NCBI RefSeq assembly: GCF_030813715.1
Contig: NZ_JAUSUZ010000001.1
Span: forward strand, 7,068,001-7,132,000
Source: Catenuloplanes indicus
GTDB lineage: Bacteria; Actinomycetota; Actinomycetes; Mycobacteriales; Micromonosporaceae
Length of the DNA: 64,000 nt
Direction: 5' to 3'
Shown here: piece after piece, positions 1 through 64,000 of the stretch
Layout: the number at the start of each line of letters is the position of its first letter
How positions within the stretch are numbered: position 1 is the first letter of the stretch
Program-made: the position numbers and the translations under genes
Notes under the pieces: model-generated
Told to the model about the DNA's origin: nothing
Databases searched by the model: none
The model's input: only the letters and a program-made list of their open reading frames with translations

Positions 1-1862
1 GGCTCGGCGAGGCCGCGGCACTGCTGGCCCAGTCGGAGGAGTCGCTGTGGGCGTTCGCCGAGGACGACGTCACGGACGGCATGCTGGTCCCGGCCGGTGA
101 CGCGTTCGCGTTCGAGCACGACATGCTGCGCGAGGTCGTCTACAACACGATCCCCGGGCCGCTGCGGGACGGCCTGCACCGTAAGGCCGCGGCCGTGATC
201 AGCGCGTCCGGCGGGCTGCCGACCGAGGTCGCGGACCACCTGATGAAGGCCGGCCCGGCCACCGCGGCGGACCAGGCCGAGCTGCTGCGTACCGCGGCGG
301 CCGGGATCGCCGCGCTCGCGCCCGGCGCGGCCGCGAACCTCTACCTGCACGCGGTCGGCGGGTTCGGCCCGCTGGACCCGCGCCGGGCCGCGTTCACCGC
401 GGAGGCGGTGCCGCTGCTGGCCTCGGCCGGCCGGCTGGACGAGGCCCGGCGGCACGGCGAGGCCGCGTTCCGTTCCGGGCTGGACGCGACCACCGCGGCC
501 CGGCTCTGCCTCGGGCTGGCCGAGGCCTGCAAACACGCCGGCCGCAACGACGAGGCGGTCGACTACACCAGCCGCGGGCTGTCCCGAGGCGGCGTCGCGC
601 CGGACGTCCGGGCGAGGCTCTGCGCCGTCCGGGCGCACGCGCTCTTCTACGAGGGCGAGCTGAGCGAGGCGGACCGGGCCGGCGCGGAGGCACACACGAT
701 CGGCGCGGACCCGGGCGCCGCCGTGTTCGGCCTGACCGCACGCTCGCTGGTCGCGGCCGCGCAGGGCCGGCTCGCCGACGCACTCGCGCACGCGCGGACC
801 GCGGTCGCGCTGGCCGACGACGCCGGTGGCGAGGCCGTGCACCGGCACCCGCAGATCTGGCTCGGCAGCGCACTGACCATGGTGGACCGGCCGGACGAGG
901 CCGAGCGGGTGCTGCGCGCCGGCCGGGCGGAGTCCACGCTGCTCGGCACCGGCTGGTCCGGGCCGCTCTGGCACTACTACGAGGCCGGGCTGCTGGCCGC
1001 CCGCGGCGACCTGCCGGACGCGATCGGCACCGCCGCGGCCGGCGTCGAACTGGCCGAGCAGCAGGCCGTGTGGCAGCTGACGGTGCCGCTGCTCGGCACG
1101 CTGATCCGGCTCAGCCTGCTCCGCGGCGACCCGGCCGGCGCGCGTGGCTACGCGGAGAAGATGCGCGAGCGGACCCGGACCGGGATCACCGCCGCGCCGG
1201 AGGACGTGCTCTGGCCGGAGGCGCTGCTGGCCTGGCAGGAGGACGGCCCGGAACCGGCCGTCTCCCACCTCCGCCCGCTCTACCAGCAGATCGAGGACCG
1301 GCCGGTGCTGATCGGCCAGGACCCGGGCGCCGCGGCCGTGCTGGTCCGGATCGCCATCGCGGCCGGCCGCACCGAGCTGGCCGAGGCCGTGGTCCGCGCG
1401 GCCCGCGCGCTCGCCGGCCGCAACCCGGACCTGCCGTCGCTGGCCGGCGCGGCCGCGCACGCGGAAGGGTTGCTGCGCGGCGACGTCACGCTGCTCCGCG
1501 AGGCGGTCGGCCGGTTCCGGCAGGGACCGCGGCGGCTCGCGCTCGCGGCCGCGCTGGACGACCTGGCCGCGCTGGACAAGAAGCCGGGTGCCGCGGCCGA
1601 GGCCGCCGAGCTGCGCGAGGCCTGCGGCGCCGCGGCGGTGCCCCGGCAGCGGCGCAACGGCAGCCGCACCGACCTGACCCCGACCGAGCTGCGCGTCGCG
1701 GCCCAGGTCGCCCGCGGCCGGCGCAACCGGGAGATAGCGGCGGAACTGTTCGTGTCCCCGCACACGGTCGACACCCACCTGCGGCACATCTACGCGAAGC
1801 TCAACATCAACAACCGGCCCGCGCTGGCCACCTGGTACACCAACCATCACGTGAACACGTGA
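1..1862 (+). CDS. LuxR-family transcriptional regulator, large ATP-binding (LAL) type, 3' part
   Basis: The reading frame is open from the window edge, so the N-terminal part (in LAL proteins an AAA/NACHT-like ATPase) lies outside. What is visible is a long alanine- and leucine-rich helical region resembling TPR-type repeats, followed by a C-terminal LuxR helix-turn-helix. The HTH shows the typical LTPTE start, the REIAAELF turn and the SPHTVDTHL recognition helix, ending about 25 residues before the stop. The HTH assignment is secure; LAL class is inferred from size and the helical middle. It probably regulates a nearby pathway, perhaps the monooxygenase that follows 77 bp downstream on the same strand. 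The start codon is not in the window. Confidence 0.85.
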   Translation, partial: LGEAAALLAQSEESLWAFAEDDVTDGMLVPAGDAFAFEHDMLREVVYNTIPGPLRDGLHRKAAAVISASGGLPTEVADHLMKAGPATAADQAELLRTAAAGIAALAPGAAANLYLHAVGGFGPLDPRRAAFTAEAVPLLASAGRLDEARRHGEAAFRSGLDATTAARLCLGLAEACKHAGRNDEAVDYTSRGLSRGGVAPDVRARLCAVRAHALFYEGELSEADRAGAEAHTIGADPGAAVFGLTARSLVAAAQGRLADALAHARTAVALADDAGGEAVHRHPQIWLGSALTMVDRPDEAERVLRAGRAESTLLGTGWSGPLWHYYEAGLLAARGDLPDAIGTAAAGVELAEQQAVWQLTVPLLGTLIRLSLLRGDPAGARGYAEKMRERTRTGITAAPEDVLWPEALLAWQEDGPEPAVSHLRPLYQQIEDRPVLIGQDPGAAAVLVRIAIAAGRTELAEAVVRAARALAGRNPDLPSLAGAAAHAEGLLRGDVTLLREAVGRFRQGPRRLALAAALDDLAALDKKPGAAAEAAELREACGAAAVPRQRRNGSRTDLTPTELRVAAQVARGRRNREIAAELFVSPHTVDTHLRHIYAKLNINNRPALATWYTNHHVNT

Positions 1863-1939
1863 TGTAACCCGTACTCCGCCTGGCGAAGGATGGCCCTCGG
1901 TGGTGAGGTCGCCGAACAAGGGGGAACGGGGCGGGGCGC

Positions 1940-3589
1940 GTGACCGTGCAAGCAGGCAGGATTCCGGTGCTCATCGTCGGAGCGGGCCCGGTGGGCGCGG
2001 TCCTCGCGCTCGAGCTGGCGCATCACAGCGTGCCGTGCACGGTGGTGGAGCGGTCACCCGAACCGCCCCGCCACCCGGGCGTCATCTTCCTGGACGGCCG
2101 GAGCATGGAGCTGCTGCGCCGGCTCGGGCTGGCCGCACGCGTACGGGACGAGTGCCGGATCGTGGGCCCGGCCGGCGGCGTGGTCTGGACGAGGGGGCTG
2201 GACCACGCGCCGGCCGGGATGTGGCCGGCGCCGCCGGAGCCACCGGCCGACGCGGTGGACGGCACCGCCGCGCTGGAGACCGGGCTCTGGGTGCGCGGCG
2301 CCGCACTGGCCGCGTTCCTGCGCGCGACGCTGCGCCGCAACCCGCTGATCGACCTGCGCGAGGGCTGGACCTTCACCGACCTGCGGGTGGAGGGCGACCG
2401 GGTGCTGGCCACCGTGCTGGAGCAGCGCACCGGCGTACGGCACGCGCTCGAGGCCGCGCACCTGGCCGGCTGCGACGGCGCGCGCAGCACGGTCCGCCGC
2501 TGCCTCGGTATCGGACTCGACCGGATCGGCCCGCCCGCGCGCCGCTGCGCCGTCCTCTTCCGCAGCTCGGACGCGGTGCTGGCGGCGCACGCGGAGGCCG
2601 CGCCGGAGATCGTCGCGGGCGAGGCGACGCTCACCTGGCAGGGCGACGGCGACGCCTGGGTCGGCACCGTGCCGCTGGCCGACGGCCCGCCCGCCGCGGT
2701 CGACCCGGCCGAGGTGCTGCGCGACCGGCTCGGCCTGGACGGCACGTACGACGTGCTCGCGGTCTCCGAATGGGACGAGTCCCCGGCCGTCGCCACCCGG
2801 TACGCGCAGGGCCGCGCCTACCTGGCCGGTGCCGCCGCGCACCGGCTGCGCGCCGCGGTCGGCCGCCGGGCCGGCACCGACATCGCGGACGCGGTCGACC
2901 TCGGCTGGAAACTCGCGGCCACGGCGTGCGGCTGGGGCGGTCCCCGGCTGGCCGCCAGCTACGAGAGCGAGCGCCGGCACGCCGCGCTGATCGACCGGGA
3001 GCTGCACGACCTGGCCGTGCAGACCCGGCTGCGGTTCGGCCGGCTGGCCGGCGCCGGCGCGTCCCGTGAGCTACTGGCCGGGTTCGTGGCGCAGGAGGCG
3101 CACCAGGCCGGTGACGCCGGGATCACGTTCGGCCGCCGGCTGGCCGATTCGCCGGTCGTCTGCCACGAGCCGGACAGCCCCGGCGACCTGCCGTGGGACC
3201 GGATCATGCCCTCCACCTGGCCGGGTAGCCGGGCACCCGCCGTACCGCTCGCGGACGGCGCACCGCTGTTCGACCGGCTCGGGCCCGAGTTGACGCTGGT
3301 CGACCTGGGGTCCGGGGGCGCCGGGCGCGCGCTGGCGGAGCGCGCCCGGCGCCGGGGCATGCCGATGACACACCTGATCGCGACCGGCGCCGCCTGGGAC
3401 CGGCGGTACGTGCTGGTCCGCCCCGACCACCTGGTCGCCTGGCGCGGCGACGCACCGCCGGCGGACTGGACCGCCGTGCTCGACACGGTCACCGGCCACA
3501 TCTCCCGTGAACACGTGATGTCCCGTGATCCGTTCGCCGGTGAGACTCGGTCGACCCCGCTGACGACCGAGAGGACGGACCGACCGTGA
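1940..3589 (+). CDS. FAD-dependent aromatic monooxygenase (PHBH fold) with altered second FAD motif
   Basis: A 549-residue flavoprotein hydroxylase of the kind found in polyketide and aromatic-compound pathways. The N-terminal Rossmann motif GAGPVG is at residues 14-19 and the CDG motif at 178-180. The second FAD/ribityl motif, normally GDAAH followed by a glycine-rich PxGGxG loop, reads GAAAH at 297-301 followed by RAAVGRRAG, so the acidic residue that contacts ribityl/pyrophosphate is Ala298. The downstream DAVDLGWKLAA helix is intact, as is the C-terminal thioredoxin-like domain. The GTG start at 1940 is preceded by a purine-rich GGGGAACGGGGCGGGG stretch. The stop overlaps the next gene by 4 bp (GTGA), which suggests translational coupling. 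FAD binding may be weakened or unusual. Confidence 0.85.
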   Translation: MTVQAGRIPVLIVGAGPVGAVLALELAHHSVPCTVVERSPEPPRHPGVIFLDGRSMELLRRLGLAARVRDECRIVGPAGGVVWTRGLDHAPAGMWPAPPEPPADAVDGTAALETGLWVRGAALAAFLRATLRRNPLIDLREGWTFTDLRVEGDRVLATVLEQRTGVRHALEAAHLAGCDGARSTVRRCLGIGLDRIGPPARRCAVLFRSSDAVLAAHAEAAPEIVAGEATLTWQGDGDAWVGTVPLADGPPAAVDPAEVLRDRLGLDGTYDVLAVSEWDESPAVATRYAQGRAYLAGAAAHRLRAAVGRRAGTDIADAVDLGWKLAATACGWGGPRLAASYESERRHAALIDRELHDLAVQTRLRFGRLAGAGASRELLAGFVAQEAHQAGDAGITFGRRLADSPVVCHEPDSPGDLPWDRIMPSTWPGSRAPAVPLADGAPLFDRLGPELTLVDLGSGGAGRALAERARRRGMPMTHLIATGAAWDRRYVLVRPDHLVAWRGDAPPADWTAVLDTVTGHISREHVMSRDPFAGETRSTPLTTERTDRP

Positions 3590-4206
3590 CGGCTGCGATC
3601 GCGTTCACCGACAGCTGCCCGACGCTGCTGAGCAGCACCGTCATCGCCGGCTGGCGCAGGCGCCTGGCCCGGGACCGGAACCGGGAGCGCAGCCACTGGC
3701 GGACCAAGACCGCCTACTACCGCGCGGCCGCCGCGCTGCTGTCCGACGGCACCGGCCGGGTGCCGGGCTGGCGCGACGTGGTCGACGCGGTCCTGCCGCA
3801 GGGCAGCCGCACCACGTTCTACGAGGTGGCCGGCGAGCACGCGCGGCACCCGATGGTACGCGAGCTGGCCCGGGACGGCTCGGCCGACTCGATCCAGCTG
3901 GCGCTGGCGTACCGGCGGGTGGACGCGGTCGCGCAGCTGATCGACGAGACCAAGGTGTGGTCCTTCTGGGAGTACCGGGAGGAACTGGTGCGCCGGCTCG
4001 TGGCGGAGACGCCCGGGCCGGACGAGGCGGGCAGGGAGGTGCGGGCGGCGCTGCTGGCGTGGGCCGCCGACCACCCGGAGCTGGCCGCAGCACTCGACCA
4101 CGCGCCACCGGCCTGCGCCGTGGAGGACCTGGTGGTGCTGGGCGGGGGACGCGCGATGGCGTTGCGCGTCGCCCGGGAGCTGGCCGGACTGCTGCACGCC
4201 CGCTGA
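3586..4206 (+). CDS. TetR-like helix-turn-helix protein (divergent)
   Basis: A 206-residue protein starting at a GTG that overlaps the monooxygenase stop by 4 bp. Residues about 45-75 look like a TetR-type HTH: a helix ending in WRDVVDAV, a short turn, then SRTTFYEVAG, which matches the RGTFYRHF-type recognition helix in layout. The rest is helical, as in TetR ligand-binding domains, but I see no specific family signature. Coupling to the hydroxylase suggests a local regulator of that unit. It could instead be an uncharacterised actinobacterial protein, since the HTH match is weak. Confidence 0.6.
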   Translation: MTAAIAFTDSCPTLLSSTVIAGWRRRLARDRNRERSHWRTKTAYYRAAAALLSDGTGRVPGWRDVVDAVLPQGSRTTFYEVAGEHARHPMVRELARDGSADSIQLALAYRRVDAVAQLIDETKVWSFWEYREELVRRLVAETPGPDEAGREVRAALLAWAADHPELAAALDHAPPACAVEDLVVLGGGRAMALRVARELAGLLHAR

Positions 4207-4320
4207 GCGTCCCGGCGGTCCAGGGCCCAAGGGGGCTTCAGCTCTGGGCCGCCGGGGTCGTTCGGCCGTCTTGACAGCCGTCGATGCCGGTCGTTGGATG
4301 TGTTACCGGGAGGTAACGCC

Positions 4321-5661
4321 ATGGCCGCCGGACCCGCCGTCCTCGCCGCACTGCTCACCGCCTCGCTGCTGCACGGGCCGGTGACGGCGCCCGCGTGCGA
4401 CGCACCCGTCCCGAGCACCACCCAGCCCGGCTATCTGGTCGCGGACCCGGACTGCGACGTGGACGGCACGCCGTTCACGCCGGTCGCGGGCTCGGCCGTG
4501 CACACCGGCATCGAGCGGGGCGCGGCGTACCGGATCGAGGTACCGCGCCGGTGGAACGGCCGGCTGGTGATCTTCGCGCACGGCTACCGCGGCGACGGTC
4601 AGGTCGTCTTCGTCAGCAACCCGCGCCTGCGCGAGCACTACCTGGACCGCGGCTACGCCTGGGCGACCTCCAGCTACCAGCTCAACGGGTACGAGGTCGG
4701 CCAGGGCGTCCGCGACTCGCACGCGCTGATCGAGGTGTTCAGCCGGGTCACCGGCCGGCCGGCCCGCTCGGTGCTGATGACCGGCGAGTCGATGGGCGGC
4801 CACGTCACCGCGGTCGCGATCGAGGAGTATCCGCGCGCGTTCACCGGCGCGATGCCGGTCTGCGGCGTGCTCGGCGACACCGCGCTCTGGGACTACTTCC
4901 TGGACGCGAACGTGACCGCGGCCGCGCTGGCCGGTGTGCCGATCCGCTTCCCGGACGTGCCGGACGCGTCCTACGACGCGGAATGGCGCGCGCGGGTCAC
5001 GGCGATCACGGCGAACCTCGGGCTGCCGGCGTCGCTCACCCCGGCTGGGCGGGCCTGGTCGGACGTGGTCGAGCGGCGCACCGGCGGCGAACGCCCGGGC
5101 TTCGCGGAGTCCTTCGCGTTCTGGAACGCGGTGACGTCGCTGGAACCCTTCGCCGACCTGCCGTTCCTCTTCGGACTCTATCCCGGCCTCTCCGGCCGGG
5201 CGGAAAACGTGTCCGGAAACCGCCACACCGTCTACCGGACCGACGACGGACCGCGACTCACCCCGGCCGAACTGCGGCTCAACCGGGACGTCCTGCGCGT
5301 CGCGCCCACGCTGCCGCCGGACCCCGGCCTCGGCAGCATCCCGCGCGTCGACGGCCGGCCCCGCGTGCCGGTGCTCTCGCTGCACACCACCGGCGACCTC
5401 TTCGTGCCGTTCTCGATGGAGCAGATCTACGCGCGTCGCGCGCACTCGCCGCTGTTCGTCTCGCGAGCGATCCGCGCGCCCGGCCACTGCGACTTCACCC
5501 AGGCCGAGCTGCGGGCCGGCTTCGACGACCTGACCCGCTGGATCGCCACCGGGCACCGTGCCCCCGGCGACGCCGTCCTGAACCCGCGTGCGGTCGCGGC
5601 CACGTCGTTCGGCTGCCGCTTCACCACGGAGACGCGCGCCGGTTTCCCGCCCTGCCCGTGA
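4321..5661 (+). CDS. secreted alpha/beta hydrolase
   Basis: A 446-residue exported hydrolase. I choose ATG 4321 because GGGAGG lies 7-8 bp upstream; the frame is open further up from a TTG at 4294. Residues 1-30 form a signal peptide with a short hydrophobic core. The nucleophile elbow GESMGG places the catalytic serine at residue 157. A TTGD segment near residue 360 and an APGHCDF segment near 388 are good candidates for the Asp and His of the triad. The oxyanion-side motif FAHGYRG follows the first core strand. Substrate is unknown; related secreted proteins are annotated as esterases. A dispersed repeat begins 11 nt after the stop. Confidence 0.8.
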   Translation: MAAGPAVLAALLTASLLHGPVTAPACDAPVPSTTQPGYLVADPDCDVDGTPFTPVAGSAVHTGIERGAAYRIEVPRRWNGRLVIFAHGYRGDGQVVFVSNPRLREHYLDRGYAWATSSYQLNGYEVGQGVRDSHALIEVFSRVTGRPARSVLMTGESMGGHVTAVAIEEYPRAFTGAMPVCGVLGDTALWDYFLDANVTAAALAGVPIRFPDVPDASYDAEWRARVTAITANLGLPASLTPAGRAWSDVVERRTGGERPGFAESFAFWNAVTSLEPFADLPFLFGLYPGLSGRAENVSGNRHTVYRTDDGPRLTPAELRLNRDVLRVAPTLPPDPGLGSIPRVDGRPRVPVLSLHTTGDLFVPFSMEQIYARRAHSPLFVSRAIRAPGHCDFTQAELRAGFDDLTRWIATGHRAPGDAVLNPRAVAATSFGCRFTTETRAGFPPCP

Positions 5662-5970
5662 AGCTTTGGATATTCCCGCTTCCGGCGTGGCCGCTGGGGC
5701 TCCTGCGGGCTCCGGTCGCGTCGTGGTCACCGAAACCCCGCTGTCGTCTTTCGGATAGCGGGGGCGCGCGGGTGCAACCCGGCGGCGGCCGGAGCCGTCT
5801 AGTGGCTGTGGAGCCGGTGAGGGCCACCCTTCGTGACGCACGGTGAGCATTGCCGTTCTGACCGCAGTGTGGCCGTTCGTCTGGTTGATATCCCTCCCGG
5901 GCCACCGTTTCATGTGTTCCTGGGTGGAACGACAAAGGGACGGATCCGGATTTATCCGGTGGGGGACGGA
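5662..5970. other. 309-bp non-coding stretch before the deacetylase gene
   Basis: Contains copy A of the dispersed 3' repeat at 5673-5718 and a small hairpin with 7-bp arms (5736-5742 with 5757-5763). The deacetylase frame extends upstream to 5833, but that part lacks a ribosome binding site and a protein-like composition, so I treat it as leader. No other element is recognised. Confidence 0.5.
5673..5718 (+). repeat. dispersed 3'-flank repeat, copy A
   Basis: Matches the family core: TTCCCGCTTCCGGCGTGGCC, a variable middle, then TCCTGCGGGC and a CCGGTCG end. It starts 11 nt after the stop codon of the alpha/beta hydrolase and reads in the same direction. The CCCGC and GCGGG ends can pair. 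The GCATGC centre seen in copies B, D and E is missing, so this is a shortened version. Confidence 0.75.
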
Positions 5971-6810
5971 GTGCAGCCCGCGATGACGAGGTGGACGATC
6001 GGCGCCCGGCACATCGCGATCATCGCCACGGTACTGGCCGTGATGCTGATCGCGAGCCTGCTCGTGGTGGCGAGGGTGACGTCCGGCAACTACGGAGCGT
6101 CAGCTTCGCCGTACCGGCCGAACCCACGCGCCGCGAGCACGCCGGAGCCGGGCGGCCAGGCCGCGTCCGCGGCACGCGGGCCGATGCGCGCGGAACCGCC
6201 GACCCGGCAGCGCGCGTACGACGGGCCGGAGGGCACCCAGCGCGTCACCGGCACGCCGTCGATGAGCCTCACGTTCGACGACGGCCCGTCCCAGTACACC
6301 GACGAGGTGCTGGACCTGTTGGACAAGCACGGCATCAAGGCCACGTTCTGCGTGATCGGCAGCCAGGTGCGGTCGCATGCGGCCCAGATGCGCCGGATCG
6401 TCGCCGAGGGACACACGCTCTGCAACCACACCTGGAATCACGACTTCCAGCTGGCCGAGCGCACGCCGGAGCAGATCGTCAAGGACCTGGTGCGGACGAA
6501 CGACGCGATCCACACGGTCGTACCGAACGCGAAGGTGCACTACTTCCGCAACCCGGGCGGCAACTTCAACCACCGTACGGTGTCGGTCGCGCAGAACCTC
6601 GGCATGGTGCCGCTGCACTGGAGCATCGACTCGCGCGACTGGGAGACCAAGGACGCGAAGAAGATCTGCGACCTGGTCGAGGCGAACGCGCACCCGGGCG
6701 CGGTGGTGCTGCTGCACGACGGCGGCGGCGACCGGCGCGAGACGACGAAGGCGCTGAAGAAGCTGCTGCCGTTCCTGAAGGCGCGGTACGACCTGGTGGC
6801 GATGCCATAG
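5971..6810 (+). CDS. polysaccharide deacetylase (NodB domain, CE4), membrane-anchored
   Basis: A 279-residue protein. GTG 5971 is preferred because GGGGGACGGA sits directly upstream; ATG 5983 is in frame but too far from that site. A single hydrophobic helix at about residues 14-36 anchors the protein, followed by a Pro/Ala-rich linker. The NodB domain shows motif 1 TFDDGP (catalytic base and metal-binding Asp), motif 2 HTWNHD (metal-binding histidines), motif 3 RNPGGNFN in place of the commoner RPPYG, and motif 5 LLHDGGGDR. It probably removes acetyl groups from peptidoglycan or chitin-like glycans outside the membrane. A bidirectional hairpin follows the stop. Confidence 0.88.
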   Translation: MQPAMTRWTIGARHIAIIATVLAVMLIASLLVVARVTSGNYGASASPYRPNPRAASTPEPGGQAASAARGPMRAEPPTRQRAYDGPEGTQRVTGTPSMSLTFDDGPSQYTDEVLDLLDKHGIKATFCVIGSQVRSHAAQMRRIVAEGHTLCNHTWNHDFQLAERTPEQIVKDLVRTNDAIHTVVPNAKVHYFRNPGGNFNHRTVSVAQNLGMVPLHWSIDSRDWETKDAKKICDLVEANAHPGAVVLLHDGGGDRRETTKALKKLLPFLKARYDLVAMP

Positions 6811-6839
6811 GTGCGGCCGCCCCGCCGGACGGCCGCACC
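6810..6839. terminator. bidirectional hairpin between convergent genes
   Basis: Perfect 10-bp arms (GGTGCGGCCG with CGGCCGCACC) and a 10-nt loop, in the 35-bp gap between the deacetylase stop and the convergent osmC stop. No T-run, as is usual in high-GC actinomycetes. Confidence 0.6.
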
Positions 6840-6845
6840 CGCGGA

Positions 6846-7262
6846 TCAGACGAGCTTGGCGTCGACCGTCTGCGGCACGGCGCCGAGCGCGGCCGAGATC
6901 GGGCAGCCGGCCTTCGCGGTCTCCACGTGGGCCGCGAAGGCGTCAGCGTCGATGTTCGGCACCGACGCCTCCACGGTCAGCGCGATACCGGTGATCTTCG
7001 GGCCGTCGCCGAGCGTGACGGCGGCGGAGGTGCGCACCGAGTCGGCCTTGAAGCCGGCACCGGCGAGCACGTTCGCCAGGAACATGGAGAAGCAGCCGGC
7101 GTGCGCGGCCGCGACCAGCTCCTCCGGGTTGGTCCCGGATCCGTCCTCGAAGCGGGAGACGAACGTGTACGGGCCCTCGAAGACGCCGGAGCCGAGCGCG
7201 ACGGTGCCGGCACCGCCCTTGAGGTCGCCGTTCCAGACAGCGGATGAGGTACGAGTTGGCAT
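6846..7262 (-). CDS. osmC: OsmC family peroxiredoxin
   Basis: A 138-residue protein, typical OsmC length (E. coli OsmC is about 143). The two redox cysteines are visible in AHAGCFSMF near residue 57 and in KAGCPISAAL near residue 119; in the family they reduce organic hydroperoxides by a thiol mechanism. The N-terminal NPEELVAAAHAGC arrangement is diagnostic. The start is ATG 7262 on the minus strand without a strong ribosome binding site. Convergent with the deacetylase and divergent from the universal stress protein, so the 141-bp gap up to 7404 likely carries stress-responsive promoters for both. Confidence 0.9.
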   Translation of the reverse strand: MPTRTSSAVWNGDLKGGAGTVALGSGVFEGPYTFVSRFEDGSGTNPEELVAAAHAGCFSMFLANVLAGAGFKADSVRTSAAVTLGDGPKITGIALTVEASVPNIDADAFAAHVETAKAGCPISAALGAVPQTVDAKLV

Positions 7263-7403
7263 ACCGGTGATTCTGCCCGGACCGCCCGCCGCTGCCCAGA
7301 CCGCCCCATGCTCGGCAATATCCGCGTTCGGTGGTGCGGCGGTCGCATCCGGGTGTAGAGCAAGCAGGTAAGGGGTCCCGCCCGGGGCCGAAGGAGGCGG
7401 GTC

Positions 7404-8300
7404 ATGTCCGGAATCGTCGTCGGAGTCGATGGATCGCCCGGGGCGGAGACGGCCGTACGCTGGGCCGCCGCCCGATCCCGGGCCAACGGCGCGCCGCTGC
7501 GGCTGATCCACGCCTACTCGCTGCCGGTGCCGTACCCGGCGTCGCCGTTCGGCCCGGCCGGCGACGTCACCGGCGACGCGGGCGCGTACGCGAAGGCCGC
7601 CGAGGCGGTGCTGACCGGCGCGGCCCGGGTCGCGGCCGAGGCCGGTGCCGCCGCGGTGAGCACGGAAGCGCTGGCCGGCGGCGCGTCCGGCGTGCTGATC
7701 GAGGCCTCGGACGGCGCCGGCCTGGTCGTGGTCGGCTCCCGCGGCCTCGGCGGCTTCACCGGTCTGCTGCTCGGCTCGGTCGGTGTGCAGGTCTCCGCGC
7801 ACGCGAAGTGCCCGGCCGTGGTGGTCCGCGAGCCGGCCACGCCCGGCGGCCCGGTGGTGGCCGGAGTGGACGGGTCCGCGCCGTCGCACGCGGCCGTGCT
7901 GTTCGCGTTCGCGGAGGCGGAACGGCTCGGCGCCGAGCTGATCGCGGTGCACGCGTGGGGCCTGCCGACGCCGGTCGACCCGGCGCTGATGGCGTTCCCC
8001 ACCGCGCAGGACCGCGACGACTACGTGACCGCGGCCGGCCAGGTGCTGCACGACGCGCTGACCGAGGGCCGGTCCCGGCACCCGTCCGTCCGGGTCCGCG
8101 AGCTCGCGGTGGAGCGCGGCGCGTCCGCCGGCCTGCTGGAGATCGCGGAACACGCCGCGCTGGTCGTGGTCGGTTCCCGCGGCCACGGCGGTTTCGCCGG
8201 GCTGCTGCTCGGCTCCACCAGCCAGTACGTGCTGCACCACGCGCACTGCCCGGTGGCGGTGCTGCGCGCGGACGTGGACCCGGAACCGTCGGAAGCCTGA
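7404..8300 (+). CDS. tandem universal stress protein (two UspA domains)
   Basis: A 298-residue cytoplasmic protein made of two Usp domains (about 1-143 and 150-290). Each begins with a VGVDGS strand and carries the ATP-binding GSRGxGGFxGLLLGS motif (near residues 111 and 253). This is the class related to mycobacterial dormancy proteins such as Rv2623. GGAGGCGGGTC precedes the ATG. It lies next to osmC, consistent with a general stress role. The exact regulator is not evident from the sequence. Confidence 0.9.
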   Translation: MSGIVVGVDGSPGAETAVRWAAARSRANGAPLRLIHAYSLPVPYPASPFGPAGDVTGDAGAYAKAAEAVLTGAARVAAEAGAAAVSTEALAGGASGVLIEASDGAGLVVVGSRGLGGFTGLLLGSVGVQVSAHAKCPAVVVREPATPGGPVVAGVDGSAPSHAAVLFAFAEAERLGAELIAVHAWGLPTPVDPALMAFPTAQDRDDYVTAAGQVLHDALTEGRSRHPSVRVRELAVERGASAGLLEIAEHAALVVVGSRGHGGFAGLLLGSTSQYVLHHAHCPVAVLRADVDPEPSEA

Positions 8301-8386
8301 CTCGGCACCGTCATTGCCGCGTATAAGTTTGTCGATACGTTGACTTCCCGGGGCCCGAGGTGCGGGTCCCGGGGAGGACGAGACCC

Positions 8387-9394
8387 GTGTTACGCAGAAC
8401 CGTGATCACGGCGGCAGCCGTCCTCGCCGTCGTCCTCGGCGTGCAGGGCGGCGCGGAGGCGGCCCCGGCGCCCGGCGTGCCCGGCGCCGGTGACAGCTAC
8501 TATCCCGACTACGGCAACGGGGGTTACGACGTCGGTCACTACGACATCCGGTTGCGCTACCACCCGCAGACCGACCGGTTGACCGGCACCACCACGATCC
8601 TGGCCACCGCCACCCAGGACCTGTCCGCGTTCAACCTGGACTTCGCGCTGCGGACCACGTCCGTGCGGGTCGGCAGCCGGCCGGCCACGTTCGCCCGGGA
8701 GGGCGACCACGAACTGGTCGTCACGCCGGCCCGCCCGCTCCTGGCCGGCCAGAGCACCACGATCGTGGTGACGTACGACGACGTGCCGTCCTCGGTGGTC
8801 GCGGCCGGCTACACCGCGTGGAACCGCACACCGGACGGCGCGCTCGCGGTCGGCCAGCCGGAGAGCGCCTGGTGGTGGTACCCGGGCAACGACCACCCGA
8901 CGGACAAGGTGACCTTCGACGTGTCCGTGCTGGTGCCGTCCGGCGTGGAGGCGATCTCCAACGGCTCGCCGACCAGGTGGGCGCAGCCGGAGCTGCGCGG
9001 CTGGGACCGCTGGTCCTGGCGATCGGCCGCACCGCAGGCCACCTACCTGGCGTTCCTGGCGATAGGCGACTTCGACACGTACGGCGACGAGACGCCGGAC
9101 GGCCAGCCGGTCATCACGGCGTACAGCACGCGCCTGGACGACGTCAGCGCCGCGGCCGCCCGCAGCAGCATCGAGCGGACCAGGGAGATCCTCGACTGGC
9201 AGGCCGGCCTGTTCGGCCCGTACCCGTTCGGCCCGCGGGGCGGCGTGGTCAGCGGACCACGTGACCTGGGCTTCGGCCTCGGGGCGGTGCCGCCGGGATC
9301 GGGCACGCCGGGAGCGGAGTGCGCTATTCCCTTATCTTCGCCAGGAAACCCGCGACGTGCGACAGCATCCGCGCGATCTTGTCCTCCTCGCTGA
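8387..9394 (+). pseudogene. M1 family aminopeptidase, truncated before the zinc site
   Basis: GTG 8387 is preceded by GGGGAGG at the right distance and opens a signal peptide (about residues 1-28). The next 270 residues match the N-terminal beta domain of secreted M1 peptidases: a DVGHYDIRLRY start, the TATQDLSAFNLDF region, SAWWWYPGNDHPTDK, and LFGPYPFGPRGGVVSG, which in intact enzymes leads into the catalytic domain. Homology stops near nucleotide 9290. There is no GAMEN-like segment, no HEXXH and no C-terminal half; the frame runs another 30 or so codons antisense to the next gene and ends at 9394. I read this as a remnant left by a deletion that joined it to the FBP gene. A secreted inactive fragment remains possible. 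Confidence 0.75.
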
Positions 9395-9815
9395 GTGAGT
9401 CGCGCAGCGGTGTGCCGGGGCCGGCGCCCGGGCGGCCGCGGATGTAGAGCGAGCAGGTCAGGTCCGGGCAGATGTAGGTGCCGACGGAGTCGCCCTGGCG
9501 GCCTGCCTTGCCGGCCTTCGGCGCGACCATCAGCGGTACGCCGCCGTCGTGTGTGGTAAGGCAGAGGGAGCAGATGCCGTGGCGGGCGGTGCGGGCGACG
9601 GATGGGGTGGGGAGGCGCAGCGTGACCGCGATCAGGGAGTCGCCGGGGACGGCCAGGTAGGCGCGTTCCGGTGACTTCGGGTCGCGCCAGCCGAAGAAGT
9701 CCAGGTCGTCCCAGGGGCGGGTGGCCAGGTCGCGCGGGATGAACGCGCGGGTCGCCTCGCCCTTGGAGCAGTTCACGAACGCGGCGCGGATCTCTCGGTC
9801 GGTCAGCGGTTCCAT
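9324..9815 (-). CDS. FBP domain protein (EF-G-binding, treble-clef zinc finger)
   Basis: A 163-residue protein of the actinobacterial FBP family, related to FusB-type EF-G-binding proteins. The N-terminal MEPLTDREIRAAFVNCSKGE is the family start. A four-cysteine zinc site is formed by CSLC near residue 82 and the pair in TYICPDLTCSLY near residue 114. The role is likely ribosome/EF-G rescue or resistance; that comes from the family, not the sequence. The 3' end overlaps the antisense tail of the M1 remnant by 71 bp. It starts 50 bp from the divergent TetR gene and shares a dyad operator with it. Confidence 0.8.
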   Translation of the reverse strand: MEPLTDREIRAAFVNCSKGEATRAFIPRDLATRPWDDLDFFGWRDPKSPERAYLAVPGDSLIAVTLRLPTPSVARTARHGICSLCLTTHDGGVPLMVAPKAGKAGRQGDSVGTYICPDLTCSLYIRGRPGAGPGTPLRDSLSEEDKIARMLSHVAGFLAKIRE

Positions 9816-9828
9816 GCGGACGACGCTA

Positions 9829-9853
9829 ATTTGCCTAAAACCTTTAGGCAAAT
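9829..9853. promoter_or_regulatory. TetR-type dyad operator between FBP gene and tetR
   Basis: Perfect inverted repeat: ATTTGCCTAAA, 3-nt spacer ACC, TTTAGGCAAAT. It is unusually AT-rich for this genome and sits in the 50-bp divergent gap, 12 bp from the tetR start and 14 bp from the FBP start. It is the obvious binding site for the adjacent TetR protein, which would then repress both genes. Confidence 0.85.
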
Positions 9854-9865
9854 CAATAATGGGGT

Positions 9866-10435
9866 ATGGCACGTGCGGGGTTGACCACGGAACGGCTCGC
9901 GCAGGCCGGTGCGGAGCTGGCGGACGAGGCGGGCTTCGACGCGGTGACGCCGTCCGCGCTGGCCCGGCGGTGCGGCGTCGCGGTCGCGAGTCTCTACTCG
10001 CACGTGGCCAACGGGCAGCAGCTGCGCGCCCGTGTGACGATGCTGGCGCTGGAGGAACTGGCCGGCCGCGCGTCGGAGGCGCTGGCCGGGCGTGCCGGCC
10101 GGGACGCACTGGTCGCGCTGGCCGGCGTCTACCGGGACTACGCGCGAGCGCATCCGGGCCGGTGGACGGCGGCACAGGCGCGGCTGGAGCCGGCGGACGC
10201 GGCGGCGAGCGCGGGTGTGCGGCTGTCCGGGATGACGCGGGCGCTGCTACGCGGTTACGACCTGCCGGAACCGGATCAGACACACGCGGTACGGCTGCTC
10301 GGCAGCGTGTTCAACGGCTGGGTCAATCTGGAGGCGGCCGGTGCGTTCGCGCACAGTGCGCCGGACTCCGCGGAGAGCTGGACACGTTCACTGGACGCAC
10401 TGGACGCGCTCCTGCGCGCCTGGCCACGCAGTTGA
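9866..10435 (+). CDS. TetR family transcriptional regulator
   Basis: A 189-residue protein with an N-terminal TetR HTH (about residues 8-54): helix ELADEAGFDAVT, turn ALARRCGVAVASLYSHV. The helical C-terminal part (about 70-185) resembles the WHG/TetR_C domain. Start ATG 9866 lies close behind GGGGT with short spacing, so the leader is nearly absent. The dyad at 9829-9853 directly upstream suggests autorepression and control of the divergent FBP gene. Confidence 0.9.
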   Translation: MARAGLTTERLAQAGAELADEAGFDAVTPSALARRCGVAVASLYSHVANGQQLRARVTMLALEELAGRASEALAGRAGRDALVALAGVYRDYARAHPGRWTAAQARLEPADAAASAGVRLSGMTRALLRGYDLPEPDQTHAVRLLGSVFNGWVNLEAAGAFAHSAPDSAESWTRSLDALDALLRAWPRS

Positions 10436-10851
10436 CCCGCGCCTGGCACCGCGGCCGACCCGCAGTGCGGACCCGCGGCCGAGCCGCGGCTGACACGCGG
10501 TCGCCCCGCAGCTGACCGGCCGCGATCGGAGAACGTGTTCTCGCTGTTGAAGCCGCAAATCCTCCGCGCCTACGCAAAACGATTTTCATCGCGCCAATCG
10601 GATTTCCCGGGTGTTACACCCTTGTAAATCATCGAAGGCTGTGAATAGCCTGTTTTAAGGACGCGTCAGGGCGATCACCGCCGCACGGTCCCAAATCCGC
10701 TTTTAGTGGTCTTCATGGGGCAATGGCCTGCTCCGGAGGAAACGCCCCGACCGGGCTGCGGGGACGACAGGCAGGCGGTCTGCGGCGCGGCGTCGCAGCG
10801 AGCCATGGACCGTCACGCTCCATCCGCGTACATCTCGTGAGGAGTGCACGT
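10436..10851. other. 416-bp non-coding region upstream of the first GH6 gene
   Basis: Begins with a GC-rich stretch with recurring GCGGCCG and GCGGAC words. It holds a short dyad GAGAAC-GT-GTTCTC at 10529-10542 that looks like an operator core, then an AT-richer part (10545-10720) with a small AGGCT/AGCCT hairpin near 10640. The second half could be a long 5' leader. No CebR box or known riboswitch is recognisable. Confidence 0.4.
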
Positions 10852-12204
10852 ATGCGTGTGTCATCGAGGAAGCGATCCCTGGCCCTCGCGGCCGCCGCCA
10901 CACTGGCCGCCGCCGGTCTCGTCACCGTGGCCACCGGCACCGCGAACGCGGCGGCCAAGCTGGACAACCCGTACGCCGGTGCCAAGGTCTACGTGAACCC
11001 GGACTGGTCCGCGAAGGCCGCGTCGAGCGGTGGGCAGGCGATCGCGAACCAGCCGACCGCGATCTGGCTGGACCGGATCGCCGCGATCGAGTCCGGCTCG
11101 GCCGGATCGAACACCATGGGCCTGCGCGACCACCTGGACGCCGCGCTCGACCAGGGTGCGAACCTGATCCAGGTGGTCATCTACAACCTGCCCGGCCGGG
11201 ACTGTGCCGCGCTCGCGTCCAACGGCGAGCTGGGCCCGACCGAGCTGGCCACCTACCAGAGCGGCTACATCGACCCGATCGTCGAGATCATCGGCGACCC
11301 GGCGTACGCGAACCTGCGGATCGTCACGATCGTCGAGATCGACTCGCTGCCGAACCTGGTGACGAACGTCAGCCCGCGGCCGACCGCGACGCCGGAGTGC
11401 GACGTGATGAAGGCCAACGGCAACTACGTCCAGGGCGTCGGGTACGCGCTGGCGCAGCTCGGCGCGCTGCCGAACGTCTACAACTACATCGACATCGGCC
11501 ACCACGGCTGGCTCGGCTGGACCGACAACTTCGCCGGGTCCGGCCAGGTGTTCCTCCAGGCCGCACGGGCCAACGGCGCGGAGCCGGCGGACGTGCACGG
11601 CTTCGCCGCGAACGTGGCGAACTACGGAATCCTGGACGAGCCGTTCTTCGAGGCGACCACCGTGGTCGGCGGCAGGACGGTCCGGGAGGCCACCACCTGG
11701 GTCGACTGGAACAACTACGTCGCCGAGGTGGAGTACGCGCAGGCGTACCGTCAGCACCTGGTCGGGATCGGCTTCGACGCCGGGCTCGGCATGATCATCG
11801 ATACTTCTCGCAATGGCTGGGGCGGCCCGGACCGGCCCACCCGGGCCAGTACGTCGACGGACCCGAACACGTTCGTCAACGAGTCGCGTCTGGACCGGCG
11901 CATCCATCTCGGCAACTGGTGCAACCAGGCCGGTGCCGGGCTGGGCGAGCGGCCGAAGGCGTCGCCGGCGGCCGGTATCGACGCCTACGCGTGGATCAAG
12001 CCGCCGGGTGAGTCGGACGGCGCGTCCCGGGAGATCGCGAACGACGAGGGCAAGGGCTTCGACCGGATGTGCGACCCGACCTACCAGGGCAACCCGCGGA
12101 ACAACAACAACATGTCCGGCGCGCTGCCCGACGCACCGCTGTCCGGCCACTGGTTCCAGGCACAGTTCGAGGAGCTGCTGGCGAACGCGTACCCGCCGCT
12201 CTGA
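10852..12204 (+). CDS. secreted glycoside hydrolase family 6 (cellulase), no CBM
   Basis: A 450-residue exported GH6 enzyme. ATG 10852 follows GTGAGGAGTGCACGT; the longer upstream frame lacks a signal peptide start. Residues 1-33 are a signal peptide ending ANA. GH6 markers: VVIYNLPGRDCA (conserved Asp near residue 118), VEIDSLPNL (candidate general acid Asp near 164), IDIGHHGWLGW, DTSRNGWGG and WIKPPGESDG. The length and the long inserts around the DTSRNGWGG loop fit a cellobiohydrolase-type GH6 more than a compact endoglucanase, but that is inference. Unlike the second GH6 gene it has no carbohydrate-binding module and no CebR box. A strong hairpin follows the stop. Confidence 0.9.
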   Translation: MRVSSRKRSLALAAAATLAAAGLVTVATGTANAAAKLDNPYAGAKVYVNPDWSAKAASSGGQAIANQPTAIWLDRIAAIESGSAGSNTMGLRDHLDAALDQGANLIQVVIYNLPGRDCAALASNGELGPTELATYQSGYIDPIVEIIGDPAYANLRIVTIVEIDSLPNLVTNVSPRPTATPECDVMKANGNYVQGVGYALAQLGALPNVYNYIDIGHHGWLGWTDNFAGSGQVFLQAARANGAEPADVHGFAANVANYGILDEPFFEATTVVGGRTVREATTWVDWNNYVAEVEYAQAYRQHLVGIGFDAGLGMIIDTSRNGWGGPDRPTRASTSTDPNTFVNESRLDRRIHLGNWCNQAGAGLGERPKASPAAGIDAYAWIKPPGESDGASREIANDEGKGFDRMCDPTYQGNPRNNNNMSGALPDAPLSGHWFQAQFEELLANAYPPL

Positions 12205-12240
12205 GTCATTCCCGCTCAGCCGGCAGCCGGCAGCCGGTCG

Positions 12241-12283
12241 GGAACCTCGTGCACACGCTTCGCCGAGGTGTGCATGAGGTTCC
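12241..12283 (+). terminator. hairpin downstream of GH6 gene
   Basis: Arms of 16 bp with one mismatch (GGAACCTCGTGCACAC against GTGTGCATGAGGTTCC) and an 11-nt loop, 36 nt after the GH6 stop. The gap before it holds AGCCGGC repeated. Confidence 0.65.
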
Positions 12284-12477
12284 GGCGTGTCACCGTGGCG
12301 CTCCGGCCGGGTCGTCGAGCAGCGTGCGGCAGGCGGCGGACGAGCCCGACCCGCGCGCGGCCGGGAACCCCGGCCACTGTGGACGCCCGGCCCACCCCCA
12401 AACAGTGGGCCGAGCGCACCCGCCATTGTGCACCCACCGCGCTCGCCTGCGTCCCGGTGCGGCCGGGCCGGCCGCGG

Positions 12478-13701
12478 TCACGCGCCGACCAGCAGGGTCA
12501 GCAGGTCCCCGGCCTCGGCCGGGCTGCCGTAGCGGTAGCCCTGACCGTGGTCGCACCCGCGGTCACGGGCGGCGTCGCGCTGGGCGTCGGTCTCGATGCC
12601 CTCGGCCACCGCGCGGATGCCGAGGTCGTGCGCGGTCGCCACGATCTGCGCGAACAGCACGCCGCTGTGCTGTTCGTCGGTGGGCAGCAACGCGGTCAGG
12701 TGCCGGCGGATCTTCGCGACCGCGAGCGGCAGCCGTTCCGCGGTGTCGCGCAGCAGCGCCGCGTCCGTGAAGCCGCACAGTGCCAGTTCCATGCCGCGGT
12801 TGCAGAGCGTGCGCAGCGAGGCCAGCGGCTGCCGCTCGGAGAGCGCCGGACCGTGGTCGATCTCCAGCGTCACCCGCCGCGGGTCGAAGCCGCTCAGCGT
12901 CAGCGCCTGCTGCAGGTCGTGGGCGAGCTGCGGGTCGCGCAGTTGCCCCTCGGACAGGTTGATGTGCACGCGCAGCGACTCGGTGACGGACAGCGCGGGC
13001 CAGGACGCCACCTCCTGGCAGGCCGCGGACATCACCCAGCGGCCGAGCGGGCGGATCAGCCCGGTGGCCTCCGCGGCCGGGATGAAGTGTGCGGCCGTGA
13101 CCAGTCCGGTGTGCGCGGGCGTCCAGCGCATGAGCGCCTCCACGCCGATCACGCGCTCGTCCGCGAGTGCGACGATCGGCTGGTAGCGCAGGTGGAACTC
13201 GCCGTTGCGGAGTGCGTCGAGCAGTTCGGCCGCGAGTGCGTCGCCGGCCGGGACCGTCGGGTCGAGCGCGTGGTCGAGCACCCGCCGGTCGGCCAGCACG
13301 GCGGCGAGCGCGGACTCCTCGTCGCGCGCGGCCTCGTACCGGACCACCGCCTCCTGCAGGCACCGGTCCAGCGTCTCCGGCGGGCACGGCTTGTTCAGGA
13401 ACCGGAAGACCTGGCCGTCGTTGATCGCCCGGATCGCGGCCGCGGGCTCGGTCTGGCCGGTGAGCAGCACACGCGTGGTGAGCGGCGCGGCGACCCGCAC
13501 CCGGGCCAGGAACGTGGCGCCGTCCATGCCGGGCATGCGCATGTCGCTGACCACCACCGCGAACGGGCCCTGCTCCGCGATCGCGGCCAGCCCGGCCTCG
13601 CCGCCCTCGGCGACCGTCACCGCGTACCGGCTGTGCAGTTGCCGGCGCAGCCCGGAGAGGATCTTCGCGTCGTCGTCCACCAGCAGCAGGCGGGGCTTCA
13701 C
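12478..13701 (-). CDS. response regulator with degenerate EAL domain
   Basis: A 407-residue protein starting at GTG 13701, which overlaps the kinase stop by 4 bp. The receiver (1-120) has the acidic DDD cluster at 9-11, phospho-acceptor Asp53 in VVVSDMRMPG and Lys104. The EAL domain (about 155-405) keeps E188-A-L, Asn248, Glu280, Lys330, Glu367 and Gln387. The DDFG loop, which supplies two metal-binding aspartates, reads LCGF (308-311), and the KID motif reads KIR. The protein is therefore unlikely to hydrolyse c-di-GMP and may act as a c-di-GMP or protein-binding output switched by phosphorylation. Co-transcribed with the upstream PAS kinase. Confidence 0.85.
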   Translation of the reverse strand: MKPRLLLVDDDAKILSGLRRQLHSRYAVTVAEGGEAGLAAIAEQGPFAVVVSDMRMPGMDGATFLARVRVAAPLTTRVLLTGQTEPAAAIRAINDGQVFRFLNKPCPPETLDRCLQEAVVRYEAARDEESALAAVLADRRVLDHALDPTVPAGDALAAELLDALRNGEFHLRYQPIVALADERVIGVEALMRWTPAHTGLVTAAHFIPAAEATGLIRPLGRWVMSAACQEVASWPALSVTESLRVHINLSEGQLRDPQLAHDLQQALTLSGFDPRRVTLEIDHGPALSERQPLASLRTLCNRGMELALCGFTDAALLRDTAERLPLAVAKIRRHLTALLPTDEQHSGVLFAQIVATAHDLGIRAVAEGIETDAQRDAARDRGCDHGQGYRYGSPAEAGDLLTLLVGA

Positions 13702-15386
13702 GCCGGGACCTCCGCGCTGACCGGCAGGCAGACCGTGAACCGGGCGCCCTCGCCCGGCGCGGACTCGACCCGGATCGCGCCGCCGTGCTTCTGCACGATG
13801 CTGCTGTATGCCATGCTCAGCCCCTGACCGGTGCCCTTGCCGACGCCCTTCGTGGTGAAGAACGGGTCGAAGATGCGCTCCCGGACCGCGTCGGTCATGC
13901 CGGTGCCGTCGTCGCTGATCACGATCTCGGCCCGGTCCTCGTACCGCCGGGTGGAGATCGTGATCGTGCCGAGCGGCGGGTCCGGCTGCTGCGCGCGCCG
14001 GGACTCGATCGCGTGCGCCGCGTTGACGATCAGGTTCAGCACGACCTGCTTCAGCTCGCCCTCGTAGCACGGCACCATGCCCACGTCCGGGCTCAGATCG
14101 AGGGTGAGCTGCGCCTGGTACTTCCATTCGTTCCGGGCGACCTGCGCGGTGCTCTCCACCGCCCGGTTGATGTCGGTGTCCCGCCGGCCCTGGCCCGGGT
14201 GCGAGAAGTCCTTCATCGCGCGGACGATCTGCGCGACCCGGTCCAGTCCTTCCAGCGACTCGGTGACCGCGCCCGGGATCTCGTCGACCAGGAAGTCCAG
14301 GTCGATGGTGTCCAGCGCCGCGCGCAGCCCGGCCATCGCCTCGGCCGGGTCCGGGTGATCCGCCGCGCACACCTCGCTGACCCGCTTGACGAGCCCGAGC
14401 AGGCCGTCGAACGACTCCGCCACGAACCGCGTGTTGTCCGAGACGAACTGGATCGGTGTGTTGATCTCGTGGGCGATGCCGGCCGCGAGCTGGCCGATCG
14501 CCTCCAGCCGGTTCGCGGCATTGAGCTGCCGTTCCAGCTCGCTGACCCGGGTGACGTCCGCGCCCACGCCGATCAGGCCCTCGATCACCCCGGCCGGGCC
14601 CCACCGGGGGAGCACGCTGAGCAACAGGCTGCGCGACGGTCCCATCGTCACCCGCTGGTCCAGCACCGGCCGGCCGGTCGCCAGCACCTGCGCCTCGACC
14701 TCCGGCAGCACGCGGGACAGCTCGTCGGTGACCGGCAGCTCCGCCTCGGTCCGGCCGAGCACGTCCGCGTCGCGGTCGAGCCCGCGCATGGTCAGGAACG
14801 CCGCGTTGTGCCCGTGGTAGCAGCCGGCGAAGTCCTTCCAGTAGGTCAGCTGCGGGATCGACGAGAGTACGCCGTCCAGCAGCGCCTTCTCCGTGGACAG
14901 CTCCGCGGCCAGCGCCTCGGAGCGTTCGATCGCGGTCAGCAGCGTCTCGTCGGCCTCGCGGCGGGACGTGACGTCGTGCTCCACGCAGACGATCCGGACC
15001 CGGCCGTCGTCCTCGTGCACCCGGTGCAGCTCGATCTTCAGCCAGTACTCGTGACCGTCCCGGGTGGTGGCCAGGAAATCCGGAATCATGCCCTGGTGAT
15101 CGTCGGTGAGGTAGTCGCCGAGGTCGCCGAGCGGCTGGGTGCCGGCGAGCATGCTCTGCCGGGTACGGCCGACCGCCTCCGCCTCGGACCAGCCGGTCAT
15201 CGCGGTGAACGCCGGATTGACCCACTCGATCACGCCGGTCTCGTCCGTGATCACGACGGCGTCGTCCATGTTGCGGGCGACCAGATCCTTCGCGGTACGC
15301 ATGTCGCGGGTGAGCGACCGGATCATGTCGCGCTGCTGGTCGACGGTGCGCAACAGATCCTCGTAGGAGGGCGGTGAGTCGGACAT
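13698..15386 (-). CDS. PAS-PAS sensor histidine kinase
   Basis: A 562-residue soluble kinase without membrane segments. ATG 15386 is chosen because GGAGAGGG lies 5 bp upstream; the frame runs on to 15482 without such a site. A short N-terminal coiled coil (about 1-35) leads into PAS1 (about 36-145, with the PAC-like YWLKIELHRV strand) and PAS2 (about 175-280). The HisKA box has His306 in AAGIAHEINTPIQ. The ATPase has an N-box LNLIVNAAHAIE, G1 DDGTGM, F-box FDPFFTTK and G2 GTGQGLSM. It signals from a cytoplasmic ligand. Likely partners are the coupled EAL regulator and the divergent regulator at 15516. Confidence 0.92.
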   Translation of the reverse strand: MSDSPPSYEDLLRTVDQQRDMIRSLTRDMRTAKDLVARNMDDAVVITDETGVIEWVNPAFTAMTGWSEAEAVGRTRQSMLAGTQPLGDLGDYLTDDHQGMIPDFLATTRDGHEYWLKIELHRVHEDDGRVRIVCVEHDVTSRREADETLLTAIERSEALAAELSTEKALLDGVLSSIPQLTYWKDFAGCYHGHNAAFLTMRGLDRDADVLGRTEAELPVTDELSRVLPEVEAQVLATGRPVLDQRVTMGPSRSLLLSVLPRWGPAGVIEGLIGVGADVTRVSELERQLNAANRLEAIGQLAAGIAHEINTPIQFVSDNTRFVAESFDGLLGLVKRVSEVCAADHPDPAEAMAGLRAALDTIDLDFLVDEIPGAVTESLEGLDRVAQIVRAMKDFSHPGQGRRDTDINRAVESTAQVARNEWKYQAQLTLDLSPDVGMVPCYEGELKQVVLNLIVNAAHAIESRRAQQPDPPLGTITISTRRYEDRAEIVISDDGTGMTDAVRERIFDPFFTTKGVGKGTGQGLSMAYSSIVQKHGGAIRVESAPGEGARFTVCLPVSAEVPA

Positions 15387-15515
15387 GTCGCCCTCTCCGA
15401 GCCGGTGCCGGGACTCCGAGGATCCGATCGGCCCGGTGCGGCCCGACCTGAGCGGTTTCCCGCTCACCGGGTTCAGCCGCATTTATAGTCGAATGACGGC
15501 TCAGGGGGTGCGGGT

Positions 15516-16652
15516 GTGCTGACTCAGCGGATTCTCATGGTCGACGACGAGCAGCGCATCCTGGACGCGTTCCGGCGCAGCCTGCACGGCCGTTACGAGC
15601 TGGACACGGCCAACTCCGGCGCGGACGGGCTGGCCAAGGTGCACGGCACCGCGTACCCGTACGCCGTGGTCGTCTCGGACATGCGCATGCCCGGCATGAA
15701 CGGCGCCGAGTTCCTGGCCGGGGTGCGCGAACGCTCGCCGGACACCGTGCAGATCATCCTCAGCGGCCAGGCCGACCTGGGCGACACGATCGCCGCGGTC
15801 AACGACGGCAACCTGTTCCGCTTCCTCACCAAGCCGTGCGAACCGGCCGAGCTGGCCCGCGCGCTGGACGCCGCGCTCGCCCAGCACCGCCTGATCATGA
15901 GCGAGCGGGAACTGCTCGAACGTACGCTGGACGGTGCGGTCAAGGTCCTGACCGAGCTGATGGCGGCCGCGCACCCCGTCGCGGCCGCGCGCACCGAGAC
16001 CGTGCGCACGCTGATCGACGCGTGCGTGTCCGGGCTGCGGCCGAAGGACACGTGGGAACTGCGGCTCGCCGCGATGCTCGGCCAGGTCGGCATGATGGCG
16101 GTCCCGCCCGAGGTGATCGCGCGGGCGACCGACACCACGGACGTCGACGCGGAGGCGCTGGCCATGTTCCGCGGGCACCCGCAGCTGTCCCGCGAGCTGA
16201 TCGGCCGGATCCCGCGGCTGGAGCGGGTCGCCGCCTGGGTGGCGTCCCAGCCGGTCACGCTCGCGGAGGCGCAGGTGCCCACGCCGCGCGCGACCGAGGA
16301 GTCCGGCGGCGCGGCGAAGCAGATCTACGAGACCGTCACCGCGTTCGTGGTCGCGGTCGAGTCCGGGCTCGCGCCCGGCGCCGCGGTGGTCGAGCTGGCC
16401 CGCAACCCGCGGTATCCGGCCGAGATGCTGGACGCGGCGGTCCGCGCCTACAGCGCCAACGAGGTCCGCCGCCCCCGGCAGGTCAAGGGCAAAGAGCTGG
16501 TGGTCGGCATGCTGATGAACCAGGACGTGGTCACGAAGACCGGCATGACGCTGGTCCGGGCCGGCGAGGTGCTGACCGAGTCGCACGCGATCCGCCTGCG
16601 CCACTTCGCCGAGGGCGTCGGCGTGGTCGAGCCGATCAGCGTCCTCGCCTGA
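15516..16652 (+). CDS. response regulator with degenerate HD-GYP-like domain
   Basis: A 378-residue RpfG-like protein. GTG 15516 has AGGGGG 7-8 bp upstream. The receiver carries DDE at 10-12, phospho-acceptor Asp55 and Lys106. The helical output (about 140-370) keeps the layout of HD-GYP proteins, with LRLAAMLGQVG where active enzymes read AAxLHDIG. The metal-binding HD pair is Gly189-Gln190 and no GYP is present; only His221 of GHPQLS remains. It should be phosphodiesterase-dead. The receiver closely resembles that of the EAL partner (same VVVSDMRMPGM), suggesting duplication. Divergent from the kinase operon across 129 bp. Confidence 0.82.
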   Translation: MLTQRILMVDDEQRILDAFRRSLHGRYELDTANSGADGLAKVHGTAYPYAVVVSDMRMPGMNGAEFLAGVRERSPDTVQIILSGQADLGDTIAAVNDGNLFRFLTKPCEPAELARALDAALAQHRLIMSERELLERTLDGAVKVLTELMAAAHPVAAARTETVRTLIDACVSGLRPKDTWELRLAAMLGQVGMMAVPPEVIARATDTTDVDAEALAMFRGHPQLSRELIGRIPRLERVAAWVASQPVTLAEAQVPTPRATEESGGAAKQIYETVTAFVVAVESGLAPGAAVVELARNPRYPAEMLDAAVRAYSANEVRRPRQVKGKELVVGMLMNQDVVTKTGMTLVRAGEVLTESHAIRLRHFAEGVGVVEPISVLA

Positions 16653-16727
16653 CGCCGATCACCATGACAGCGCCGATCAATACGACAGCGTCACGACGTC
16701 CATCAGCGTGAGGTCGTGGCCGGTGGG

Positions 16728-17420
16728 TCACTGGCCCGGACCGGCGGTCACGCGTTCGGCATACTTACGCGCCTTGGCGAGGACCTTCGGGGGCAGCGCC
16801 GGGGCGTCCAGCAGGCGCGGCTGGAGCTCGCGCTCCAGCGTCATGGCCCGGAACGCGAGCCCGACCGTGACCTCGTGCGGCGGGCGGTGCTCGACCACGA
16901 TCCGGTCGCCGGCCCGCACCTCGCCCGGCGCGATCACCCGCAGGTAGGTGCCGGGCACCGCGCGCTGGGTGAACGTCTTGAGCCAGCCGGGCACGTCCAT
17001 CCAGCGGGCGAACGTGTTGCACGGCTCGCGCGGGACCGAGACCTCCAGCACCAGGTCGGCGCCGATCCGCCAGCGCTCGCCGATCAGTGCGTTCGTGACG
17101 TCCAGGCCGGCCGTGGTGAGGTTCTCGCCGAACACGCCGCCGGGCAGGTCCCGGCCCAGCTCCGCGGCCCACACGTCCAGGTCCTCGCGGGCGTAGACGT
17201 AGACGGCCTGGTCGTCGCCGCCGTGGTGGCGGTTGTCGAAGATCTGGTCGTGCACCAGGCCGCTGCCCAGCCCGGTCGCGCGGTCGCCGGGCGCACGGAC
17301 CAGCACCGGCCCGTCCACCGGACGCTTGTCGATGCCGGTCTTGCGCACCGTGCCGGGCACGCGGCCGGGCACGGCCAGGTTGACGGAGAGCACGTGAGCC
17401 ACCACGCGGGAAGAGTACAC
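16728..17420 (-). CDS. MOSC domain protein (YiiM-like)
   Basis: A 230-residue MOSC (molybdenum cofactor sulfurase C-terminal) protein. The conserved MOSC cysteine is in VPREPCNTFARWM. FGENLTTAGLDV and GTYLRVIAPGEVRAGD are the other family signatures. YiiM-like proteins bind pterin cofactors or confer 6-hydroxylaminopurine resistance. GTG 17420 is taken; GGAGAG lies almost adjacent, so a start at the VVAHVL valines (GTG near 17405) is possible. It follows the ROK kinase by 22 bp on the same strand and is probably co-transcribed. Confidence 0.85.
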   Translation of the reverse strand: MYSSRVVAHVLSVNLAVPGRVPGTVRKTGIDKRPVDGPVLVRAPGDRATGLGSGLVHDQIFDNRHHGGDDQAVYVYAREDLDVWAAELGRDLPGGVFGENLTTAGLDVTNALIGERWRIGADLVLEVSVPREPCNTFARWMDVPGWLKTFTQRAVPGTYLRVIAPGEVRAGDRIVVEHRPPHEVTVGLAFRAMTLERELQPRLLDAPALPPKVLAKARKYAERVTAGPGQ

Positions 17421-17442
17421 GCTCTCCGTACCCCTCGATGAT

Positions 17443-18195
17443 CTAGTGAACGCGCAGCGACCAGGCGCGGACGCCGCCGACGATGCCGGCCGTGTTCGGC
17501 ACGATCACCACGTCGTCGCCCATCCGCAGCAGCTGCTCCGGGATGATCCGCCGGGAGTTGCCGCCGCCGATGTAGAGCCGGTCCCAGAGGAACACCGGGC
17601 GCAGGCCCTCGACCACCCGGGCCACCCGGCGCGACCAGAACGAGTCGCCGAGCCGGCGCCGCTCGTGCTCGCCGATGTACGTGTCGTACGACATGCCCCA
17701 GCGCACCGGCGCCTGCGAGAACTCCAGGTGCGGCGCGAGCCGCCCACCGTCGAACAGCGCGCAGCCGAGCCCGGTGCCGAGCGTCAGCACCAGCTCCAGC
17801 CCGGTGCCGGCGACCACGCCCGCACCGTGCACCTCCGCGTCGTTGAGCACCAGCGTCGGGCGGTCGAACGCGGCGCCGAGCGCGGACCGGGCGTCGAAGT
17901 TCGCCCAGGCCTTGGCCAGCTCCGGGTCGATGCGCGTGCGCGGCCCGGCCTTCGTGATGTAGTGCGGGGTGGCGACCACCACACCGTGCCGGATCATGCC
18001 CGGCATCCCCACCGTCACCCGGTCCGCGGGCGGCAGCTGGTGCGACAGCTCCACCAGCGTCTTCACGAAAAGATCAGGATGCAGGGGGTACGGGGTGGGG
18101 ACGCGCAGCGGCTGGGCACGCATCGTGCCGGACTCGTCCAGCACGGAGGCCTTGATACCACCGCCACCACAGTCGATCGCCAGGGTCGTATGCAC
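17443..18195 (-). CDS. polyphosphate-glucokinase-like ROK kinase
   Basis: A 250-residue cytoplasmic sugar kinase. The N-terminal phosphate loop reads AIDCGGGGIKASVLDESG and the catalytic Asp is in VLNDAEVHGAG. The second phosphate motif is LTLGTGLGCALF, followed by the polyphosphate-glucokinase-like LAPHLEFSQAP. Length and order match actinobacterial PpgK, which phosphorylates glucose with polyphosphate or ATP; substrate choice cannot be read from the sequence. GTG 18195. Its place between cellulase genes fits use of cellulose-derived glucose, though no shared regulation is visible. Confidence 0.8.
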   Translation of the reverse strand: MHTTLAIDCGGGGIKASVLDESGTMRAQPLRVPTPYPLHPDLFVKTLVELSHQLPPADRVTVGMPGMIRHGVVVATPHYITKAGPRTRIDPELAKAWANFDARSALGAAFDRPTLVLNDAEVHGAGVVAGTGLELVLTLGTGLGCALFDGGRLAPHLEFSQAPVRWGMSYDTYIGEHERRRLGDSFWSRRVARVVEGLRPVFLWDRLYIGGGNSRRIIPEQLLRMGDDVVIVPNTAGIVGGVRAWSLRVH

Positions 18196-18248
18196 GCCGA
18201 CTAGTGTGCCAAGCCCTGCCCGGGTCCGCGCTCTGGCAGTCTGTATCG

Positions 18249-18905
18249 ATGATCCAAGCGGTGGTATTCGACCTCGACGGCGTGCTGATCGACACCGAGC
18301 CGGTGTGGGAGGAGGTGCGCCGCGGGCTGGTCGCGGAGTCCGGCGGCACCTGGCTGCCGGACGCGCAGACGCGGCTGATGGGCATGAGCACCGGCGAGTG
18401 GTCCCGTTACCTCGCCGAGGACCTGGGCGTCGGCGGTACGCCGGAGGAGGTCGCGGCCGAGGTGCTGCGGCGGATGGCGGCCCGGTACGAGACCGCGCTG
18501 CCGCTGATCCCGGGCGCGGTCGAGGCGGTGCGGCGGATCGGCGCGGAGTACCGGCTCGCGGTGGCCAGCTCGTCCGCGCGCGTGCTGATCGACCACGTGC
18601 TGGCCGCGGCCGGGATCACCGCGCTGTTCGAGACCACGGTGTCGACCGAGGAGGTGCCGCGCGGGAAGCCGGCGCCGGACGCGTACCTGACCGCGGCGTC
18701 CCGGCTCGGGCTGGCGCCGGAGCGGTGCGCGGCCGTGGAGGACTCGTCGAACGGGCTGCGGTCCGCGTCCGCGGCGGGGCTCGCGGTGGTGGCGATCCCG
18801 CAGCCGGCCTACCCACCGGCCGGCGACGCGCTGATGCTGGCGGACAGCCTGCTGACGTCGCTGGCGGAGCTGACCCCGGAGCTGATCGCCTCGCTGCGCG
18901 ACTGA
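18249..18905 (+). CDS. HAD-superfamily hydrolase (beta-phosphoglucomutase-like subgroup)
   Basis: A 218-residue HAD phosphatase. Motif I is FDLDGVLIDTEP (nucleophile Asp8, acid/base Asp10), motif II is VASSSAR, the motif III lysine is in RGKPAPDAY, and motif IV is VEDSSNG. The helical cap between motifs I and II is of the CbbY/beta-phosphoglucomutase type. The EDSSNG signature is typical of sugar-phosphate phosphatases. Divergent from the ROK kinase by about 50 bp and convergent with the GH6-CBM2 gene. Confidence 0.88.
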   Translation: MIQAVVFDLDGVLIDTEPVWEEVRRGLVAESGGTWLPDAQTRLMGMSTGEWSRYLAEDLGVGGTPEEVAAEVLRRMAARYETALPLIPGAVEAVRRIGAEYRLAVASSSARVLIDHVLAAAGITALFETTVSTEEVPRGKPAPDAYLTAASRLGLAPERCAAVEDSSNGLRSASAAGLAVVAIPQPAYPPAGDALMLADSLLTSLAELTPELIASLRD

Positions 18906-19005
18906 CCGGACCGCGGACCCCTCCGCCCGCTGCTCCGCGTGGCGGGGTTCCGGGTGCCCCCGCGGGCGCCGACGGGGTGTCACGCGCGCTGTGCCACGAG
19001 ATCGT

Positions 19006-19041
19006 CGGGCGCCGGCCCGCAACGAGGAGGACCGGCGCCCG
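19006..19041 (-). terminator. hairpin downstream of GH6-CBM2 gene
   Basis: 10-bp arms CGGGCGCCGG and CCGGCGCCCG with a 16-nt loop, 17 nt beyond the GH6-CBM2 stop on the minus strand and 100 nt beyond the HAD stop. Confidence 0.45.
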
Positions 19042-19057
19042 GAATCCACACCGGGAC

Positions 19058-20464
<1,407 letters not shown>

Positions 20465-20497
20465 TTACTCATCAACCTGCGTCTATGCAAAGCAGAA

Positions 20498-20535
20498 GTC
20501 CGCCGCCCCCGCGGTGCAGCGCGGGGGCGGCGGAC
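20498..20535 (-). terminator. hairpin after the VOC gene
   Basis: Perfect 15-bp arms (GTCCGCCGCCCCCGC with its complement), 8-nt loop, followed on the minus strand by TTCTGCTTTG. It separates the VOC gene from the GH6 promoter and its CebR box. Confidence 0.75.
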
Positions 20536-20548
20536 CGGGGAACGCCTG

Positions 20549-21298
20549 TTACGCGTGCAGCTCCGGCAGGAAGCTGATCACGCCGAACTCCGCGCCGCTC
20601 GGGTCGGCCAGGATCGCGTACGACCCCATGGTGGCGGCGCGCATGCCGGCTACCACGGACCCGCCGAGCGCCACGCACCGGCCGGCCGTGGTCGCCACGT
20701 CCTCGGCCTCGAAGCAGGTGAGCCAGCGGGCCGCGCCCTCGGTGACGCGCATGCCCGCGACCACACGCGCGCTGCTGGTCAGGTACTCCGAGTACCGCAC
20801 ACCGGGCGCGTACTCCGCGTTCTGCTCGGTCCACTGGAAGATCTTGCCGTAGAACGAGGAGATCGTGTCCGGGTTCGGCGTGCTCAGCTCGAACCAGCAG
20901 GACGCGCCGGGCTCCTCGTTGATCTGGGCGCCGCCGAACGCGCCCTTCTTCTCGAATGCGCCGAAGACCGCGCCGTCCGGGTCACGGAACAGCGCGGCCA
21001 GGCCGCCGTTCGGCATCTCGTGCGGCGCGCGCAGCACGGTGCCGCCCGCGTCCGCCACCAGCACGGAGACGGCCTCGATGTCCTCGACCGCCACGTAGGT
21101 CGCCCAGGCGCTGCCGCCCAGGTCAGGAGCGTCGTCCGAATGCGACAGACCGGCCGCCGCCAGGTCACGCAGCCGGAAGGTCCGGTCGTCGGTCTTCCAG
21201 CCGAAGAGCTCGCCGTAGAACGCTGTAGCGTCGGCGGACTCCTCTCCGATGAGCTCAGCCCAGCACGGGGTGCCCTGTGGGTAGCCTCTGACTCGCAC
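20549..21298 (-). CDS. two-domain VOC (glyoxalase/bleomycin resistance) protein
   Basis: About 249 residues forming two VOC domains (about 8-118 and 130-245), each with the beta-alpha-beta-beta-beta pattern; family markers are ELIGEESADATAFYGELFGW, LFRDPDGAVFGAF, FYGKIFQW and LADPSGAEFGVI. GTG 21298 is preferred over TTG 21304 because AAGGAGG sits 6 bp upstream of the GTG. Homologues are described as hydroxylase-like or glyoxalase-like proteins; the substrate here is unknown. It ends with its own terminator. Confidence 0.82.
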   Translation of the reverse strand: MRVRGYPQGTPCWAELIGEESADATAFYGELFGWKTDDRTFRLRDLAAAGLSHSDDAPDLGGSAWATYVAVEDIEAVSVLVADAGGTVLRAPHEMPNGGLAALFRDPDGAVFGAFEKKGAFGGAQINEEPGASCWFELSTPNPDTISSFYGKIFQWTEQNAEYAPGVRYSEYLTSSARVVAGMRVTEGAARWLTCFEAEDVATTAGRCVALGGSVVAGMRAATMGSYAILADPSGAEFGVISFLPELHA

Positions 21299-21531
21299 CG
21301 CCAACCTCCTTGTCGCCTGCGGTTTGATCCGTGATCATTCCGGCGTTACGTCACTCTGCGTGTAGCCGACCCTTGTGGAGCCGCTTCCGGGCCGAAGGGT
21401 GTTCGGCGTCCACACTGGGTGATCCGCGTCGTCGTATCGACGGCACCGGTTGACGTCCACCTTACGGGTTACCTACACGCAGAGCTACAGAAGTTGGGTC
21501 CGAAATCGGTCAGCTCACACGAGAAAGCGCG

Positions 21532-22848
21532 CTACTGCTCACGTGGAGTTACTTGTAGGGTGCATCGAGTGTCTTCTTGATCGCACGCGTCACCTGCACG
21601 TTCCGGCTGCACGTGCGAGCGCTCGTGCATTCGGTCGAGCTTCGCCATCACCGGCGTGGCCGCTACGCCGTGTAGCACGACCGAGATGATCACGACGAAG
21701 CCGGCGGTAGCCCAGAGCAACGGAGCGTCCGGGATCTCGGCGTGCCCGAGCGCGTACGCGAGGTAGAAGAACGTGCCGACGCCCCGTATGCCGAACACGC
21801 CCACCACCCAGTGCTCGGCACGCCGGCCCGGTGCCCCGATCAGCGACAACCGGCCGGCCAGCGGGCGGATCAGGAAGATCAGCGCAAGGCCGGTCGCGGC
21901 CGCGCCCCAGGTCAGCGGCTTCAGCAGCCCGTCCACCACGGCGCCGCCGAGCAGCAGCAGGAGCAGCACGGTCAGCAGCCGCTCGATCTGCTCCGAGAAG
22001 TCGTGCAGCACCTGGTGGTACTCGTGACCGCGCTCGGCGCCACGGATCGCGCGCGCGGCCACGAAGACCGCGAGGAAGCCGTACCCGTGGATCATCTCGG
22101 TCGCGCCGTAGGCGAGGAACGTCGCGGCCAGCGCCATCAGGCCCTCCGCGTGCAGCGCGGGCCGCAACCGCTCCGGACGCGCCCGGAAGAACAGCCAGCC
22201 GAGCAGCCAGCCGACCACGGTGCCACCGGCCACCCCGGCGGCGATCTTCCAGCCCACGTCGACGAGCGCCCAGTGGCCGGCGGAACCCCAGGTCAGCCCC
22301 GGGATCATGGCGAGCGCCAGCGCGACGAACGGGAACGCCAGACCGTCGTTCAGCCCCGCCTCCGCGGTGAGCGAGAACCGGACCTCGTCCTCCGAGTCCT
22401 CCTCGTCGGTCGGCTCGCCGACCTGCACCTCCGCGGCCAGCACCGGGTCGGTCGGCGCGAGCGAGGCGGCCAGCAGCAGCGCGGCCGCCGGGCCCAGCCC
22501 GGCCCAGGCCCAGCCGAGCAGCGCGACCGCGGCGATGGTCAGCGGCATCGCCAGCGCCAGCAGCCGCCACACCGCCGACCAGCGCCGCAGGCCGAGCGGC
22601 CGGTCGATCTTCAGGCCGGCGCCCATCAGCGCCACCAGCACACCCAGCTCGGTCAGGTGCTCGGTCAGCTCCGGGTGGGCGAGCGGGTCCAGGTCCGGCA
22701 GCGGTGACGGGATCGCGAAGACCACCATGCCGAGCCCGAGGAACGCTATCGGCATCGAGAACGGCCGGCCCTCCACCAGGCGAGGGAGCAGGCCGGCCAG
22801 CAGCGCGCCGGCGCCGAACAGAGCGAACGCCAGATCTATCATGTCCAT
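21532..22848 (-). CDS. CPA1-type cation:proton antiporter
   Basis: A 438-residue integral membrane protein with about 12 hydrophobic helices. Signatures of monovalent cation:proton antiporters are APTDPVLAAEVQVG and EAGLNDGLAFPFVALAL, which carry the transport-site acidic residues. A short acidic loop (PTDEEDSEDE) separates them. The C-terminus is hydrophilic. ATG 22848 and ATG 22842 are both possible and neither has a strong ribosome binding site. The gene starts 8 bp after the HAD gene ends, so the two form an operon. Likely role: Na+ or K+/H+ exchange in pH or salt homeostasis. Confidence 0.87.
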   Translation of the reverse strand: MDMIDLAFALFGAGALLAGLLPRLVEGRPFSMPIAFLGLGMVVFAIPSPLPDLDPLAHPELTEHLTELGVLVALMGAGLKIDRPLGLRRWSAVWRLLALAMPLTIAAVALLGWAWAGLGPAAALLLAASLAPTDPVLAAEVQVGEPTDEEDSEDEVRFSLTAEAGLNDGLAFPFVALALAMIPGLTWGSAGHWALVDVGWKIAAGVAGGTVVGWLLGWLFFRARPERLRPALHAEGLMALAATFLAYGATEMIHGYGFLAVFVAARAIRGAERGHEYHQVLHDFSEQIERLLTVLLLLLLGGAVVDGLLKPLTWGAAATGLALIFLIRPLAGRLSLIGAPGRRAEHWVVGVFGIRGVGTFFYLAYALGHAEIPDAPLLWATAGFVVIISVVLHGVAATPVMAKLDRMHERSHVQPERAGDACDQEDTRCTLQVTPREQ

Positions 22849-22856
22849 CGGCGCGG

Positions 22857-23534
22857 CTACCGGAGCAGACCGAGCGGAGACTCGTCGAGCAGCGCCAGCA
22901 GCGCGGCCGGGTCGTCGTAGACCGCCACCGCACCGGCTCCGGCCAGCTCGCTCTTGCAGGTGCCGCCGCAGGTCAGCCCGATGCACGGCAGGTCGAGCCG
23001 GCCGGCGGCCGCCGCGTCCCAGACCGAGTCGCCGACGAACACCGCGCGGGCCGGGTCGACGCCGGACTGTGCCAGCGCGGCCTCCAGGATGTCCGGCGCC
23101 GGCTTGCTGCCGCCCTCCGGCGCGTCCGCGGACGACGTGGCCGCGGTGATCGCGTCGTCCGCGTCCAGCGCCGCGCGCAGCGCGGCCAGCTCCTCCGCGT
23201 CCGCGGACGAGGCCAGCACCACGGTCAGGCCGCGCTCCGCGCACGCGAACAGCAGCTCGCGCGCGCCCGGCAGCGGCCGCAGGTCGTCCCGGTACCGCGC
23301 GTAGAAGGCCTTGTGTGCCTCGCGCAGCGCGTCGTCCTGCGCCGGGTCGCGGTCGTCGCCCAGCAGGTGGCCGGGGATCCGGTCGCCGCCCATGCCCACC
23401 GCACGGTGGATCACCGCCATCGGTACGTCGTGCCCGTACTCACGCAGCGCCGACCACCAGCTCACGGCATGCAGGTAGGTCGTATCGACCAGCGTTCCGT
23501 CCACGTCGAAAAGCACACCGCGTCGCTCACCCAT
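22857..23534 (-). CDS. HAD-superfamily hydrolase
   Basis: A 225-residue HAD enzyme. Motif I is LFDVDGTLVDTTY, motif II VLASSADAEE, the motif III lysine is in GGSKPAPDI, and motif IV is FVGDSVWDAAAA. The cap helices include HRAVGMGGDR, as in phosphoglycolate-phosphatase-like members. ATG 23534. First gene of a two-gene minus-strand operon with the antiporter. Substrate unknown. Confidence 0.85.
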   Translation of the reverse strand: MGERRGVLFDVDGTLVDTTYLHAVSWWSALREYGHDVPMAVIHRAVGMGGDRIPGHLLGDDRDPAQDDALREAHKAFYARYRDDLRPLPGARELLFACAERGLTVVLASSADAEELAALRAALDADDAITAATSSADAPEGGSKPAPDILEAALAQSGVDPARAVFVGDSVWDAAAAGRLDLPCIGLTCGGTCKSELAGAGAVAVYDDPAALLALLDESPLGLLR

Positions 23535-23628
23535 GCGGACGCCAGTACCCCTTTTCCGGTTTCTTAGCACGTACCGGGTTCTCGGGTGACCCACGGCGCA
23601 ACCGGCAGGGAGGCCCCTCGGGCCGGCC

Positions 23629-23674
23629 GCTGCCCGCGGGAGCATGCGGGCAGCACCCCCGCCGGAAGCGGGAA
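23629..23674 (-). repeat. dispersed 3'-flank repeat, copy E
   Basis: On the minus strand reads TTCCCGCTTCCGGCG, variable middle, then CCGCATGCTCCCGCGGGC. It begins 12 nt after the stop of the SpoIIE-type phosphatase in the same orientation. A second block shared with copy C (GGCCTCCCTGCCGGTT) follows at 23598-23615, extending the element to about 85 nt. Confidence 0.8.
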
Positions 23675-23686
23675 AGTCCTTTGTTC

Positions 23687-25846
23687 CTAAGGGTTTTCGC
23701 GGTCCTCGGAGAGCAGGATCTCGAACCACACCGTGGAGCCGCGGACCGTCGGGTCGGTGCCCCAGGCGTCGCTGAGTTCCTCGATCAGGCCAAGACCGCG
23801 GCCGCGGCTGCTGAGCGTGTCGGTGTGCGCGCGGGTCACCGTGCCGCGCGTGCCACTGTCCTGAACGGAGACGAGCAGCCGCTCGGGCGTCAGGTCGATG
23901 TGCACGCGTGCGGCGGTGCCGGCGTGCAGCAGCGCGTTCGTGGTCAGCTCGCTGGTGCAGAGCACGGCCGCCCCGATCACCGCCTCCGGCACGTCCCACG
24001 CGGAGAGCTGCACCTTCATCCACTGCCGGACGCGCCCCGGCATGGTCGGCTCGGGTGGCACGTTCATCGTCGCGGACCGGCTGGGCGTGCTGGCGTACTC
24101 GACCGCGAGCACGGCCACGTCGTCCTCGGTGGCACCCGCGACCGCGGACGTGGCCAGCGCGCACAGGTTGCGCGGGTCGCCGCTGACCGCCTCCGCCACC
24201 GACTTCGCCAGCGCGGCCAGGCCGTCGTCCAGCTCGCGCCGGCGGCGCTCGATCACGCCGTCGCTGAAGAGCAGGATCGTGTCGCCGGGCGAGAGCGCCG
24301 TCGTCATCGCGCGGTGCGCGCCACCCAGGCCGAGCGGGGTGCCGGTCGGTACGTCCAGGTAGCCGACCGTCGCGAGTTGTCCCTCCGCGCTGGCGTGCCG
24401 GATCAGCGGTGCCGGATGACCGGCGGACGCGATCGTCAGCCCACCGTCCCGCTGGTCAAGCAGGCCGTAGGCGACCGTGACGAACAGCTCGTGCGAGCGG
24501 GTGCCGGTGCCGAGCATGCCGACCAGCTTGTCCAGCCCGTCCAGCACCACCACCGGGTCCGGGTTGGCCAGCGCGAGCGCGCGCAGCGCGGCCCGGACCT
24601 GGCCCATCAGCGCGGCCGCGTGCATATCGTGCCCGGCCACGTCGCCGAGCACGATCGCCAGCCGGCCCTCGGGCAGCACGAACGCGTCGTAGAAGTCACC
24701 GCCGGCCGCGCTGCCGTCGATGCCCGGGTCGTACCGTGCGGCGACCCGGAACCGGTCCAGGTTCGGCAGGTGCTCCGGCAGCATGCTGCGCTGCAGCAGC
24801 TGCGCGGTGCCGTGCTGGGTCTCGAACCGGCGGGCGCGCTCCGCGGCCTGGCCGATCAGGTCCGCGGCCGCGGTCAGCTGCGCACGCTCCGCCGGCAGCC
24901 ACAGGTGCGCGTGCCGGCGGCCGAACGTCAGCGCGCCGCGCAGCGAATGCGTGCTCAGCGGGATCGCGGCCATCGCGCGCTGCCGCTGGTCGTGCCGGTC
25001 CGCCGCCACCTCGCGCAGCGGCGTGCCGTCCTCGGTGAACGCGGCCGTGCCGGACCCGGCCGCCTTCGCCAGCGGACTCGGCGAGTCCAGCGGGAGCCGG
25101 CGCCACAGCGGGGGCAGCCGCTCGTCCGCCTCGTCCAGCAGCTCGCCGCGCACCCGGCGGACCACCCGCCACCCGCTCGCGTCGTCCACGCCGAACGTCA
25201 TGTGGTCGACGTCGAACGCGCTCAACCCGTACCGCAGCGCGACCCGGGCCACGTCGTCCAGCGTGACCGCGCCGGCCAGCGCGCCGGTCAGCTCGCCCAG
25301 GCTCTGCAGCCGGCTGGTCGCCTCGGTGGTCTCGGTCGCGACCGTGAGCACGCCGATCGTGCGGCCCTGGGAGTCCCGGACCACGGAACAGCCGCGCGTG
25401 AAGACCGCCTGCTCCGGCTCGCCGGCTGGCGAGCGGACCAGCGCGACCGCGGTCTCCGCCTCGCGGAACGGCTCGCCGGTGCGGTAGACGCGGTCGACCA
25501 CGTCGCCGACGCCGGGCGTCGCCCACGCCTCCTCGAACACGTCCGCGGCCGGGCGGCCGAACGCGGCCGGATGCTTGCCGCCGAGGATCGTCGCGAACGC
25601 GTCGTTGTAGATCAGCGTGTACGCGTCGCCGTACGCCAGTGACATCGCCACCGGCGAGCCCATGATGAGCTCGATCGTGGCGCGCAGCGCCGGGTCCCAG
25701 CCGCCCGGCACGCCGAGCGGCGTGGTGTGCCACGGATGGCTCGCCAGCAGACCGGCGGCCGTCCGATGGGCAGGGTCCTCCTCCACCTGGCCCCCGGCTT
25801 GCGCCGTTGGGGAGGCGGAGACTGCCCGGACGACCGCGCGTGCCAT
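23687..25846 (-). CDS. PAS-GAF-SpoIIE phosphatase with C-terminal anti-sigma-type ATPase
   Basis: About 719 residues from ATG 25846; a start at 25927 in the same frame is possible, and neither has a clear ribosome binding site. Order: PAS (about 35-170, including LIYNDAFATILGGKHP), GAF (about 180-345), PP2C-type SpoIIE phosphatase (about 355-570, with metal-binding AAGGDFYDAF, LGDVAGHDMHAAA, LLFSDGVIERR, ATEDDVAVL), then an RsbW-like HATPase (about 590-710, SELTTNALLHAG and SRGRGLGLIEEL). Such proteins combine phosphatase and kinase for an STAS anti-anti-sigma factor and control a sigma-factor partner switch. No STAS gene is in the window. Divergent from the repetitive protein gene at 26052. 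Confidence 0.9.
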   Translation of the reverse strand: MARAVVRAVSASPTAQAGGQVEEDPAHRTAAGLLASHPWHTTPLGVPGGWDPALRATIELIMGSPVAMSLAYGDAYTLIYNDAFATILGGKHPAAFGRPAADVFEEAWATPGVGDVVDRVYRTGEPFREAETAVALVRSPAGEPEQAVFTRGCSVVRDSQGRTIGVLTVATETTEATSRLQSLGELTGALAGAVTLDDVARVALRYGLSAFDVDHMTFGVDDASGWRVVRRVRGELLDEADERLPPLWRRLPLDSPSPLAKAAGSGTAAFTEDGTPLREVAADRHDQRQRAMAAIPLSTHSLRGALTFGRRHAHLWLPAERAQLTAAADLIGQAAERARRFETQHGTAQLLQRSMLPEHLPNLDRFRVAARYDPGIDGSAAGGDFYDAFVLPEGRLAIVLGDVAGHDMHAAALMGQVRAALRALALANPDPVVVLDGLDKLVGMLGTGTRSHELFVTVAYGLLDQRDGGLTIASAGHPAPLIRHASAEGQLATVGYLDVPTGTPLGLGGAHRAMTTALSPGDTILLFSDGVIERRRRELDDGLAALAKSVAEAVSGDPRNLCALATSAVAGATEDDVAVLAVEYASTPSRSATMNVPPEPTMPGRVRQWMKVQLSAWDVPEAVIGAAVLCTSELTTNALLHAGTAARVHIDLTPERLLVSVQDSGTRGTVTRAHTDTLSSRGRGLGLIEELSDAWGTDPTVRGSTVWFEILLSEDRENP

Positions 25847-26051
25847 GCCATGAGCGTATCCGGGGTCATCCGATCGGGCGATCGGGTCCCGGTCCGTCCG
25901 GGGGATGCGGTAGCGCTGCGTGATCATGTGTGACGCGTTGTGGTGCTCAAAGATGAGACTTCTTGCATTTCGCTGTGTACAGGCCGTTCGTTTGTCTCAG
26001 GGGCGTCTTAAGCCTTGTGGGTACGGTGTATGCAGTGCTTATAGTCGGCGC

Positions 26052-28637
26052 GTGACCGACGTGGGGCCTGAGGCGAGTTCCGACATCCGCAGGCCCGCCG
26101 GCGTCCTCGACTTCGTGGCCGCACTGCAACAGCTCGACGAGTCCATCGTCGGGAATGCCGTTTTCCACATTTCCCGCCGTAATGCGACGCTGCCGCCGGT
26201 GTCGCCGGGAGAAGGGGAGGGTGTGCGGATTCCGGAATCCGGCGTGCCTGGCGGCATGCGGGGGGAATCGCATTCTTCGGATGTCGGGTTTATGTCAGCT
26301 AAGTCATTACTGTCGGTAGTTGACGTAGAGGCGTCGGGTTCCCAGCGTGTGGAACCGGCGGTACCGGCTGCGTCGGTGTCTTCCGGTGCGGCCGGCGCCT
26401 CGGCCGCTGCGGTCGCCTCGGTGGCTGCGGTCGCCTCGGTGGCTGCGGTTGCCTCGGTGGCTGCGGTTGCCTCGTCGGCTGCGGCTGCCTCGGGTGATGC
26501 GGACGCGTCCGCTACTGGGGCTGACTCGGCGGCCTCGGACGGTCCACCCGTCTCGGGTGCTTTGCCTGCCGCGGTTTCCGGAATGCCGCGGGATGCGGTG
26601 GCCGCTGCGGTGGCGCGCGCCTCGACCATGGCCGCATCACCAGGCCTTCAGGGCGAACTCGCCGGAACGCCCCGGGCGGAGACGCGCATTCCAGCGTTTC
26701 GGGCGGCGCGGTCCGTGCCGGGCGTGCCGGTGACCCCGGCGGCGGGACCCGCCGGTCGCGATCGCCGGGAACCGCTGCCAGCGCTCGGAACTCGTGATGG
26801 TGGCAGGCACGTTCCGGACCCCGGCAGGTCCGGCACGCCGGATGAGACCTCCGCCGGCGGGAAATCCCGCGGCGAGCTATTGGCCGGACCGTCGGCGGAG
26901 CCGACGGATGGAGACGAGACAGCGGCCCCGGGGGCGGCCGCGGCAGCACCGGTCGCGGACGCGGCCGTAGGCACGGCGCCGGGGACCGGCGGCGGACAGG
27001 ACGCGACGTTCGCCGAAGGGGGCGCAACAGTGCTTGCGAACAGTGAGAACGACACGCAGGCGGGCCAGGACGCGACGGCGTCCCCGGCCGGGAATGGCAT
27101 CACACCACAGCACCCGGCCGAGCCGGACGGGAGCCCGGCTCCGGAGTCCGCCGGGATCGCGCCCGCGGAATCGCCCGCGCACGCTGCGGGAGCTTCGCCC
27201 GCGGGACCGCAGGCGTCCCCGCCCGTGAAATCGGATGAGGCTCCCACGGCGCCCGGTGCCGCGGCCCCCGTTGAACCTGAGCCGGAATCCGGTGAGACGA
27301 CGCAGCCTGCCGGGCCTGAGGCTGATGCGGGAGCAGGCGGTGGCCCCGCCCGGTCTGAGGCCGGCACGGGTCCGGGCGATGGTGCCGCTGCGCCCGAGGC
27401 TGGCGTGGCCCCCGAGGCCGACGCCGATGCCGGACCTTGGGATGAGGCTGAAGTACCAGGTCAAGAGGCAGCCGGCGGGGGAGCGGAGACCGCACCGGCC
27501 GCGGAAGCCGGGACCGCGCCGGTAGCCGACGACGCCTTCGAGGAGGATGCGTCGGAACGGACCGGGGAGATCATCGTTCTGCTGTCGGCCGGCGAGGACG
27601 AGGCCGACCGTACCGGCGAGATCGTGCTTCTGGCCCCCGCCGCCGGCGCGGTCACCGCGGTCACCGGTGCGAATCCGGAGCTGCGCGCGAGCGCGCACGA
27701 GGAGACACTCGCGCTACGCGCGGCGGTGGACCCGTGGAGCGGCTCCGAGGATTCGGACGTGACTCTCCACCTCGCCGTACCCCTGAAGGCCTCGGCTCCG
27801 CGGGCGGAGATTGCGGCGGTCCCGGCTTCGCACCCGGAGGCTGCGGCGAGGGCGGTTCTCCAGCCCGAGACTGCCGCCGGCTCGGCTCCGCACGCGGAGG
27901 CTGCCGCGATCCCGGCTTCGCCGGCCGGAGCTGCGGCGAGTGCGGTTCCCGACCCGGAGGCCGCCGCCGGCTCCACCTCGCACGCGGAGGCTGCGGCGAG
28001 TGCGGTTCGCCACCCGGAGACCGACGCGGGCGCGGCTTCCCACGCCGGGGCTGCCGCCGGCCCGGATTCGCACGGGGAGACCGCCGGGACCCCGGCTGCG
28101 CACCCGGAGACGTCCGTGACCACGCATCCGCACCCCGGGATCGCGGCAGGCGCGGCACCACGCCCGGAGAGCCCGGCGGCCCCGGCCGGCTCTCCGGACT
28201 CCGATCCCGGGTCGCACCCGGCCGCGGATCCGCACGCCGCCGTGACCAGGGTGACCGGGTCGTACCCGGTGCTGAGCGGCGCCCGTCCGCCGGTGCGGCC
28301 GGAGGTGGTCAACGAGGTCTCCGGCGGCTATCCGGTGATCAATTCGAGCCTGACCGGCGGATCAGGCGCCTACCTGTCGCTGAACGGCAACGCGGCCGCG
28401 TACGCCGCGCTGAACCGTGCCTCCGGCGCCTACCCGGCCGTGCCGGACCCGGATGAGCGGGCCGTGGGAGCCGCCCGGGTCGTCGGGCCGCCGCGGCGGT
28501 TCGTGGGGTCGGCGCAGCCGGAGATCTCGGCGGAGCAGGCGCCGCGGCGGCGGAGTGACGTCTGGGTCGCGGTGCTGCTGGTGGCCGTGGCGGCGGTGGT
28601 GATCCTGGGCGTCGCCTACGCGATCGCGGTGAGCTGA
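26052..28637 (+). CDS. repetitive Ala/Pro-rich tail-anchored protein, uncharacterised
   Basis: 861 residues from GTG 26052; the frame is open upstream to 25920 but that part is not protein-like. I do not recognise the family as a whole. Residues about 14-45 (VLDFVAALQQLDES to ATLPPVS) faintly resemble the N-terminal HTH helix of actinomycete XRE-like proteins. Residues 119-148 are five tandem AAVASV units. About 500-530 has two RTGEI-(I/V)-LL segments in an acidic context. Residues 584-713 are thirteen decapeptides of the type HPEAAAGxAx. Residues about 733-796 hold five spaced units of the type SGxYPVLN. A single hydrophobic helix at about 836-858 ends the protein with no signal peptide, so most of the chain should be cytoplasmic. 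A perfect hairpin follows the stop. Confidence 0.75.
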   Translation: MTDVGPEASSDIRRPAGVLDFVAALQQLDESIVGNAVFHISRRNATLPPVSPGEGEGVRIPESGVPGGMRGESHSSDVGFMSAKSLLSVVDVEASGSQRVEPAVPAASVSSGAAGASAAAVASVAAVASVAAVASVAAVASSAAAASGDADASATGADSAASDGPPVSGALPAAVSGMPRDAVAAAVARASTMAASPGLQGELAGTPRAETRIPAFRAARSVPGVPVTPAAGPAGRDRREPLPALGTRDGGRHVPDPGRSGTPDETSAGGKSRGELLAGPSAEPTDGDETAAPGAAAAAPVADAAVGTAPGTGGGQDATFAEGGATVLANSENDTQAGQDATASPAGNGITPQHPAEPDGSPAPESAGIAPAESPAHAAGASPAGPQASPPVKSDEAPTAPGAAAPVEPEPESGETTQPAGPEADAGAGGGPARSEAGTGPGDGAAAPEAGVAPEADADAGPWDEAEVPGQEAAGGGAETAPAAEAGTAPVADDAFEEDASERTGEIIVLLSAGEDEADRTGEIVLLAPAAGAVTAVTGANPELRASAHEETLALRAAVDPWSGSEDSDVTLHLAVPLKASAPRAEIAAVPASHPEAAARAVLQPETAAGSAPHAEAAAIPASPAGAAASAVPDPEAAAGSTSHAEAAASAVRHPETDAGAASHAGAAAGPDSHGETAGTPAAHPETSVTTHPHPGIAAGAAPRPESPAAPAGSPDSDPGSHPAADPHAAVTRVTGSYPVLSGARPPVRPEVVNEVSGGYPVINSSLTGGSGAYLSLNGNAAAYAALNRASGAYPAVPDPDERAVGAARVVGPPRRFVGSAQPEISAEQAPRRRSDVWVAVLLVAVAAVVILGVAYAIAVS
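26406..26495 (+). repeat. five tandem 18-nt units inside the repetitive protein gene
   Basis: Units of GCTGCGGTCGCCTCGGTG at 26406, 26424, 26442, 26460 and 26478, with the first two identical, the third differing by one base, and the last two diverging. They encode AAVASV. Near-identity at DNA level suggests recent expansion by slippage. Confidence 0.9.
27801..28190 (+). repeat. thirteen tandem 30-nt units encoding decapeptides
   Basis: Every 30 nt from 27801 the frame restarts with a His/Pro/Arg-(Pro/Ala)-Glu-type motif: for example RAEIAAVPAS, HPEAAARAVL, QPETAAGSAP, HAEAAAIPAS, DPEAAAGSTS, HAEAAASAVR, HPETDAGAAS. Thirteen units fit without gaps up to 28190. Units are diverged, so the array is older than the 18-nt array. 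Confidence 0.88.
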
Positions 28638-28645
28638 GAACATGA

Positions 28646-28671
28646 CGCCGGGGAGGTCGCCCTCCCCGGCG
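28646..28671. terminator. bidirectional hairpin between convergent genes
   Basis: Perfect 11-bp arms CGCCGGGGAGG and CCTCCCCGGCG around a TCGC tetraloop, 8 nt after the repetitive-protein stop and 7 nt beyond the stop of the convergent small membrane protein. Confidence 0.75.
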
Positions 28672-28678
28672 GGACGGA

Positions 28679-28900
28679 TCAGCCCTGGAGTTCGTCGGTG
28701 GCCGGCTGTGGCCTGCGGCGCTCGGCGTCATCGGCGATGATGACGGTGGCGACGAGCATGGCGACGACGACGGCGAAGAGCCAGGACGCGTCGGTCGCGA
28801 GGCTCGCCGAGACGGGAGCGTGGATCGCGGCCAGGAGGAAGCCCAGCCAGGCGAGGCGCCGCTGGCGCGGCGTCAGGAATCCGGTGACTCGCTGCTGCAT
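28679..28900 (-). CDS. small two-helix membrane protein
   Basis: 73 residues, ATG 28900. Two hydrophobic segments (about 17-36 and 39-57), a basic N-terminus containing TPRQRRLAW, and a charged tail (DDAERRRPQP). The TPRQRR start is common in small actinobacterial membrane proteins of unknown function. Divergent from the MFS gene; convergent with the repetitive protein gene. Confidence 0.65.
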   Translation of the reverse strand: MQQRVTGFLTPRQRRLAWLGFLLAAIHAPVSASLATDASWLFAVVVAMLVATVIIADDAERRRPQPATDELQG

Positions 28901-28950
28901 TCGGGCAAGTCTGCCTTGCGATCACCGGGTCACACTCACCTTTTCGGCCG

Positions 28951-28984
28951 ATACCGATACGTCCGTCCGTACCCTTATCGGTAT
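28951..28984. promoter_or_regulatory. inverted repeat upstream of MFS gene
   Basis: ATACCGATA, 16-nt spacer, TATCGGTAT, a perfect 9-bp dyad in an AT-rich pocket 68 bp before the MFS start and 51 bp from the small membrane protein start. Half-site spacing suggests a dimeric regulator; no regulator gene is adjacent. Confidence 0.5.
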
Positions 28985-29051
28985 GTGTTGATCTTGCTTC
29001 GGGCTGTCCGATCGGCGGGCGTGAGCGCGGGTCGCCAGGCATGATCACGAG

Positions 29052-30203
29052 GTGCCTCTCCTCGCGCTCGCCTATTTCGGATTCATCAGCCTCGGTCTGC
29101 CGGACGGACTGCTCGGCGTGGCCTGGCCGTCGATGGCCGCGGACTACCGCGTACCGCTGGATGCTCTCGGGTTCCTGACGATCGCCGGGATGATCGGGTA
29201 TTTCACCTCGAGCGTGGCCGCCGGGTTCGCGATCGGGCGGGTGGGCGTGGGCTGGCTGCTGGCGATCAGCACGGGCCTGGCGTCGCTGGCGCTGACCGGC
29301 TACATGAGCGTGCCGAGCATGGCGCTCGCGGTGGTGTGCGCGCTGGCGCTGGCGCTCGGGTCCGGCGCGATCGACTCGGGGCTGAACGCGTACGCCGCGA
29401 CCGCGTTCGGTCCGCGGCACATGAACTGGCTGCACGCGTTCTTCGGGCTGGGCGTCGCGATCGGGCCCCTGATCATGACCGGTGTGCTCACCGTGGGACT
29501 CCCGTGGCGCTCCGGTTACGGCATCGTGGCGGTCTTCCAGGCCGGGCTGGCGATCGCGTTCGCGCTGACCGTACGGCTGTGGGCGCGCACCGCGCCGACG
29601 GAGGCGCCGCGCCCGGCCGCGCCCGCGCACACGCTGCGGATCCCCGCGGTCTGGCTCGGGATCGGTGCGTTCATCTGCTACGTGGCGATCGAGGCGGTGG
29701 CCGGCCTCTGGGCGTACACCGTGCTCACCCAGGGCCGGGACGTGTCACCGCGGGCGGCCGGTCTGATCGTCTCCGCGTACTGGGGCGCGCTGTTCGCCGG
29801 CCGGGTGATCTTCGGCTGGGTGTCCGAGCGGATCACCAGCCACCGGATCCTGGTCGGCGCGCTGATCGGGATGGCGGCCGGCGCCGCGCTGATCTCGCTG
29901 CCCGCGCCGGCCTGGGTCGCGGCCGCCGGCCTGGTCGTCGTCGGGTTCTTCGCCGCGCCGGTCTTCCCACTGCTGATCCTGACCACCGCGGACCGGGTCG
30001 GCGCCGCGCACGCGGACCGGGCGATCGGCCTGCAGGTGGGCTCGTCCAGCCTGGGCGCCGCGCTGGTCCCGGCGCTGGTCGGTGTGCTGCTCAACCGCGC
30101 CGGGTTCGGCTGGCTCGGCCCGGTGCTGCTGGCGCTGTCCCTGTTGCTGGTCGTGCTGTACCTGCTGGCCTCACGCCCCCGGGCTCACGGCCTGGCCTCG
30201 TGA
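29052..30203 (+). CDS. MFS transporter
   Basis: 383 residues with about 12 membrane helices in two halves joined by a short Pro/Ala loop near residue 180. The N-terminal half has the pattern FGFISLGLPDGLLGVAWPSM, seen in sugar and FucP/YfkF-like MFS proteins. GTG 29052 follows ATCACGAG. No substrate evidence. The 3' end overlaps the convergent unknown gene by 19 bp. Confidence 0.85.
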   Translation: MPLLALAYFGFISLGLPDGLLGVAWPSMAADYRVPLDALGFLTIAGMIGYFTSSVAAGFAIGRVGVGWLLAISTGLASLALTGYMSVPSMALAVVCALALALGSGAIDSGLNAYAATAFGPRHMNWLHAFFGLGVAIGPLIMTGVLTVGLPWRSGYGIVAVFQAGLAIAFALTVRLWARTAPTEAPRPAAPAHTLRIPAVWLGIGAFICYVAIEAVAGLWAYTVLTQGRDVSPRAAGLIVSAYWGALFAGRVIFGWVSERITSHRILVGALIGMAAGAALISLPAPAWVAAAGLVVVGFFAAPVFPLLILTTADRVGAAHADRAIGLQVGSSSLGAALVPALVGVLLNRAGFGWLGPVLLALSLLLVVLYLLASRPRAHGLAS

Positions 30204-30601
30204 CCGGGCTCGCCGCGCGTGCGGCGCTGCTCCTTGAGACGAGCCTCCCACAGGTGCCGCTGCCCGCCCGCGAGCGTGTCCCGGGCGGTGCGCTCCAGCT
30301 CGCGGAAAACCGAGACGTACCCGTCCTCGTACTCCTCCACCAGCTGGAACGTCCACCGCCCGGCGATCACGTTGCGTCCGATCAGCTCGGTCTGCACGCG
30401 GTCGGCGAGCTCGTGGTGGCCGGCCTCGCGGAGCTTCTCCACCGCACCGTCCAGCTTGAAGTCGGCCTCGCCGGTCAGCTGGTGCATCGCGTACAGGTGC
30501 CCGCGCGCCCGTTCGGTCGTCTCCAGCGCCTCGGTCAGCCGGCCGAGCGCCTCGACCGTCACATCGTCGATCTCCACGGCGCGGTCAATACCCATAACCA
30601 T
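30185..30601 (-). CDS. conserved hypothetical, helical
   Basis: About 138 residues from ATG 30601 (ATG 30595 is equally possible). Predicted all-helical and rich in Glu/Arg, with segments ERARGHLYAMHQLTGEADFKLD and IGRNVIAGRWTFQLVEEYEDGY that look like a conserved actinobacterial protein; I cannot name the family. No signal peptide or membrane helix. Antisense overlap of 19 bp with the MFS gene. Confidence 0.65.
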   Translation of the reverse strand: MVMGIDRAVEIDDVTVEALGRLTEALETTERARGHLYAMHQLTGEADFKLDGAVEKLREAGHHELADRVQTELIGRNVIAGRWTFQLVEEYEDGYVSVFRELERTARDTLAGGQRHLWEARLKEQRRTRGEPGHEARP

Positions 30602-30704
30602 CCGGGGGTACGCCGTAGAGCGCGACATTCCTGGGTGAATCGGTCTTCATGTCGGCCGTCCGGCTGAGGCGGGCCGTGGGCGCGGGCGGCTAGCGTCACT
30701 CCAC

Positions 30705-31064
30705 ATGACTCTCGGGTCTTCGGGCTCCGCCGATCAGCACACCGCCACCCAGCGGGCACGATCCGCGCTCGCCGGTCTGATGTCCTCGGTCGGCTCGCTC
30801 GGCCTCGCCACGGCCGCCTCCGCGCCGGCCCTGCTCGCCGCGATCGACCAGCACGCCGCCGCGATCCGGGACAGTCTCGAGGCTGACCTGCGCCCGCTGT
30901 CCGCGATCGCGCTGGCCGGGTACGTCGAGGGCCTGCGCGACGCGGCCCGCGAGCACGGCTGGCACATGCCGGAAGGGCACATCGACTTCGCCACCGGTGA
31001 CTGGGTGCTGACCCGCATGCTCGCGGTCTGCGCGCTCGCCCAGGCGCTGCCCGCCCGCACCTGA
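30705..31064 (+). CDS. conserved hypothetical
   Basis: 119 residues from ATG 30705. Alanine-rich and helical, with AALDQH-like segments and a better-ordered end (EGHIDFATGDWVLTRMLAVCALAQ). Small proteins of this shape are common in Micromonosporaceae; function unknown. Convergent with the channel-like gene; a bidirectional hairpin separates them. Confidence 0.6.
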   Translation: MTLGSSGSADQHTATQRARSALAGLMSSVGSLGLATAASAPALLAAIDQHAAAIRDSLEADLRPLSAIALAGYVEGLRDAAREHGWHMPEGHIDFATGDWVLTRMLAVCALAQALPART

Positions 31065-31071
31065 GGTGCGA

Positions 31072-31110
31072 GAGCGGGGCGCGTCCCGGGTGGGACACGC
31101 CCCGCTTCTC
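31072..31110. terminator. bidirectional hairpin
   Basis: GAGAGCGGGGCGCGTCCC pairs with GGGACACGCCCCGCTTCTC with one bulge and one mismatch; 4-nt loop. Sits between the stops at 31064 and 31123 of convergent genes. Confidence 0.7.
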
Positions 31111-31122
31111 CGGGGGGACGGT

Positions 31123-32412
31123 TCAGTTCTCGTCGCGCCGGACCGCGTCCGGCGGCGGCACCGGCTGCGTCGGCTCCGCGCCGGCGGGCTCGCCGCCCGA
31201 CCGGCCGGGCCGGTACGTCGTGCCCGTACCGGGACCGTCCGTGGCGAGCGGCGCCAGCTTGCCGGACGGCGCCACGCTGCCGGACTGGTAGAGCCCGCGA
31301 CCGGTGTTGATCGCCTGCGTCGCGTCCAGGTCGGGCGCGGGCGTCGCCGGATCGTCCTGGCGCGGGATGACCGCGGTCCGGTCCGACATCTGCCGGTTGG
31401 CGTCGTCGCGCCCGGCCGCCTCGGCCTCGGCCCTTTCCCGGGCCGCGCGCTCGTCGGTCTCCCGGGCCGCGCCCTCGTCGGTCTCCCGGGCTGCGCGCTC
31501 CTCGGCCTCCCGCGCCGCGCGCTCCTCGGCCTCGGCCCGCTCGGCGGCCAGGCGTGCCTCGGCCTCCGCCTGCTGGGCGGCGATCCGCTCGCTCTCCCGG
31601 CGCTCCGCCGCGCGGCGTTCCGCGTCGCGGCGCTCGGTCTCCTCCGCCTCCAGGCGGGCCTTGCGCTCCGCCTCCAGGCGCTCGGCCTCGGCGCGGGCGG
31701 CCCGTTCGGCCTCGGCACGCGCCTCGACCTCGGCCGCGTACTCCCGGGCCCGGGCGCGGATGACCTCGGTCTCGGTCGCGGCGCGGGTCAGCCAGGTGTC
31801 CCAGCGGGACTGCATCGGGCGGACCAGGCCGCCGCCGACGCCGACGATCAGGATGCCGGCGATCGTGGCCAGCACCGCGATAAGCACCGGCGTGGTGACG
31901 GTGGTGGCGATACCGGCCTGGTTGAGCGCGGCGATGACGCCGAGCCCGACGATGAACGCCCAGGCGAAGCCCGCGATGAACCGGCCGTACGTGAGACCGC
32001 CGAGCGCGGCCCGGATGAGGTCGCGGACCGCACCGGCGATGGCGGCGGCAACGACCACGATCACGATCGCGATGAACGCGCGCGGCAGCCAGGCCACCAC
32101 GCCGGAGATCAGGTCACTGACCGGATTCGGGCCCCAGACGCCGAACGCGAGTTGCAGCGTGAGCAGCAGCACCGCGTAGTAGACCAGTTTGGCGAGGATG
32201 TCGCTGGCGTCGTACCGGGTGCGCTCCAGCGCGCGGCCGATGCCGCCGCGTTCCACGGCCCGGTCGAAGCCGACCCGTTCCAGGATCTTGTCGACGACCT
32301 TGCGCACGCCCTTCGCCACGACATATCCGACGGCCAGGATCGCGATGAACGCGACCGCCTTCGGTACGAAGAGCAGCACGGATCGCCACATGTCGGTGAT
32401 CGCGTCTGCCAT
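31123..32412 (-). CDS. TM-helix mechanosensitive-channel-like protein with long charged coiled coil
   Basis: 429 residues. ATG 32412 has AGGAGGGA upstream. Residues 1-190 contain five hydrophobic helices with the conserved-TM-helix repeat of MscS-related proteins (FIAILAVGYVVAKGVRKVVDKIL and FIAIVIVVVAAAIAGAVRDLI regions, each followed by an RALG/RTRYD-like amphipathic stretch). No MscS beta domain follows. Instead residues about 200-335 are an uninterrupted Glu/Ala/Arg coiled coil, then a flexible Pro/Gly tail. It could tether the membrane to a cytoplasmic partner or gate in response to tension. Confidence 0.8.
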   Translation of the reverse strand: MADAITDMWRSVLLFVPKAVAFIAILAVGYVVAKGVRKVVDKILERVGFDRAVERGGIGRALERTRYDASDILAKLVYYAVLLLTLQLAFGVWGPNPVSDLISGVVAWLPRAFIAIVIVVVAAAIAGAVRDLIRAALGGLTYGRFIAGFAWAFIVGLGVIAALNQAGIATTVTTPVLIAVLATIAGILIVGVGGGLVRPMQSRWDTWLTRAATETEVIRARAREYAAEVEARAEAERAARAEAERLEAERKARLEAEETERRDAERRAAERRESERIAAQQAEAEARLAAERAEAEERAAREAEERAARETDEGAARETDERAARERAEAEAAGRDDANRQMSDRTAVIPRQDDPATPAPDLDATQAINTGRGLYQSGSVAPSGKLAPLATDGPGTGTTYRPGRSGGEPAGAEPTQPVPPPDAVRRDEN

Positions 32413-32493
32413 TCGGGTCCCTCCTCGCAGAAGCTCGACGAACCGGGCTCGGGGAAGCTCGGTTCACCGAGCCATACCCGGGCCTGGGCAGAT

Positions 32494-32529
32494 AAAAACC
32501 GCCGGGCCCAGGAGCGGCGGGCCCGGCGG
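32494..32529 (-). terminator. intrinsic terminator of the SRPBCC gene
   Basis: Perfect 11-bp arms CCGCCGGGCCC/GGGCCCGGCGG with a 9-nt loop, followed on the minus strand by GGTTTTTATC. The T-run makes it a classic rho-independent terminator, 20 nt after the stop at 32549. Confidence 0.85.
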
Positions 32530-32548
32530 TCATGACACTCGACGGGAA

Positions 32549-33016
32549 CTACGGCTGCGGGCGGTCCACCTCGCCGCGCCACGCGCCGGTCTCGACGCCG
32601 GCCCGGTCGGACTCGATGAACTCCTTGAAGCGCTTCATGTCGCCCTTCACCCGGCGATCGATGATGCCCAGCTTGTCACCGGCCTGCTCGGCGACGCCCT
32701 CCGGCTCGAAGTCCATCTGCGCGGTGACCCGGGTGTGCGTCTCGTCCAAGCGGTGGAACGTGATCACGCCGGACTGCTTGACGCCACCGGTGGACGTCCA
32801 CGCGACGCGCTCGTCCGGCAGCTGCTCGGTGATCTTCGCGTCGAACTCGCGCTTGACGCCGGCGATCTCGGTCTTCCAGTGGGTGTCGGTGTCCGAGGTC
32901 TGCCGGATCTCGGTGACCCCCTCCATGAACCGGGGGAACTCCTCGAACTGGGTCCACTGGTTGTAGGCGGTGCGGATCGGCACGGCCACGTCGACGTGTT
33001 CGGTAACGGTACCCAT
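32549..33016 (-). CDS. SRPBCC (polyketide cyclase-like) protein
   Basis: 155 residues, ATG 33016 with AAGGAGG 5 bp upstream. Family pattern: VDVAVPIRTAYNQWTQFEEFPRFM, WTSTGGVKQSG, TRVTAQMDFEPEG and a C-terminal helix DMKRFKEFIE. START-like fold with a hydrophobic ligand cavity; related small proteins are often linked to stress or lipid binding. Separate transcription unit with its own terminator. Confidence 0.85.
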   Translation of the reverse strand: MGTVTEHVDVAVPIRTAYNQWTQFEEFPRFMEGVTEIRQTSDTDTHWKTEIAGVKREFDAKITEQLPDERVAWTSTGGVKQSGVITFHRLDETHTRVTAQMDFEPEGVAEQAGDKLGIIDRRVKGDMKRFKEFIESDRAGVETGAWRGEVDRPQP

Positions 33017-33156
33017 GAATTCCTCCTTCTTCCGTTCTGCGCGGTGCGCGTTCCCGGCGGGCCTGGTCCGGCGCCGGCCGGAGAGTCGTCCGGAGGGGCC
33101 TCGCGGCCTCGCTCCTCGACTACTGAGCTACCCGGTCAGATCGCGATCAAACAAAG

Positions 33157-34107
33157 TCAGCCCGCCGGGTCCTTCGGCGGCAGCGGCGGATCCGGGTCCT
33201 CGACGCCGCCCTGCAACGCCCGGCCACGCGCCACCTGAGCGTTGATCTCCACGCCGAGCATCACGGCCGAGTTGATCAGGTAGAGCCAGACCAGGAACGC
33301 GATCACCGCGCCGAGGCTGCCGTACGTGCGGTCGTACGAGCCGAAGTTCGCCACGTACAGCCCGAAGCCGAAGCTGACCAGCGCGGCCGCAAGCAGCGTG
33401 ACGAACCCGCCCACGGTCAGCCAGCGGAACTTCGGCTGCCGTACGTTCGGCGCGATCCAGAACAGCAGCGCCAGCAGCAGCATCCCGACGAGCACCAGCA
33501 CCGGCCACTTGGCGAAGCCCCAGATCCGCAGCGGAGTGTCGCCGAGGTGCAGGGCCTCACCGACGGCGTCCGCGATCGGGCCGCTGATCGCCAGCCCGAA
33601 CGCGCCGATCGAGAGCAGCAGCAACGCGGCCGCGGTGAGCAGGATCTGCAGCGGGCGCAGCTTCCACCATGGCCGGCCCTCCTCCACGCCGTAGATCGCA
33701 TTGGACGCGCGGGTGAAACCGCCGACGTACCCGGACGCGGACCAGAGCGCGCCGATCACACCGAAGCTCAGCAGCGCACCGGCCGAGGTCTGGCCCAGCA
33801 CCGTGTCGTGGATGAAGGTGGTGAACGACTCGTTGTCCAACAGCGACCGTGCACCCAGGTCGTACAGGATGTCCAGGATCGTGTCGACCGCGGCCTGGCC
33901 CTCGGACACCAGCCCGACCAGCGCCACGATCACGATCGCGGAGGGGAAGAGCGAGAGCACGGAGTAGTACGTCAGGCTTGCCGCCCAGTCCGAGCAGTTG
34001 TCGTTCACGAAGCCCACACCGGCCCGCCACAGTATTCCGCGCCAGGTCCGCCAGCGCAGTTGCCGCAGCCGGTCGGGCAGGCGAAGGGACTCGGTCGCCG
34101 ACGCCAT
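33157..34107 (-). CDS. YihY/BrkB family inner membrane protein
   Basis: 316 residues from ATG 34107, chosen because GGAGG lies 7 bp upstream; the frame continues to 34158. About six membrane helices. Family markers: DNCSDWAASLTYYSVLSLFP, VGGFTRASNAIYGVEEGRPWWKLR and AVIAFLVWLYLINSAVMLGVEINA. Once called RNase BN in error; now regarded as a membrane protein of uncertain transport function. Divergent from the oxidoreductase gene at 34203. Confidence 0.88.
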   Translation of the reverse strand: MASATESLRLPDRLRQLRWRTWRGILWRAGVGFVNDNCSDWAASLTYYSVLSLFPSAIVIVALVGLVSEGQAAVDTILDILYDLGARSLLDNESFTTFIHDTVLGQTSAGALLSFGVIGALWSASGYVGGFTRASNAIYGVEEGRPWWKLRPLQILLTAAALLLLSIGAFGLAISGPIADAVGEALHLGDTPLRIWGFAKWPVLVLVGMLLLALLFWIAPNVRQPKFRWLTVGGFVTLLAAALVSFGFGLYVANFGSYDRTYGSLGAVIAFLVWLYLINSAVMLGVEINAQVARGRALQGGVEDPDPPLPPKDPAG

Positions 34108-34202
34108 GACGCGCCTCCGCTGGTCAAAGGGTGGCTGGTCCATACCCGGGGTACTCATGGGCCAAACTGACCAGAGCAGCCACGGAAGATATAGGGGCGA
34201 AC

Positions 34203-35798
34203 ATGGACACCGCGGACGCGATCATCGTCGGAGCCGGCCACAACGGGCTGGTCGCGGCGAACCTGTTGGCCGACGCCGGCTGGGACGTGCTGGTGCTGGA
34301 GGCGACGCCGCATGCGGGCGGCGCGGTCCGCTCCGGGCACGTCACCGCCCCCGGTTACCTCTCCGACCTGTTCAGCGCGTTCTATCCACTCGGGTACGCG
34401 TCCCCGGTGATCAAGCGGCTCGGCCTCGGCGAGCACGGCCTGTCCTGGCGGCACGCGCCGGACGTGCTCTGTCACCTGCTGCCGGACGGCCGGTCCGTGA
34501 CGATGAACCGGGACATCGAGGTCACCGCCGCGTCCGTGGAGGAGTTCGCGCCCGGCGACGGCGAGCGCTGGAAGAACGCGTACCGGGACTGGCAGGACGT
34601 CGCCACCCCGATGCTGGACGTGATCACGTCGCCGTTCCCGCCGGTCCGGGCCGGCCTCGGCCTGGCCGCCCGGCTGCGCGTCTCCGGCGGCCTGCGCCTG
34701 GCCCGCCGCCTGCTGCTCTCCGCGCGCGAGCTGGGCTCCGAGCTGTTCCGCGGCGAGGGCGCGAAGCTGCTGCTGGCGGGCAACGCGCTGCACACCGACC
34801 TGTCCCCGGAGGAGGCCGGCGGCGCGGTGTACGGCTGGCTGCTGGCCATGCTCGGTCAGCAGGCCGGCTGGCCGGTGCCGGTCGGCGGGGCGCAGCGGCT
34901 CACCGACGCGCTGGTCTCCCGCCTGGTCTCGCGCGGCGGCCGGATCGTCTACGGCGTGCGCGCGGAACGCGTCCTGGTCGCGCGCGGCCGGGCGATGGGC
35001 GTGCGCTCGGCCGGCGGCACCGACTGGCGGGCCCGCCGCGCGGTGCTGGCCGACGTGCCCGCGCCCTCGCTCTACCTCGACCTGGTCGGCGCGCGGCATC
35101 TCCCGCCGCGGCTGGTCGAGGACCTGGCGCACTTCCGCTGGGACGGCTCCACCATCAAGATCGACTGGGCGCTGTCCGGCCCGGTGCCGTGGAAGAACCC
35201 GGCGGTCGGCCGGGCCGGCACGGTGCACCTCGGCGCGGACCTCAACGGCCTCACCCGGTACGCGGCGGAGCTGGCCTGCGGCGAGCTGCCCACCGAGCCG
35301 TTCCTGCTCGCCGGGCAGATGACCACGGCCGACCCGTCACGGTCGCCGGACGGCACCGAGTCGCTCTGGGCGTACTCACACCTGCCGTTCCGCACCGCCT
35401 GGGACGCGGAGCCGGTGGCCCGGCAGGCCGAGCGGATGGAGGACGTGCTGGAGCGGGCCGCGCCCGGCTTCCGGCAGCTGGTGGTGGCGCGGCACGTGGC
35501 CGGCCCCGCCGACCTCGAGCGGGAGGACCCGAGCCTGGTCGGCGGCACGGTCGGCGGCGGCTCCCAGGCCGCGTTCCAGCAGCTGTTCCTGCGCCCGATC
35601 CCGGGCCTGGGCCGGGCGGACACGCCGGTGGACCGGCTGTTCCTGGCCGGTTCGTCCGCGCACCCGGGCGGCGGCGTGCACGGCGCACCCGGCGCGAACG
35701 CGGCCCGGGCCGCGATCGCCCGGGACCGTGCACTCACCGGCGACCTCTACGCCTCGGCGATCCGCGCCGCACACCGCGCGGTCTACGCGGACCGGTAG
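34203..35798 (+). CDS. phytoene-dehydrogenase-like FAD oxidoreductase
   Basis: 531 residues. ATG 34203 follows ATAGGGGCGAAC. N-terminal FAD motif AIIVGAGHNGLVAANLLADAG at residues 7-27, then EATPHAGGAVRSG as in CrtI-like desaturases and PYROXD2-like oxidoreductases. The C-terminal FAD contact is LFLAGSSAHPGGGVHGAPG. The substrate is not necessarily a carotenoid; no other carotenoid genes are present. A GC-only repeat tract follows directly. Confidence 0.86.
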   Translation: MDTADAIIVGAGHNGLVAANLLADAGWDVLVLEATPHAGGAVRSGHVTAPGYLSDLFSAFYPLGYASPVIKRLGLGEHGLSWRHAPDVLCHLLPDGRSVTMNRDIEVTAASVEEFAPGDGERWKNAYRDWQDVATPMLDVITSPFPPVRAGLGLAARLRVSGGLRLARRLLLSARELGSELFRGEGAKLLLAGNALHTDLSPEEAGGAVYGWLLAMLGQQAGWPVPVGGAQRLTDALVSRLVSRGGRIVYGVRAERVLVARGRAMGVRSAGGTDWRARRAVLADVPAPSLYLDLVGARHLPPRLVEDLAHFRWDGSTIKIDWALSGPVPWKNPAVGRAGTVHLGADLNGLTRYAAELACGELPTEPFLLAGQMTTADPSRSPDGTESLWAYSHLPFRTAWDAEPVARQAERMEDVLERAAPGFRQLVVARHVAGPADLEREDPSLVGGTVGGGSQAAFQQLFLRPIPGLGRADTPVDRLFLAGSSAHPGGGVHGAPGANAARAAIARDRALTGDLYASAIRAAHRAVYADR

Positions 35799-36365
35799 GG
35801 ACGGCGGCCGGTGGGGGCGGTGGCCGATGGCCGCGGCGGCTGCCACCGGCGCCAACGCCGGTGGCGGTGGCGGGCGGTGCCGGTGCCGGTGGAGGTCGGC
35901 GAGGGTGGCGACGGGCAGCGGGCGGCAACGGCCGGTAGCGGCGACGGTTCGGCAGCGTCGGCCGGCGGCGGTGAGCCGGCAACGGCAACAGCCGCTAGCG
36001 GCGAGGTTCGGCGGCGGCCAATGGCGGCGAGTGGGCAGCGGCCGGTGGCGGCGACGGTTCGGCGGCAGAGGCCGCCGGCGGCGACGGCTGACAGCGGCGA
36101 TGGCTGCCGGTGGCGATGGCATCCGGCGGCGACGGCCGCCGGCGGCGACGGTTTGGGCGCCGCGATCGGCGGCGGTCAGTGGCGGGGAGCCGGCCAGCGG
36201 CAACGGCCGCTAGCGGCGATGGTTTGGCGGCGGCCAGTGGCGGCGAGTGGGTAGCGGCGACGGTTCGGCGGCCGCGTTCGGCGACGGCCGCCGGCGTCGA
36301 CGGTCCAGCAGCGGTGGCCAGCGGCGATAGGGCCGGCCGGGGCACCGGCCGGTAGGGCGGCGGCC
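35799..36365. repeat. GC-only imperfect repeat tract, non-coding
   Basis: About 565 bp built from recurring GGCGGCGACGG, GCGGCGACGGTTCGGCGGC and GCAACGGCCGCTAGCGGCGA words. The plus strand is G-biased, A/T occur mostly at fixed places within the words, and several frames are open only because stop codons are rare. A direct repeat of about 90 bp is visible: 35969-36070 against 36184-36274, both with GAGCCGGC, GCCGCTAGCGGCGA and GTGGGCAGCGG/GTGGGTAGCGG in order. I see no gene in it. Possibly a degenerated minisatellite, or the remnant of a Gly-rich repeat protein. Confidence 0.65.
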
Positions 36366-36770
36366 GGTAGCCGGCGATGTGCGATCAGGACGCATCGTGA
36401 TCGAATCGCCACCTATCGGCCCCGATCCGATCTTTGCAGCTCAGAGCCGCACACGGCAGGTCACAACATCAACACGGTTGCCCGTACCGAGCCTGATTTA
36501 TGGGCTTTTCTGGGTGTTTTGCGACGTGAAGAGCGGTCTCGTGGGGTGGCGCGGACCACTCTTCGGCGTTTAGATTTCATTTCGATACAGGCCTTGACTG
36601 GCCAGTTGTTAGCGCTAACACTTCACCTCAACCACCACGGCGAAACATCGGGAAACCTTCGGGTAACTCCGACGACATCTGGCCGCGAGGCGGTGCGGGG
36701 CACCGTTCGCACCGTCGGCGACCAGCTGCGGGCACCACCGTGGGGCTTTCCAGAACTCAAGGGAGAGAGC
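36366..36770. promoter_or_regulatory. 405-bp leader and promoter region of the sugar ABC operon
   Basis: AT-richer than its surroundings, without coding signal. A candidate promoter is TTGACT (36594-36599), 16 bp, TAACAC (36616-36621), overlapping the LacI-type dyad at 36607-36620. About 150 nt of leader follow before the lipoprotein start; I see no riboswitch there. Confidence 0.6.
36607..36620. promoter_or_regulatory. LacI-family operator
   Basis: TGTTAGCGCTAACA, a perfect 14-bp palindrome with the central CG typical of LacI-family sites, placed between candidate -35 and -10 boxes of the sugar ABC operon. The repressor gene is not in the window. Confidence 0.85.
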
Positions 36771-37898
36771 ATGAAACTCGCGAGGCTCGCTGCCGCGGCC
36801 ATAGGCCTGACCGTCGCATTCTCCGTGACCGCCTGTGGCTCGGCGGAGAAGGCCGGCGAGTCCGGCGGCGACACCGGTTCGGCGGAGGGCGCGCTGGTCG
36901 GCGTGACCATGCCGACCAAGGTCTCGGAGCGCTGGGTCGCCGACGGCAACAACGTCAAGGCCGCGCTGGAGAAGCTGGGCTACAAGGTCGACCTGCAGTA
37001 CGCGGAGAACGACATCCCGACGCAGGCGAACCAGATCGACAACCAGATCACCCAGGGCGCGAAGCTCCTGATCATCGCCTCGATCGACGGCACGGCGCTG
37101 ACCAGCCAGCTGGAGAACGCCAAGGCCAACAACATCCCGGTGATCTCGTACGACCGGCTCATCCGCAAGTCGCCGAACGTGGACTACTACGCCACGTTCG
37201 ACAACGAGAAGGTCGGCGTCCAGCAGGCCACGTCGCTGCTGGTCGGCCTGGGCCTGAAGAAGGCGGACGGTTCCGACGGCGACAAGAAGGGCCCGTTCAA
37301 CATCGAGCTCTTCGCCGGCTCGCCGGACGACAACAACGCGACGTTCTTCTTCAACGGCGCGATGAAGACGCTGAAGCCGTACATCGACAACGGCACGCTG
37401 GTCGTCAAGAGCGGTCAGACGGACTTCAACACCGTCTCCACGCTGCGCTGGGACCCGGCCACGGCCCAGCAGCGCATGGAGAACATCATCACCACGACCT
37501 ACACCGGCAGCAACAAGGTCGCGGGCGTGCTGTCGCCGTACGACGGCATCTCGATCGGCATCCTCTCCGCGCTGAAGAGCAACGGCTACGGCACCGCCGC
37601 GCAGCCGTGGCCGATCGTCACCGGCCAGGACGCCGAGGTCGCGTCGGTCAAGTCGATCATCAACAACGAGCAGTACGCCACCATCTACAAGGACACCCGG
37701 CAGCTCGCCGACGTGACCGTGAAGATGGCGGACGCGGTCCTCAAGGGCGGCACGCCGGAGGTCAACAACACCACGGACTACGACAACGGCAACAAGGTCG
37801 TTCCGTCGTACCTGCTGGAGCCGGTGATCGTCTACAAGGACAACTACAAGGCGACGCTGATCGACACCGGTTACTACACCGAGGACCAGCTCAAGTAA
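36771..37898 (+). CDS. chvE: multiple monosaccharide ABC transporter substrate-binding lipoprotein
   Basis: 375 residues. ATG 36771 follows GGGAGAGAGC; the frame upstream to 36519 is leader. Lipobox VTAC with lipidated Cys near residue 22. Periplasmic-binding-protein fold I with the ChvE pattern: [60 protein letters not shown] and [16 protein letters not shown]. Binds xylose, arabinose, glucose or galactose-type sugars at the cell surface and delivers them to the ATPase/permease below. First gene of a three-gene operon; a hairpin after it probably sets a higher level for this subunit. Confidence 0.93.
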
Positions 37899-37912
37899 GA
37901 CCCCGTTTCATC

Positions 37913-37940
37913 CCGGCGGTGGGCCTCGGCCCACCGCCGG
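37913..37940 (+). terminator. intercistronic hairpin after the binding-protein gene
   Basis: Perfect 13-bp arms CCGGCGGTGGGCC/GGCCCACCGCCGG with a 2-nt centre (in practice a tetraloop), without T-run, 14 nt after the stop and 30 nt before the next start. Typical position for an mRNA-stabilising or attenuating stem that favours the binding protein. Confidence 0.7.
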
Positions 37941-37970
37941 TCACCTTTAGAGCAACGAGGAGCAACCGCC

Positions 37971-39500
37971 GTGGCCGACGCGCTACTGCAGATGCGGGGA
38001 ATCACCAAGACATTCCCCGGCGTCAAGGCGCTCTCCGACGTGAACCTCACCGTCAAACGCGGCGAGATCCACGCCATCTGCGGGGAGAACGGGGCCGGCA
38101 AGTCGACCCTGATGAAGGTGCTCTCCGGTGTGTACCCGCACGGGACGTACACCGGTGACATCGTTTTTGACGGTCAGGAGTGCCACTTCTCGGATATCCG
38201 GGACAGCGAGAAGCGTGGCATCGTCATCATCCACCAGGAGCTGGCGCTCAGCCCGTACCTGTCGATCGCGGAGAACATCTTCCTCGGCAACGAGGTGGTC
38301 CGCCGCGGCCTGATCGACTGGAACGAGACGAACGACCGGGCGGCCAAGCTGATGCGGCGCGTCGGCCTGGTGGAGAACCCGACCACGCCGGCCATGGACA
38401 TCGGCGTCGGTAAGCAGCAGCTCGTGGAGATCGCCAAGGCGCTCTCCAAGGAGGTCCGGCTGCTGATCCTGGACGAGCCGACCGCGGCGCTGAACGACGA
38501 GGACTCCGCGCACCTGCTGAACCTGCTGCGCGAGCTGCGCGCGCAGGGCATCACGTGCGTGATCATCTCGCACAAGCTGAACGAGATCAAAGCGATCGCC
38601 GACTCGCTTACCATCATCCGCGACGGCCGCACGATCGAGACGCTGGACATGCGGGCGGACAACGTCACCGAGGACCGGATCATCTCCGGCATGGTGGGTC
38701 GCGACCTCGAGCACCGGTACCCGCCGCACACCTCGAAGGTGGGCGCGGAGGTGCTGCGGATCGAGAACTGGACCGTCCACAGCCCGACCCAGCAGGGCCG
38801 CAAGATCATCGACAACGCGAACCTCACGCTGCGCCGTGGGGAGATCGTCGGGCTGGCCGGCCTGATGGGCGCCGGCCGCACCGAGCTGGCGATGAGCGTG
38901 TTCGGCCGCGCGTACGGCGTGGACATCTCCGGCAAGATCTACAAGGACGGCAAGGAGATCCGCCTCCGCACCGTCGGCGACGCGATCGAGCACGGTCTCG
39001 CGTACGCGACCGAGGACCGCAAGCGGTACGGCTTGAACCTGATCGAGGACATCCAGCGCAACGTCTCCGGCGCGAGCCTGGAGAAGCTGGCCAAGGGCGG
39101 CTGGGTCAACGAGAACGAGGAGTTCAAGGTCGCGGAGCAGTACCGCCGGGAGCTGAACGTCAAGGCCCCGAGCGTCGCGTCGGTCACCGGCACGCTCTCC
39201 GGCGGCAACCAGCAGAAGGTCGTGCTGGCCAAGTGGATCTACTCCGACCCGGACGTGCTCATCCTCGACGAGCCGACCCGGGGCATCGACGTCGGTGCGA
39301 AGTACGAGATCTACACCATCATCAACGCCCTCGCGGACCAGGGCAAGGCGATCCTCGTGATCTCCTCCGAGCTGCCCGAGCTGCTCGGCATCTGCGACCG
39401 GATCTACGCGCTCTCCGCCGGCCGGGTCACCGGCGAGGTCCCACGCGCGGAGGCGACCCCGGAGCGACTCATGCAGTTCATGACCAAGGTTAAGGAGTAA
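37971..39500 (+). CDS. mmsA: multiple monosaccharide ABC transporter ATP-binding protein
   Basis: 509 residues with two ABC domains. GTG 37971 follows ACGAGGAGCAACCGCC. Domain 1: Walker [10 protein letters not shown] (38-46), a degenerate signature [13 protein letters not shown], and Walker [12 protein letters not shown]. Domain 2 (about 265-505): degenerate P-loop [10 protein letters not shown], intact signature [14 protein letters not shown], and Walker [12 protein letters not shown]. This pattern of one intact site shared across domains is normal for RbsA/MglA/GguA-type sugar ATPases. Ends 7 bp before the permease start. Confidence 0.94.
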
Positions 39501-39507
39501 GGCCGCG

Positions 39508-40767
39508 ATGAGTAGCGTCGCGCCGGCGACCGGCGGTATCACCACCAACACGGCCAAGGTGCCCGGTGGAGGCGGCCCGAAGGGCACCAACGGCGGGTTC
39601 TCGATCAACCTGCGACAGAGTGGCATCTACATCGCGTTCGCCCTGATCGTGGTGGGCTTCGCGGTGGCCACGGACGGCCAGCTGCTGGGCTTCCAGAACA
39701 TCAGCAACATCATCATCCAGCACTCGTACATCCTGATTCTCGCGATCGGCATGATCCTGATCATCATCGCCGGCCACATCGACCTCTCGGTCGGTTCCGT
39801 GGTCGCGACCACCGGCGCGATATCCGCCGTCCTGATGGTCAACATGGACGTGCCGTGGCCGCTGGCCATCGTGCTGACGCTGATCGTCGGCGGCCTGATC
39901 GGCGCCTGGCAGGGCTACTGGGTGGCCTACTTCGGCATCCCCGCGTTCATCGTCACGCTGGCCGGCATGCTGCTGTTCCGCGCGGTCGCCATGCAGGTCC
40001 TGGGCAACCAGGGCATCGGCCCGTTCCCGGACGAGATCCGCACGATCGCCAACGGCTTCACGCCCGGCACGCTCGGCAACGTCGCGCTCGGCCCGCTCGG
40101 CGGCGCGGACATCATCACGCTGCTGGTCGGCATCCTGGTCTGCGCCGGCATGGTCGTCTCCCAGCTGCGCACCCGCCGGGCCCGGATCGGCTACCAGCAG
40201 TCGGTCGAGCCGATCGCGATCCTGGTGGCCCGCAACGTGGTCGCGATCGCCGTGATCATGACGATCGTGGTGCAGCTGGCCCGCTTCAAGAACCTGCCCT
40301 GGGTGCTCGTACTGCTGGCCGGCCTGGTGCTGCTCTACACGCTGATCGCGAACCGGACCGTCTTCGGCCGGCACGTCTACGCGATCGGTGGCAACCTGCA
40401 GGCCGCGTCGCTCTCCGGCGTCAAGGTCAAGCGCGTCACGTTCTGGCTCTTCGTCAACATGGGCGTGCTCGCCGCGGTCGCCGGCATCATCCTCTCCGGC
40501 CGCCTCAACGTCGCGCTCCCCGGTGCCGGCAACACGTTCGAGCTGGACGCGATCGCCGCGGCCTTCATCGGCGGCGCCGCGGTCCAGGGCGGTGTCGGCA
40601 AGGTCGTCGGCGCCATCACCGGTGGCCTGATCATGGCCGTCATCAACAACGGCATGTCGCTGCTCGGCTCCGAGCCGGCCGAGGTCATGCTGGCCAAGGG
40701 CGCGGTCCTGCTGCTCGCGGTCGCGCTGGACGTCTGGGCCAAGCGCCGCGCCGGCGCCACCCGCTGA
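39508..40767 (+). CDS. mmsB: multiple monosaccharide ABC transporter permease
   Basis: 419 residues with about ten membrane helices and a glycine-rich cytoplasmic N-terminus. ATG 39508 is preceded by AAGGAGTAAGGCCGCG that overlaps the ATPase stop. Permease signature: IIAGHIDLSVGSVVATTGAISAV, GIPAFIVTLAGMLLFR, YAIGGNLQAASLSGVKV and AAAFIGGAAVQGGVGKV. Forms the membrane channel with the ATPase. A strong terminator closes the operon. Confidence 0.94.
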   Translation: MSSVAPATGGITTNTAKVPGGGGPKGTNGGFSINLRQSGIYIAFALIVVGFAVATDGQLLGFQNISNIIIQHSYILILAIGMILIIIAGHIDLSVGSVVATTGAISAVLMVNMDVPWPLAIVLTLIVGGLIGAWQGYWVAYFGIPAFIVTLAGMLLFRAVAMQVLGNQGIGPFPDEIRTIANGFTPGTLGNVALGPLGGADIITLLVGILVCAGMVVSQLRTRRARIGYQQSVEPIAILVARNVVAIAVIMTIVVQLARFKNLPWVLVLLAGLVLLYTLIANRTVFGRHVYAIGGNLQAASLSGVKVKRVTFWLFVNMGVLAAVAGIILSGRLNVALPGAGNTFELDAIAAAFIGGAAVQGGVGKVVGAITGGLIMAVINNGMSLLGSEPAEVMLAKGAVLLLAVALDVWAKRRAGATR

Positions 40768-40781
40768 TCACCCCGCTGCAC

Positions 40782-40819
40782 CGGCGGCGGTCCCTTCCCC
40801 GGGACCGCCGCCGATTTTT
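40782..40819 (+). terminator. rho-independent terminator of the sugar ABC operon
   Basis: Perfect 13-bp arms CGGCGGCGGTCCC/GGGACCGCCGCCG, 6-nt loop, followed by ATTTTTG. 14 nt after the permease stop. Confidence 0.92.
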
Positions 40820-40822
40820 GTT

Positions 40823-40873
40823 TACCCGCTTCCGGCGTGGCCGAGTGCCGCATGCTCCCGCGGGCCCCGGTCG
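40823..40873 (+). repeat. dispersed 3'-flank repeat, copy B
   Basis: ACCCGCTTCCGGCGTGGCCG, GAGTG-type middle, CCGCATGCTCCCGCGGGC and CCGGTCG. Same strand as the sugar permease and directly after its terminator (55 nt after the stop). Confidence 0.85.
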
Positions 40874-40948
40874 TCGCCGGTGCTCCGCCCTGCCCGGTCC
40901 GCGGCCACTTCCGGAAGACCCGGTGGGCGGCGCCGGCGGAGGTGCCGG

Positions 40949-42004
40949 TCAGACCGGGACGACGTCCGCGACCACGCAGGCGATGTTGTCCGGTGCGCCG
41001 CCGTCGTAGGCCAGCGCGATCAGCGCGTCGACGGTCTCGGCCGGAGCGGCACCGGTGCGGAGTGCCGCCTCCAGCGCGGCCGGTTCCACCACCGCCGAGA
41101 GGCCGTCGGAGCACAGCAGATACCGGTCGCCAGGCCGCGCGACGTGCAGCGACAGGTCGGGTGCCGGGTCGTGGCCCAGCGCCCGCACCAGCAGCGCCCG
41201 CTGTGGGTGCGACCGGGCCTCCTCGGCGCTGAGCCGCCCCTCCGAGACCAGCGACTGCACGTACGTGTGGTCGACGGTGATCCGGAACAGCGTCCCGTCC
41301 CGCAGCAGATAGGCCCGGGAGTCGCCGACGTGGACGAGTGCCAGCTGGGAACCGGACCAGAGCAGCGCGGTCAGCGTGGTGATCGCGGTCGGCTCGTCGG
41401 CGGCGCGGATCGCCTCGTCGGCGGAGCCGATCGCCTCGGACAGCGCGTTGAGCAGGCCACCGGCCGGCAGATCGGCGGTCTCCAGCGGCTTCAGCGCCTC
41501 GATCGCGGCGCTGCTGGCCCGCCCGCCGTGCGCGCCGCGCATGCCGTCGGCGACCGCGAGCAGCCGGGTGCCGGCGTACGCCGTGTCCTCGTTGGTGTCC
41601 CGCTCGAGGCCCGCGTCGGTGCGGACGGCGTAGCGGATGCCGAGTTCGGTGGATCGGTCTGACATGGGGGAGCCCCTTCCCGACAGGTAGTCGACGAGGA
41701 AGGTGGCGAGCTGCTCGCGGGCCTGCGCCTCGCGCGCGATCCGGTCCCGGAACGCGGTGACGGCCGCGGCGGCGTCCGGCGGCGGCATGGCGCAGACGTC
41801 CCGGATCTGCGCCAGCGGCATGCCGAGCCGGCGCAGCCAGGCGACCAGGCGTGCGCGTTCCAGCTGCTCCGGTGCGTAGAGCCGGTAGCCGGACGACGGG
41901 TCCACGACGGCCGGTGGCAGCAGGCCGAGGTCGTCGTAGAGACGCAGCGCCCTGGGCGAGAGTCGGCTCAGGCGGGCGAACGCCCCGATGGTCAGCAGGG
42001 ACAC
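40949..42004 (-). CDS. MerR-type regulator fused to PP2C phosphatase
   Basis: 351 residues from GTG 42004 (GAGGAAGGTGAG upstream). N-terminal MerR domain (about 1-75): LTIGAFARLSRLSPRALRLYD, then GYRLYAPEQLERA and RRLGMPLAQI. A helix (about 85-110) leads to a PP2C domain (about 118-350): RTDAGLERDTNED, DGMRGAHGG (canonical DGMGGH), VHVGDSRAYLLRDG, LLCSDGLS and DNIACVVADV, so most metal ligands are kept. An ATG at 41665 at the domain border has GGAAGGGG at good spacing, so a PP2C-only product is possible. A perfect dyad lies 16 bp upstream of the start. The fusion suggests that phosphatase output and transcriptional control share one signal. Confidence 0.85.
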   Translation of the reverse strand: MSLLTIGAFARLSRLSPRALRLYDDLGLLPPAVVDPSSGYRLYAPEQLERARLVAWLRRLGMPLAQIRDVCAMPPPDAAAAVTAFRDRIAREAQAREQLATFLVDYLSGRGSPMSDRSTELGIRYAVRTDAGLERDTNEDTAYAGTRLLAVADGMRGAHGGRASSAAIEALKPLETADLPAGGLLNALSEAIGSADEAIRAADEPTAITTLTALLWSGSQLALVHVGDSRAYLLRDGTLFRITVDHTYVQSLVSEGRLSAEEARSHPQRALLVRALGHDPAPDLSLHVARPGDRYLLCSDGLSAVVEPAALEAALRTGAAPAETVDALIALAYDGGAPDNIACVVADVVPV

Positions 42005-42019
42005 GCGACTCACCTTCCT

Positions 42020-42047
42020 CTCGTACCGGCCGGTCGGCCGGTACGAG
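42020..42047. promoter_or_regulatory. MerR-type dyad operator upstream of merR-PP2C
   Basis: Perfect inverted repeat CTCGTACCGGCC, 4-nt centre GGTC, GGCCGGTACGAG, in the 74-bp gap between the lipoprotein stop and the MerR-PP2C start. MerR proteins bind long dyads between -35 and -10, so this is a likely autoregulatory site and an internal promoter. Confidence 0.8.
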
Positions 42048-42078
42048 AAGGAGCCTGCGGGTTTCCCGAGGGTGAAGG

Positions 42079-43008
42079 TCAAGCCCTCTTCATCAGGTCG
42101 TCGCAGTCGCGCTCGTCCGGGAGGAGCGGACGGAGCTGGACGGTGTACTTCTTACCGGCGGACGTCCACGGCGTGATCGCGGTGGCGCTCTCCGCGGCGG
42201 CGAGCACGTCCTTCGCGGCCTGCGCCTCCGCGCTCACGCAGCCCATGTCGAGGCCCTCGCCGAGCGGCGTCCCGGGCAGCGCCGGACCGGGCCACGCCTT
42301 CTCGGTCTGCGCGGGGTCGCCCTCGGCCTGCTGGAACGGCATGGCGACGCCGGCGATCGCGGCGGGCTGGTAGTCGGCCGGCTCCTTGACACGGCCCGGG
42401 CCGAGCGTGGTCTCCAGGTCCTGCAGCGCGATGATCAGGCCGCTGAGCAGCTCGCGGTCGCGGACCTGCTCGGCGGAGAGGCCGTTCGCGGCACCGGCGG
42501 CCTCGGCCAGCGCGTACGCCTCGACGGTCTGCACGCCCTGCTCGGTCAGCAGCGTGAAGCGGGTGGTCTGCGCGTCCGCGACGCCGGGCTGACCGAGGTC
42601 GACGCCGTTCTGCACACCGGCGGAGCGGGCGCGCTCGACGAGCACGTTGACGTCCGCGGCCTCGACGTACTGCACCTGCAGGTTCGGCAGCGCGGGGCCC
42701 GGGTACTGCTTCGTGGTCGGACCCTCGGTGATCACGCGGCCGTCCGCGTACACACTGATCATCGGGATCCGGGTGGCGAGCATGGCCGGGGTGACGAACC
42801 CGCCGGTGTAGTCGACGCGCAGAACCAGCGTGCTGCCGGTGATCTCCGGGATGTCGCCGGTCGGCTCGACGGCGCCCGCGGTGGCGGACGCGGAGCCGGC
42901 GGCACCCTGGGCGGCGCTGTTCGAGTTCGCACAGGCGCCGGTCAGCAAGAGGGTGGCGGCCGCGGCGCCGCCGAGGAGGGCGCGCGCGGGACGGGTGAGT
43001 GTCGGCAT
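42079..43008 (-). CDS. lipoprotein, uncharacterised
   Basis: 309 residues. Lipobox LTGAC with Cys near residue 26, then a Ser/Ala/Gly-rich linker. The mature part (about 50-305) has no family I can name; it includes LVLRVDYTGGFVTPAMLATRIPM, YADGRVITEGPTTKQYPG, VVMW-free beta-rich stretches and a conserved-looking CVSAEA/DCDD cysteine pair near the end that could form a disulfide. Located on the outer face of the membrane. It precedes the MerR-PP2C gene on the same strand. Confidence 0.75.
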   Translation of the reverse strand: MPTLTRPARALLGGAAAATLLLTGACANSNSAAQGAAGSASATAGAVEPTGDIPEITGSTLVLRVDYTGGFVTPAMLATRIPMISVYADGRVITEGPTTKQYPGPALPNLQVQYVEAADVNVLVERARSAGVQNGVDLGQPGVADAQTTRFTLLTEQGVQTVEAYALAEAAGAANGLSAEQVRDRELLSGLIIALQDLETTLGPGRVKEPADYQPAAIAGVAMPFQQAEGDPAQTEKAWPGPALPGTPLGEGLDMGCVSAEAQAAKDVLAAAESATAITPWTSAGKKYTVQLRPLLPDERDCDDLMKRA

Positions 43009-43047
43009 GACCTGTATGACGAGCGGAACCGGGTACGGGTTCCGCCG

Positions 43048-43509
43048 TTATGAGGGGGTTTTCTCCGCCGCGGCCTTCTGCCGGGACGCGACGTCGGCGA
43101 GCCGGCGCAGCGACTCCCGGTTGCGCTGGTGCAGGACCAGGTCATTCAGCTTGGTGTGCGCCCATTTGAACGGTCCGGCGACCGGTTCCTCGACGAACGT
43201 GATGTGCGTTGCATCGCTGCCGTGCGGACGAAGTTCCATGGTGACGGTCGCCTCGCCGACCGGCCAGAGCCCGACGCGCAGCACCAGCCGCCGCTCCGGC
43301 TCCGACTCGACCACCCGCGAGCCGTCGTGCAGCGAGAACGGCCACGGGCCGGCCTTGTGGAACAGGCGGGCACCGGGCGCGGGCCAGTTCTGGTCGACGT
43401 CCCGGATGTGCACGGTACCGACCACCCAGTCGCTGTACGTCCAGCCGTCCGCGAGCGCCGCCCACACCTGCTTCGGGGACGCGGGGATGACCTGCTCGAC
43501 CTTCGCCAT
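43048..43509 (-). CDS. SRPBCC family protein
   Basis: 153 residues, ATG 43509. START-like/polyketide-cyclase pattern: VIPASPKQVWAALADGWTYSDWVVGTVHIRDVD, LFHKAGPWPFSLHDGSRVV, FVEEPVAGPFKW and a C-terminal helix LRRLADVASRQ. Ligand unknown. Divergent from the glycosyltransferase gene across 91 bp. Confidence 0.85.
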   Translation of the reverse strand: MAKVEQVIPASPKQVWAALADGWTYSDWVVGTVHIRDVDQNWPAPGARLFHKAGPWPFSLHDGSRVVESEPERRLVLRVGLWPVGEATVTMELRPHGSDATHITFVEEPVAGPFKWAHTKLNDLVLHQRNRESLRRLADVASRQKAAAEKTPS

Positions 43510-43600
43510 GCGAGGCGGATACCCCGGCTGGGCCCGCGGCTAACCGCGATGTTCCGGCAAGCCGCCAAAACAATGCCGCAAACCGGGAATAATTGCATTT

Positions 43601-44599
43601 GTGCGTATCGCGATGATGGCCTCCGGAGGGGCGGCCGGCGAGCTCTCGGCCGCGCTCGGCCGGCTCGGGCACGACGTGCGCGAGTACGACGCCGCCGGCA
43701 AGCGCGCCGGTGAACGGCTCGGCTCGACCTGGGCGGACGGTTCCGGCTGGGCTCCGGAGGTGATCCACGCGCACGGCTGGGCGGCCGGCGTCGCCGCGCT
43801 CGCGTCCGGGGCCGCCCCGCTGGTCCAGTCGTTCCAGGGCCTCGGCGGACCGCAGGCGGACGGCGAACGCCGCACATACGAGCGCCTGCTCTGCCGCGTC
43901 GCCGACCGGATCGTCGCCGGTTCGACCGACGAGGGCGGCGAACTGCTGCGGCTCGGCGTGCCCCGAAACCGGATCACGCTGATCCCGCCCGGCGTCGACT
44001 GCGAGCTGTTCACCCCGGTCGGCGAGCCGATGCCGCGGACGCGCCCGCGCGTGCTGGCGGTCGCGGACGGCGCCGCCTGGGCCGGCGACCTGGTCCGTGC
44101 GATGCGGATGGTGCCGGACGCGGAGGCGGTCGTGCTCGGTGCCCCGCCATCCCTGGCCGCCCTGGCCGAGCGCTGCCGCGTCGCCGACCGGGTCGTGCTG
44201 CACCCGTCGGTGCCGCGCAACGGCCTGCCGGCCTGGTACCGCTCCGCCGACGTGGCGGTCTGTGCGCCCTGGCGCGACCCGTCCGGCAGCGCGCCGATCG
44301 AGGCGATGGCCTGCGGCGTGCCCGTGGTCGGCACCGCGACCGGCCTGGTCCGGGACGCGGTGATCGACGGCCTGACCGGCGAGCTGGTGCCGCCGCGGGA
44401 CCCGCGCGCGCTCGGCATGGCGATCCGCGCGCTGCTCGCCGACAACGTGCGCCGGTTCACCGCCGCCACCGCAGCGCTGGACCGGGCCCGCCAGGTGTAC
44501 CCGTGGCAGCGCGTCGCGGACCGTACCGCCGTGGTGTGTCTCGAGGCCGGTGGCCAGGCGGTGCCGGTCGAGGCGGAAGAGCTGTCCGTGCCGTCCTGA
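43601..44599 (+). CDS. glycosyltransferase, GT4-like GT-B fold
   Basis: 332 residues, GTG 43601. N-terminal domain with VIHAHGWAAGVAAL (acceptor side); linker RITLIPPGVDCELFTPVG; C-terminal domain with the donor-binding APIEAMACGVPVVGT, which contains the family ExxACGxPVV motif; and DGLTGELVPPRDPRALG. Typical of UDP-sugar or GDP-sugar transferases for lipids, mycothiol-like or cell-envelope glycans. The stop is 1 nt from a perfect palindrome shared with the convergent AraC gene. Confidence 0.85.
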   Translation: MRIAMMASGGAAGELSAALGRLGHDVREYDAAGKRAGERLGSTWADGSGWAPEVIHAHGWAAGVAALASGAAPLVQSFQGLGGPQADGERRTYERLLCRVADRIVAGSTDEGGELLRLGVPRNRITLIPPGVDCELFTPVGEPMPRTRPRVLAVADGAAWAGDLVRAMRMVPDAEAVVLGAPPSLAALAERCRVADRVVLHPSVPRNGLPAWYRSADVAVCAPWRDPSGSAPIEAMACGVPVVGTATGLVRDAVIDGLTGELVPPRDPRALGMAIRALLADNVRRFTAATAALDRARQVYPWQRVADRTAVVCLEAGGQAVPVEAEELSVPS

Positions 44600-44621
44600 G
44601 ATCCAGATCAAGATCTGGATC
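44600..44621. terminator. perfect palindrome at the ends of convergent genes
   Basis: GATCCAGATC-AA-GATCTGGATC, 10-bp arms with a 2-nt centre. It starts right after the glycosyltransferase stop and contains the AraC stop codon (44608-44610), so it can act as a terminator for both. Immediately followed by repeat copy C. Confidence 0.65.
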
Positions 44622-45699
44622 TTCCCGCTTCCGGCGTGGTCGCGTCCCGGTGCTCCCGCGGGCACCGGTCGGCCGCGGGCGGCCTCCCTGCCGGTTCCGT
44701 CGTGGCCGGACCGGACCGGGCCTGCTGCGGAGTGGTACCGGTCCAGGAGCGGAAGGCGCGGTAGAAGGAGCCCGGGTCGTCGTAGCCGAGCAGGAACGCG
44801 ATCTCGGTGACCGAGACGTCCGCGCGGTCCAGGTAGGCGCGGGCGAGCGCGTGCCGGGTGCTGTCGAGCACGGCCTGGAAGGTGGTGTGCTCCGCGGCCA
44901 GGCGGCGTTGCAGCGTGCGGCCGCTCAGCGCCAGGCGGCGGGCGACGCCGGCTGCGGTGCCCGCACCGGCCGGCAGCAGCTCGACCAGCGCGGCCCGGAC
45001 CCGTTCCGCGGTCGACTCGGCGCGCTCCAGATCGGCCAGGCGGCGGCGCAGATCCGGCGCGAAGACCCGCCACATCTCCGCGTTCTCGGTCAGGAACGGG
45101 CGGCGCGCGTCGTGCGCGGCGAAGACCACCTCGGCCTCGGCGCCGTGCTGGAACGGCACGCCGAGAAAGTCGCGCCACGCCTCGGCGACCGCGCCGGCCG
45201 GCGGATCCGGCGTCGAGAACCGGGCCGGCACCACCCGCGCCCGGGTGGCGAGCCGGGCCAGCGCCACCCAGACGGCCAGCTCGTACGCGACCAGGCCGGG
45301 CGGCGGTACCGGCACGGCCGGCCAGCGCATGGTCAGGTGCAGCTCGTCGCCGGGCCCGACGAGCACGCGCTGCGGGCCGATCAGGCGCTTGTGCGCGGCG
45401 ATCCGCTCCGCCGCGCGGCGCAGGTTCGGGCTGCACAGCGCCGCGAAGATCGGCGGGTGGAAGGTCTCCGTGCTCATCCGCTCGGCCGCCCGCACCGGGA
45501 ACGCGGGATCGCCGTAGGCCTCCTCCATCGCGGTCCAGCAGCGGAAGAACTGCTCGGGCGCGAGCGTCACCGGGCCGCGGACGAACAGGTCGCCGGGCAG
45601 CCCCGCGGCCCGCAGCACCGGGCCGGCCGGGATGCCGAGGTCTGCGAACATCACCGCGGCCGCCGGGCTGAGCGCATACCCGGCCGGACTCACCGGCAT
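44608..45699 (-). CDS. AraC family transcriptional regulator
   Basis: 363 residues from ATG 45699, overlapping the SDR stop by 10 bp. N-terminal arabinose-binding-like domain (about 15-210) of the OruR/VqsM type, with AYGDPAFPVRAAERM and LLxPxxL-like layout. C-terminal AraC HTH pair (about 235-330): SGRTLQRRLAAEHTTFQAVLDSTR and VTEIAFLLGYDDPGSFYRAFRSWTG. The last 30 or so residues (Pro/Arg/Ala-rich, ending EAGRSRS) are encoded antisense through repeat copy C and are probably an acquired tail. Likely controls the coupled SDR gene. Confidence 0.88.
   Translation of the reverse strand: MPVSPAGYALSPAAAVMFADLGIPAGPVLRAAGLPGDLFVRGPVTLAPEQFFRCWTAMEEAYGDPAFPVRAAERMSTETFHPPIFAALCSPNLRRAAERIAAHKRLIGPQRVLVGPGDELHLTMRWPAVPVPPPGLVAYELAVWVALARLATRARVVPARFSTPDPPAGAVAEAWRDFLGVPFQHGAEAEVVFAAHDARRPFLTENAEMWRVFAPDLRRRLADLERAESTAERVRAALVELLPAGAGTAAGVARRLALSGRTLQRRLAAEHTTFQAVLDSTRHALARAYLDRADVSVTEIAFLLGYDDPGSFYRAFRSWTGTTPQQARSGPATTEPAGRPPAADRCPREHRDATTPEAGRSRS
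44622..44671 (+). repeat. dispersed 3'-flank repeat, copy C
   Basis: TTCCCGCTTCCGGCGTGG, TCGCG middle, CCGGTGCTCCCGCGGGC and CCGGTCG. It lies 22 nt after the glycosyltransferase stop on the same strand, and continues with the second block GGCCTCCCTGCCGGTT (44683-44700) shared with copy E. Read on the minus strand it encodes the C-terminal tail of the AraC protein. Confidence 0.85.
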
Positions 45700-46622
45700 G
45701 TCACCGGATCGGCCGGCAGACTCGCCACGTCGACGTCCAGGCCGGTCGCGTCGCGGGAGAACCGCCACAGCGCGCGGATCGCCCGGCCGGCACCCGGCCG
45801 GATCAGCCGGCGGGCGACCGGCGGACCGGAGATCTGCAGGCGGGGGCCGACCATGGTGCCGCCCTGGACGCGCGGGTCGGTCGCGGCGCGCAGCTGGCTC
45901 AGTGCGCCGCGCTCCACCGACATGCCGAATCTGCGCGCCATCGGGAACATGATGGCACCGCGCGGGCCGGCGGCGGTGGCGCGGTCCATCAGGTCCGAGT
46001 TCGCGAAGCCCGGGTGCGCGGTGACCGCACGGGCGGACCGGCCGGCGGCCCGGAACTGCCGCTCCAGCCCCTGGGCGAAGTGGCGGTTGGCGAGCTTGGA
46101 GTCGTCGTAGGCACGCCAGCCCTCGTACCCGCGCGGGGTCGTGGGGTCGAGCGGCCGGCCGAAGTGCTGTGCGCCGCTGGTCAGCGTCACCACGCGCGCG
46201 CCGGGCGTGCGGGCGATCGCCGGCAGCAGGTGCGCGGTGAGCGCCCAGTGCCCGAGGTGGTTGACGCCGAGGTGGATCTCGAAACCGTCCACCGTGGTGG
46301 CCGGCGGCACCGCCATCACGCCGGCGTTGTTGATCAACAGGTCGATCGTGCGGTGCGCGGCCAGGATCTCGCCGGCCGCCCGCGCGACGGAGGCCAGCTC
46401 GGCCAGGTCGAGCAGCACCACGTCGACGGTGGCGCCCGGGTGGTCGGACAGGATCCGGTCGCGGGCCGGCAGCGCCCGGGCCCGGCTGCGCGCCGCCATG
46501 ATCACGTGGGCGCCGCGGGCCGCGAGCGCCGCTACCGTCACCAGGCCGAGGCCGCCGCTGCCGCCGGTCACCACCGCCACACGTCCGTCCTGCCGTGGGA
46601 TGTCCGCCGCTGACCAGGGCAT
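45690..46622 (-). CDS. short-chain dehydrogenase/reductase
   Basis: 310 residues, ATG 46622 with GGAGG 8 bp upstream. NAD(P) motif TGGSGGLGLVTVAAL at about 20-34, NNAG in LLINNAGVMAV, catalytic Ser in TLTSGAQH and Tyr-x3-Lys in YDDSKLAN. The pattern is close to the WW-oxidoreductase/retinol-dehydrogenase-like classical SDRs. Coupled to the AraC regulator by a 10-bp overlap. Substrate unknown. Confidence 0.9.
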   Translation of the reverse strand: MPWSAADIPRQDGRVAVVTGGSGGLGLVTVAALAARGAHVIMAARSRARALPARDRILSDHPGATVDVVLLDLAELASVARAAGEILAAHRTIDLLINNAGVMAVPPATTVDGFEIHLGVNHLGHWALTAHLLPAIARTPGARVVTLTSGAQHFGRPLDPTTPRGYEGWRAYDDSKLANRHFAQGLERQFRAAGRSARAVTAHPGFANSDLMDRATAAGPRGAIMFPMARRFGMSVERGALSQLRAATDPRVQGGTMVGPRLQISGPPVARRLIRPGAGRAIRALWRFSRDATGLDVDVASLPADPVTCR

Positions 46623-46729
46623 GTCCGCCACCTCCGGGAAGTCGTTCGCCGTCCCGGACGACGCTATGGAACCCGGAGAACGCACACAGTGGCAGAACGC
46701 GCCAGGCCGGTGCCCGATCGCGCCACGGG

Positions 46730-47374
46730 TCAGGCGGCCGCGGCGATCGCCTTCTCCCAGCCGGGGGCGAGCGTGATGCCGTACTGCAGCGGCGGGACGT
46801 CCGCGTCGGGGTAGGTGATGCCGAGGTGCCGCCAGAAGTCGACGAAGACCCACGAGTCGGTGAGCGCGTACTCGTCGTCCGGGTGGGCCCGCCGCTCGTC
46901 GTCGGCGTCCAGGTCATCCTCGGTGACCGGGGTCAGGTAGTCGGTGATCTCGGCGGCGTCGACGCCGAACACCCCGGCCACGGTCGCCGGGTCGGAGTTC
47001 CAGCGGTGCTCGGTGCCGGACTCCTCCTCGAAGTAGTCCGGGCGGGACGTGAACCGGTCACGCTCCTGCCCGGCCTCGAAGACCAGGTGACTCCAGAAGT
47101 CGTCCTCGAACGCGGAGACGCAGCTGGCCACGGTGCCGAGCCGGAGGCTGACCACGCGCGCGATCTCGACCGCGGCCTCCGCACCGGTGCTCGGCCACAT
47201 CACCACGGTCCAGCCGTCCAGCGGCTCGAACACGTCCACCTGATTACCGGGGTCGTCGGCCGTGCCACCGAACCGCGCCTCCACGCCACGCTCCGCGGCG
47301 TACGCGACGACCAGCCGCGCCACCTCACCGGCGTCGTCGTGCCGGAAGGCGCCGAGCTCCTTGACACCGCTCAC
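46730..47374 (-). CDS. conserved hypothetical, acidic
   Basis: 214 residues from GTG 47374. Strongly acidic, with aromatic segments EDDFWSHLVFEAGQERDRFTSRPDYF and SWVFVDFWRHLGI that look conserved, and a middle FGVDAAEITDYLTPV. Proteins of this type are common in Streptomyces and Micromonosporaceae and resemble small cytoplasmic immunity-like proteins, but I cannot name the family. No signal peptide. Confidence 0.65.
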   Translation of the reverse strand: MSGVKELGAFRHDDAGEVARLVVAYAAERGVEARFGGTADDPGNQVDVFEPLDGWTVVMWPSTGAEAAVEIARVVSLRLGTVASCVSAFEDDFWSHLVFEAGQERDRFTSRPDYFEEESGTEHRWNSDPATVAGVFGVDAAEITDYLTPVTEDDLDADDERRAHPDDEYALTDSWVFVDFWRHLGITYPDADVPPLQYGITLAPGWEKAIAAAA

Positions 47375-47430
47375 GGTTGGACCCCTCCGTCTCGACCTCG
47401 CCTCATCGTATGAGGGGATTCATGACGATT

Positions 47431-48048
47431 TCAGGGATTTGCCGGACCGGTCGCACCGATGGCGGCCGTGACATCCGCGGGCAGCGGACAGGGACGCTCG
47501 GGCGGCAGCAGCGCCCGCGCCGCCGTGGGATCGGTGGCGGCACACGTGTGGACCTGGCGCGCGAGCGGCGTGACGTCCTCGATCGAGGTGGTCCACTCGT
47601 TCACGTACCGAGCGGAGGCCGCGCCGGACAACCCGACCTGCAGCGACCGGTACGGCAACGCGCTCAGCCGCAGGTCCCGCTCGGGATCCCACTGCACGCG
47701 GACGTCGCTGCGCCGCACCGCGCGCGACCACTCGGCGCGGCTCGCGTGCCCCCGCCGCGGGCCGTAGTGGCTGAGCACGGCGGTGCGCAGCGCGTTCTCC
47801 AACCCGGCCCGGTCGACGGTGATCGCGAGGACGAACTCCTGGCCCGGCTTCGTGGCCCAGCCGCTGCGGTACATCATCCAGAGGAACGACGGCTTGATCC
47901 ATGTCATCCGGCCGAGGCGGAACGGCGGCACGAACCGGCCGGCCGCGAGCGCCGGCAGCGCGATCTCCGGTGAGTACGCCTGGTAGACCGTGATCGTCCG
48001 GTCGGTGAAGACGGCGCGGACCTGCCGGGCGGGGACGGTGTCGGACAC
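47431..48048 (-). CDS. DUF4291 family protein
   Basis: 205 residues, GTG 48048. The family signature is clear: ARQVRAVFTDRTITVYQAYSPEIA, RLGRMTWIKPSFLWMMYRSGWA and LENALRTAVLSHYGP. DUF4291 proteins are of unknown function, found widely in bacteria and fungi. Single-domain, full length. Confidence 0.88.
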   Translation of the reverse strand: MSDTVPARQVRAVFTDRTITVYQAYSPEIALPALAAGRFVPPFRLGRMTWIKPSFLWMMYRSGWATKPGQEFVLAITVDRAGLENALRTAVLSHYGPRRGHASRAEWSRAVRRSDVRVQWDPERDLRLSALPYRSLQVGLSGAASARYVNEWTTSIEDVTPLARQVHTCAATDPTAARALLPPERPCPLPADVTAAIGATGPANP

Positions 48049-48095
48049 GGTCCGATGATCACCCGCCCGGCGCGGTGGCGCGATCGAATAACGGC

Positions 48096-48599
48096 TCAGG
48101 CGTTGAAGATGGCGGAGAGCTGGTCGCGGAAGCGGCGCTCGTCCTCGGTGACCACGTCGCCGCCGATGCCGAGGATGCCGCCGGTCGGCGCGGCCGTGAC
48201 CACCTGCTCGGCGATCGTGACCAGCCAGTTCGCGTACGCCCCGGCCTGGCCCTCGTCCACCTTCTCGCGCAGCAGCGTGTTCGCCTCGCGTGCGCGGGTC
48301 AGTACGTCCGCGATGTAGGCCTCCGGGTCGCTCGGCGTCAGCGCGGGCAGCTCCTCGCCCGCCTCCGGGTCACCCACGCGGGTGATCAGCTCGTTCGCGA
48401 TCTCGGTGACCAGCCAGTTGCCGGACTCGCGTCCGGCCGCGATGCCCTCCAGGCCGGCCTGGTTCTCCTGGAGCGTGCGGCGGGACCCGTCCGACTCCGC
48501 GGCCGACGCGGCCGTCAGCACCGCGTGCGGAAGGCCCACGAGCAGGCCCCACTCCTGGTCGGAGAACCCGAGCTGGCTGAATACCGGCTGCTCCGTCAC
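48096..48599 (-). CDS. conserved hypothetical, helical
   Basis: 167 residues from GTG 48599, with GAGAGG about 8 bp upstream. The N-terminal part FSDQEWGLLVGLPHAVLTAASAAESDG and the middle YIADVLTRAREANTLLREKV and GDVVTEDERRFRDQLSAIF are well ordered and conserved-looking. Possibly a stress-related cytoplasmic protein; family unknown to me. Confidence 0.65.
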   Translation of the reverse strand: MTEQPVFSQLGFSDQEWGLLVGLPHAVLTAASAAESDGSRRTLQENQAGLEGIAAGRESGNWLVTEIANELITRVGDPEAGEELPALTPSDPEAYIADVLTRAREANTLLREKVDEGQAGAYANWLVTIAEQVVTAAPTGGILGIGGDVVTEDERRFRDQLSAIFNA

Positions 48600-48684
48600 T
48601 GCGACACCTCTCGGTTCTTGTGGTGGGGGAAAGTCAGGGAGGATCATGCCAGTCTTACCCGGCGGTCGTGCGCCGGAACCCCGC

Positions 48685-49052
48685 TCACCACTCCCGCCAC
48701 TCGTCACAGAGCGTGCCCGCCTGCTCGGGCGTGATCCCCGCCCGCGTCGCGAGCCCGTCGAACGCCGCGCACGCCGCCTCCCGCCGGATCGTGTCGATCA
48801 TCCCGTGGCGTTCGTCGAGCGCGTTGAGCCGATCGACGAACGCCTTCGGCACCAGCTCCGGCTCCGCCGGGCCCTCGCCGATCGCGCGCCGCAACGTCGT
48901 AGGCCGCGCAGGCCGCGACGCCGGCCGCCGGCGCGAGGCGCACACCGTGATCATGTCGTCGTCGGCGTGCGTCACCTGCACCGCGCCGAATGCGCCCCGT
49001 CCGGCAACGGCATCGCGGCCACGTCGCCCACCCGTGGGGTCCACTCGGTCAC
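48685..49052 (-). pseudogene. small conserved protein gene with a frameshift
   Basis: From GTG 49052 the frame reads VTEWTPRVGDVAAMPLPDG and then runs to a stop. The protein-like continuation (FGAVQVTHADDDMITVCA, then LVPKAFVDRLNALDERHG to the stop at 48685) is in another frame. The switch falls at the GGGGC near 48994-49003 and would be repaired by one added base, giving a DGR-x-FGAVQV junction. Either a recent inactivation or a sequence error. Family unknown; it resembles small actinobacterial proteins of about 120 residues. Confidence 0.55.
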
Positions 49053-49084
49053 GGGCGGGACGGTGTCGCGGGGGTACGACAGGA

Positions 49085-49771
49085 TCAGGAGATCGCGTCG
49101 GTCACGCCCGGCTCGGCGGGGCCGAGGTGGACCGGCTCGCGGCCGGTGACCACGTCGAAGACGGCCTTGACGTGCGCCAGGTGCTCGCGGGTGGAGGCCT
49201 GGCGCCAGTTCGCCGGGTACGCGTCGCGGACCGAGTCGTCGCCGACGCCGGAGGTGTCGATGCCGAGCTCGCGGCAGAGCGCGACGGAGCGGGCGATGTG
49301 GAAGCTCTGGGTGACCACTATCGCGCGGTCGACCCCGAAGATCTCCTTCGCCCGGAAGCACGAGTCGTACGTGTCGAAGCCCGCGTAGTCGCGCACCACG
49401 TGCTCCGGCGGTACGCCGTTGCGGACCAGCCAGGCGTACATCGCGGTGGGCTCGTCGTACTCGTGGCGGCCGTTGTCGCCGGAGACCAGGATGGCCTGCA
49501 CCTTGCCGGTCAGGTAGAGCTGCCGGGCGGTCTCCAGGCGGGCGGCCAGGAAGTCGCCGGGCTCACCGGTGCGCAGCACCTGCGTGCCGAGCACCAGTGC
49601 GACCGGCGCGGCCGGGACCGACGCGATCGTGTGCACGTGTCCCTCGGCCCGGCCGCGGATCCAGCTCTCGCTGGCGATCACGGTGACGGTGGCGGCGATG
49701 CCGCCGACGGCAGCGATCAGCGCCACGCGCCACCAGGTGAACCAGGACAGCCGGGAAAGGAGGCGTTTCAC
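49085..49771 (-). CDS. SanA/YdcF-like DUF218 membrane protein
   Basis: 228 residues, GTG 49771. One N-terminal membrane helix (about 15-34), then a DUF218 domain: VALVLGTQVLRTGEPGDFLAARLETA, AILVSGDNGRHEYDEPTAMYAWL, DYAGFDTYDSCFRAKEIF and VVTQSFHIARSVALC. SanA-type proteins affect envelope permeability and vancomycin sensitivity; the molecular role is not settled. Confidence 0.87.
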   Translation of the reverse strand: MKRLLSRLSWFTWWRVALIAAVGGIAATVTVIASESWIRGRAEGHVHTIASVPAAPVALVLGTQVLRTGEPGDFLAARLETARQLYLTGKVQAILVSGDNGRHEYDEPTAMYAWLVRNGVPPEHVVRDYAGFDTYDSCFRAKEIFGVDRAIVVTQSFHIARSVALCRELGIDTSGVGDDSVRDAYPANWRQASTREHLAHVKAVFDVVTGREPVHLGPAEPGVTDAIS

Positions 49772-49794
49772 CCTTCGAAGTATGCGTCAACTGA

Positions 49795-50037
49795 TCAACG
49801 GCGGGATCGGACCGCTGATCCGGGGATCAGGTAGTTGAAGCTGGCGATGCCGCCGGCCGCCTCGATCCAGTCGGAGAGCCGGCCCATGCCGGTGGCGCCG
49901 CCCAGGTCCACGAAGTCCGCGGTGAACCATACGTTGGCGTGGCCGAGCAGCAGGACTCCGCCCGTGCCGGCCAGCAGCGTGCGGCGGGTCACATGGTGGT
50001 GTGCGGTCACCGGCCCAGTGCAGCGCAGGCCGGCCAA
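49795..50037 (-). CDS. small putative exported protein
   Basis: Up to 80 residues; GTG at the VTAHHH or VTRRTLL position is likely. VTRRTLLAGTGGVLLLG looks like a twin-arginine signal or short membrane anchor, followed by about 45 residues (FVDLGGATGMGRLSDWIEAAGG). No family recognised. The coding signal is moderate; it fills the gap between sanA-like and amidase genes in the same orientation. Confidence 0.4.
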   Translation of the reverse strand: MAGLRCTGPVTAHHHVTRRTLLAGTGGVLLLGHANVWFTADFVDLGGATGMGRLSDWIEAAGGIASFNYLIPGSAVRSRR

Positions 50038-50061
50038 CGCATCAAGGAATGCGGATGTACG

Positions 50062-51480
50062 TCAGCCGACGGACAGTGAAGGTGATCGATCCTGCCACGG
50101 TGCGGCCTGCTCCAGCTGGGCGGCGAGGCGCAGCAGCAGGTCCTCGCGGGCGTGGCCGGCGGCGAGCTGGACGCCGATCGGCAGGCCGGTGCGGCTCTGG
50201 CCGAGCGGCAGGCTGATCGCGGGCGTGCCGGACACGTTGAACGGCGCGGTGAACGGGCCGTACTCCAGGATCCGGCGCAGCCACCCGCGCGCGTCCTGGC
50301 CCGGGTCGTCGTAGCGCAGCGTGCCGTGCGGTGCGGGCAATTGACCGAGCGTGGGCGTGACCAGCACGTCGTACCGGGTGAAGAACGTGCCGACCGGGTG
50401 GGTGACCCGGTGCTGAGCGTCGAGCATGGTCAGCACGTCCAGCGCGGTCGCGGCCTCGGCCTCGCGGAGGAACGCGCGGGAGACCGCCTCCAGTAGCGAC
50501 GGGTCCGGCCTGCGGCCGCGGCCGCCGCGCAGCACCGCGAGGCCGCTGGCGACGCCGCCCAGCATCAGCGCCTCGATCACGTCCTCGGCGGCGAACTCCG
50601 GGCGGGCCGGTTCGACTCGGTGACCGAGCCATTCGAGCAGCTCGCCGACCGTGGTGGTGGCGTCCGCGACCTCCGGGTCCACGGGTACGCCGGACCACGG
50701 CTCGACGCAGATCGCCACGCGCAGCGGCTCGGGCCGCGCGTCGATCTCGTGCGCGTACGGGCGTACCGGCGGCGGGGTCCGGTGCTTCTCGCCGTGGTGC
50801 GGCGCGCTGATCGCGTCCAGCAGTCGCGCGGCGTCGCGGACCGTGCGGGTGAGCGCGAACTCCTGGACCGCGCCGAAGCCGATCTCGCCCACGGCCGGGC
50901 CGACCGGCAGGCGGCCGCGGGTCGGTTTCAGGCCGACCAGCCCGCACGCGGCGGCCGGTACCCGGATCGAGCCGGCGCCGTCGCTCGCGTGCGCGAGCGG
51001 GACCGCACCGGCCGCGACCAGCGCCGCCGCGCCGCCGCTGGAACCGCCGACGCCCCGGTCCGGTGCCCACGGGTTGCGGGTGGGGCCGTGCAGCACCGGC
51101 TCGGTGGCGAAGCTCAGGCTCCACTCCGGCGCCGTGGTCTGGCCGAGCGTGACCAGGCCGGCCGCACGGAAACGGGCCATCAGTTCGGTGTCGGCGCTCG
51201 CGACCGCGCCCATGATCGCGCGGCTGCCCAGCCGGAACGCGGTGCCGCGGGCGACCGGGCCACTGTCCTTGATCAGGAACGGTACGCCGCCGAACGGGCC
51301 GTCCGGGTCGTGCGTGAGCGCGGGCTCGTAGAGCGGGCCGGTCAGCGCGTTGAGGTCCGCGTGCGCCGCGGCCAGCGCGCGCCGGGCCGCGTCCTCCACC
51401 TCCACCGGCGTGACCTGGCCGGTGGCGATCAGCTCGCGCAGGCCGGTGGCATCGTGGCTCGCGTACTCGTGTACCTCCAT
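50062..51480 (-). CDS. amidase (amidase signature family)
   Basis: 472 residues from ATG 51480 (GTG 51486 two codons earlier is possible). Catalytic Ser-cisSer-Lys triad: Lys in FLIKDSG (near residue 71), cis-Ser in GVGGSSGGAAALVAAG and nucleophile in DGAGSIRVPAAACGLVGLKP. Full length. Substrate not inferable; members hydrolyse aliphatic or aryl amides. Divergent from the ArsR gene. Confidence 0.9.
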   Translation of the reverse strand: MEVHEYASHDATGLRELIATGQVTPVEVEDAARRALAAAHADLNALTGPLYEPALTHDPDGPFGGVPFLIKDSGPVARGTAFRLGSRAIMGAVASADTELMARFRAAGLVTLGQTTAPEWSLSFATEPVLHGPTRNPWAPDRGVGGSSGGAAALVAAGAVPLAHASDGAGSIRVPAAACGLVGLKPTRGRLPVGPAVGEIGFGAVQEFALTRTVRDAARLLDAISAPHHGEKHRTPPPVRPYAHEIDARPEPLRVAICVEPWSGVPVDPEVADATTTVGELLEWLGHRVEPARPEFAAEDVIEALMLGGVASGLAVLRGGRGRRPDPSLLEAVSRAFLREAEAATALDVLTMLDAQHRVTHPVGTFFTRYDVLVTPTLGQLPAPHGTLRYDDPGQDARGWLRRILEYGPFTAPFNVSGTPAISLPLGQSRTGLPIGVQLAAGHAREDLLLRLAAQLEQAAPWQDRSPSLSVG

Positions 51481-51530
51481 GCGCACAGCGTGGCGGCCGG
51501 CGGGCGTACCCGCGATCGGTTTTTTGCTTG

Positions 51531-51550
51531 CTAAAGGTTTCTTTCTAAAG
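51531..51550. promoter_or_regulatory. AT-rich direct repeat in the amidase/arsR divergent region
   Basis: CTAAAG occurs at 51531 and 51545, 14 nt apart, in an AT-rich 83-bp gap that is unusual for this genome. It could be the promoter plus a binding site for the ArsR-like regulator; no perfect dyad is seen. Confidence 0.35.
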
Positions 51551-51563
51551 CATTCTCTAGGGT

Positions 51564-52118
51564 ATGGCCGACTCGATCAGACTCGACGACCCGCGCGCGC
51601 TGCGGGCCTATGCCCATCCGCTGCGCCTCAGCCTCGTCGGGCTGCTGCGCCGGAACGGGCCGATGACCGCGACCCAGTGCGCGGCCGCGCTCGACGAGAA
51701 CGTGCCGAACTGCTCGTTCCACCTGCGCCAGCTCGCCAAGTACGGGCTGGCCGAGCGGGTGCCGGGGGCGGATGCGCGGGAACGGCCGTGGCGCGCCACC
51801 GCGATGGACACGTCCTGGGCCGACGACTCCGACGACCCGGAGATGCGAGCCGCGGCCGACCAGCTGAACGCCGTGATCCTGGGGCGGTACATCCGGCTCG
51901 CCGAGGCCTACCTGGCGACGCGCGCGGAGGAGACGGTCGAGTGGCGGCGGGCGGCCGGCTTCGGCGACTACATGATCTACGTGACCGCGGCGGAGCTGTC
52001 CGCGCTGTCCGAGCGGTTCGACGAGCTGCTCGCGCCGTACGGCGACCGGGAGCGGGCGGCCGACGGTGCGCGGCCGGTCAGCGTGGTGCAGCTCACCATG
52101 CCGCGGGACGAGCCGTGA
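51564..52118 (+). CDS. ArsR-type winged-helix regulator
   Basis: 184 residues, ATG 51564. Winged helix at about 8-85: LRAYAHPLRLSLVGLLRRNGPMTATQCAAALDENVPNCSFHLRQLAKYGLAERV matches ArsR/HTH_20 regulators, with no metal-binding cysteines. The C-terminal helical part likely binds a small molecule. Overlaps the MFS exporter start by 4 bp (GTGA), so it probably regulates that exporter. Confidence 0.88.
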   Translation: MADSIRLDDPRALRAYAHPLRLSLVGLLRRNGPMTATQCAAALDENVPNCSFHLRQLAKYGLAERVPGADARERPWRATAMDTSWADDSDDPEMRAAADQLNAVILGRYIRLAEAYLATRAEETVEWRRAAGFGDYMIYVTAAELSALSERFDELLAPYGDRERAADGARPVSVVQLTMPRDEP

Positions 52119-53371
52119 CCCTCCTGGCCCGGCGCGGCGGGCTGCTGCGCGAACCGATGTTCCGCACGTACTGGTCCGCGCACGTGGTGTCGTTGGTCGG
52201 GGAGCAGATCTCGTACCTCGCGCTGCCGCTGCTGGCCGTGCTCACGGTCGGCGCCGGCCCGGCCGAGATGGGCTACCTGACCGCGGCCGCGCTCCTGCCG
52301 AACCTGCTGTTCTCGCTGGCCGCGGGCGCGTGGGTGGACCGGCGGCCGGCCAAGCGGCACATCATGATCGGGGCGGACCTGGTCCGGGCCGGGCTGCTGC
52401 TGGTCGTGCCGGTGCTCGCGTTCGCCGGGTTACTGCAGCTGTGGCACCTCTACGTGATCGCGTTCCTGACCGGCACGCTCACGCTCCTCTTCGAGGTGGC
52501 CAACAACAGCCTGTTCGCGTCCGTGGTCCCGCGCGCCGACTACATCGGGGCGAACTCGCTGCTCAACGGCGCGCGGGCGATGTCCTACGTGGCCGGGCCG
52601 AGCGCGGGTGGCCTGCTGGTGCAGACGATCACCGCGCCGTTCGCGCTGATCGCGGACGCGGTGTCGTACCTCGGGTCCGCGATCCTGCTGCTCCGGATCC
52701 GGCCGGACGAGAGCGCGGCCGTGTCCACCTCGTCCTCGCCGGAGGAGAGTGGCGTGCTGAGCGGGTTGCGGTACATCGCCCGGTCCGCCGTGCTGCGCTC
52801 GCTGCTGCTCGGCGTGACCGTGCTGAACCTGTTCAACTACGTCTTCCACGCGCTGTTCATCCTGTACGTGACCACCGCGCTCGGGCTCTCCGCGGGGCAG
52901 CTCGGCGTGCTGATCGGCGTCGCCTCGGTCGGCGGCCTGCTGGGCGCCGTGATCACCGGCCCGCTCACCCGCCGCTTCGGCGTCGGCCCGGTCGCGATCG
53001 CCGGATTCGTGGTCTTCCCGCTGCCGCTGGTGCTGGTGCCGCTGGCCGCCGGTGGCGAACCTACGATCATGGCGATGGTCTTCGCGGCCGAGTTCCTCAG
53101 CAGCATCGGTGTGATGATGCTGGACATCACGGTCGGCTCGCTGCAGACCGCTGCGACCCCGCTGACCCGGCTCTCCCTGGTCAGCGGCGCCAAGCGCACG
53201 GTCAACTACGGCGTACGGCCGCTCGGCGCGCTGCTCGGCGGCTTCCTCGGCGAGACGATCGGCATCCACCCGACGATCTGGATCGCCTCGGTCGGCGCGG
53301 TCACCGGCACGCTCTTCGTCCTGTTCTCCCCGATTCGGCGCCTCCGCGAGCTACCGGACCAGCCGGACTGA
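52115..53371 (+). CDS. MFS exporter (EntS/tetracycline-type)
   Basis: 418 residues from GTG 52115, coupled to the ArsR gene. Twelve helices. N-terminal FRTYWSAHVVSLVGEQISYLALPLLA and AAGAWVDRRPAKRHIMIGADLVRA are typical of the EntS/macrolide-type exporter group; the central loop (about 200-225) is Ser-rich. ArsR-MFS pairs usually serve drug or siderophore export. The DHB operon lies 2.7 kb away but is separately controlled. Confidence 0.88.
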   Translation: MTLLARRGGLLREPMFRTYWSAHVVSLVGEQISYLALPLLAVLTVGAGPAEMGYLTAAALLPNLLFSLAAGAWVDRRPAKRHIMIGADLVRAGLLLVVPVLAFAGLLQLWHLYVIAFLTGTLTLLFEVANNSLFASVVPRADYIGANSLLNGARAMSYVAGPSAGGLLVQTITAPFALIADAVSYLGSAILLLRIRPDESAAVSTSSSPEESGVLSGLRYIARSAVLRSLLLGVTVLNLFNYVFHALFILYVTTALGLSAGQLGVLIGVASVGGLLGAVITGPLTRRFGVGPVAIAGFVVFPLPLVLVPLAAGGEPTIMAMVFAAEFLSSIGVMMLDITVGSLQTAATPLTRLSLVSGAKRTVNYGVRPLGALLGGFLGETIGIHPTIWIASVGAVTGTLFVLFSPIRRLRELPDQPD

Positions 53372-53383
53372 CCGCGGGCTCCG

Positions 53384-53404
53384 GCGGCGGTGCGCGACCG
53401 CCGC
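53384..53404 (+). terminator. short hairpin after MFS exporter
   Basis: 8-bp arms GCGGCGGT/ACCGCCGC with a 5-nt loop, 13 nt after the stop. Confidence 0.45.
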
Positions 53405-53520
53405 GCCGCGGCCGGGAGGCGGCGGCGATCGTCGCGGGAGCGTGGTGACCAGCGCCGGAACCGGCTCCGGCCGGCGGACCGGAGCGGAGCGGAGCCAGCG
53501 GAGTCGGAGGGGGAGCCGGA

Positions 53521-53568
53521 GGTCTGCCCGCGGGAGCATGCGGAACGCGGCCACGCCGGGAGCGGGAA
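53521..53568 (-). repeat. dispersed 3'-flank repeat, copy D
   Basis: On the minus strand TTCCCGCTCCCGGCGTGGCC, GCGTT middle, CCGCATGCTCCCGCGGGC. It starts 7 nt after the stop of the 2H phosphoesterase gene in the same orientation. The far block diverges from copies C and E. Confidence 0.85.
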
Positions 53569-53575
53569 AGCCCGC

Positions 53576-54115
53576 TCAGGAAGGCTCGTGCGGCCCCGCC
53601 GTGCCGAGCCGGTGGTCGATGTCGTTGGCGTGGTCGGCCACCGCGGCGCCGGTGACCGTGGCCCTGAGCGGCAGGACCTCGATGCACCGGCGGACCGCGT
53701 GGGCCATCTGCGGGTTCGGCACGCGCATGGAGATCGTGCAGTGCGGGACCCAGCGGCCCGGGCGGTAGTGCTCCCACACCTCGACACCGGCCGCAGCCAG
53801 TCGTTCGTGGACCGCGCGGTGGTGCGCCAGCAGCTCCTCGGTCGGCGTGATCCCCAGCCAGAGCACGCGGCCGACGAACTGGCCGGTGAAGTCCATGCTC
53901 AGCGCGAGCCCGCGGCCGACCTCCAGACCGCTCAGCGCGGACGAGACCGCGTGCGGGTCCAGCCGCGGCGCGGCCGCGAGCGAGACGTGCGGGCGGTGCC
54001 GGTTGCCGAGCAGCCCGGCGAGCGTCGGCACGCCCTCGGCCTCCAGCGAGCGCCACAGCGTCCTGATCCGCCGGGTCGCGTCGACATCCAGGTAGAGCTC
54101 GATCGCGGCAACCAC
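53576..54115 (-). CDS. 2H phosphoesterase (2'-5' RNA ligase-like)
   Basis: 179 residues, GTG 54115. Two HxT/Sx motifs: RPHVSLAA near residue 43 and VPHCTISM near residue 124, about 80 residues apart as in the 2H family (2'-5' RNA ligase, CPDase). N-terminal IELYLDVDATRRI strand. Likely acts on 2',3'-cyclic or 2'-5' phosphodiester bonds of RNA or nucleotides. Confidence 0.87.
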   Translation of the reverse strand: MVAAIELYLDVDATRRIRTLWRSLEAEGVPTLAGLLGNRHRPHVSLAAAPRLDPHAVSSALSGLEVGRGLALSMDFTGQFVGRVLWLGITPTEELLAHHRAVHERLAAAGVEVWEHYRPGRWVPHCTISMRVPNPQMAHAVRRCIEVLPLRATVTGAAVADHANDIDHRLGTAGPHEPS

Positions 54116-54273
54116 GCGGACACGTTAGACGATCATCGGCCGGGTGGGCGCACGGGGAATCGTGGGGCGCTCAGCCGATCGGGGGCCGGAAAACGGTGAC
54201 TCGAATGTGACTATGCGCGCAGATCGCGTTCGAACGGGCCTGCGACAGCGGCGGGGGGCGGCGAGGGTGCGGG

Positions 54274-55944
54274 TCAACCCGGCGTGAGCAGGGAGCGCTT
54301 GGCCACCACCGTGACGGACAGCGTCTTGTAGCCGACTGTGTCGAAGAGGACGGTCATCTTGTCCTCCTCGTAGCCGAGAACCATGCCGGTGCCCCACTCC
54401 TGGTGCATGACCGTGCTGTGCACCGGGAACAGCTCGGCCGCGGCCGGCTCGCCGGCGGCCGCGGCGGCCGGCGCGGGGGAGACCGGGGCGTCGGCGGGCG
54501 GGTTGAGGCAGTTGTCGCAGTGGCCGCACGGCTCGGGCGCGTGCTCGCCGAAGTAGGCGAGCAGGATCTGGCCGCGGCAGGACCGGGTCTGGGCGAACGC
54601 GCGCATCATGTCGATCCGCGACCGCTGCACCGTCTGCTGCCGCTCCGCCTCGGCGACCGCGAGCTTGGCGGCCTCGGCCGCGGGCGGCGCGTAGTTCGGC
54701 GCGAGCACCTTGGTGGTGCCGATGGTGGCGACCGAGTCGACCTGTTCCAGCAGTGCGAGCAGCTGGCCGAGCTTGCGGGTGCCGAGGCCGGTCTTCTCGC
54801 GCAGCTCAGCCTTGGTGTGCGCGCCGGTGCGCAGCACGGCCGCGAGCTCGCGGACCTCCTTCTCGTCGACCGCGCCGCCGGTGAAGTACCGCTGGATGTT
54901 CTCGTCCTCGGCACGCCAGAGCAGCAGCGCGCGGGCCGGTGCGCCGTCCCGGCCGGCCCGGCCGATCTCCTGGAAGTAGCTGTCCGGCGAGTCGGGCAGC
55001 GCGACGTGCGCGACCCAGCGGATGTTGGGCTTGTCGATGCCCATGCCGAACGCGCTGGTCGCGACCATCACCTGCACCTTGTCCGCGAGGAACGCCTCGT
55101 GCCGCTCCTCGCGCATGCCGGTCGACATGCCGCCGTGGTAGAACGCGGCCTCGTAGCCCGCTTCGCACAGTTTCTCCGCGAGTTCCTCGGCGGCGCGTCG
55201 GGTGGCCACGTAGACGATGCCCAGGCCCTCGTCCTCGTCGAGCAGCGCGGTCAGCCGCCGCCAGCGGTAGTTCTCGTCCGGGCAGTAGGCCACCTCGAGG
55301 AACAGGTTCGACCGGTCCAGGCCGGAGATCATCGGCTTGACCTCGCGCAGGCCGAGCCGCTTGATGATGTCGTCGCGGACCGGCGGGGACGCGGTCGCGG
55401 TCAGCGCGAGCACCGGCGGGCGGCCGATCGCGCGGATCAGGTGGCCGAGCGCCAGGAAGTCCGGCCGGAAGTCCGGGCCCCACGCGGAGATGCAGTGCGC
55501 CTCGTCCACCGCGACCAGCGCCGGGCGCAGTGCGCGGATCTCCACCTGCATCGGCTCGGAGGCCAGTTGCTCCGGCGTGGTGAACAGGAACCGGGCCTCG
55601 CCGTTGCGGATCGACTCGAGCGCCTCGGCCTTCTGGTTCGGCGTCTCGGCGGAGCTGATCCGGACCGCGCGCAGCGCCGGCGTGCCGTACTCGTTGAGCG
55701 CGGCGATCTGGTCCTGCTGCAGCGCGAGCAGCGGCGAGACGACCACGGTCGGGCCGGGCAGCAGCGTGCCGGGGATCTGGTAGAGCGCGGACTTGCCGCC
55801 GCCGGTGGGCATGACGACCAGCGCGTCGCGCCGTTTCATCACGGTCTTCATCGGCGCGAGCTGGCCGGGCCGCAGCGTCCGCCAGCCGAAGTGCTTCTTG
55901 GCGGCGCGCTTGATGCGGGAGGAGAGCAGGGGGAGTGTGATCAT
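54274..55944 (-). CDS. RecQ-family DNA helicase with C-terminal CarD-like domain
   Basis: 556 residues, ATG 55944. SF2 helicase: RPGQ box, Walker A MPTGGGKS (45-52), DEAH in VAVDEAHCISAWGP, motif III ALTATAS, motif V VATSAFGMGIDKPNIRW, motif VI QEIGRAGRDG. RecQ zinc-binding cysteines in RSCRGQILLAYFGE and PEPCGHCDNC. No HRDC. After an Ala/Pro linker, about 505-556 (STVMHQEWGTGMVLGYEEDKMTVLF) resembles a CarD/UvrD-C-type beta domain. Acts in DNA repair or recombination. Divergent from the iron-regulated operon. Confidence 0.92.
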   Translation of the reverse strand: MITLPLLSSRIKRAAKKHFGWRTLRPGQLAPMKTVMKRRDALVVMPTGGGKSALYQIPGTLLPGPTVVVSPLLALQQDQIAALNEYGTPALRAVRISSAETPNQKAEALESIRNGEARFLFTTPEQLASEPMQVEIRALRPALVAVDEAHCISAWGPDFRPDFLALGHLIRAIGRPPVLALTATASPPVRDDIIKRLGLREVKPMISGLDRSNLFLEVAYCPDENYRWRRLTALLDEDEGLGIVYVATRRAAEELAEKLCEAGYEAAFYHGGMSTGMREERHEAFLADKVQVMVATSAFGMGIDKPNIRWVAHVALPDSPDSYFQEIGRAGRDGAPARALLLWRAEDENIQRYFTGGAVDEKEVRELAAVLRTGAHTKAELREKTGLGTRKLGQLLALLEQVDSVATIGTTKVLAPNYAPPAAEAAKLAVAEAERQQTVQRSRIDMMRAFAQTRSCRGQILLAYFGEHAPEPCGHCDNCLNPPADAPVSPAPAAAAAGEPAAAELFPVHSTVMHQEWGTGMVLGYEEDKMTVLFDTVGYKTLSVTVVAKRSLLTPG

Positions 55945-56056
55945 GGCGCGGTCATTGTCCCCGTTCGGTTGGCCCGCGTCGATGCGGCGAAGGCGTGTGT
56001 GCCGTGATTTTCCCGCATTTGCGAGGCGACAAACGCCACTCCCATGGATGCCTTCG

Positions 56057-56075
56057 ACAGGTTAGGCTAACCTAA
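56057..56075 (+). promoter_or_regulatory. IdeR/DmdR iron box
   Basis: ACAGGTTAGGCTAACCTAA matches 17 of 19 positions of TTAGGTTAGGCTAACCTAA; the core AGGTTAG-G-CTAACCT (56059-56073) is a perfect palindrome. It lies 65 bp before dhbA. It should bind iron-loaded IdeR/DmdR1 and repress the DHB operon when iron is sufficient. Confidence 0.92.
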
Positions 56076-56139
56076 CGCGGCGATCTTAGATTGCTCTATG
56101 TGTGCGGGTCCGCTGTGCCCAAAACCGGGAGGAACTGGC

Positions 56140-56883
56140 ATGGAGCACGTCTTCGCCGGTACGACCGCGCTGGTCACGGGCGCGGCGCAGGGGATTGGTG
56201 CGGCGGTCGCGCGGGCGTTGGCGGACCGGGGTGCCCGAGTCATCGCCACCGACCGTAACGAACAACGACATGATCACCCCAACATCGAGCGGGTACGTCT
56301 CGACGTCACCGACGCCGACGCGGTCCGCGAGATCACCAGCGTGGCCGGGCCGATCGGGCTGCTCGTCAACGTCGCCGGCATTCTCCGTCTCGGCCCGGTC
56401 ACCTCGCTGAGCGACCGCGACTGGGCCGACACGTTCGCGGTCAACGCCACCGGCGTCTTCAACCTCAGCCGCGCGGTCGTACCCGGCATGGTCGCCCGCC
56501 GGGACGGCGTGATCATCACGGTCGCGTCCAACGCCGCGGGCGTCCCGCGCGCCGGCATGGCCGCGTACGCCGCGTCCAAGGCCGCCGCGGTGATGTTCAC
56601 CAAGAGCCTCGGTCTGGAGGTCGCGCGGCACGGCGTGCGGTGCAACACGGTCTGTCCCGGCTCCACCGACACGCCCATGCAGCGGGCGATGTGGAGCGAG
56701 GGGACCGGGCCGGCCGCGGTGCTGCGCGGCGACCCGGAGTCGTACCGCGTCGGTATCCCGCTCGGCCGGATCGCCGAGCCCGAGGACGTCGCGGACGCGG
56801 TGCTGTTCCTCGCCTCACCGGCGGCGCGGCACATCACCATGCACGACCTGTACGTCGACGGCGGCGCCACCCTGCGCGCCTGA
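56140..56883 (+). CDS. dhbA: 2,3-dihydro-2,3-dihydroxybenzoate dehydrogenase
   Basis: 247 residues, ATG 56140 with GGGAGGA upstream. SDR fold: [21 protein letters not shown], catalytic SNAAG and YAASK. EntA/DhbA-like ending [11 protein letters not shown]. Oxidises 2,3-dihydro-DHB to 2,3-dihydroxybenzoate with NAD+. First gene of the operon, 15 bp before dhbC, under the iron box. Confidence 0.92.
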
Positions 56884-56898
56884 GCGGAGGTTCACTCG

Positions 56899-58050
56899 AT
56901 GACCGACCTGAGGACACAAGCGGCCACGGAGCTGATCGACGACTACCGTCCGGGGTCGTCGTTCTTCTTCGCCTCCCCCCGGCACACGCTGCTGGCCGAG
57001 GGGGTGGCGGTCGGCGTGCCCGGCCGGGCCGCGGACCTCCCCTCGTACGTGTCCGGCATGCTGGGCGCGCTGCGCGAGGCCGGTGACGACGCACCGATCG
57101 CGGTCGGCGCGATCCCGTTCGACGGCACCGCGGCCGCGCAACTGTACGTGCCGATGTCGGTGCGCCGGTCCGCGCCGCCGTCCGGCCGGACGTTCGCGGC
57201 GCCGGTGGAGAACGGTTACCACCTGCGCCCGGTCCCGGAGCCCGCGCGGTACACCGAGGGCGTCACCCGGGCACTGGAGATGATGGACGGTGACGCGCTC
57301 ACCAAGGTCGTGCTGGCCCGGTCGCTGCACGTCACCGCGGACGCGCCGGTCGACCTGCGCGACCTGGTCCGGCGGCTGGCGCACCGGGACCCGCGCGGCT
57401 ACACGTTCGCGGCCGACCTCCCGCACGGCCGCACGCTGGTCGGTGCCAGCCCGGAGCTGCTGGTCTCCCGGTTCGGCAGCCGCGTGGTGGCGAACCCGAT
57501 GGCCGGTTCCGCGGCCCGCAGCACCGACCGGTACGAGGACGTGCGCCGCGCCGCCGCGCTGCGCGACTCGGAGAAGGACCTGCGCGAGCACGCGGTCGTG
57601 GTCGAGTCCGTGGTGGAGGCGCTGCGCCCGTACTGCAAGGAGATCGAGGTGCCGGTCCGGCCGTCCGTGGTGCCGACCGCGACCATGTGGCACCTGGCCA
57701 GCCGGATCGCGGCCGAGGTCGCGGACGACGCGATCTCGTCGCTGGAACTGGCGCACGCGCTGCACCCGACGCCGGCGATCTGCGGCGTGCCGGTCGACGC
57801 GGCCCGCGCCGCGATCGCCGAGATAGAGCCGTTCGACCGCGGCTTCTACACCGGCATGGTCGGCTGGGCGGACGCGGCCGGGGACGGCGAGTGGGTGGTG
57901 ACGATCCGCTGCGCCGAGGTGGACGACCGGTCGATGCGGCTCTACGCCGGCGCCGGCATCGTGCCCGGCTCGTCGCCGGAGTCGGAACTGGCCGAGACGA
58001 CCGCGAAGTTCCGTACCATGCTGCGCGCGATGGGGCTGGGCGATGAGTGA
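56899..58050 (+). CDS. dhbC: isochorismate synthase
   Basis: 383 residues, ATG 56899, preceded by GCGGAGG. Chorismate-binding signatures: [59 protein letters not shown] and [13 protein letters not shown]. Converts chorismate to isochorismate in DHB synthesis. The GTG at 58047 overlapping its stop could start dhbE, but 58134 is better supported. Confidence 0.93.
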
Positions 58051-58133
58051 GCGTTCCGCAACGTCGTCCCAACCCGATTGCGCCCGATCAGGTGCGCCTG
58101 AGCCGGCCGTTGACGCCCTCGCGAGGTTGCAGA

Positions 58134-59710
<1,577 letters not shown>

Positions 59711-59714
<4 letters not shown>

Positions 59715-60325
59715 GCATTCCGGTCGTCGATCCGTACCCGCTGCCAGAGGTTTCTGATCTTCCGCGTGGGCGGGTGTCGTGGACCGTCGACCCGGCGCGT
59801 GCGGTGCTGCTGGTGCACGATCTCCAGCGGCACTTCCTCCGTTACTACACGCCCGGCACGTCCCCGCTGGACCCGATGCTGGACGCGATCGACCGGCTGC
59901 GCGCACGGGCCGCCGCGCTCGGGGTGCCGGTGGTGTTCTCCGCACAGCCCGGCGGTCAGACGCCCGCGCAGCGGGGGTTGCAGCAGCAGATGTGGGGCGC
60001 CGGCGTCGGTGCGGGCGTGCCCGCGCAGATCGTGGTGCCGCTGTCCGACGGCGAGACGCTGATGCCGAAGTGGCGCTACAGCGCGTTCCACCGCACCACG
60101 CTGGACACGCTGATGGGCACCCGCGACCAGCTGGTCATCTGCGGCGTCTACGCCCACATCGGCGTGGCGGCCACGGCCGCGGACGCTTTCATGCGCGACA
60201 TCCAGGCCTTCGTCGTCTCCGACGCGGTCGCCGACTTCAGCCGTGCCGACCACGACGCCGCCCTCACCCGCATCGCCGACCACTGCGGCGTCGTCCTCCC
60301 CACCGCCGCCGTCTTCCCCACCTGA
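59711..60325 (+). CDS. dhbB: isochorismatase without aryl carrier domain
   Basis: 204 residues, GTG 59711. Isochorismatase markers: [12 protein letters not shown] (catalytic Asp), [10 protein letters not shown] (Lys) and [18 protein letters not shown]. Hydrolyses isochorismate to 2,3-dihydro-DHB and pyruvate. EntB/DhbB proteins are about 285-310 residues because of a C-terminal aryl carrier protein; here the chain ends right after the isochorismatase domain, so a separate ArCP (free or in an NRPS) must be elsewhere. Last gene of the operon; a strong hairpin follows. Confidence 0.92.
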
Positions 60326-60328
60326 TCC

Positions 60329-60377
60329 TCCGGGGCGGCCGGCCGGTCACTCGCCCGACATCGCCGGCCGCCCCGGA
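60329..60377 (+). terminator. terminator of the DHB operon
   Basis: Perfect 15-bp arms TCCGGGGCGGCCGGC/GCCGGCCGCCCCGGA with a 19-nt loop, 3 nt after the dhbB stop. Confidence 0.7.
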
Positions 60378-60529
60378 TCCACGCCCACCGGACCGGAATG
60401 GGACTGCCGATCGGCGGGCATCCCACGGAAAACGACGGTGAGCCGCGGCCCGTCGGCCGAAGCGGTGGGGTCGACGTCCGTCGTTGGATCGGTGGGACAC
60501 GCGGTTTTCGGCACCGGGCGGGGTGGGAC

Positions 60530-60727
60530 ATGCACGCGGCGCACTACCTGGCCGAATTACGGCAGATCGTCCGGTCGGCCGGCGACGAGAAGACCGACTC
60601 GCACGGCAACACCTGGAGGCGGCAGGGCGGCGAGTTCGTCTGCCAGTCGTGGGAATGGCGTGCGAGCATGTGTGAGGCTGGCGGCCGGCTCAGCGTGCGG
60701 ATCACGGCGGTGGAGCCGGAACGGTGA
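60530..60727 (+). CDS. small conserved hypothetical (65 aa)
   Basis: 65 residues, ATG 60530 behind GGGCGGGGTGGG. Polar, with MHAAHYLAELRQIVRSAG and CQSWEWRASMCEAGGRLSVRI; two cysteines. Resembles short actinobacterial proteins of unknown function. 64 bp before the sigma-factor gene on the same strand. Confidence 0.5.
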   Translation: MHAAHYLAELRQIVRSAGDEKTDSHGNTWRRQGGEFVCQSWEWRASMCEAGGRLSVRITAVEPER

Positions 60728-60791
60728 TGAGTTCTCGCGCCGGCGCCCGTCATACCTACGTCAGGACATGACGGGACGTGAGGATGACGCG

Positions 60792-61754
60792 ATGAGTGAG
60801 ACCGCTCTTACCGAGCCGGCGTTCTCCGGGCTGGCCGAACGCCACCGCCGGGAGCTGCACGTGCACTGTTACCGGATGCTCGGCTCGTTCGAGGACGCCG
60901 AGGACACGGTGCAGGAGACCTTCCTGCGGGCCTGGCGGCGGCGGGAGACGTTCCAGGGACGGTCGACGTTGCGGGCCTGGCTGTACCGGATCGCCACCAA
61001 TGCCTGCCTGGACCTGCTCGCCAAGGTACGCCCGGAAGCGGCCACCGGCGGCGAGGTGCCGTGGCTGCAGCCGTACCCGGACCGGTTGCTCGACGAACTG
61101 CCCGCCGGCGACGCGGACGAGCCGGAGACCGTCGCGGTCGCACGGGAGACGATCGAGCTGGCGTACCTGGTCGCGGTCCAGCATCTCGCGCCGCGCCCAC
61201 GGGCCGTGCTGATCCTCCGGGACGTGCTCGGCTGGCCGGCCAAGGACGTCGCGGACCTGCTCGGCGACTCGGTCAACTCGGTGAACAGCGCGCTGCAACG
61301 GGCCCGGGCCGGCATGCGGGAGCACCTGCCGGCCGAACGGCAGGACTGGACCGGCGGCGTCGAGGACGCCGGCACGCGGGAGCTGGTCCGCCGCTTCACC
61401 GAGGCCAGCGTGGCCACGGACGTCACGGCGCTGGCCGGGATGCTGCGCGACGACGTCCGGTTCTCGATGCCGCCCACGCCGGGCCTGCACCGCGGCCGCG
61501 ACGCGGTGGTCAACGACTGGACCCGGGACGGCTTCCCGGACCTGACCGGCCTGCGCGGGGTCCCCACCGCCGTGAACCGGCAGCCCGCCGTCGCGTTCTA
61601 CCACTGGCGGGAGCGGGAACGGGCGTACCTGCCGTTGACGCTCGACGTCCTGCGGATCACCGGCGGCGCGATCACCGAGCTGACCACGTTCCACGCCGAC
61701 CGGTTCGCCCGGCTCGGCCTGCCGGAGCGGCTGCCCGCGGACGGCACCGAGTAG
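60792..61754 (+). CDS. ECF sigma factor, SigG-like, with SnoaL-type C-terminal domain
   Basis: 320 residues, ATG 60792 with GAGGATGACGCG upstream. Sigma region 2: LHVHCYRMLGSFEDAEDTVQETFLRAWRRRE (10-62), LRAWLYRIATNACLD; region 4: RPRAVLILRDVLGWPAKDVADLLG (145-190). Then a SnoaL/NTF2-like domain (about 207-315): LRDDVRFSMPPTPGLHRG, AVAFYHWRE. This fused layout is the SigG/TIGR02960 group, where the C-terminal domain replaces a separate anti-sigma factor. It precedes the cupin-DUF6069 gene by 6 bp, probably in one operon. Confidence 0.93.
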   Translation: MSETALTEPAFSGLAERHRRELHVHCYRMLGSFEDAEDTVQETFLRAWRRRETFQGRSTLRAWLYRIATNACLDLLAKVRPEAATGGEVPWLQPYPDRLLDELPAGDADEPETVAVARETIELAYLVAVQHLAPRPRAVLILRDVLGWPAKDVADLLGDSVNSVNSALQRARAGMREHLPAERQDWTGGVEDAGTRELVRRFTEASVATDVTALAGMLRDDVRFSMPPTPGLHRGRDAVVNDWTRDGFPDLTGLRGVPTAVNRQPAVAFYHWRERERAYLPLTLDVLRITGGAITELTTFHADRFARLGLPERLPADGTE

Positions 61755-61760
61755 ACCCCG

Positions 61761-62402
61761 GTGCGCACCCTCACGCTGCGCGCCGGTGCCCGCGTCCCGG
61801 TGGTCGCGGCGGAGTGGCACGACGCGTTCGCCGTCGTGACGCGCGGCCGGGTGCGGCTGGAACTGCGCGACGGCACCCCCGGCCCGCTCCTCGGCCGCGA
61901 CGCCGCCTTCTGGCTCCGCGGCACCGGCGTCCGCGCGCTGCGCAACCCCGGCCGCCGCACGGCCACCCTGCGTGTCATCACCCTCAGGAGGACCGGCATG
62001 ACCAGCATGAACACCGCCCGGCCGGCCTGGCGTCGCCTCGCCGGGACGGGCCTCGCCGCCACGTTCGCCGCGGCCGTGGCCACCACGCTCGCGGCCGCGC
62101 TGGCCCGGGCCGCCGGGGTCGGTCTCGACATCGACGGCGAGGCCATCCCGTTGCCCGGCTTCGCCCTGGTGACCGGCGTCTGCTCGCTCGCCGGTGTGGT
62201 CATCGCGGCCGCGCTGCGGCGGTGGAGCGTCCGTCCCGCCGCGCGTTTCGTCCGGATCACCACGGCGCTGACCGCGATCTCGCTGATCCCGCCGTTCCTC
62301 GTCGGCGCGGACACGGCGACCGTCGCGGCCCTGGTCGCGCTGCACCTGATCCCGGCAGCGGTGATGATCCCGGCCCTGGCCCGCACGCTCCGCACCGGCT
62401 GA
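61761..62402 (+). CDS. cupin-like domain joined to DUF6069-type membrane protein
   Basis: 213 residues from GTG 61761. Residues 1-78 look like a small cupin (LTLRAGARVPVVAAEWHDAFAVV, GRVRLELRDG, AFWLRGTGVRALRNPG). Residues about 80-213 form a four-helix membrane protein of DUF6069 type (GLAATFAAAVATTLAAALARAAG, FALVTGVCSLAGVVIAAAL, TALTAISLIPPFLVG, ALHLIPAAVMIPALARTL). ATG 61998 at the domain border has AGGAGGACCGGC directly upstream, so the membrane part may be made as a separate 134-residue protein. Two genes that have fused in frame, or overlapping expression. Follows the sigma gene. Confidence 0.72.
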   Translation: MRTLTLRAGARVPVVAAEWHDAFAVVTRGRVRLELRDGTPGPLLGRDAAFWLRGTGVRALRNPGRRTATLRVITLRRTGMTSMNTARPAWRRLAGTGLAATFAAAVATTLAAALARAAGVGLDIDGEAIPLPGFALVTGVCSLAGVVIAAALRRWSVRPAARFVRITTALTAISLIPPFLVGADTATVAALVALHLIPAAVMIPALARTLRTG

Positions 62403-62637
62403 GCCGAGCACCGGGCCGATCCAGAGCGCGGCGGTCGCGGGTTTCCTCGGGACGGCGGGCCGGCGGGGGAGCGGGAGTGGGCTGCGTTTCGCGGGTGATG
62501 GACGGCGGCCGGGTGCGGACAGCTCGGCGACCGCCTTGAGCAGCGGCGCCGGTTCCGACGGCCTGGTACCGCGCAGGGCGAGCAGCGGCACGGCCGAGGA
62601 GACAGGCGCAGCACGCGGTCGCGAATGGCCCGGCGGC

Positions 62638-62674
62638 ACCGGTCCGGCGGCGGGGAGCCCGCCGCCGGACCGGT
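62638..62674 (-). terminator. terminator of the carboxypeptidase gene
   Basis: Perfect 17-bp arms with a 3-nt loop (GAG), beginning 4 nt after the stop on the minus strand. The 235 bp between it and the DUF6069 stop hold no other recognisable element. Confidence 0.75.
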
Positions 62675-62678
62675 CCGG

Positions 62679-64000
62679 TCAGTGCGTGGTGACCGAGGCC
62701 GTCACCGACCACAGGATCGCGCTCGCGACCTGCGGATACAGGCCCTTCGGGTGGGCGCGGAACAGCGGCTCCGTGCCGAACAGGACGGTCGCGGTGCCGG
62801 TGGCGGAGACACCGGAGACGACCGCGGCCTGGCCGGCCGCGTCGGCCGGGCCGCCGGTGCCGTCGTCGGACGCGCGCCAATGGCCGGCGACCAGCGGTGT
62901 TGCCGCGTACCGCTGCTCGGCCACCACCCCCGCGCCCAGCCCGGTGAACCACAGCGGCGAGTAGACGAACGAGTGCGGCAGCGCGGTCGTGCCGACCGGG
63001 CCAGGGCCGTTGAGCACGGACACCACGCCGTTCGCGTCGGAGCGGCCGGCGACCGCGGTGACCGCGAGCAGCCCGGCCTCGCTGTTGAACCGGGCACCGG
63101 TGACGCCGCGGGTGATCACCGCGCGCACGGACGCGACCTGCGTCTTGGCGCCGGGATTCAACATGGACCAGGACAGACCGGACGAGACGTACAGCGCGGA
63201 GACGCCGGCCAGCGACGCGCCCGCGTTCAGCGCCGAGGTGGAGACCGGCCGGACCTCGAAGCCGAGGTCACGCAGGACCAGCAGCTCGTCCGCGGCCGCG
63301 GCGGCGGCGATCACCGGGCGGGTGAGCGGGACTCCGGTGGCACCGCGCGGCGCGGCGGTGAACCGCACGCCGTAGGTGGCGGCGATCTCGGCGGCCGCCC
63401 GGCGCGGCACCACGACCGTGCCGTCCGCGAGCCGGCGGACCGGGACACCGCGGTCCAGCAGCGCGTTCAGCGCGCGGACGTCGGCCGCGTCGGTGAGCGT
63501 GAGCAACACGTCCCCGCGGCCGGCCGGCACCGCACCGGTGGGAGCAGCGACCGTGACCGGGTGCAGGCCGCCCGGCAGCGTGCCGCGCCGGACGATCGAG
63601 ACCGGCGCGCCCCAGAGCAGCCGGTGCGACCAGCCGGAGATGTCGTACATCTGCGGCACCAGCGCGGAGATGTCCCGGCCGGCCTCCAGCATCGCGTTCG
63701 CCAGGCCGCGCTTGGGCTGATGCATGTCGACGACGTAGGTGCCCGCGGCGTAGGACCGCCCGGACAGCACGAAGCCGCGGGACGCCCGGCCGACCCGGAT
63801 GTCGTGCGCCACCAGGTGGTCCACCAGGCGCGCGGCGGCCGGGGAACCGGCCGGGATCACGTACGCGCGCGGGAACTCGGTCTTGTAGCGGTCCTCCGGG
63901 CCGTACCCGGGCACGAACTCGTCCGGGACGTCGCGCAGCGGCTCACCGGCCCAGCCGCGGCGGAACTGCTCGATCTGGCCGGCGATCAGCGACTCCCGGT
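62679..64000 (-). CDS. M14 zinc carboxypeptidase, C-terminal part
   Basis: The frame runs off the window at 64000, so only about the last 440 residues are seen. They resemble the large accessory region of secreted actinobacterial zinc carboxypeptidases: PRAYVIPAGSPAAARLVDHLVAHDIRV, RSYAAGTYVVDMHQPKRGLANAMLEAG, MYDISGWSHRLLWG, then beta-rich repeats ending AILWSVTASVTTH. The catalytic HxxE...H domain would be in the missing N-terminal part. The assignment rests on the middle motifs; a different secreted peptidase is possible. Confidence 0.7.
   Translation of the reverse strand, partial: RESLIAGQIEQFRRGWAGEPLRDVPDEFVPGYGPEDRYKTEFPRAYVIPAGSPAAARLVDHLVAHDIRVGRASRGFVLSGRSYAAGTYVVDMHQPKRGLANAMLEAGRDISALVPQMYDISGWSHRLLWGAPVSIVRRGTLPGGLHPVTVAAPTGAVPAGRGDVLLTLTDAADVRALNALLDRGVPVRRLADGTVVVPRRAAAEIAATYGVRFTAAPRGATGVPLTRPVIAAAAAADELLVLRDLGFEVRPVSTSALNAGASLAGVSALYVSSGLSWSMLNPGAKTQVASVRAVITRGVTGARFNSEAGLLAVTAVAGRSDANGVVSVLNGPGPVGTTALPHSFVYSPLWFTGLGAGVVAEQRYAATPLVAGHWRASDDGTGGPADAAGQAAVVSGVSATGTATVLFGTEPLFRAHPKGLYPQVASAILWSVTASVTTH

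What the first reader, a model, noticed from the sequence alone, without database searches (positions are those of the whole stretch)
5673..53568. Dispersed repeat placed just after stop codons, always in gene orientation
Five copies share TTCCCGCTTCCGGCGTGG, a variable 5-10 nt, then CCGCATGCTCCCGCGGGC or a close version: A 5673-5718 (+), B 40823-40873 (+), C 44622-44671 (+), D 53521-53568 (-), E 23629-23674 (-). Each lies 7-55 nt after a stop codon and has the same orientation as that gene (hydrolase, sugar permease, glycosyltransferase, 2H phosphoesterase, SpoIIE phosphatase). The CCCGC and GCGGG ends are kept in all copies and can pair. Copies C and E also share a second block, GGCCTCCCTGCCGGTT. 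Fixed placement and orientation suggest a 3'-UTR element (terminator, RNA-stability element or small-RNA target) or a mobile repeat that inserts at gene ends.
Basis: partly seen in the sequence, partly recalled or inferred. Interest (0 to 1): 0.78.

Follow-up and report, generated by a model that had tools for sequence, protein, structure and literature searches.

The report
Modular repeat at gene 3' ends
A short hairpin-forming DNA repeat, present in hundreds of copies in soil bacteria of the genus Catenuloplanes and in diverged form in some related genera, sits mostly just behind genes and looks like a mobile element that is tolerated, and perhaps used, as a gene-ending sequence.

Summary
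In detail: all five copies are at the stated places, 7-55 nt behind a stop and in gene orientation. The 18-mer core (up to 3 mismatches) occurs 349 times in the 9.25-Mb genome against 23 for its reversed control; a 16-mer (up to 1 mismatch) occurs 213-388 times in each of four congeners. The copies belong to an 80-150-nt modular element: A-rich lead, hairpin head, one of several middle modules, right end near GAAAACCC. A covariance model matches in 11 of 44 Micromonosporaceae genera, strongly in five.
Placement is non-random: enriched between convergent genes, nearly absent between divergent ones (0 of 79, 2 of 78); sense copies abut the stop codon. 'Always in gene orientation' fails: in same-direction gaps sense:antisense is 33:25, and two orthologous gaps hold opposite orientations in different species.
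Gain and loss between species, species-specific subfamilies and tandem arrays point to a mobile, non-autonomous repeat of the REP/BOX/SPRITE kind. No Y1 (RAYT) transposase was found in five genomes. A terminator or 3'-UTR role is plausible but untested; the mover is unknown.

The parts
5662..5739 (+). Copy A: lead 5662-5672, degenerate head 5673-5710, right end to about 5739 (by eye); 11 nt from stop of gene 4321-5661 to core
   Evidence: an element is also at the orthologous gap in G004 and G003, none in G001, no ortholog found in G002
40823..40921 (+). Copy B: head plus type-1 module, right end by eye; follows a terminator-like hairpin with T-run at about 40783-40822
   Evidence: an element in G004 and G003, none in G002 and G001
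44600..44717 (+). Copy C: lead is a 9-bp hairpin (44600-44621), head, type-1b module; overlaps the 3' end of the antisense ORF 44608-45699
   Evidence: none found at the orthologous place in G004 and G001
53440..53575 (-). Copy D: lead, head, long type-2 hairpin module; 7 nt behind the stop of the minus-strand gene 53576-54115
   Evidence: the same gap in G003 and G001 holds an element in the opposite orientation, G004 has none
23574..23686 (-). Copy E: lead, head, type-1-like module; 12 nt behind the stop of the SpoIIE-domain gene 23687-25786
   Evidence: an element in the same orientation is at this place in all four other species examined

Best explanation
It is a family of short, non-autonomous, modular hairpin repeats of part of the Micromonosporaceae, amplified to hundreds of copies in Catenuloplanes. 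New copies appear by an unidentified trans-acting process (inferred). Copies are found almost only behind genes: they are rare in promoter gaps and coding regions, and sense copies that start at the stop codon are over-represented. The likely reason (inferred, not shown) is that the A-rich lead plus GC hairpins form a harmless or useful 3'-UTR end (termination, or protection of the mRNA end) when read in sense. So: a mobile repeat that is tolerated, and in part co-opted, as a gene end.
For: Copy number 349 vs 23 control; 16-mer 213-388 in four congeners vs 3-4 control. Context among copies with both neighbours called (79 of 82 own, 78 of 86 C. japonicus): convergent 53 and 44 against 14-15 expected; divergent 0 and 2 against 29-30. 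Sense copies in gaps of at least 150 nt whose lead starts within 10 nt of the stop: 30 of 56 (null 8.5) and 18 of 58 (null 3.7), 0 of 5000 simulations as high; antisense copies 3 of 11 (null 1.5) and 1 of 13 (null 0.5). The A-rich lead is part of the element: antisense copies have it, 152 other post-stop regions do not show that composition. Turnover: of 142 orthologous-gap comparisons 66 hold an element, 12 of these only in opposite orientation; gaps of 5-50 nt in some relatives hold element-bearing DNA in one species. Nearest sequence neighbour in the same species for 152 of 168 copies. Tandem arrays in G001. Type-2 stem: covariation score 0.467 vs 0.153 shuffled and at most 0.186 slid. Of 30 distinct loci outside Catenuloplanes, 22 have the gene in front in sense, 17 of these within 60 nt of its stop (my count).
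Against: No insertion was seen cleanly: intergenic DNA between these species is too diverged to show a target duplication or exact ends, and other relatives have long element-free gaps at the same places. No mover found: Y1 transposase 0 of 5 genomes; reverse transcriptase absent in 3 of 5; none of the seven clusters of three or more among 457 neighbour proteins looks like a transposase, judged by eye. Folding energies of eight single copies are mostly unremarkable (z -2.67 to -0.17). RNAalifold prefers other structures for the type-2 module and the cross-genus head; two of five pair measures do not exceed shuffles in either alignment. Sense bias in same-direction gaps is not significant (33:25). 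No T-run follows the hairpins in the right-end profile.
Confidence: 0.6

Rival explanations
1. A host-maintained 3'-UTR RNA element (terminator or stability hairpin) that spreads by recombination between gene ends and selection, not by transposition.
For: Sense copies abut the stop; similar architecture with changed sequence behind genes in other genera; compensatory changes in the type-2 stem; site E carries an element in all five species.
Against: 25 of 58 copies in same-direction gaps are antisense. Turnover at orthologous gaps, tandem arrays and species-specific subfamilies fit a selfish repeat better. Some genes have a hairpin of their own between stop and element, for example copy B (by eye).
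Confidence: 0.2
2. A MITE moved by a DDE-type transposase of an IS still to be found.
For: Short, high copy, intergenic.
Against: No clear terminal inverted repeat by eye: the possible TTTTCC/GGAAAA ends are short and not in every copy. Target duplications could not be determined. No recurrent transposase-like neighbour.
Confidence: 0.1
3. A classical REP/BIME family moved by a RAYT (Y1) transposase.
For: High-copy intergenic palindromes, closely spaced inverted heads (L004, L068, L098), an IS110-family IS that lands in the repeat.
Against: PF01797: 0 matches in 5 of 5 genus genomes, while 5 of 14 control genomes ring; no GTAG foot seen in the head alignments; the element is longer and multi-hairpin.
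Confidence: 0.04
4. A recombination site of a gene-cassette system (attC-like): the element travels with the gene before it.
For: Position right behind stops, mostly gene orientation, a hairpin of variable sequence.
Against: The upstream gene is not new: it has an ortholog in 98 of 105 comparisons for sense copies; where only one neighbour is conserved it is the upstream gene in 20 of 22.
Confidence: 0.02

Closest known systems
SPRITE repeats of Streptococcus pneumoniae (PMC3049150, passages seen)
   Same: Small interspersed repeat, terminator-like, enriched between convergent genes and close to 3' ends; target duplication not established.
   Different: SPRITE has an 18-bp duplex plus U-rich tract, 30 copies in the genome studied, AT-rich; this one shows no T-run, is GC-rich and modular, has hundreds of copies and relatives in several genera.
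BOX elements of Streptococcus pneumoniae (PMC3049150, passages seen)
   Same: Composite of modules with a variable middle; enriched between convergent genes.
   Different: BOX has terminal inverted repeats and target duplications; neither is shown here. Sequences were not compared.
REP/BIME with RAYT (PMC3733652, PMC8266576, passages seen)
   Same: High-copy extragenic palindromes, inverted neighbours, landing site of an IS.
   Different: No Y1 transposase in five genomes, no GTAG foot seen, longer multi-hairpin element.
CGTC-tagged REPs (PMC3733652, passages seen)
   Same: Palindromic repeats without a dedicated transposase.
   Different: Single palindromes of 20-40 bp, in that paper from five phyla that do not include Actinobacteria. 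The letters CGTC occur inside the type-1a module here; whether as a foot was not examined.
Insertion of IS elements into REPs (PMC1525189, abstract seen)
   Same: An IS lands at a fixed point of a high-copy repeat.
   Different: Concerns the guest IS, not the repeat itself.

Membership tests
REP/BIME (RAYT-dependent) | Y1 tyrosine transposase (RAYT, PF01797) in the genome | tested here: not met
   0 of 5 genus genomes; 5 of 14 control genomes ring
REP/BIME (RAYT-dependent) | GTAG tetranucleotide at the foot of the palindrome | tested here: not met
   none seen by eye in head alignments A2 (70 rows) and A4 (32 rows); rows were chosen by the head itself
REP/BIME (RAYT-dependent) | High copy number, mostly intergenic | tested here: met
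   349 hits; 2 of 168 sampled copies inside a predicted gene
SPRITE-like terminator repeat | Enriched at convergent gene ends | tested here: met
   53 of 79 and 44 of 78 copies
SPRITE-like terminator repeat | Hairpin followed by a T-rich tract | tested here: not met
   right-end profile (15 own and 39 C. japonicus copies) ends near GAAAACCC without a T-run
BOX-like composite repeat | Common head with an exchangeable middle module | tested here: met
   types T1a, T1b, T2, T3, T4 behind one head; 41 of 168 copies fell in no class
MITE | Terminal inverted repeats and target-site duplication | tested here: inconclusive
   no clear inverted repeat; junctions in empty-site comparisons too diverged
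attC / gene cassette | Element moves together with the gene in front of it | tested here: not met
   upstream gene has an ortholog in 98 of 105 comparisons
attC / gene cassette | attC core-site motifs and an integron integrase | not tested
   recalled features; no search was run
Known Rfam RNA family | Match above the gathering score | tested here: not met
   0 matches for the window and four loci from other genera

The most novel reading that the evidence does not exclude
A mobile element whose insertion is aimed at gene ends: an unknown enzyme, not Y1 and not a reverse transcriptase shared by the genus, places a ready-made multi-hairpin 3' UTR in sense orientation directly at stop codons, sometimes supplying the stop codon itself, across several genera whose copies have kept the fold but changed the sequence.
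Probability: 0.15. Interest if true: 0.85.

Novelty: new variant of a known kind. Interest (0 to 1): 0.5.

Why it matters
My searches turned up no description of this repeat family. It lies behind hundreds of genes in one genus, has relatives in other genera of the family, comes without a Y1 transposase, and prefers the bases right behind the stop codon. If sense copies work as terminators or mRNA-end protectors, a mobile repeat has been recruited as a mass-produced 3' UTR. It is also the landing site of an IS110-family IS; IS110 elements choose targets by an RNA (PMC11187229, PMC11208160, search listing only), so targeting of a high-copy, apparently harmless site becomes directly testable.

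Tried and rejected
RAYT-REP: no PF01797 in five genomes. Retroelement: PF00078 absent in G000, G001 and G004, present in G002 and G003. REPtron-like neighbour gene: 457 neighbour proteins clustered; seven clusters of three or more, of which the three largest look by eye like an ABC ATPase, a short-chain dehydrogenase and a response regulator; none looks like a transposase, no family search was run on them. Gene-cassette idea: rejected by orthology of the upstream gene. 'Restricted to Catenuloplanes', suggested by the 16-mer (0-6 hits in each of 96 other genomes; my notebook says 0-5), was overturned by covariance models. In 200 genomes drawn over the order, which include element-free genera of the same family, only the own genome and one marginal hit (E 5.6e-4) appeared. 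The 152-170-nt insert at ACCGGT is a second repeat, not the mover. Copy C against plasmids and phages: no match; one viral contig holds a head, not followed up.

Caveats on counts. Own copies: 82 distinct, 75 exact and 7 with one mismatch; C. japonicus: 86, 72 exact and 14 with one mismatch. One search lists 76 exact places; two of them (near 9.04 and 9.14 Mb) were not fetched, so the 75 found in fetched DNA is one more than the list accounts for, which I did not resolve. C. japonicus copies come from L042-L120 less six loci of other organisms; L121-L160 were not used. Three own and eight C. japonicus copies lacked a called neighbour on one side and are left out of the context test. Gene calls are from my own codon-usage gene finder. 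Element length was taken as 150 nt in the placement test, which leaves out gaps shorter than that. The gap background comes from the five syntenic stretches. Orthologous-gap comparisons repeat the same sites and are not independent; one search leaves out G002. For the type-2 stem 31 of 44 copies were aligned (short forms left out; 29 distinct rows) and the structure was read off one of them by eye; the cross-genus rows were picked by a model of that structure. Model searches score a limited number of candidates per genome (29 to 150), so counts are lower bounds. In one search, five genera have at least one genome with five or more matches (own, g18, g24, g29, g31); the other six have one to three weak ones, some of which may be chance. 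In one search, L305 and L308 were lost by the HMM, L279 was left out, five loci are duplicates and seven are Catenuloplanes; my 30 excludes those and includes L235, which lies inside a predicted gene and is probably false. TAA/TAG stops are also frequent before distant copies (7 of 17 own, 11 of 32 C. japonicus), which weakens the idea that the lead supplies the stop.
Full report
Observation. The five copies exist at the stated coordinates (5 matches, 0.25 expected). With independent gene calls they lie 11, 55, 22, 7 and 12 nt behind stop codons, in gene orientation; Pfam supports four of the five named neighbours above cut-off. Genome-wide the 18-mer occurs 349 times with up to 3 mismatches, against 23 for the reversed control. 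A 16-mer with up to 1 mismatch gives 225, 215, 379, 388 and 213 hits in the five genus genomes (controls 3-6) and 0-6 in each of the 96 other genomes.

Anatomy. Comparing 82 own and 86 C. japonicus copies shows a larger element. It starts with a 20-25-nt A-rich lead, sometimes itself a small hairpin (perfect stems of 5 or more: 18 of 82 vs 6.0 expected; 11 of 86 vs 5.7). Then come the head TTCCCGCTTCCGGCGTGG..GCTCCCGCGGGC, a middle module of several types (41 of 168 copies fell in no class), and a right part CCGGTTCCGCCGTGGTCACCGAAAACCC. The lead is part of the element: antisense copies have it, 152 other post-stop regions do not show that composition. The type-2 module has a 13-bp stem whose sequence changes while pairing is largely kept: 77.4% of cells paired vs 54.4% shuffled and 33-47% slid; covariation 0.467 vs 0.153 and at most 0.186; two other measures did not exceed the shuffles. 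RNAalifold chose a competing stem, mostly of invariant pairs, over some of the same columns, so two alternative folds are possible. G-U pairs are rare (7 cells), so RNA and single-stranded DNA cannot be told apart.

Placement. Copies with both neighbours called were classed. This genome: 53 convergent, 15 same-direction sense, 11 same-direction antisense, 0 divergent (79). C. japonicus: 44, 18, 14 and 2 (78). Expected from intergenic bases: 14-15 convergent and 29-30 divergent in each. In same-direction gaps the orientation is not significantly biased (33:25, P 0.36), so 'always' is wrong. But sense copies sit at the stop: in gaps of at least 150 nt the lead begins within 10 nt of it in 30 of 56 (null 8.5) and 18 of 58 (null 3.7), while antisense copies are near chance (3 of 11, null 1.5; 1 of 13, null 0.5). 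In convergent gaps the left end is within 10 nt of its stop in 28 of 53 and 15 of 44, the right end in 20 of 53 and 5 of 44. Stops within 60 nt of own copies are TAA/TAG in 25 of 54 against 94 of 325 in the background (P 0.017); at a distance of exactly 9 nt it is 8 of 8, where the stop reads as part of the lead, but distant copies also have many (7 of 17).

Turnover. About 1.08 Mb of syntenic DNA from five species holds 59 copies at 20 bits or more. Of 142 orthologous-gap comparisons 66 hold an element, 54 with a copy in the same orientation and 12 only in the opposite one. Site D is minus in this genome, plus in G003 and G001, absent in G004. Site E has one in all five species. At five sites examined, gaps of 5-50 nt in some relatives correspond to hundreds of bases with the element in one species, while other relatives have long element-free gaps there; the DNA is too diverged to read junctions. 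Two tandem arrays occur in G001, of five and three heads. Nearest sequence neighbours are of the same species for 152 of 168 copies. The gene in front of a sense copy is old (ortholog in 98 of 105 comparisons); where only one neighbour is conserved it is that gene in 20 of 22 (comparisons not independent).

Wider family. A covariance model from 70 heads (R1) found full-length diverged relatives in other genera. A second model (R2) matched at E <= 1e-3 in 28 of 150 Micromonosporaceae genomes, 11 of 44 genera: 12-23 in each of six g18 genomes, 2-39 in six g31 genomes, 5 and 12 in two g29 genomes, 19 in G027 (g24), and only 1-3 in six further genera (39 candidates scored per genome). In 200 genomes drawn over the order only the own genome and one marginal hit appeared. 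Architecture is kept (TTT, outer stem, TCCG, inner stem, CCGnnnGCTCC, outer stem) while stem letters differ; one outer pair is C-G in 17 rows and G-C in 14, though shuffled pairing is almost as high (78.4 vs 74.6%), other measures are weak, and RNAalifold did not recover the stem. Of 30 distinct loci outside Catenuloplanes, 22 have the gene in front in sense, 17 of them within 60 nt of its stop; 4 have an opposite gene in front, 4 are undetermined (my count). Rfam has no match at gathering scores.

Mechanism. Shown: repetition, modular build, 3'-end confinement, sense abutment, turnover, structure in one module. Inferred: mobility through an unknown enzyme, and a role as 3' UTR. Y1 transposase was not found in any of the five genomes, reverse transcriptase not in three, and no transposase-like cluster recurs beside copies. 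Tolerance alone would give 3'-end placement, as argued for pneumococcal repeats (PMC3049150, passages); it does not explain why sense copies in particular hug the stop, which is why I add co-option. Eight folded copies have z-scores from -2.67 to -0.17, so exceptional stability is not shown.

Guest IS. In C. japonicus L113 an IS110-family element (PF01548, E 2.7e-23) lies inside the type-2 loop; this is the only place where both junctions were seen. A left-end pattern without flank finds 4 exact places in the five genomes (reversed control 2, with up to 3 mismatches), all at that same point of the repeat; a fifth with a diverged left end is there too. Its left end holds GTCCGCTGGC, 9 of 10 to the left half of the target (shuffle P 0.028), but nothing for the right half (P 0.99). 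IS insertion into REPs is known (PMC1525189, abstract).

Literature. Searches for Catenuloplanes or Micromonosporaceae with repeat terms and for actinobacterial REPs or small repeats listed no paper whose title or abstract start describes this repeat; only open-licence papers were searchable and the lists were cut. PMC12306157 does not name the genus in its main text (passages).

Verdict. A real, probably undescribed family of small interspersed repeats, best compared with SPRITE and BOX, not a member of RAYT-dependent REPs. Interest is moderate: the kind is known; the stop-hugging sense placement, the retention across genera and the missing mover are not ordinary.

Noticed in passing
L113 = L321 (C. 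japonicus); L320, L322-L328: IS110-family IS inserted at one fixed point in the loop of the repeat's type-2 hairpin; 4 of 4 exact left ends found in the five genomes are there, and a fifth diverged one.
   Followed up: partly
L221, L222, L223, L224 (regions of L003, L006, L007, L192): A second, palindromic repeat of 152-170 nt (CCAATGCCACTCAGCTTA...TAAGCTGAGTGGCATGG) sits inside the element, with ACCGGT or a close version on both sides, within 1-2 kb mosaics of further repeated DNA.
   Followed up: partly
window 44608-44717: The minus-strand ORF 44608-45699 reads into copy C, so roughly its last 36-38 residues come from the repeat and its edge; the G004 homologue ends soon after the shared part.
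   Followed up: partly
window 40783-40822: Copy B follows a terminator-like hairpin with T-run; relatives without the element (G001, G002) have a hairpin there too (by eye).
   Followed up: partly
G001, joined stretch 185632-186017 and 218405-218606: Tandem arrays of five and three heads with periods of 76-89 nt. In this genome L196 also has three cores 24 nt apart.
   Followed up: partly
window 27805-28164 and 35914-36331: GC-rich direct repeats, one with a 30-nt period and one irregular, apparently unrelated to this element.
   Followed up: no
G003:C1, nine RVT_1 matches (L329): G003 carries several reverse-transcriptase genes, three with identical scores; none found in three of its four congeners.
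   Followed up: no
L331 (viral contig IMGVR_UViG_2772190661): One viral-labelled contig holds a head of this repeat; origin not examined.
   Followed up: no
L117 (C. japonicus contig 70, 3.7 kb): A small contig with outward-facing copies near both ends, suggesting assembly breaks at the repeat.
   Followed up: no
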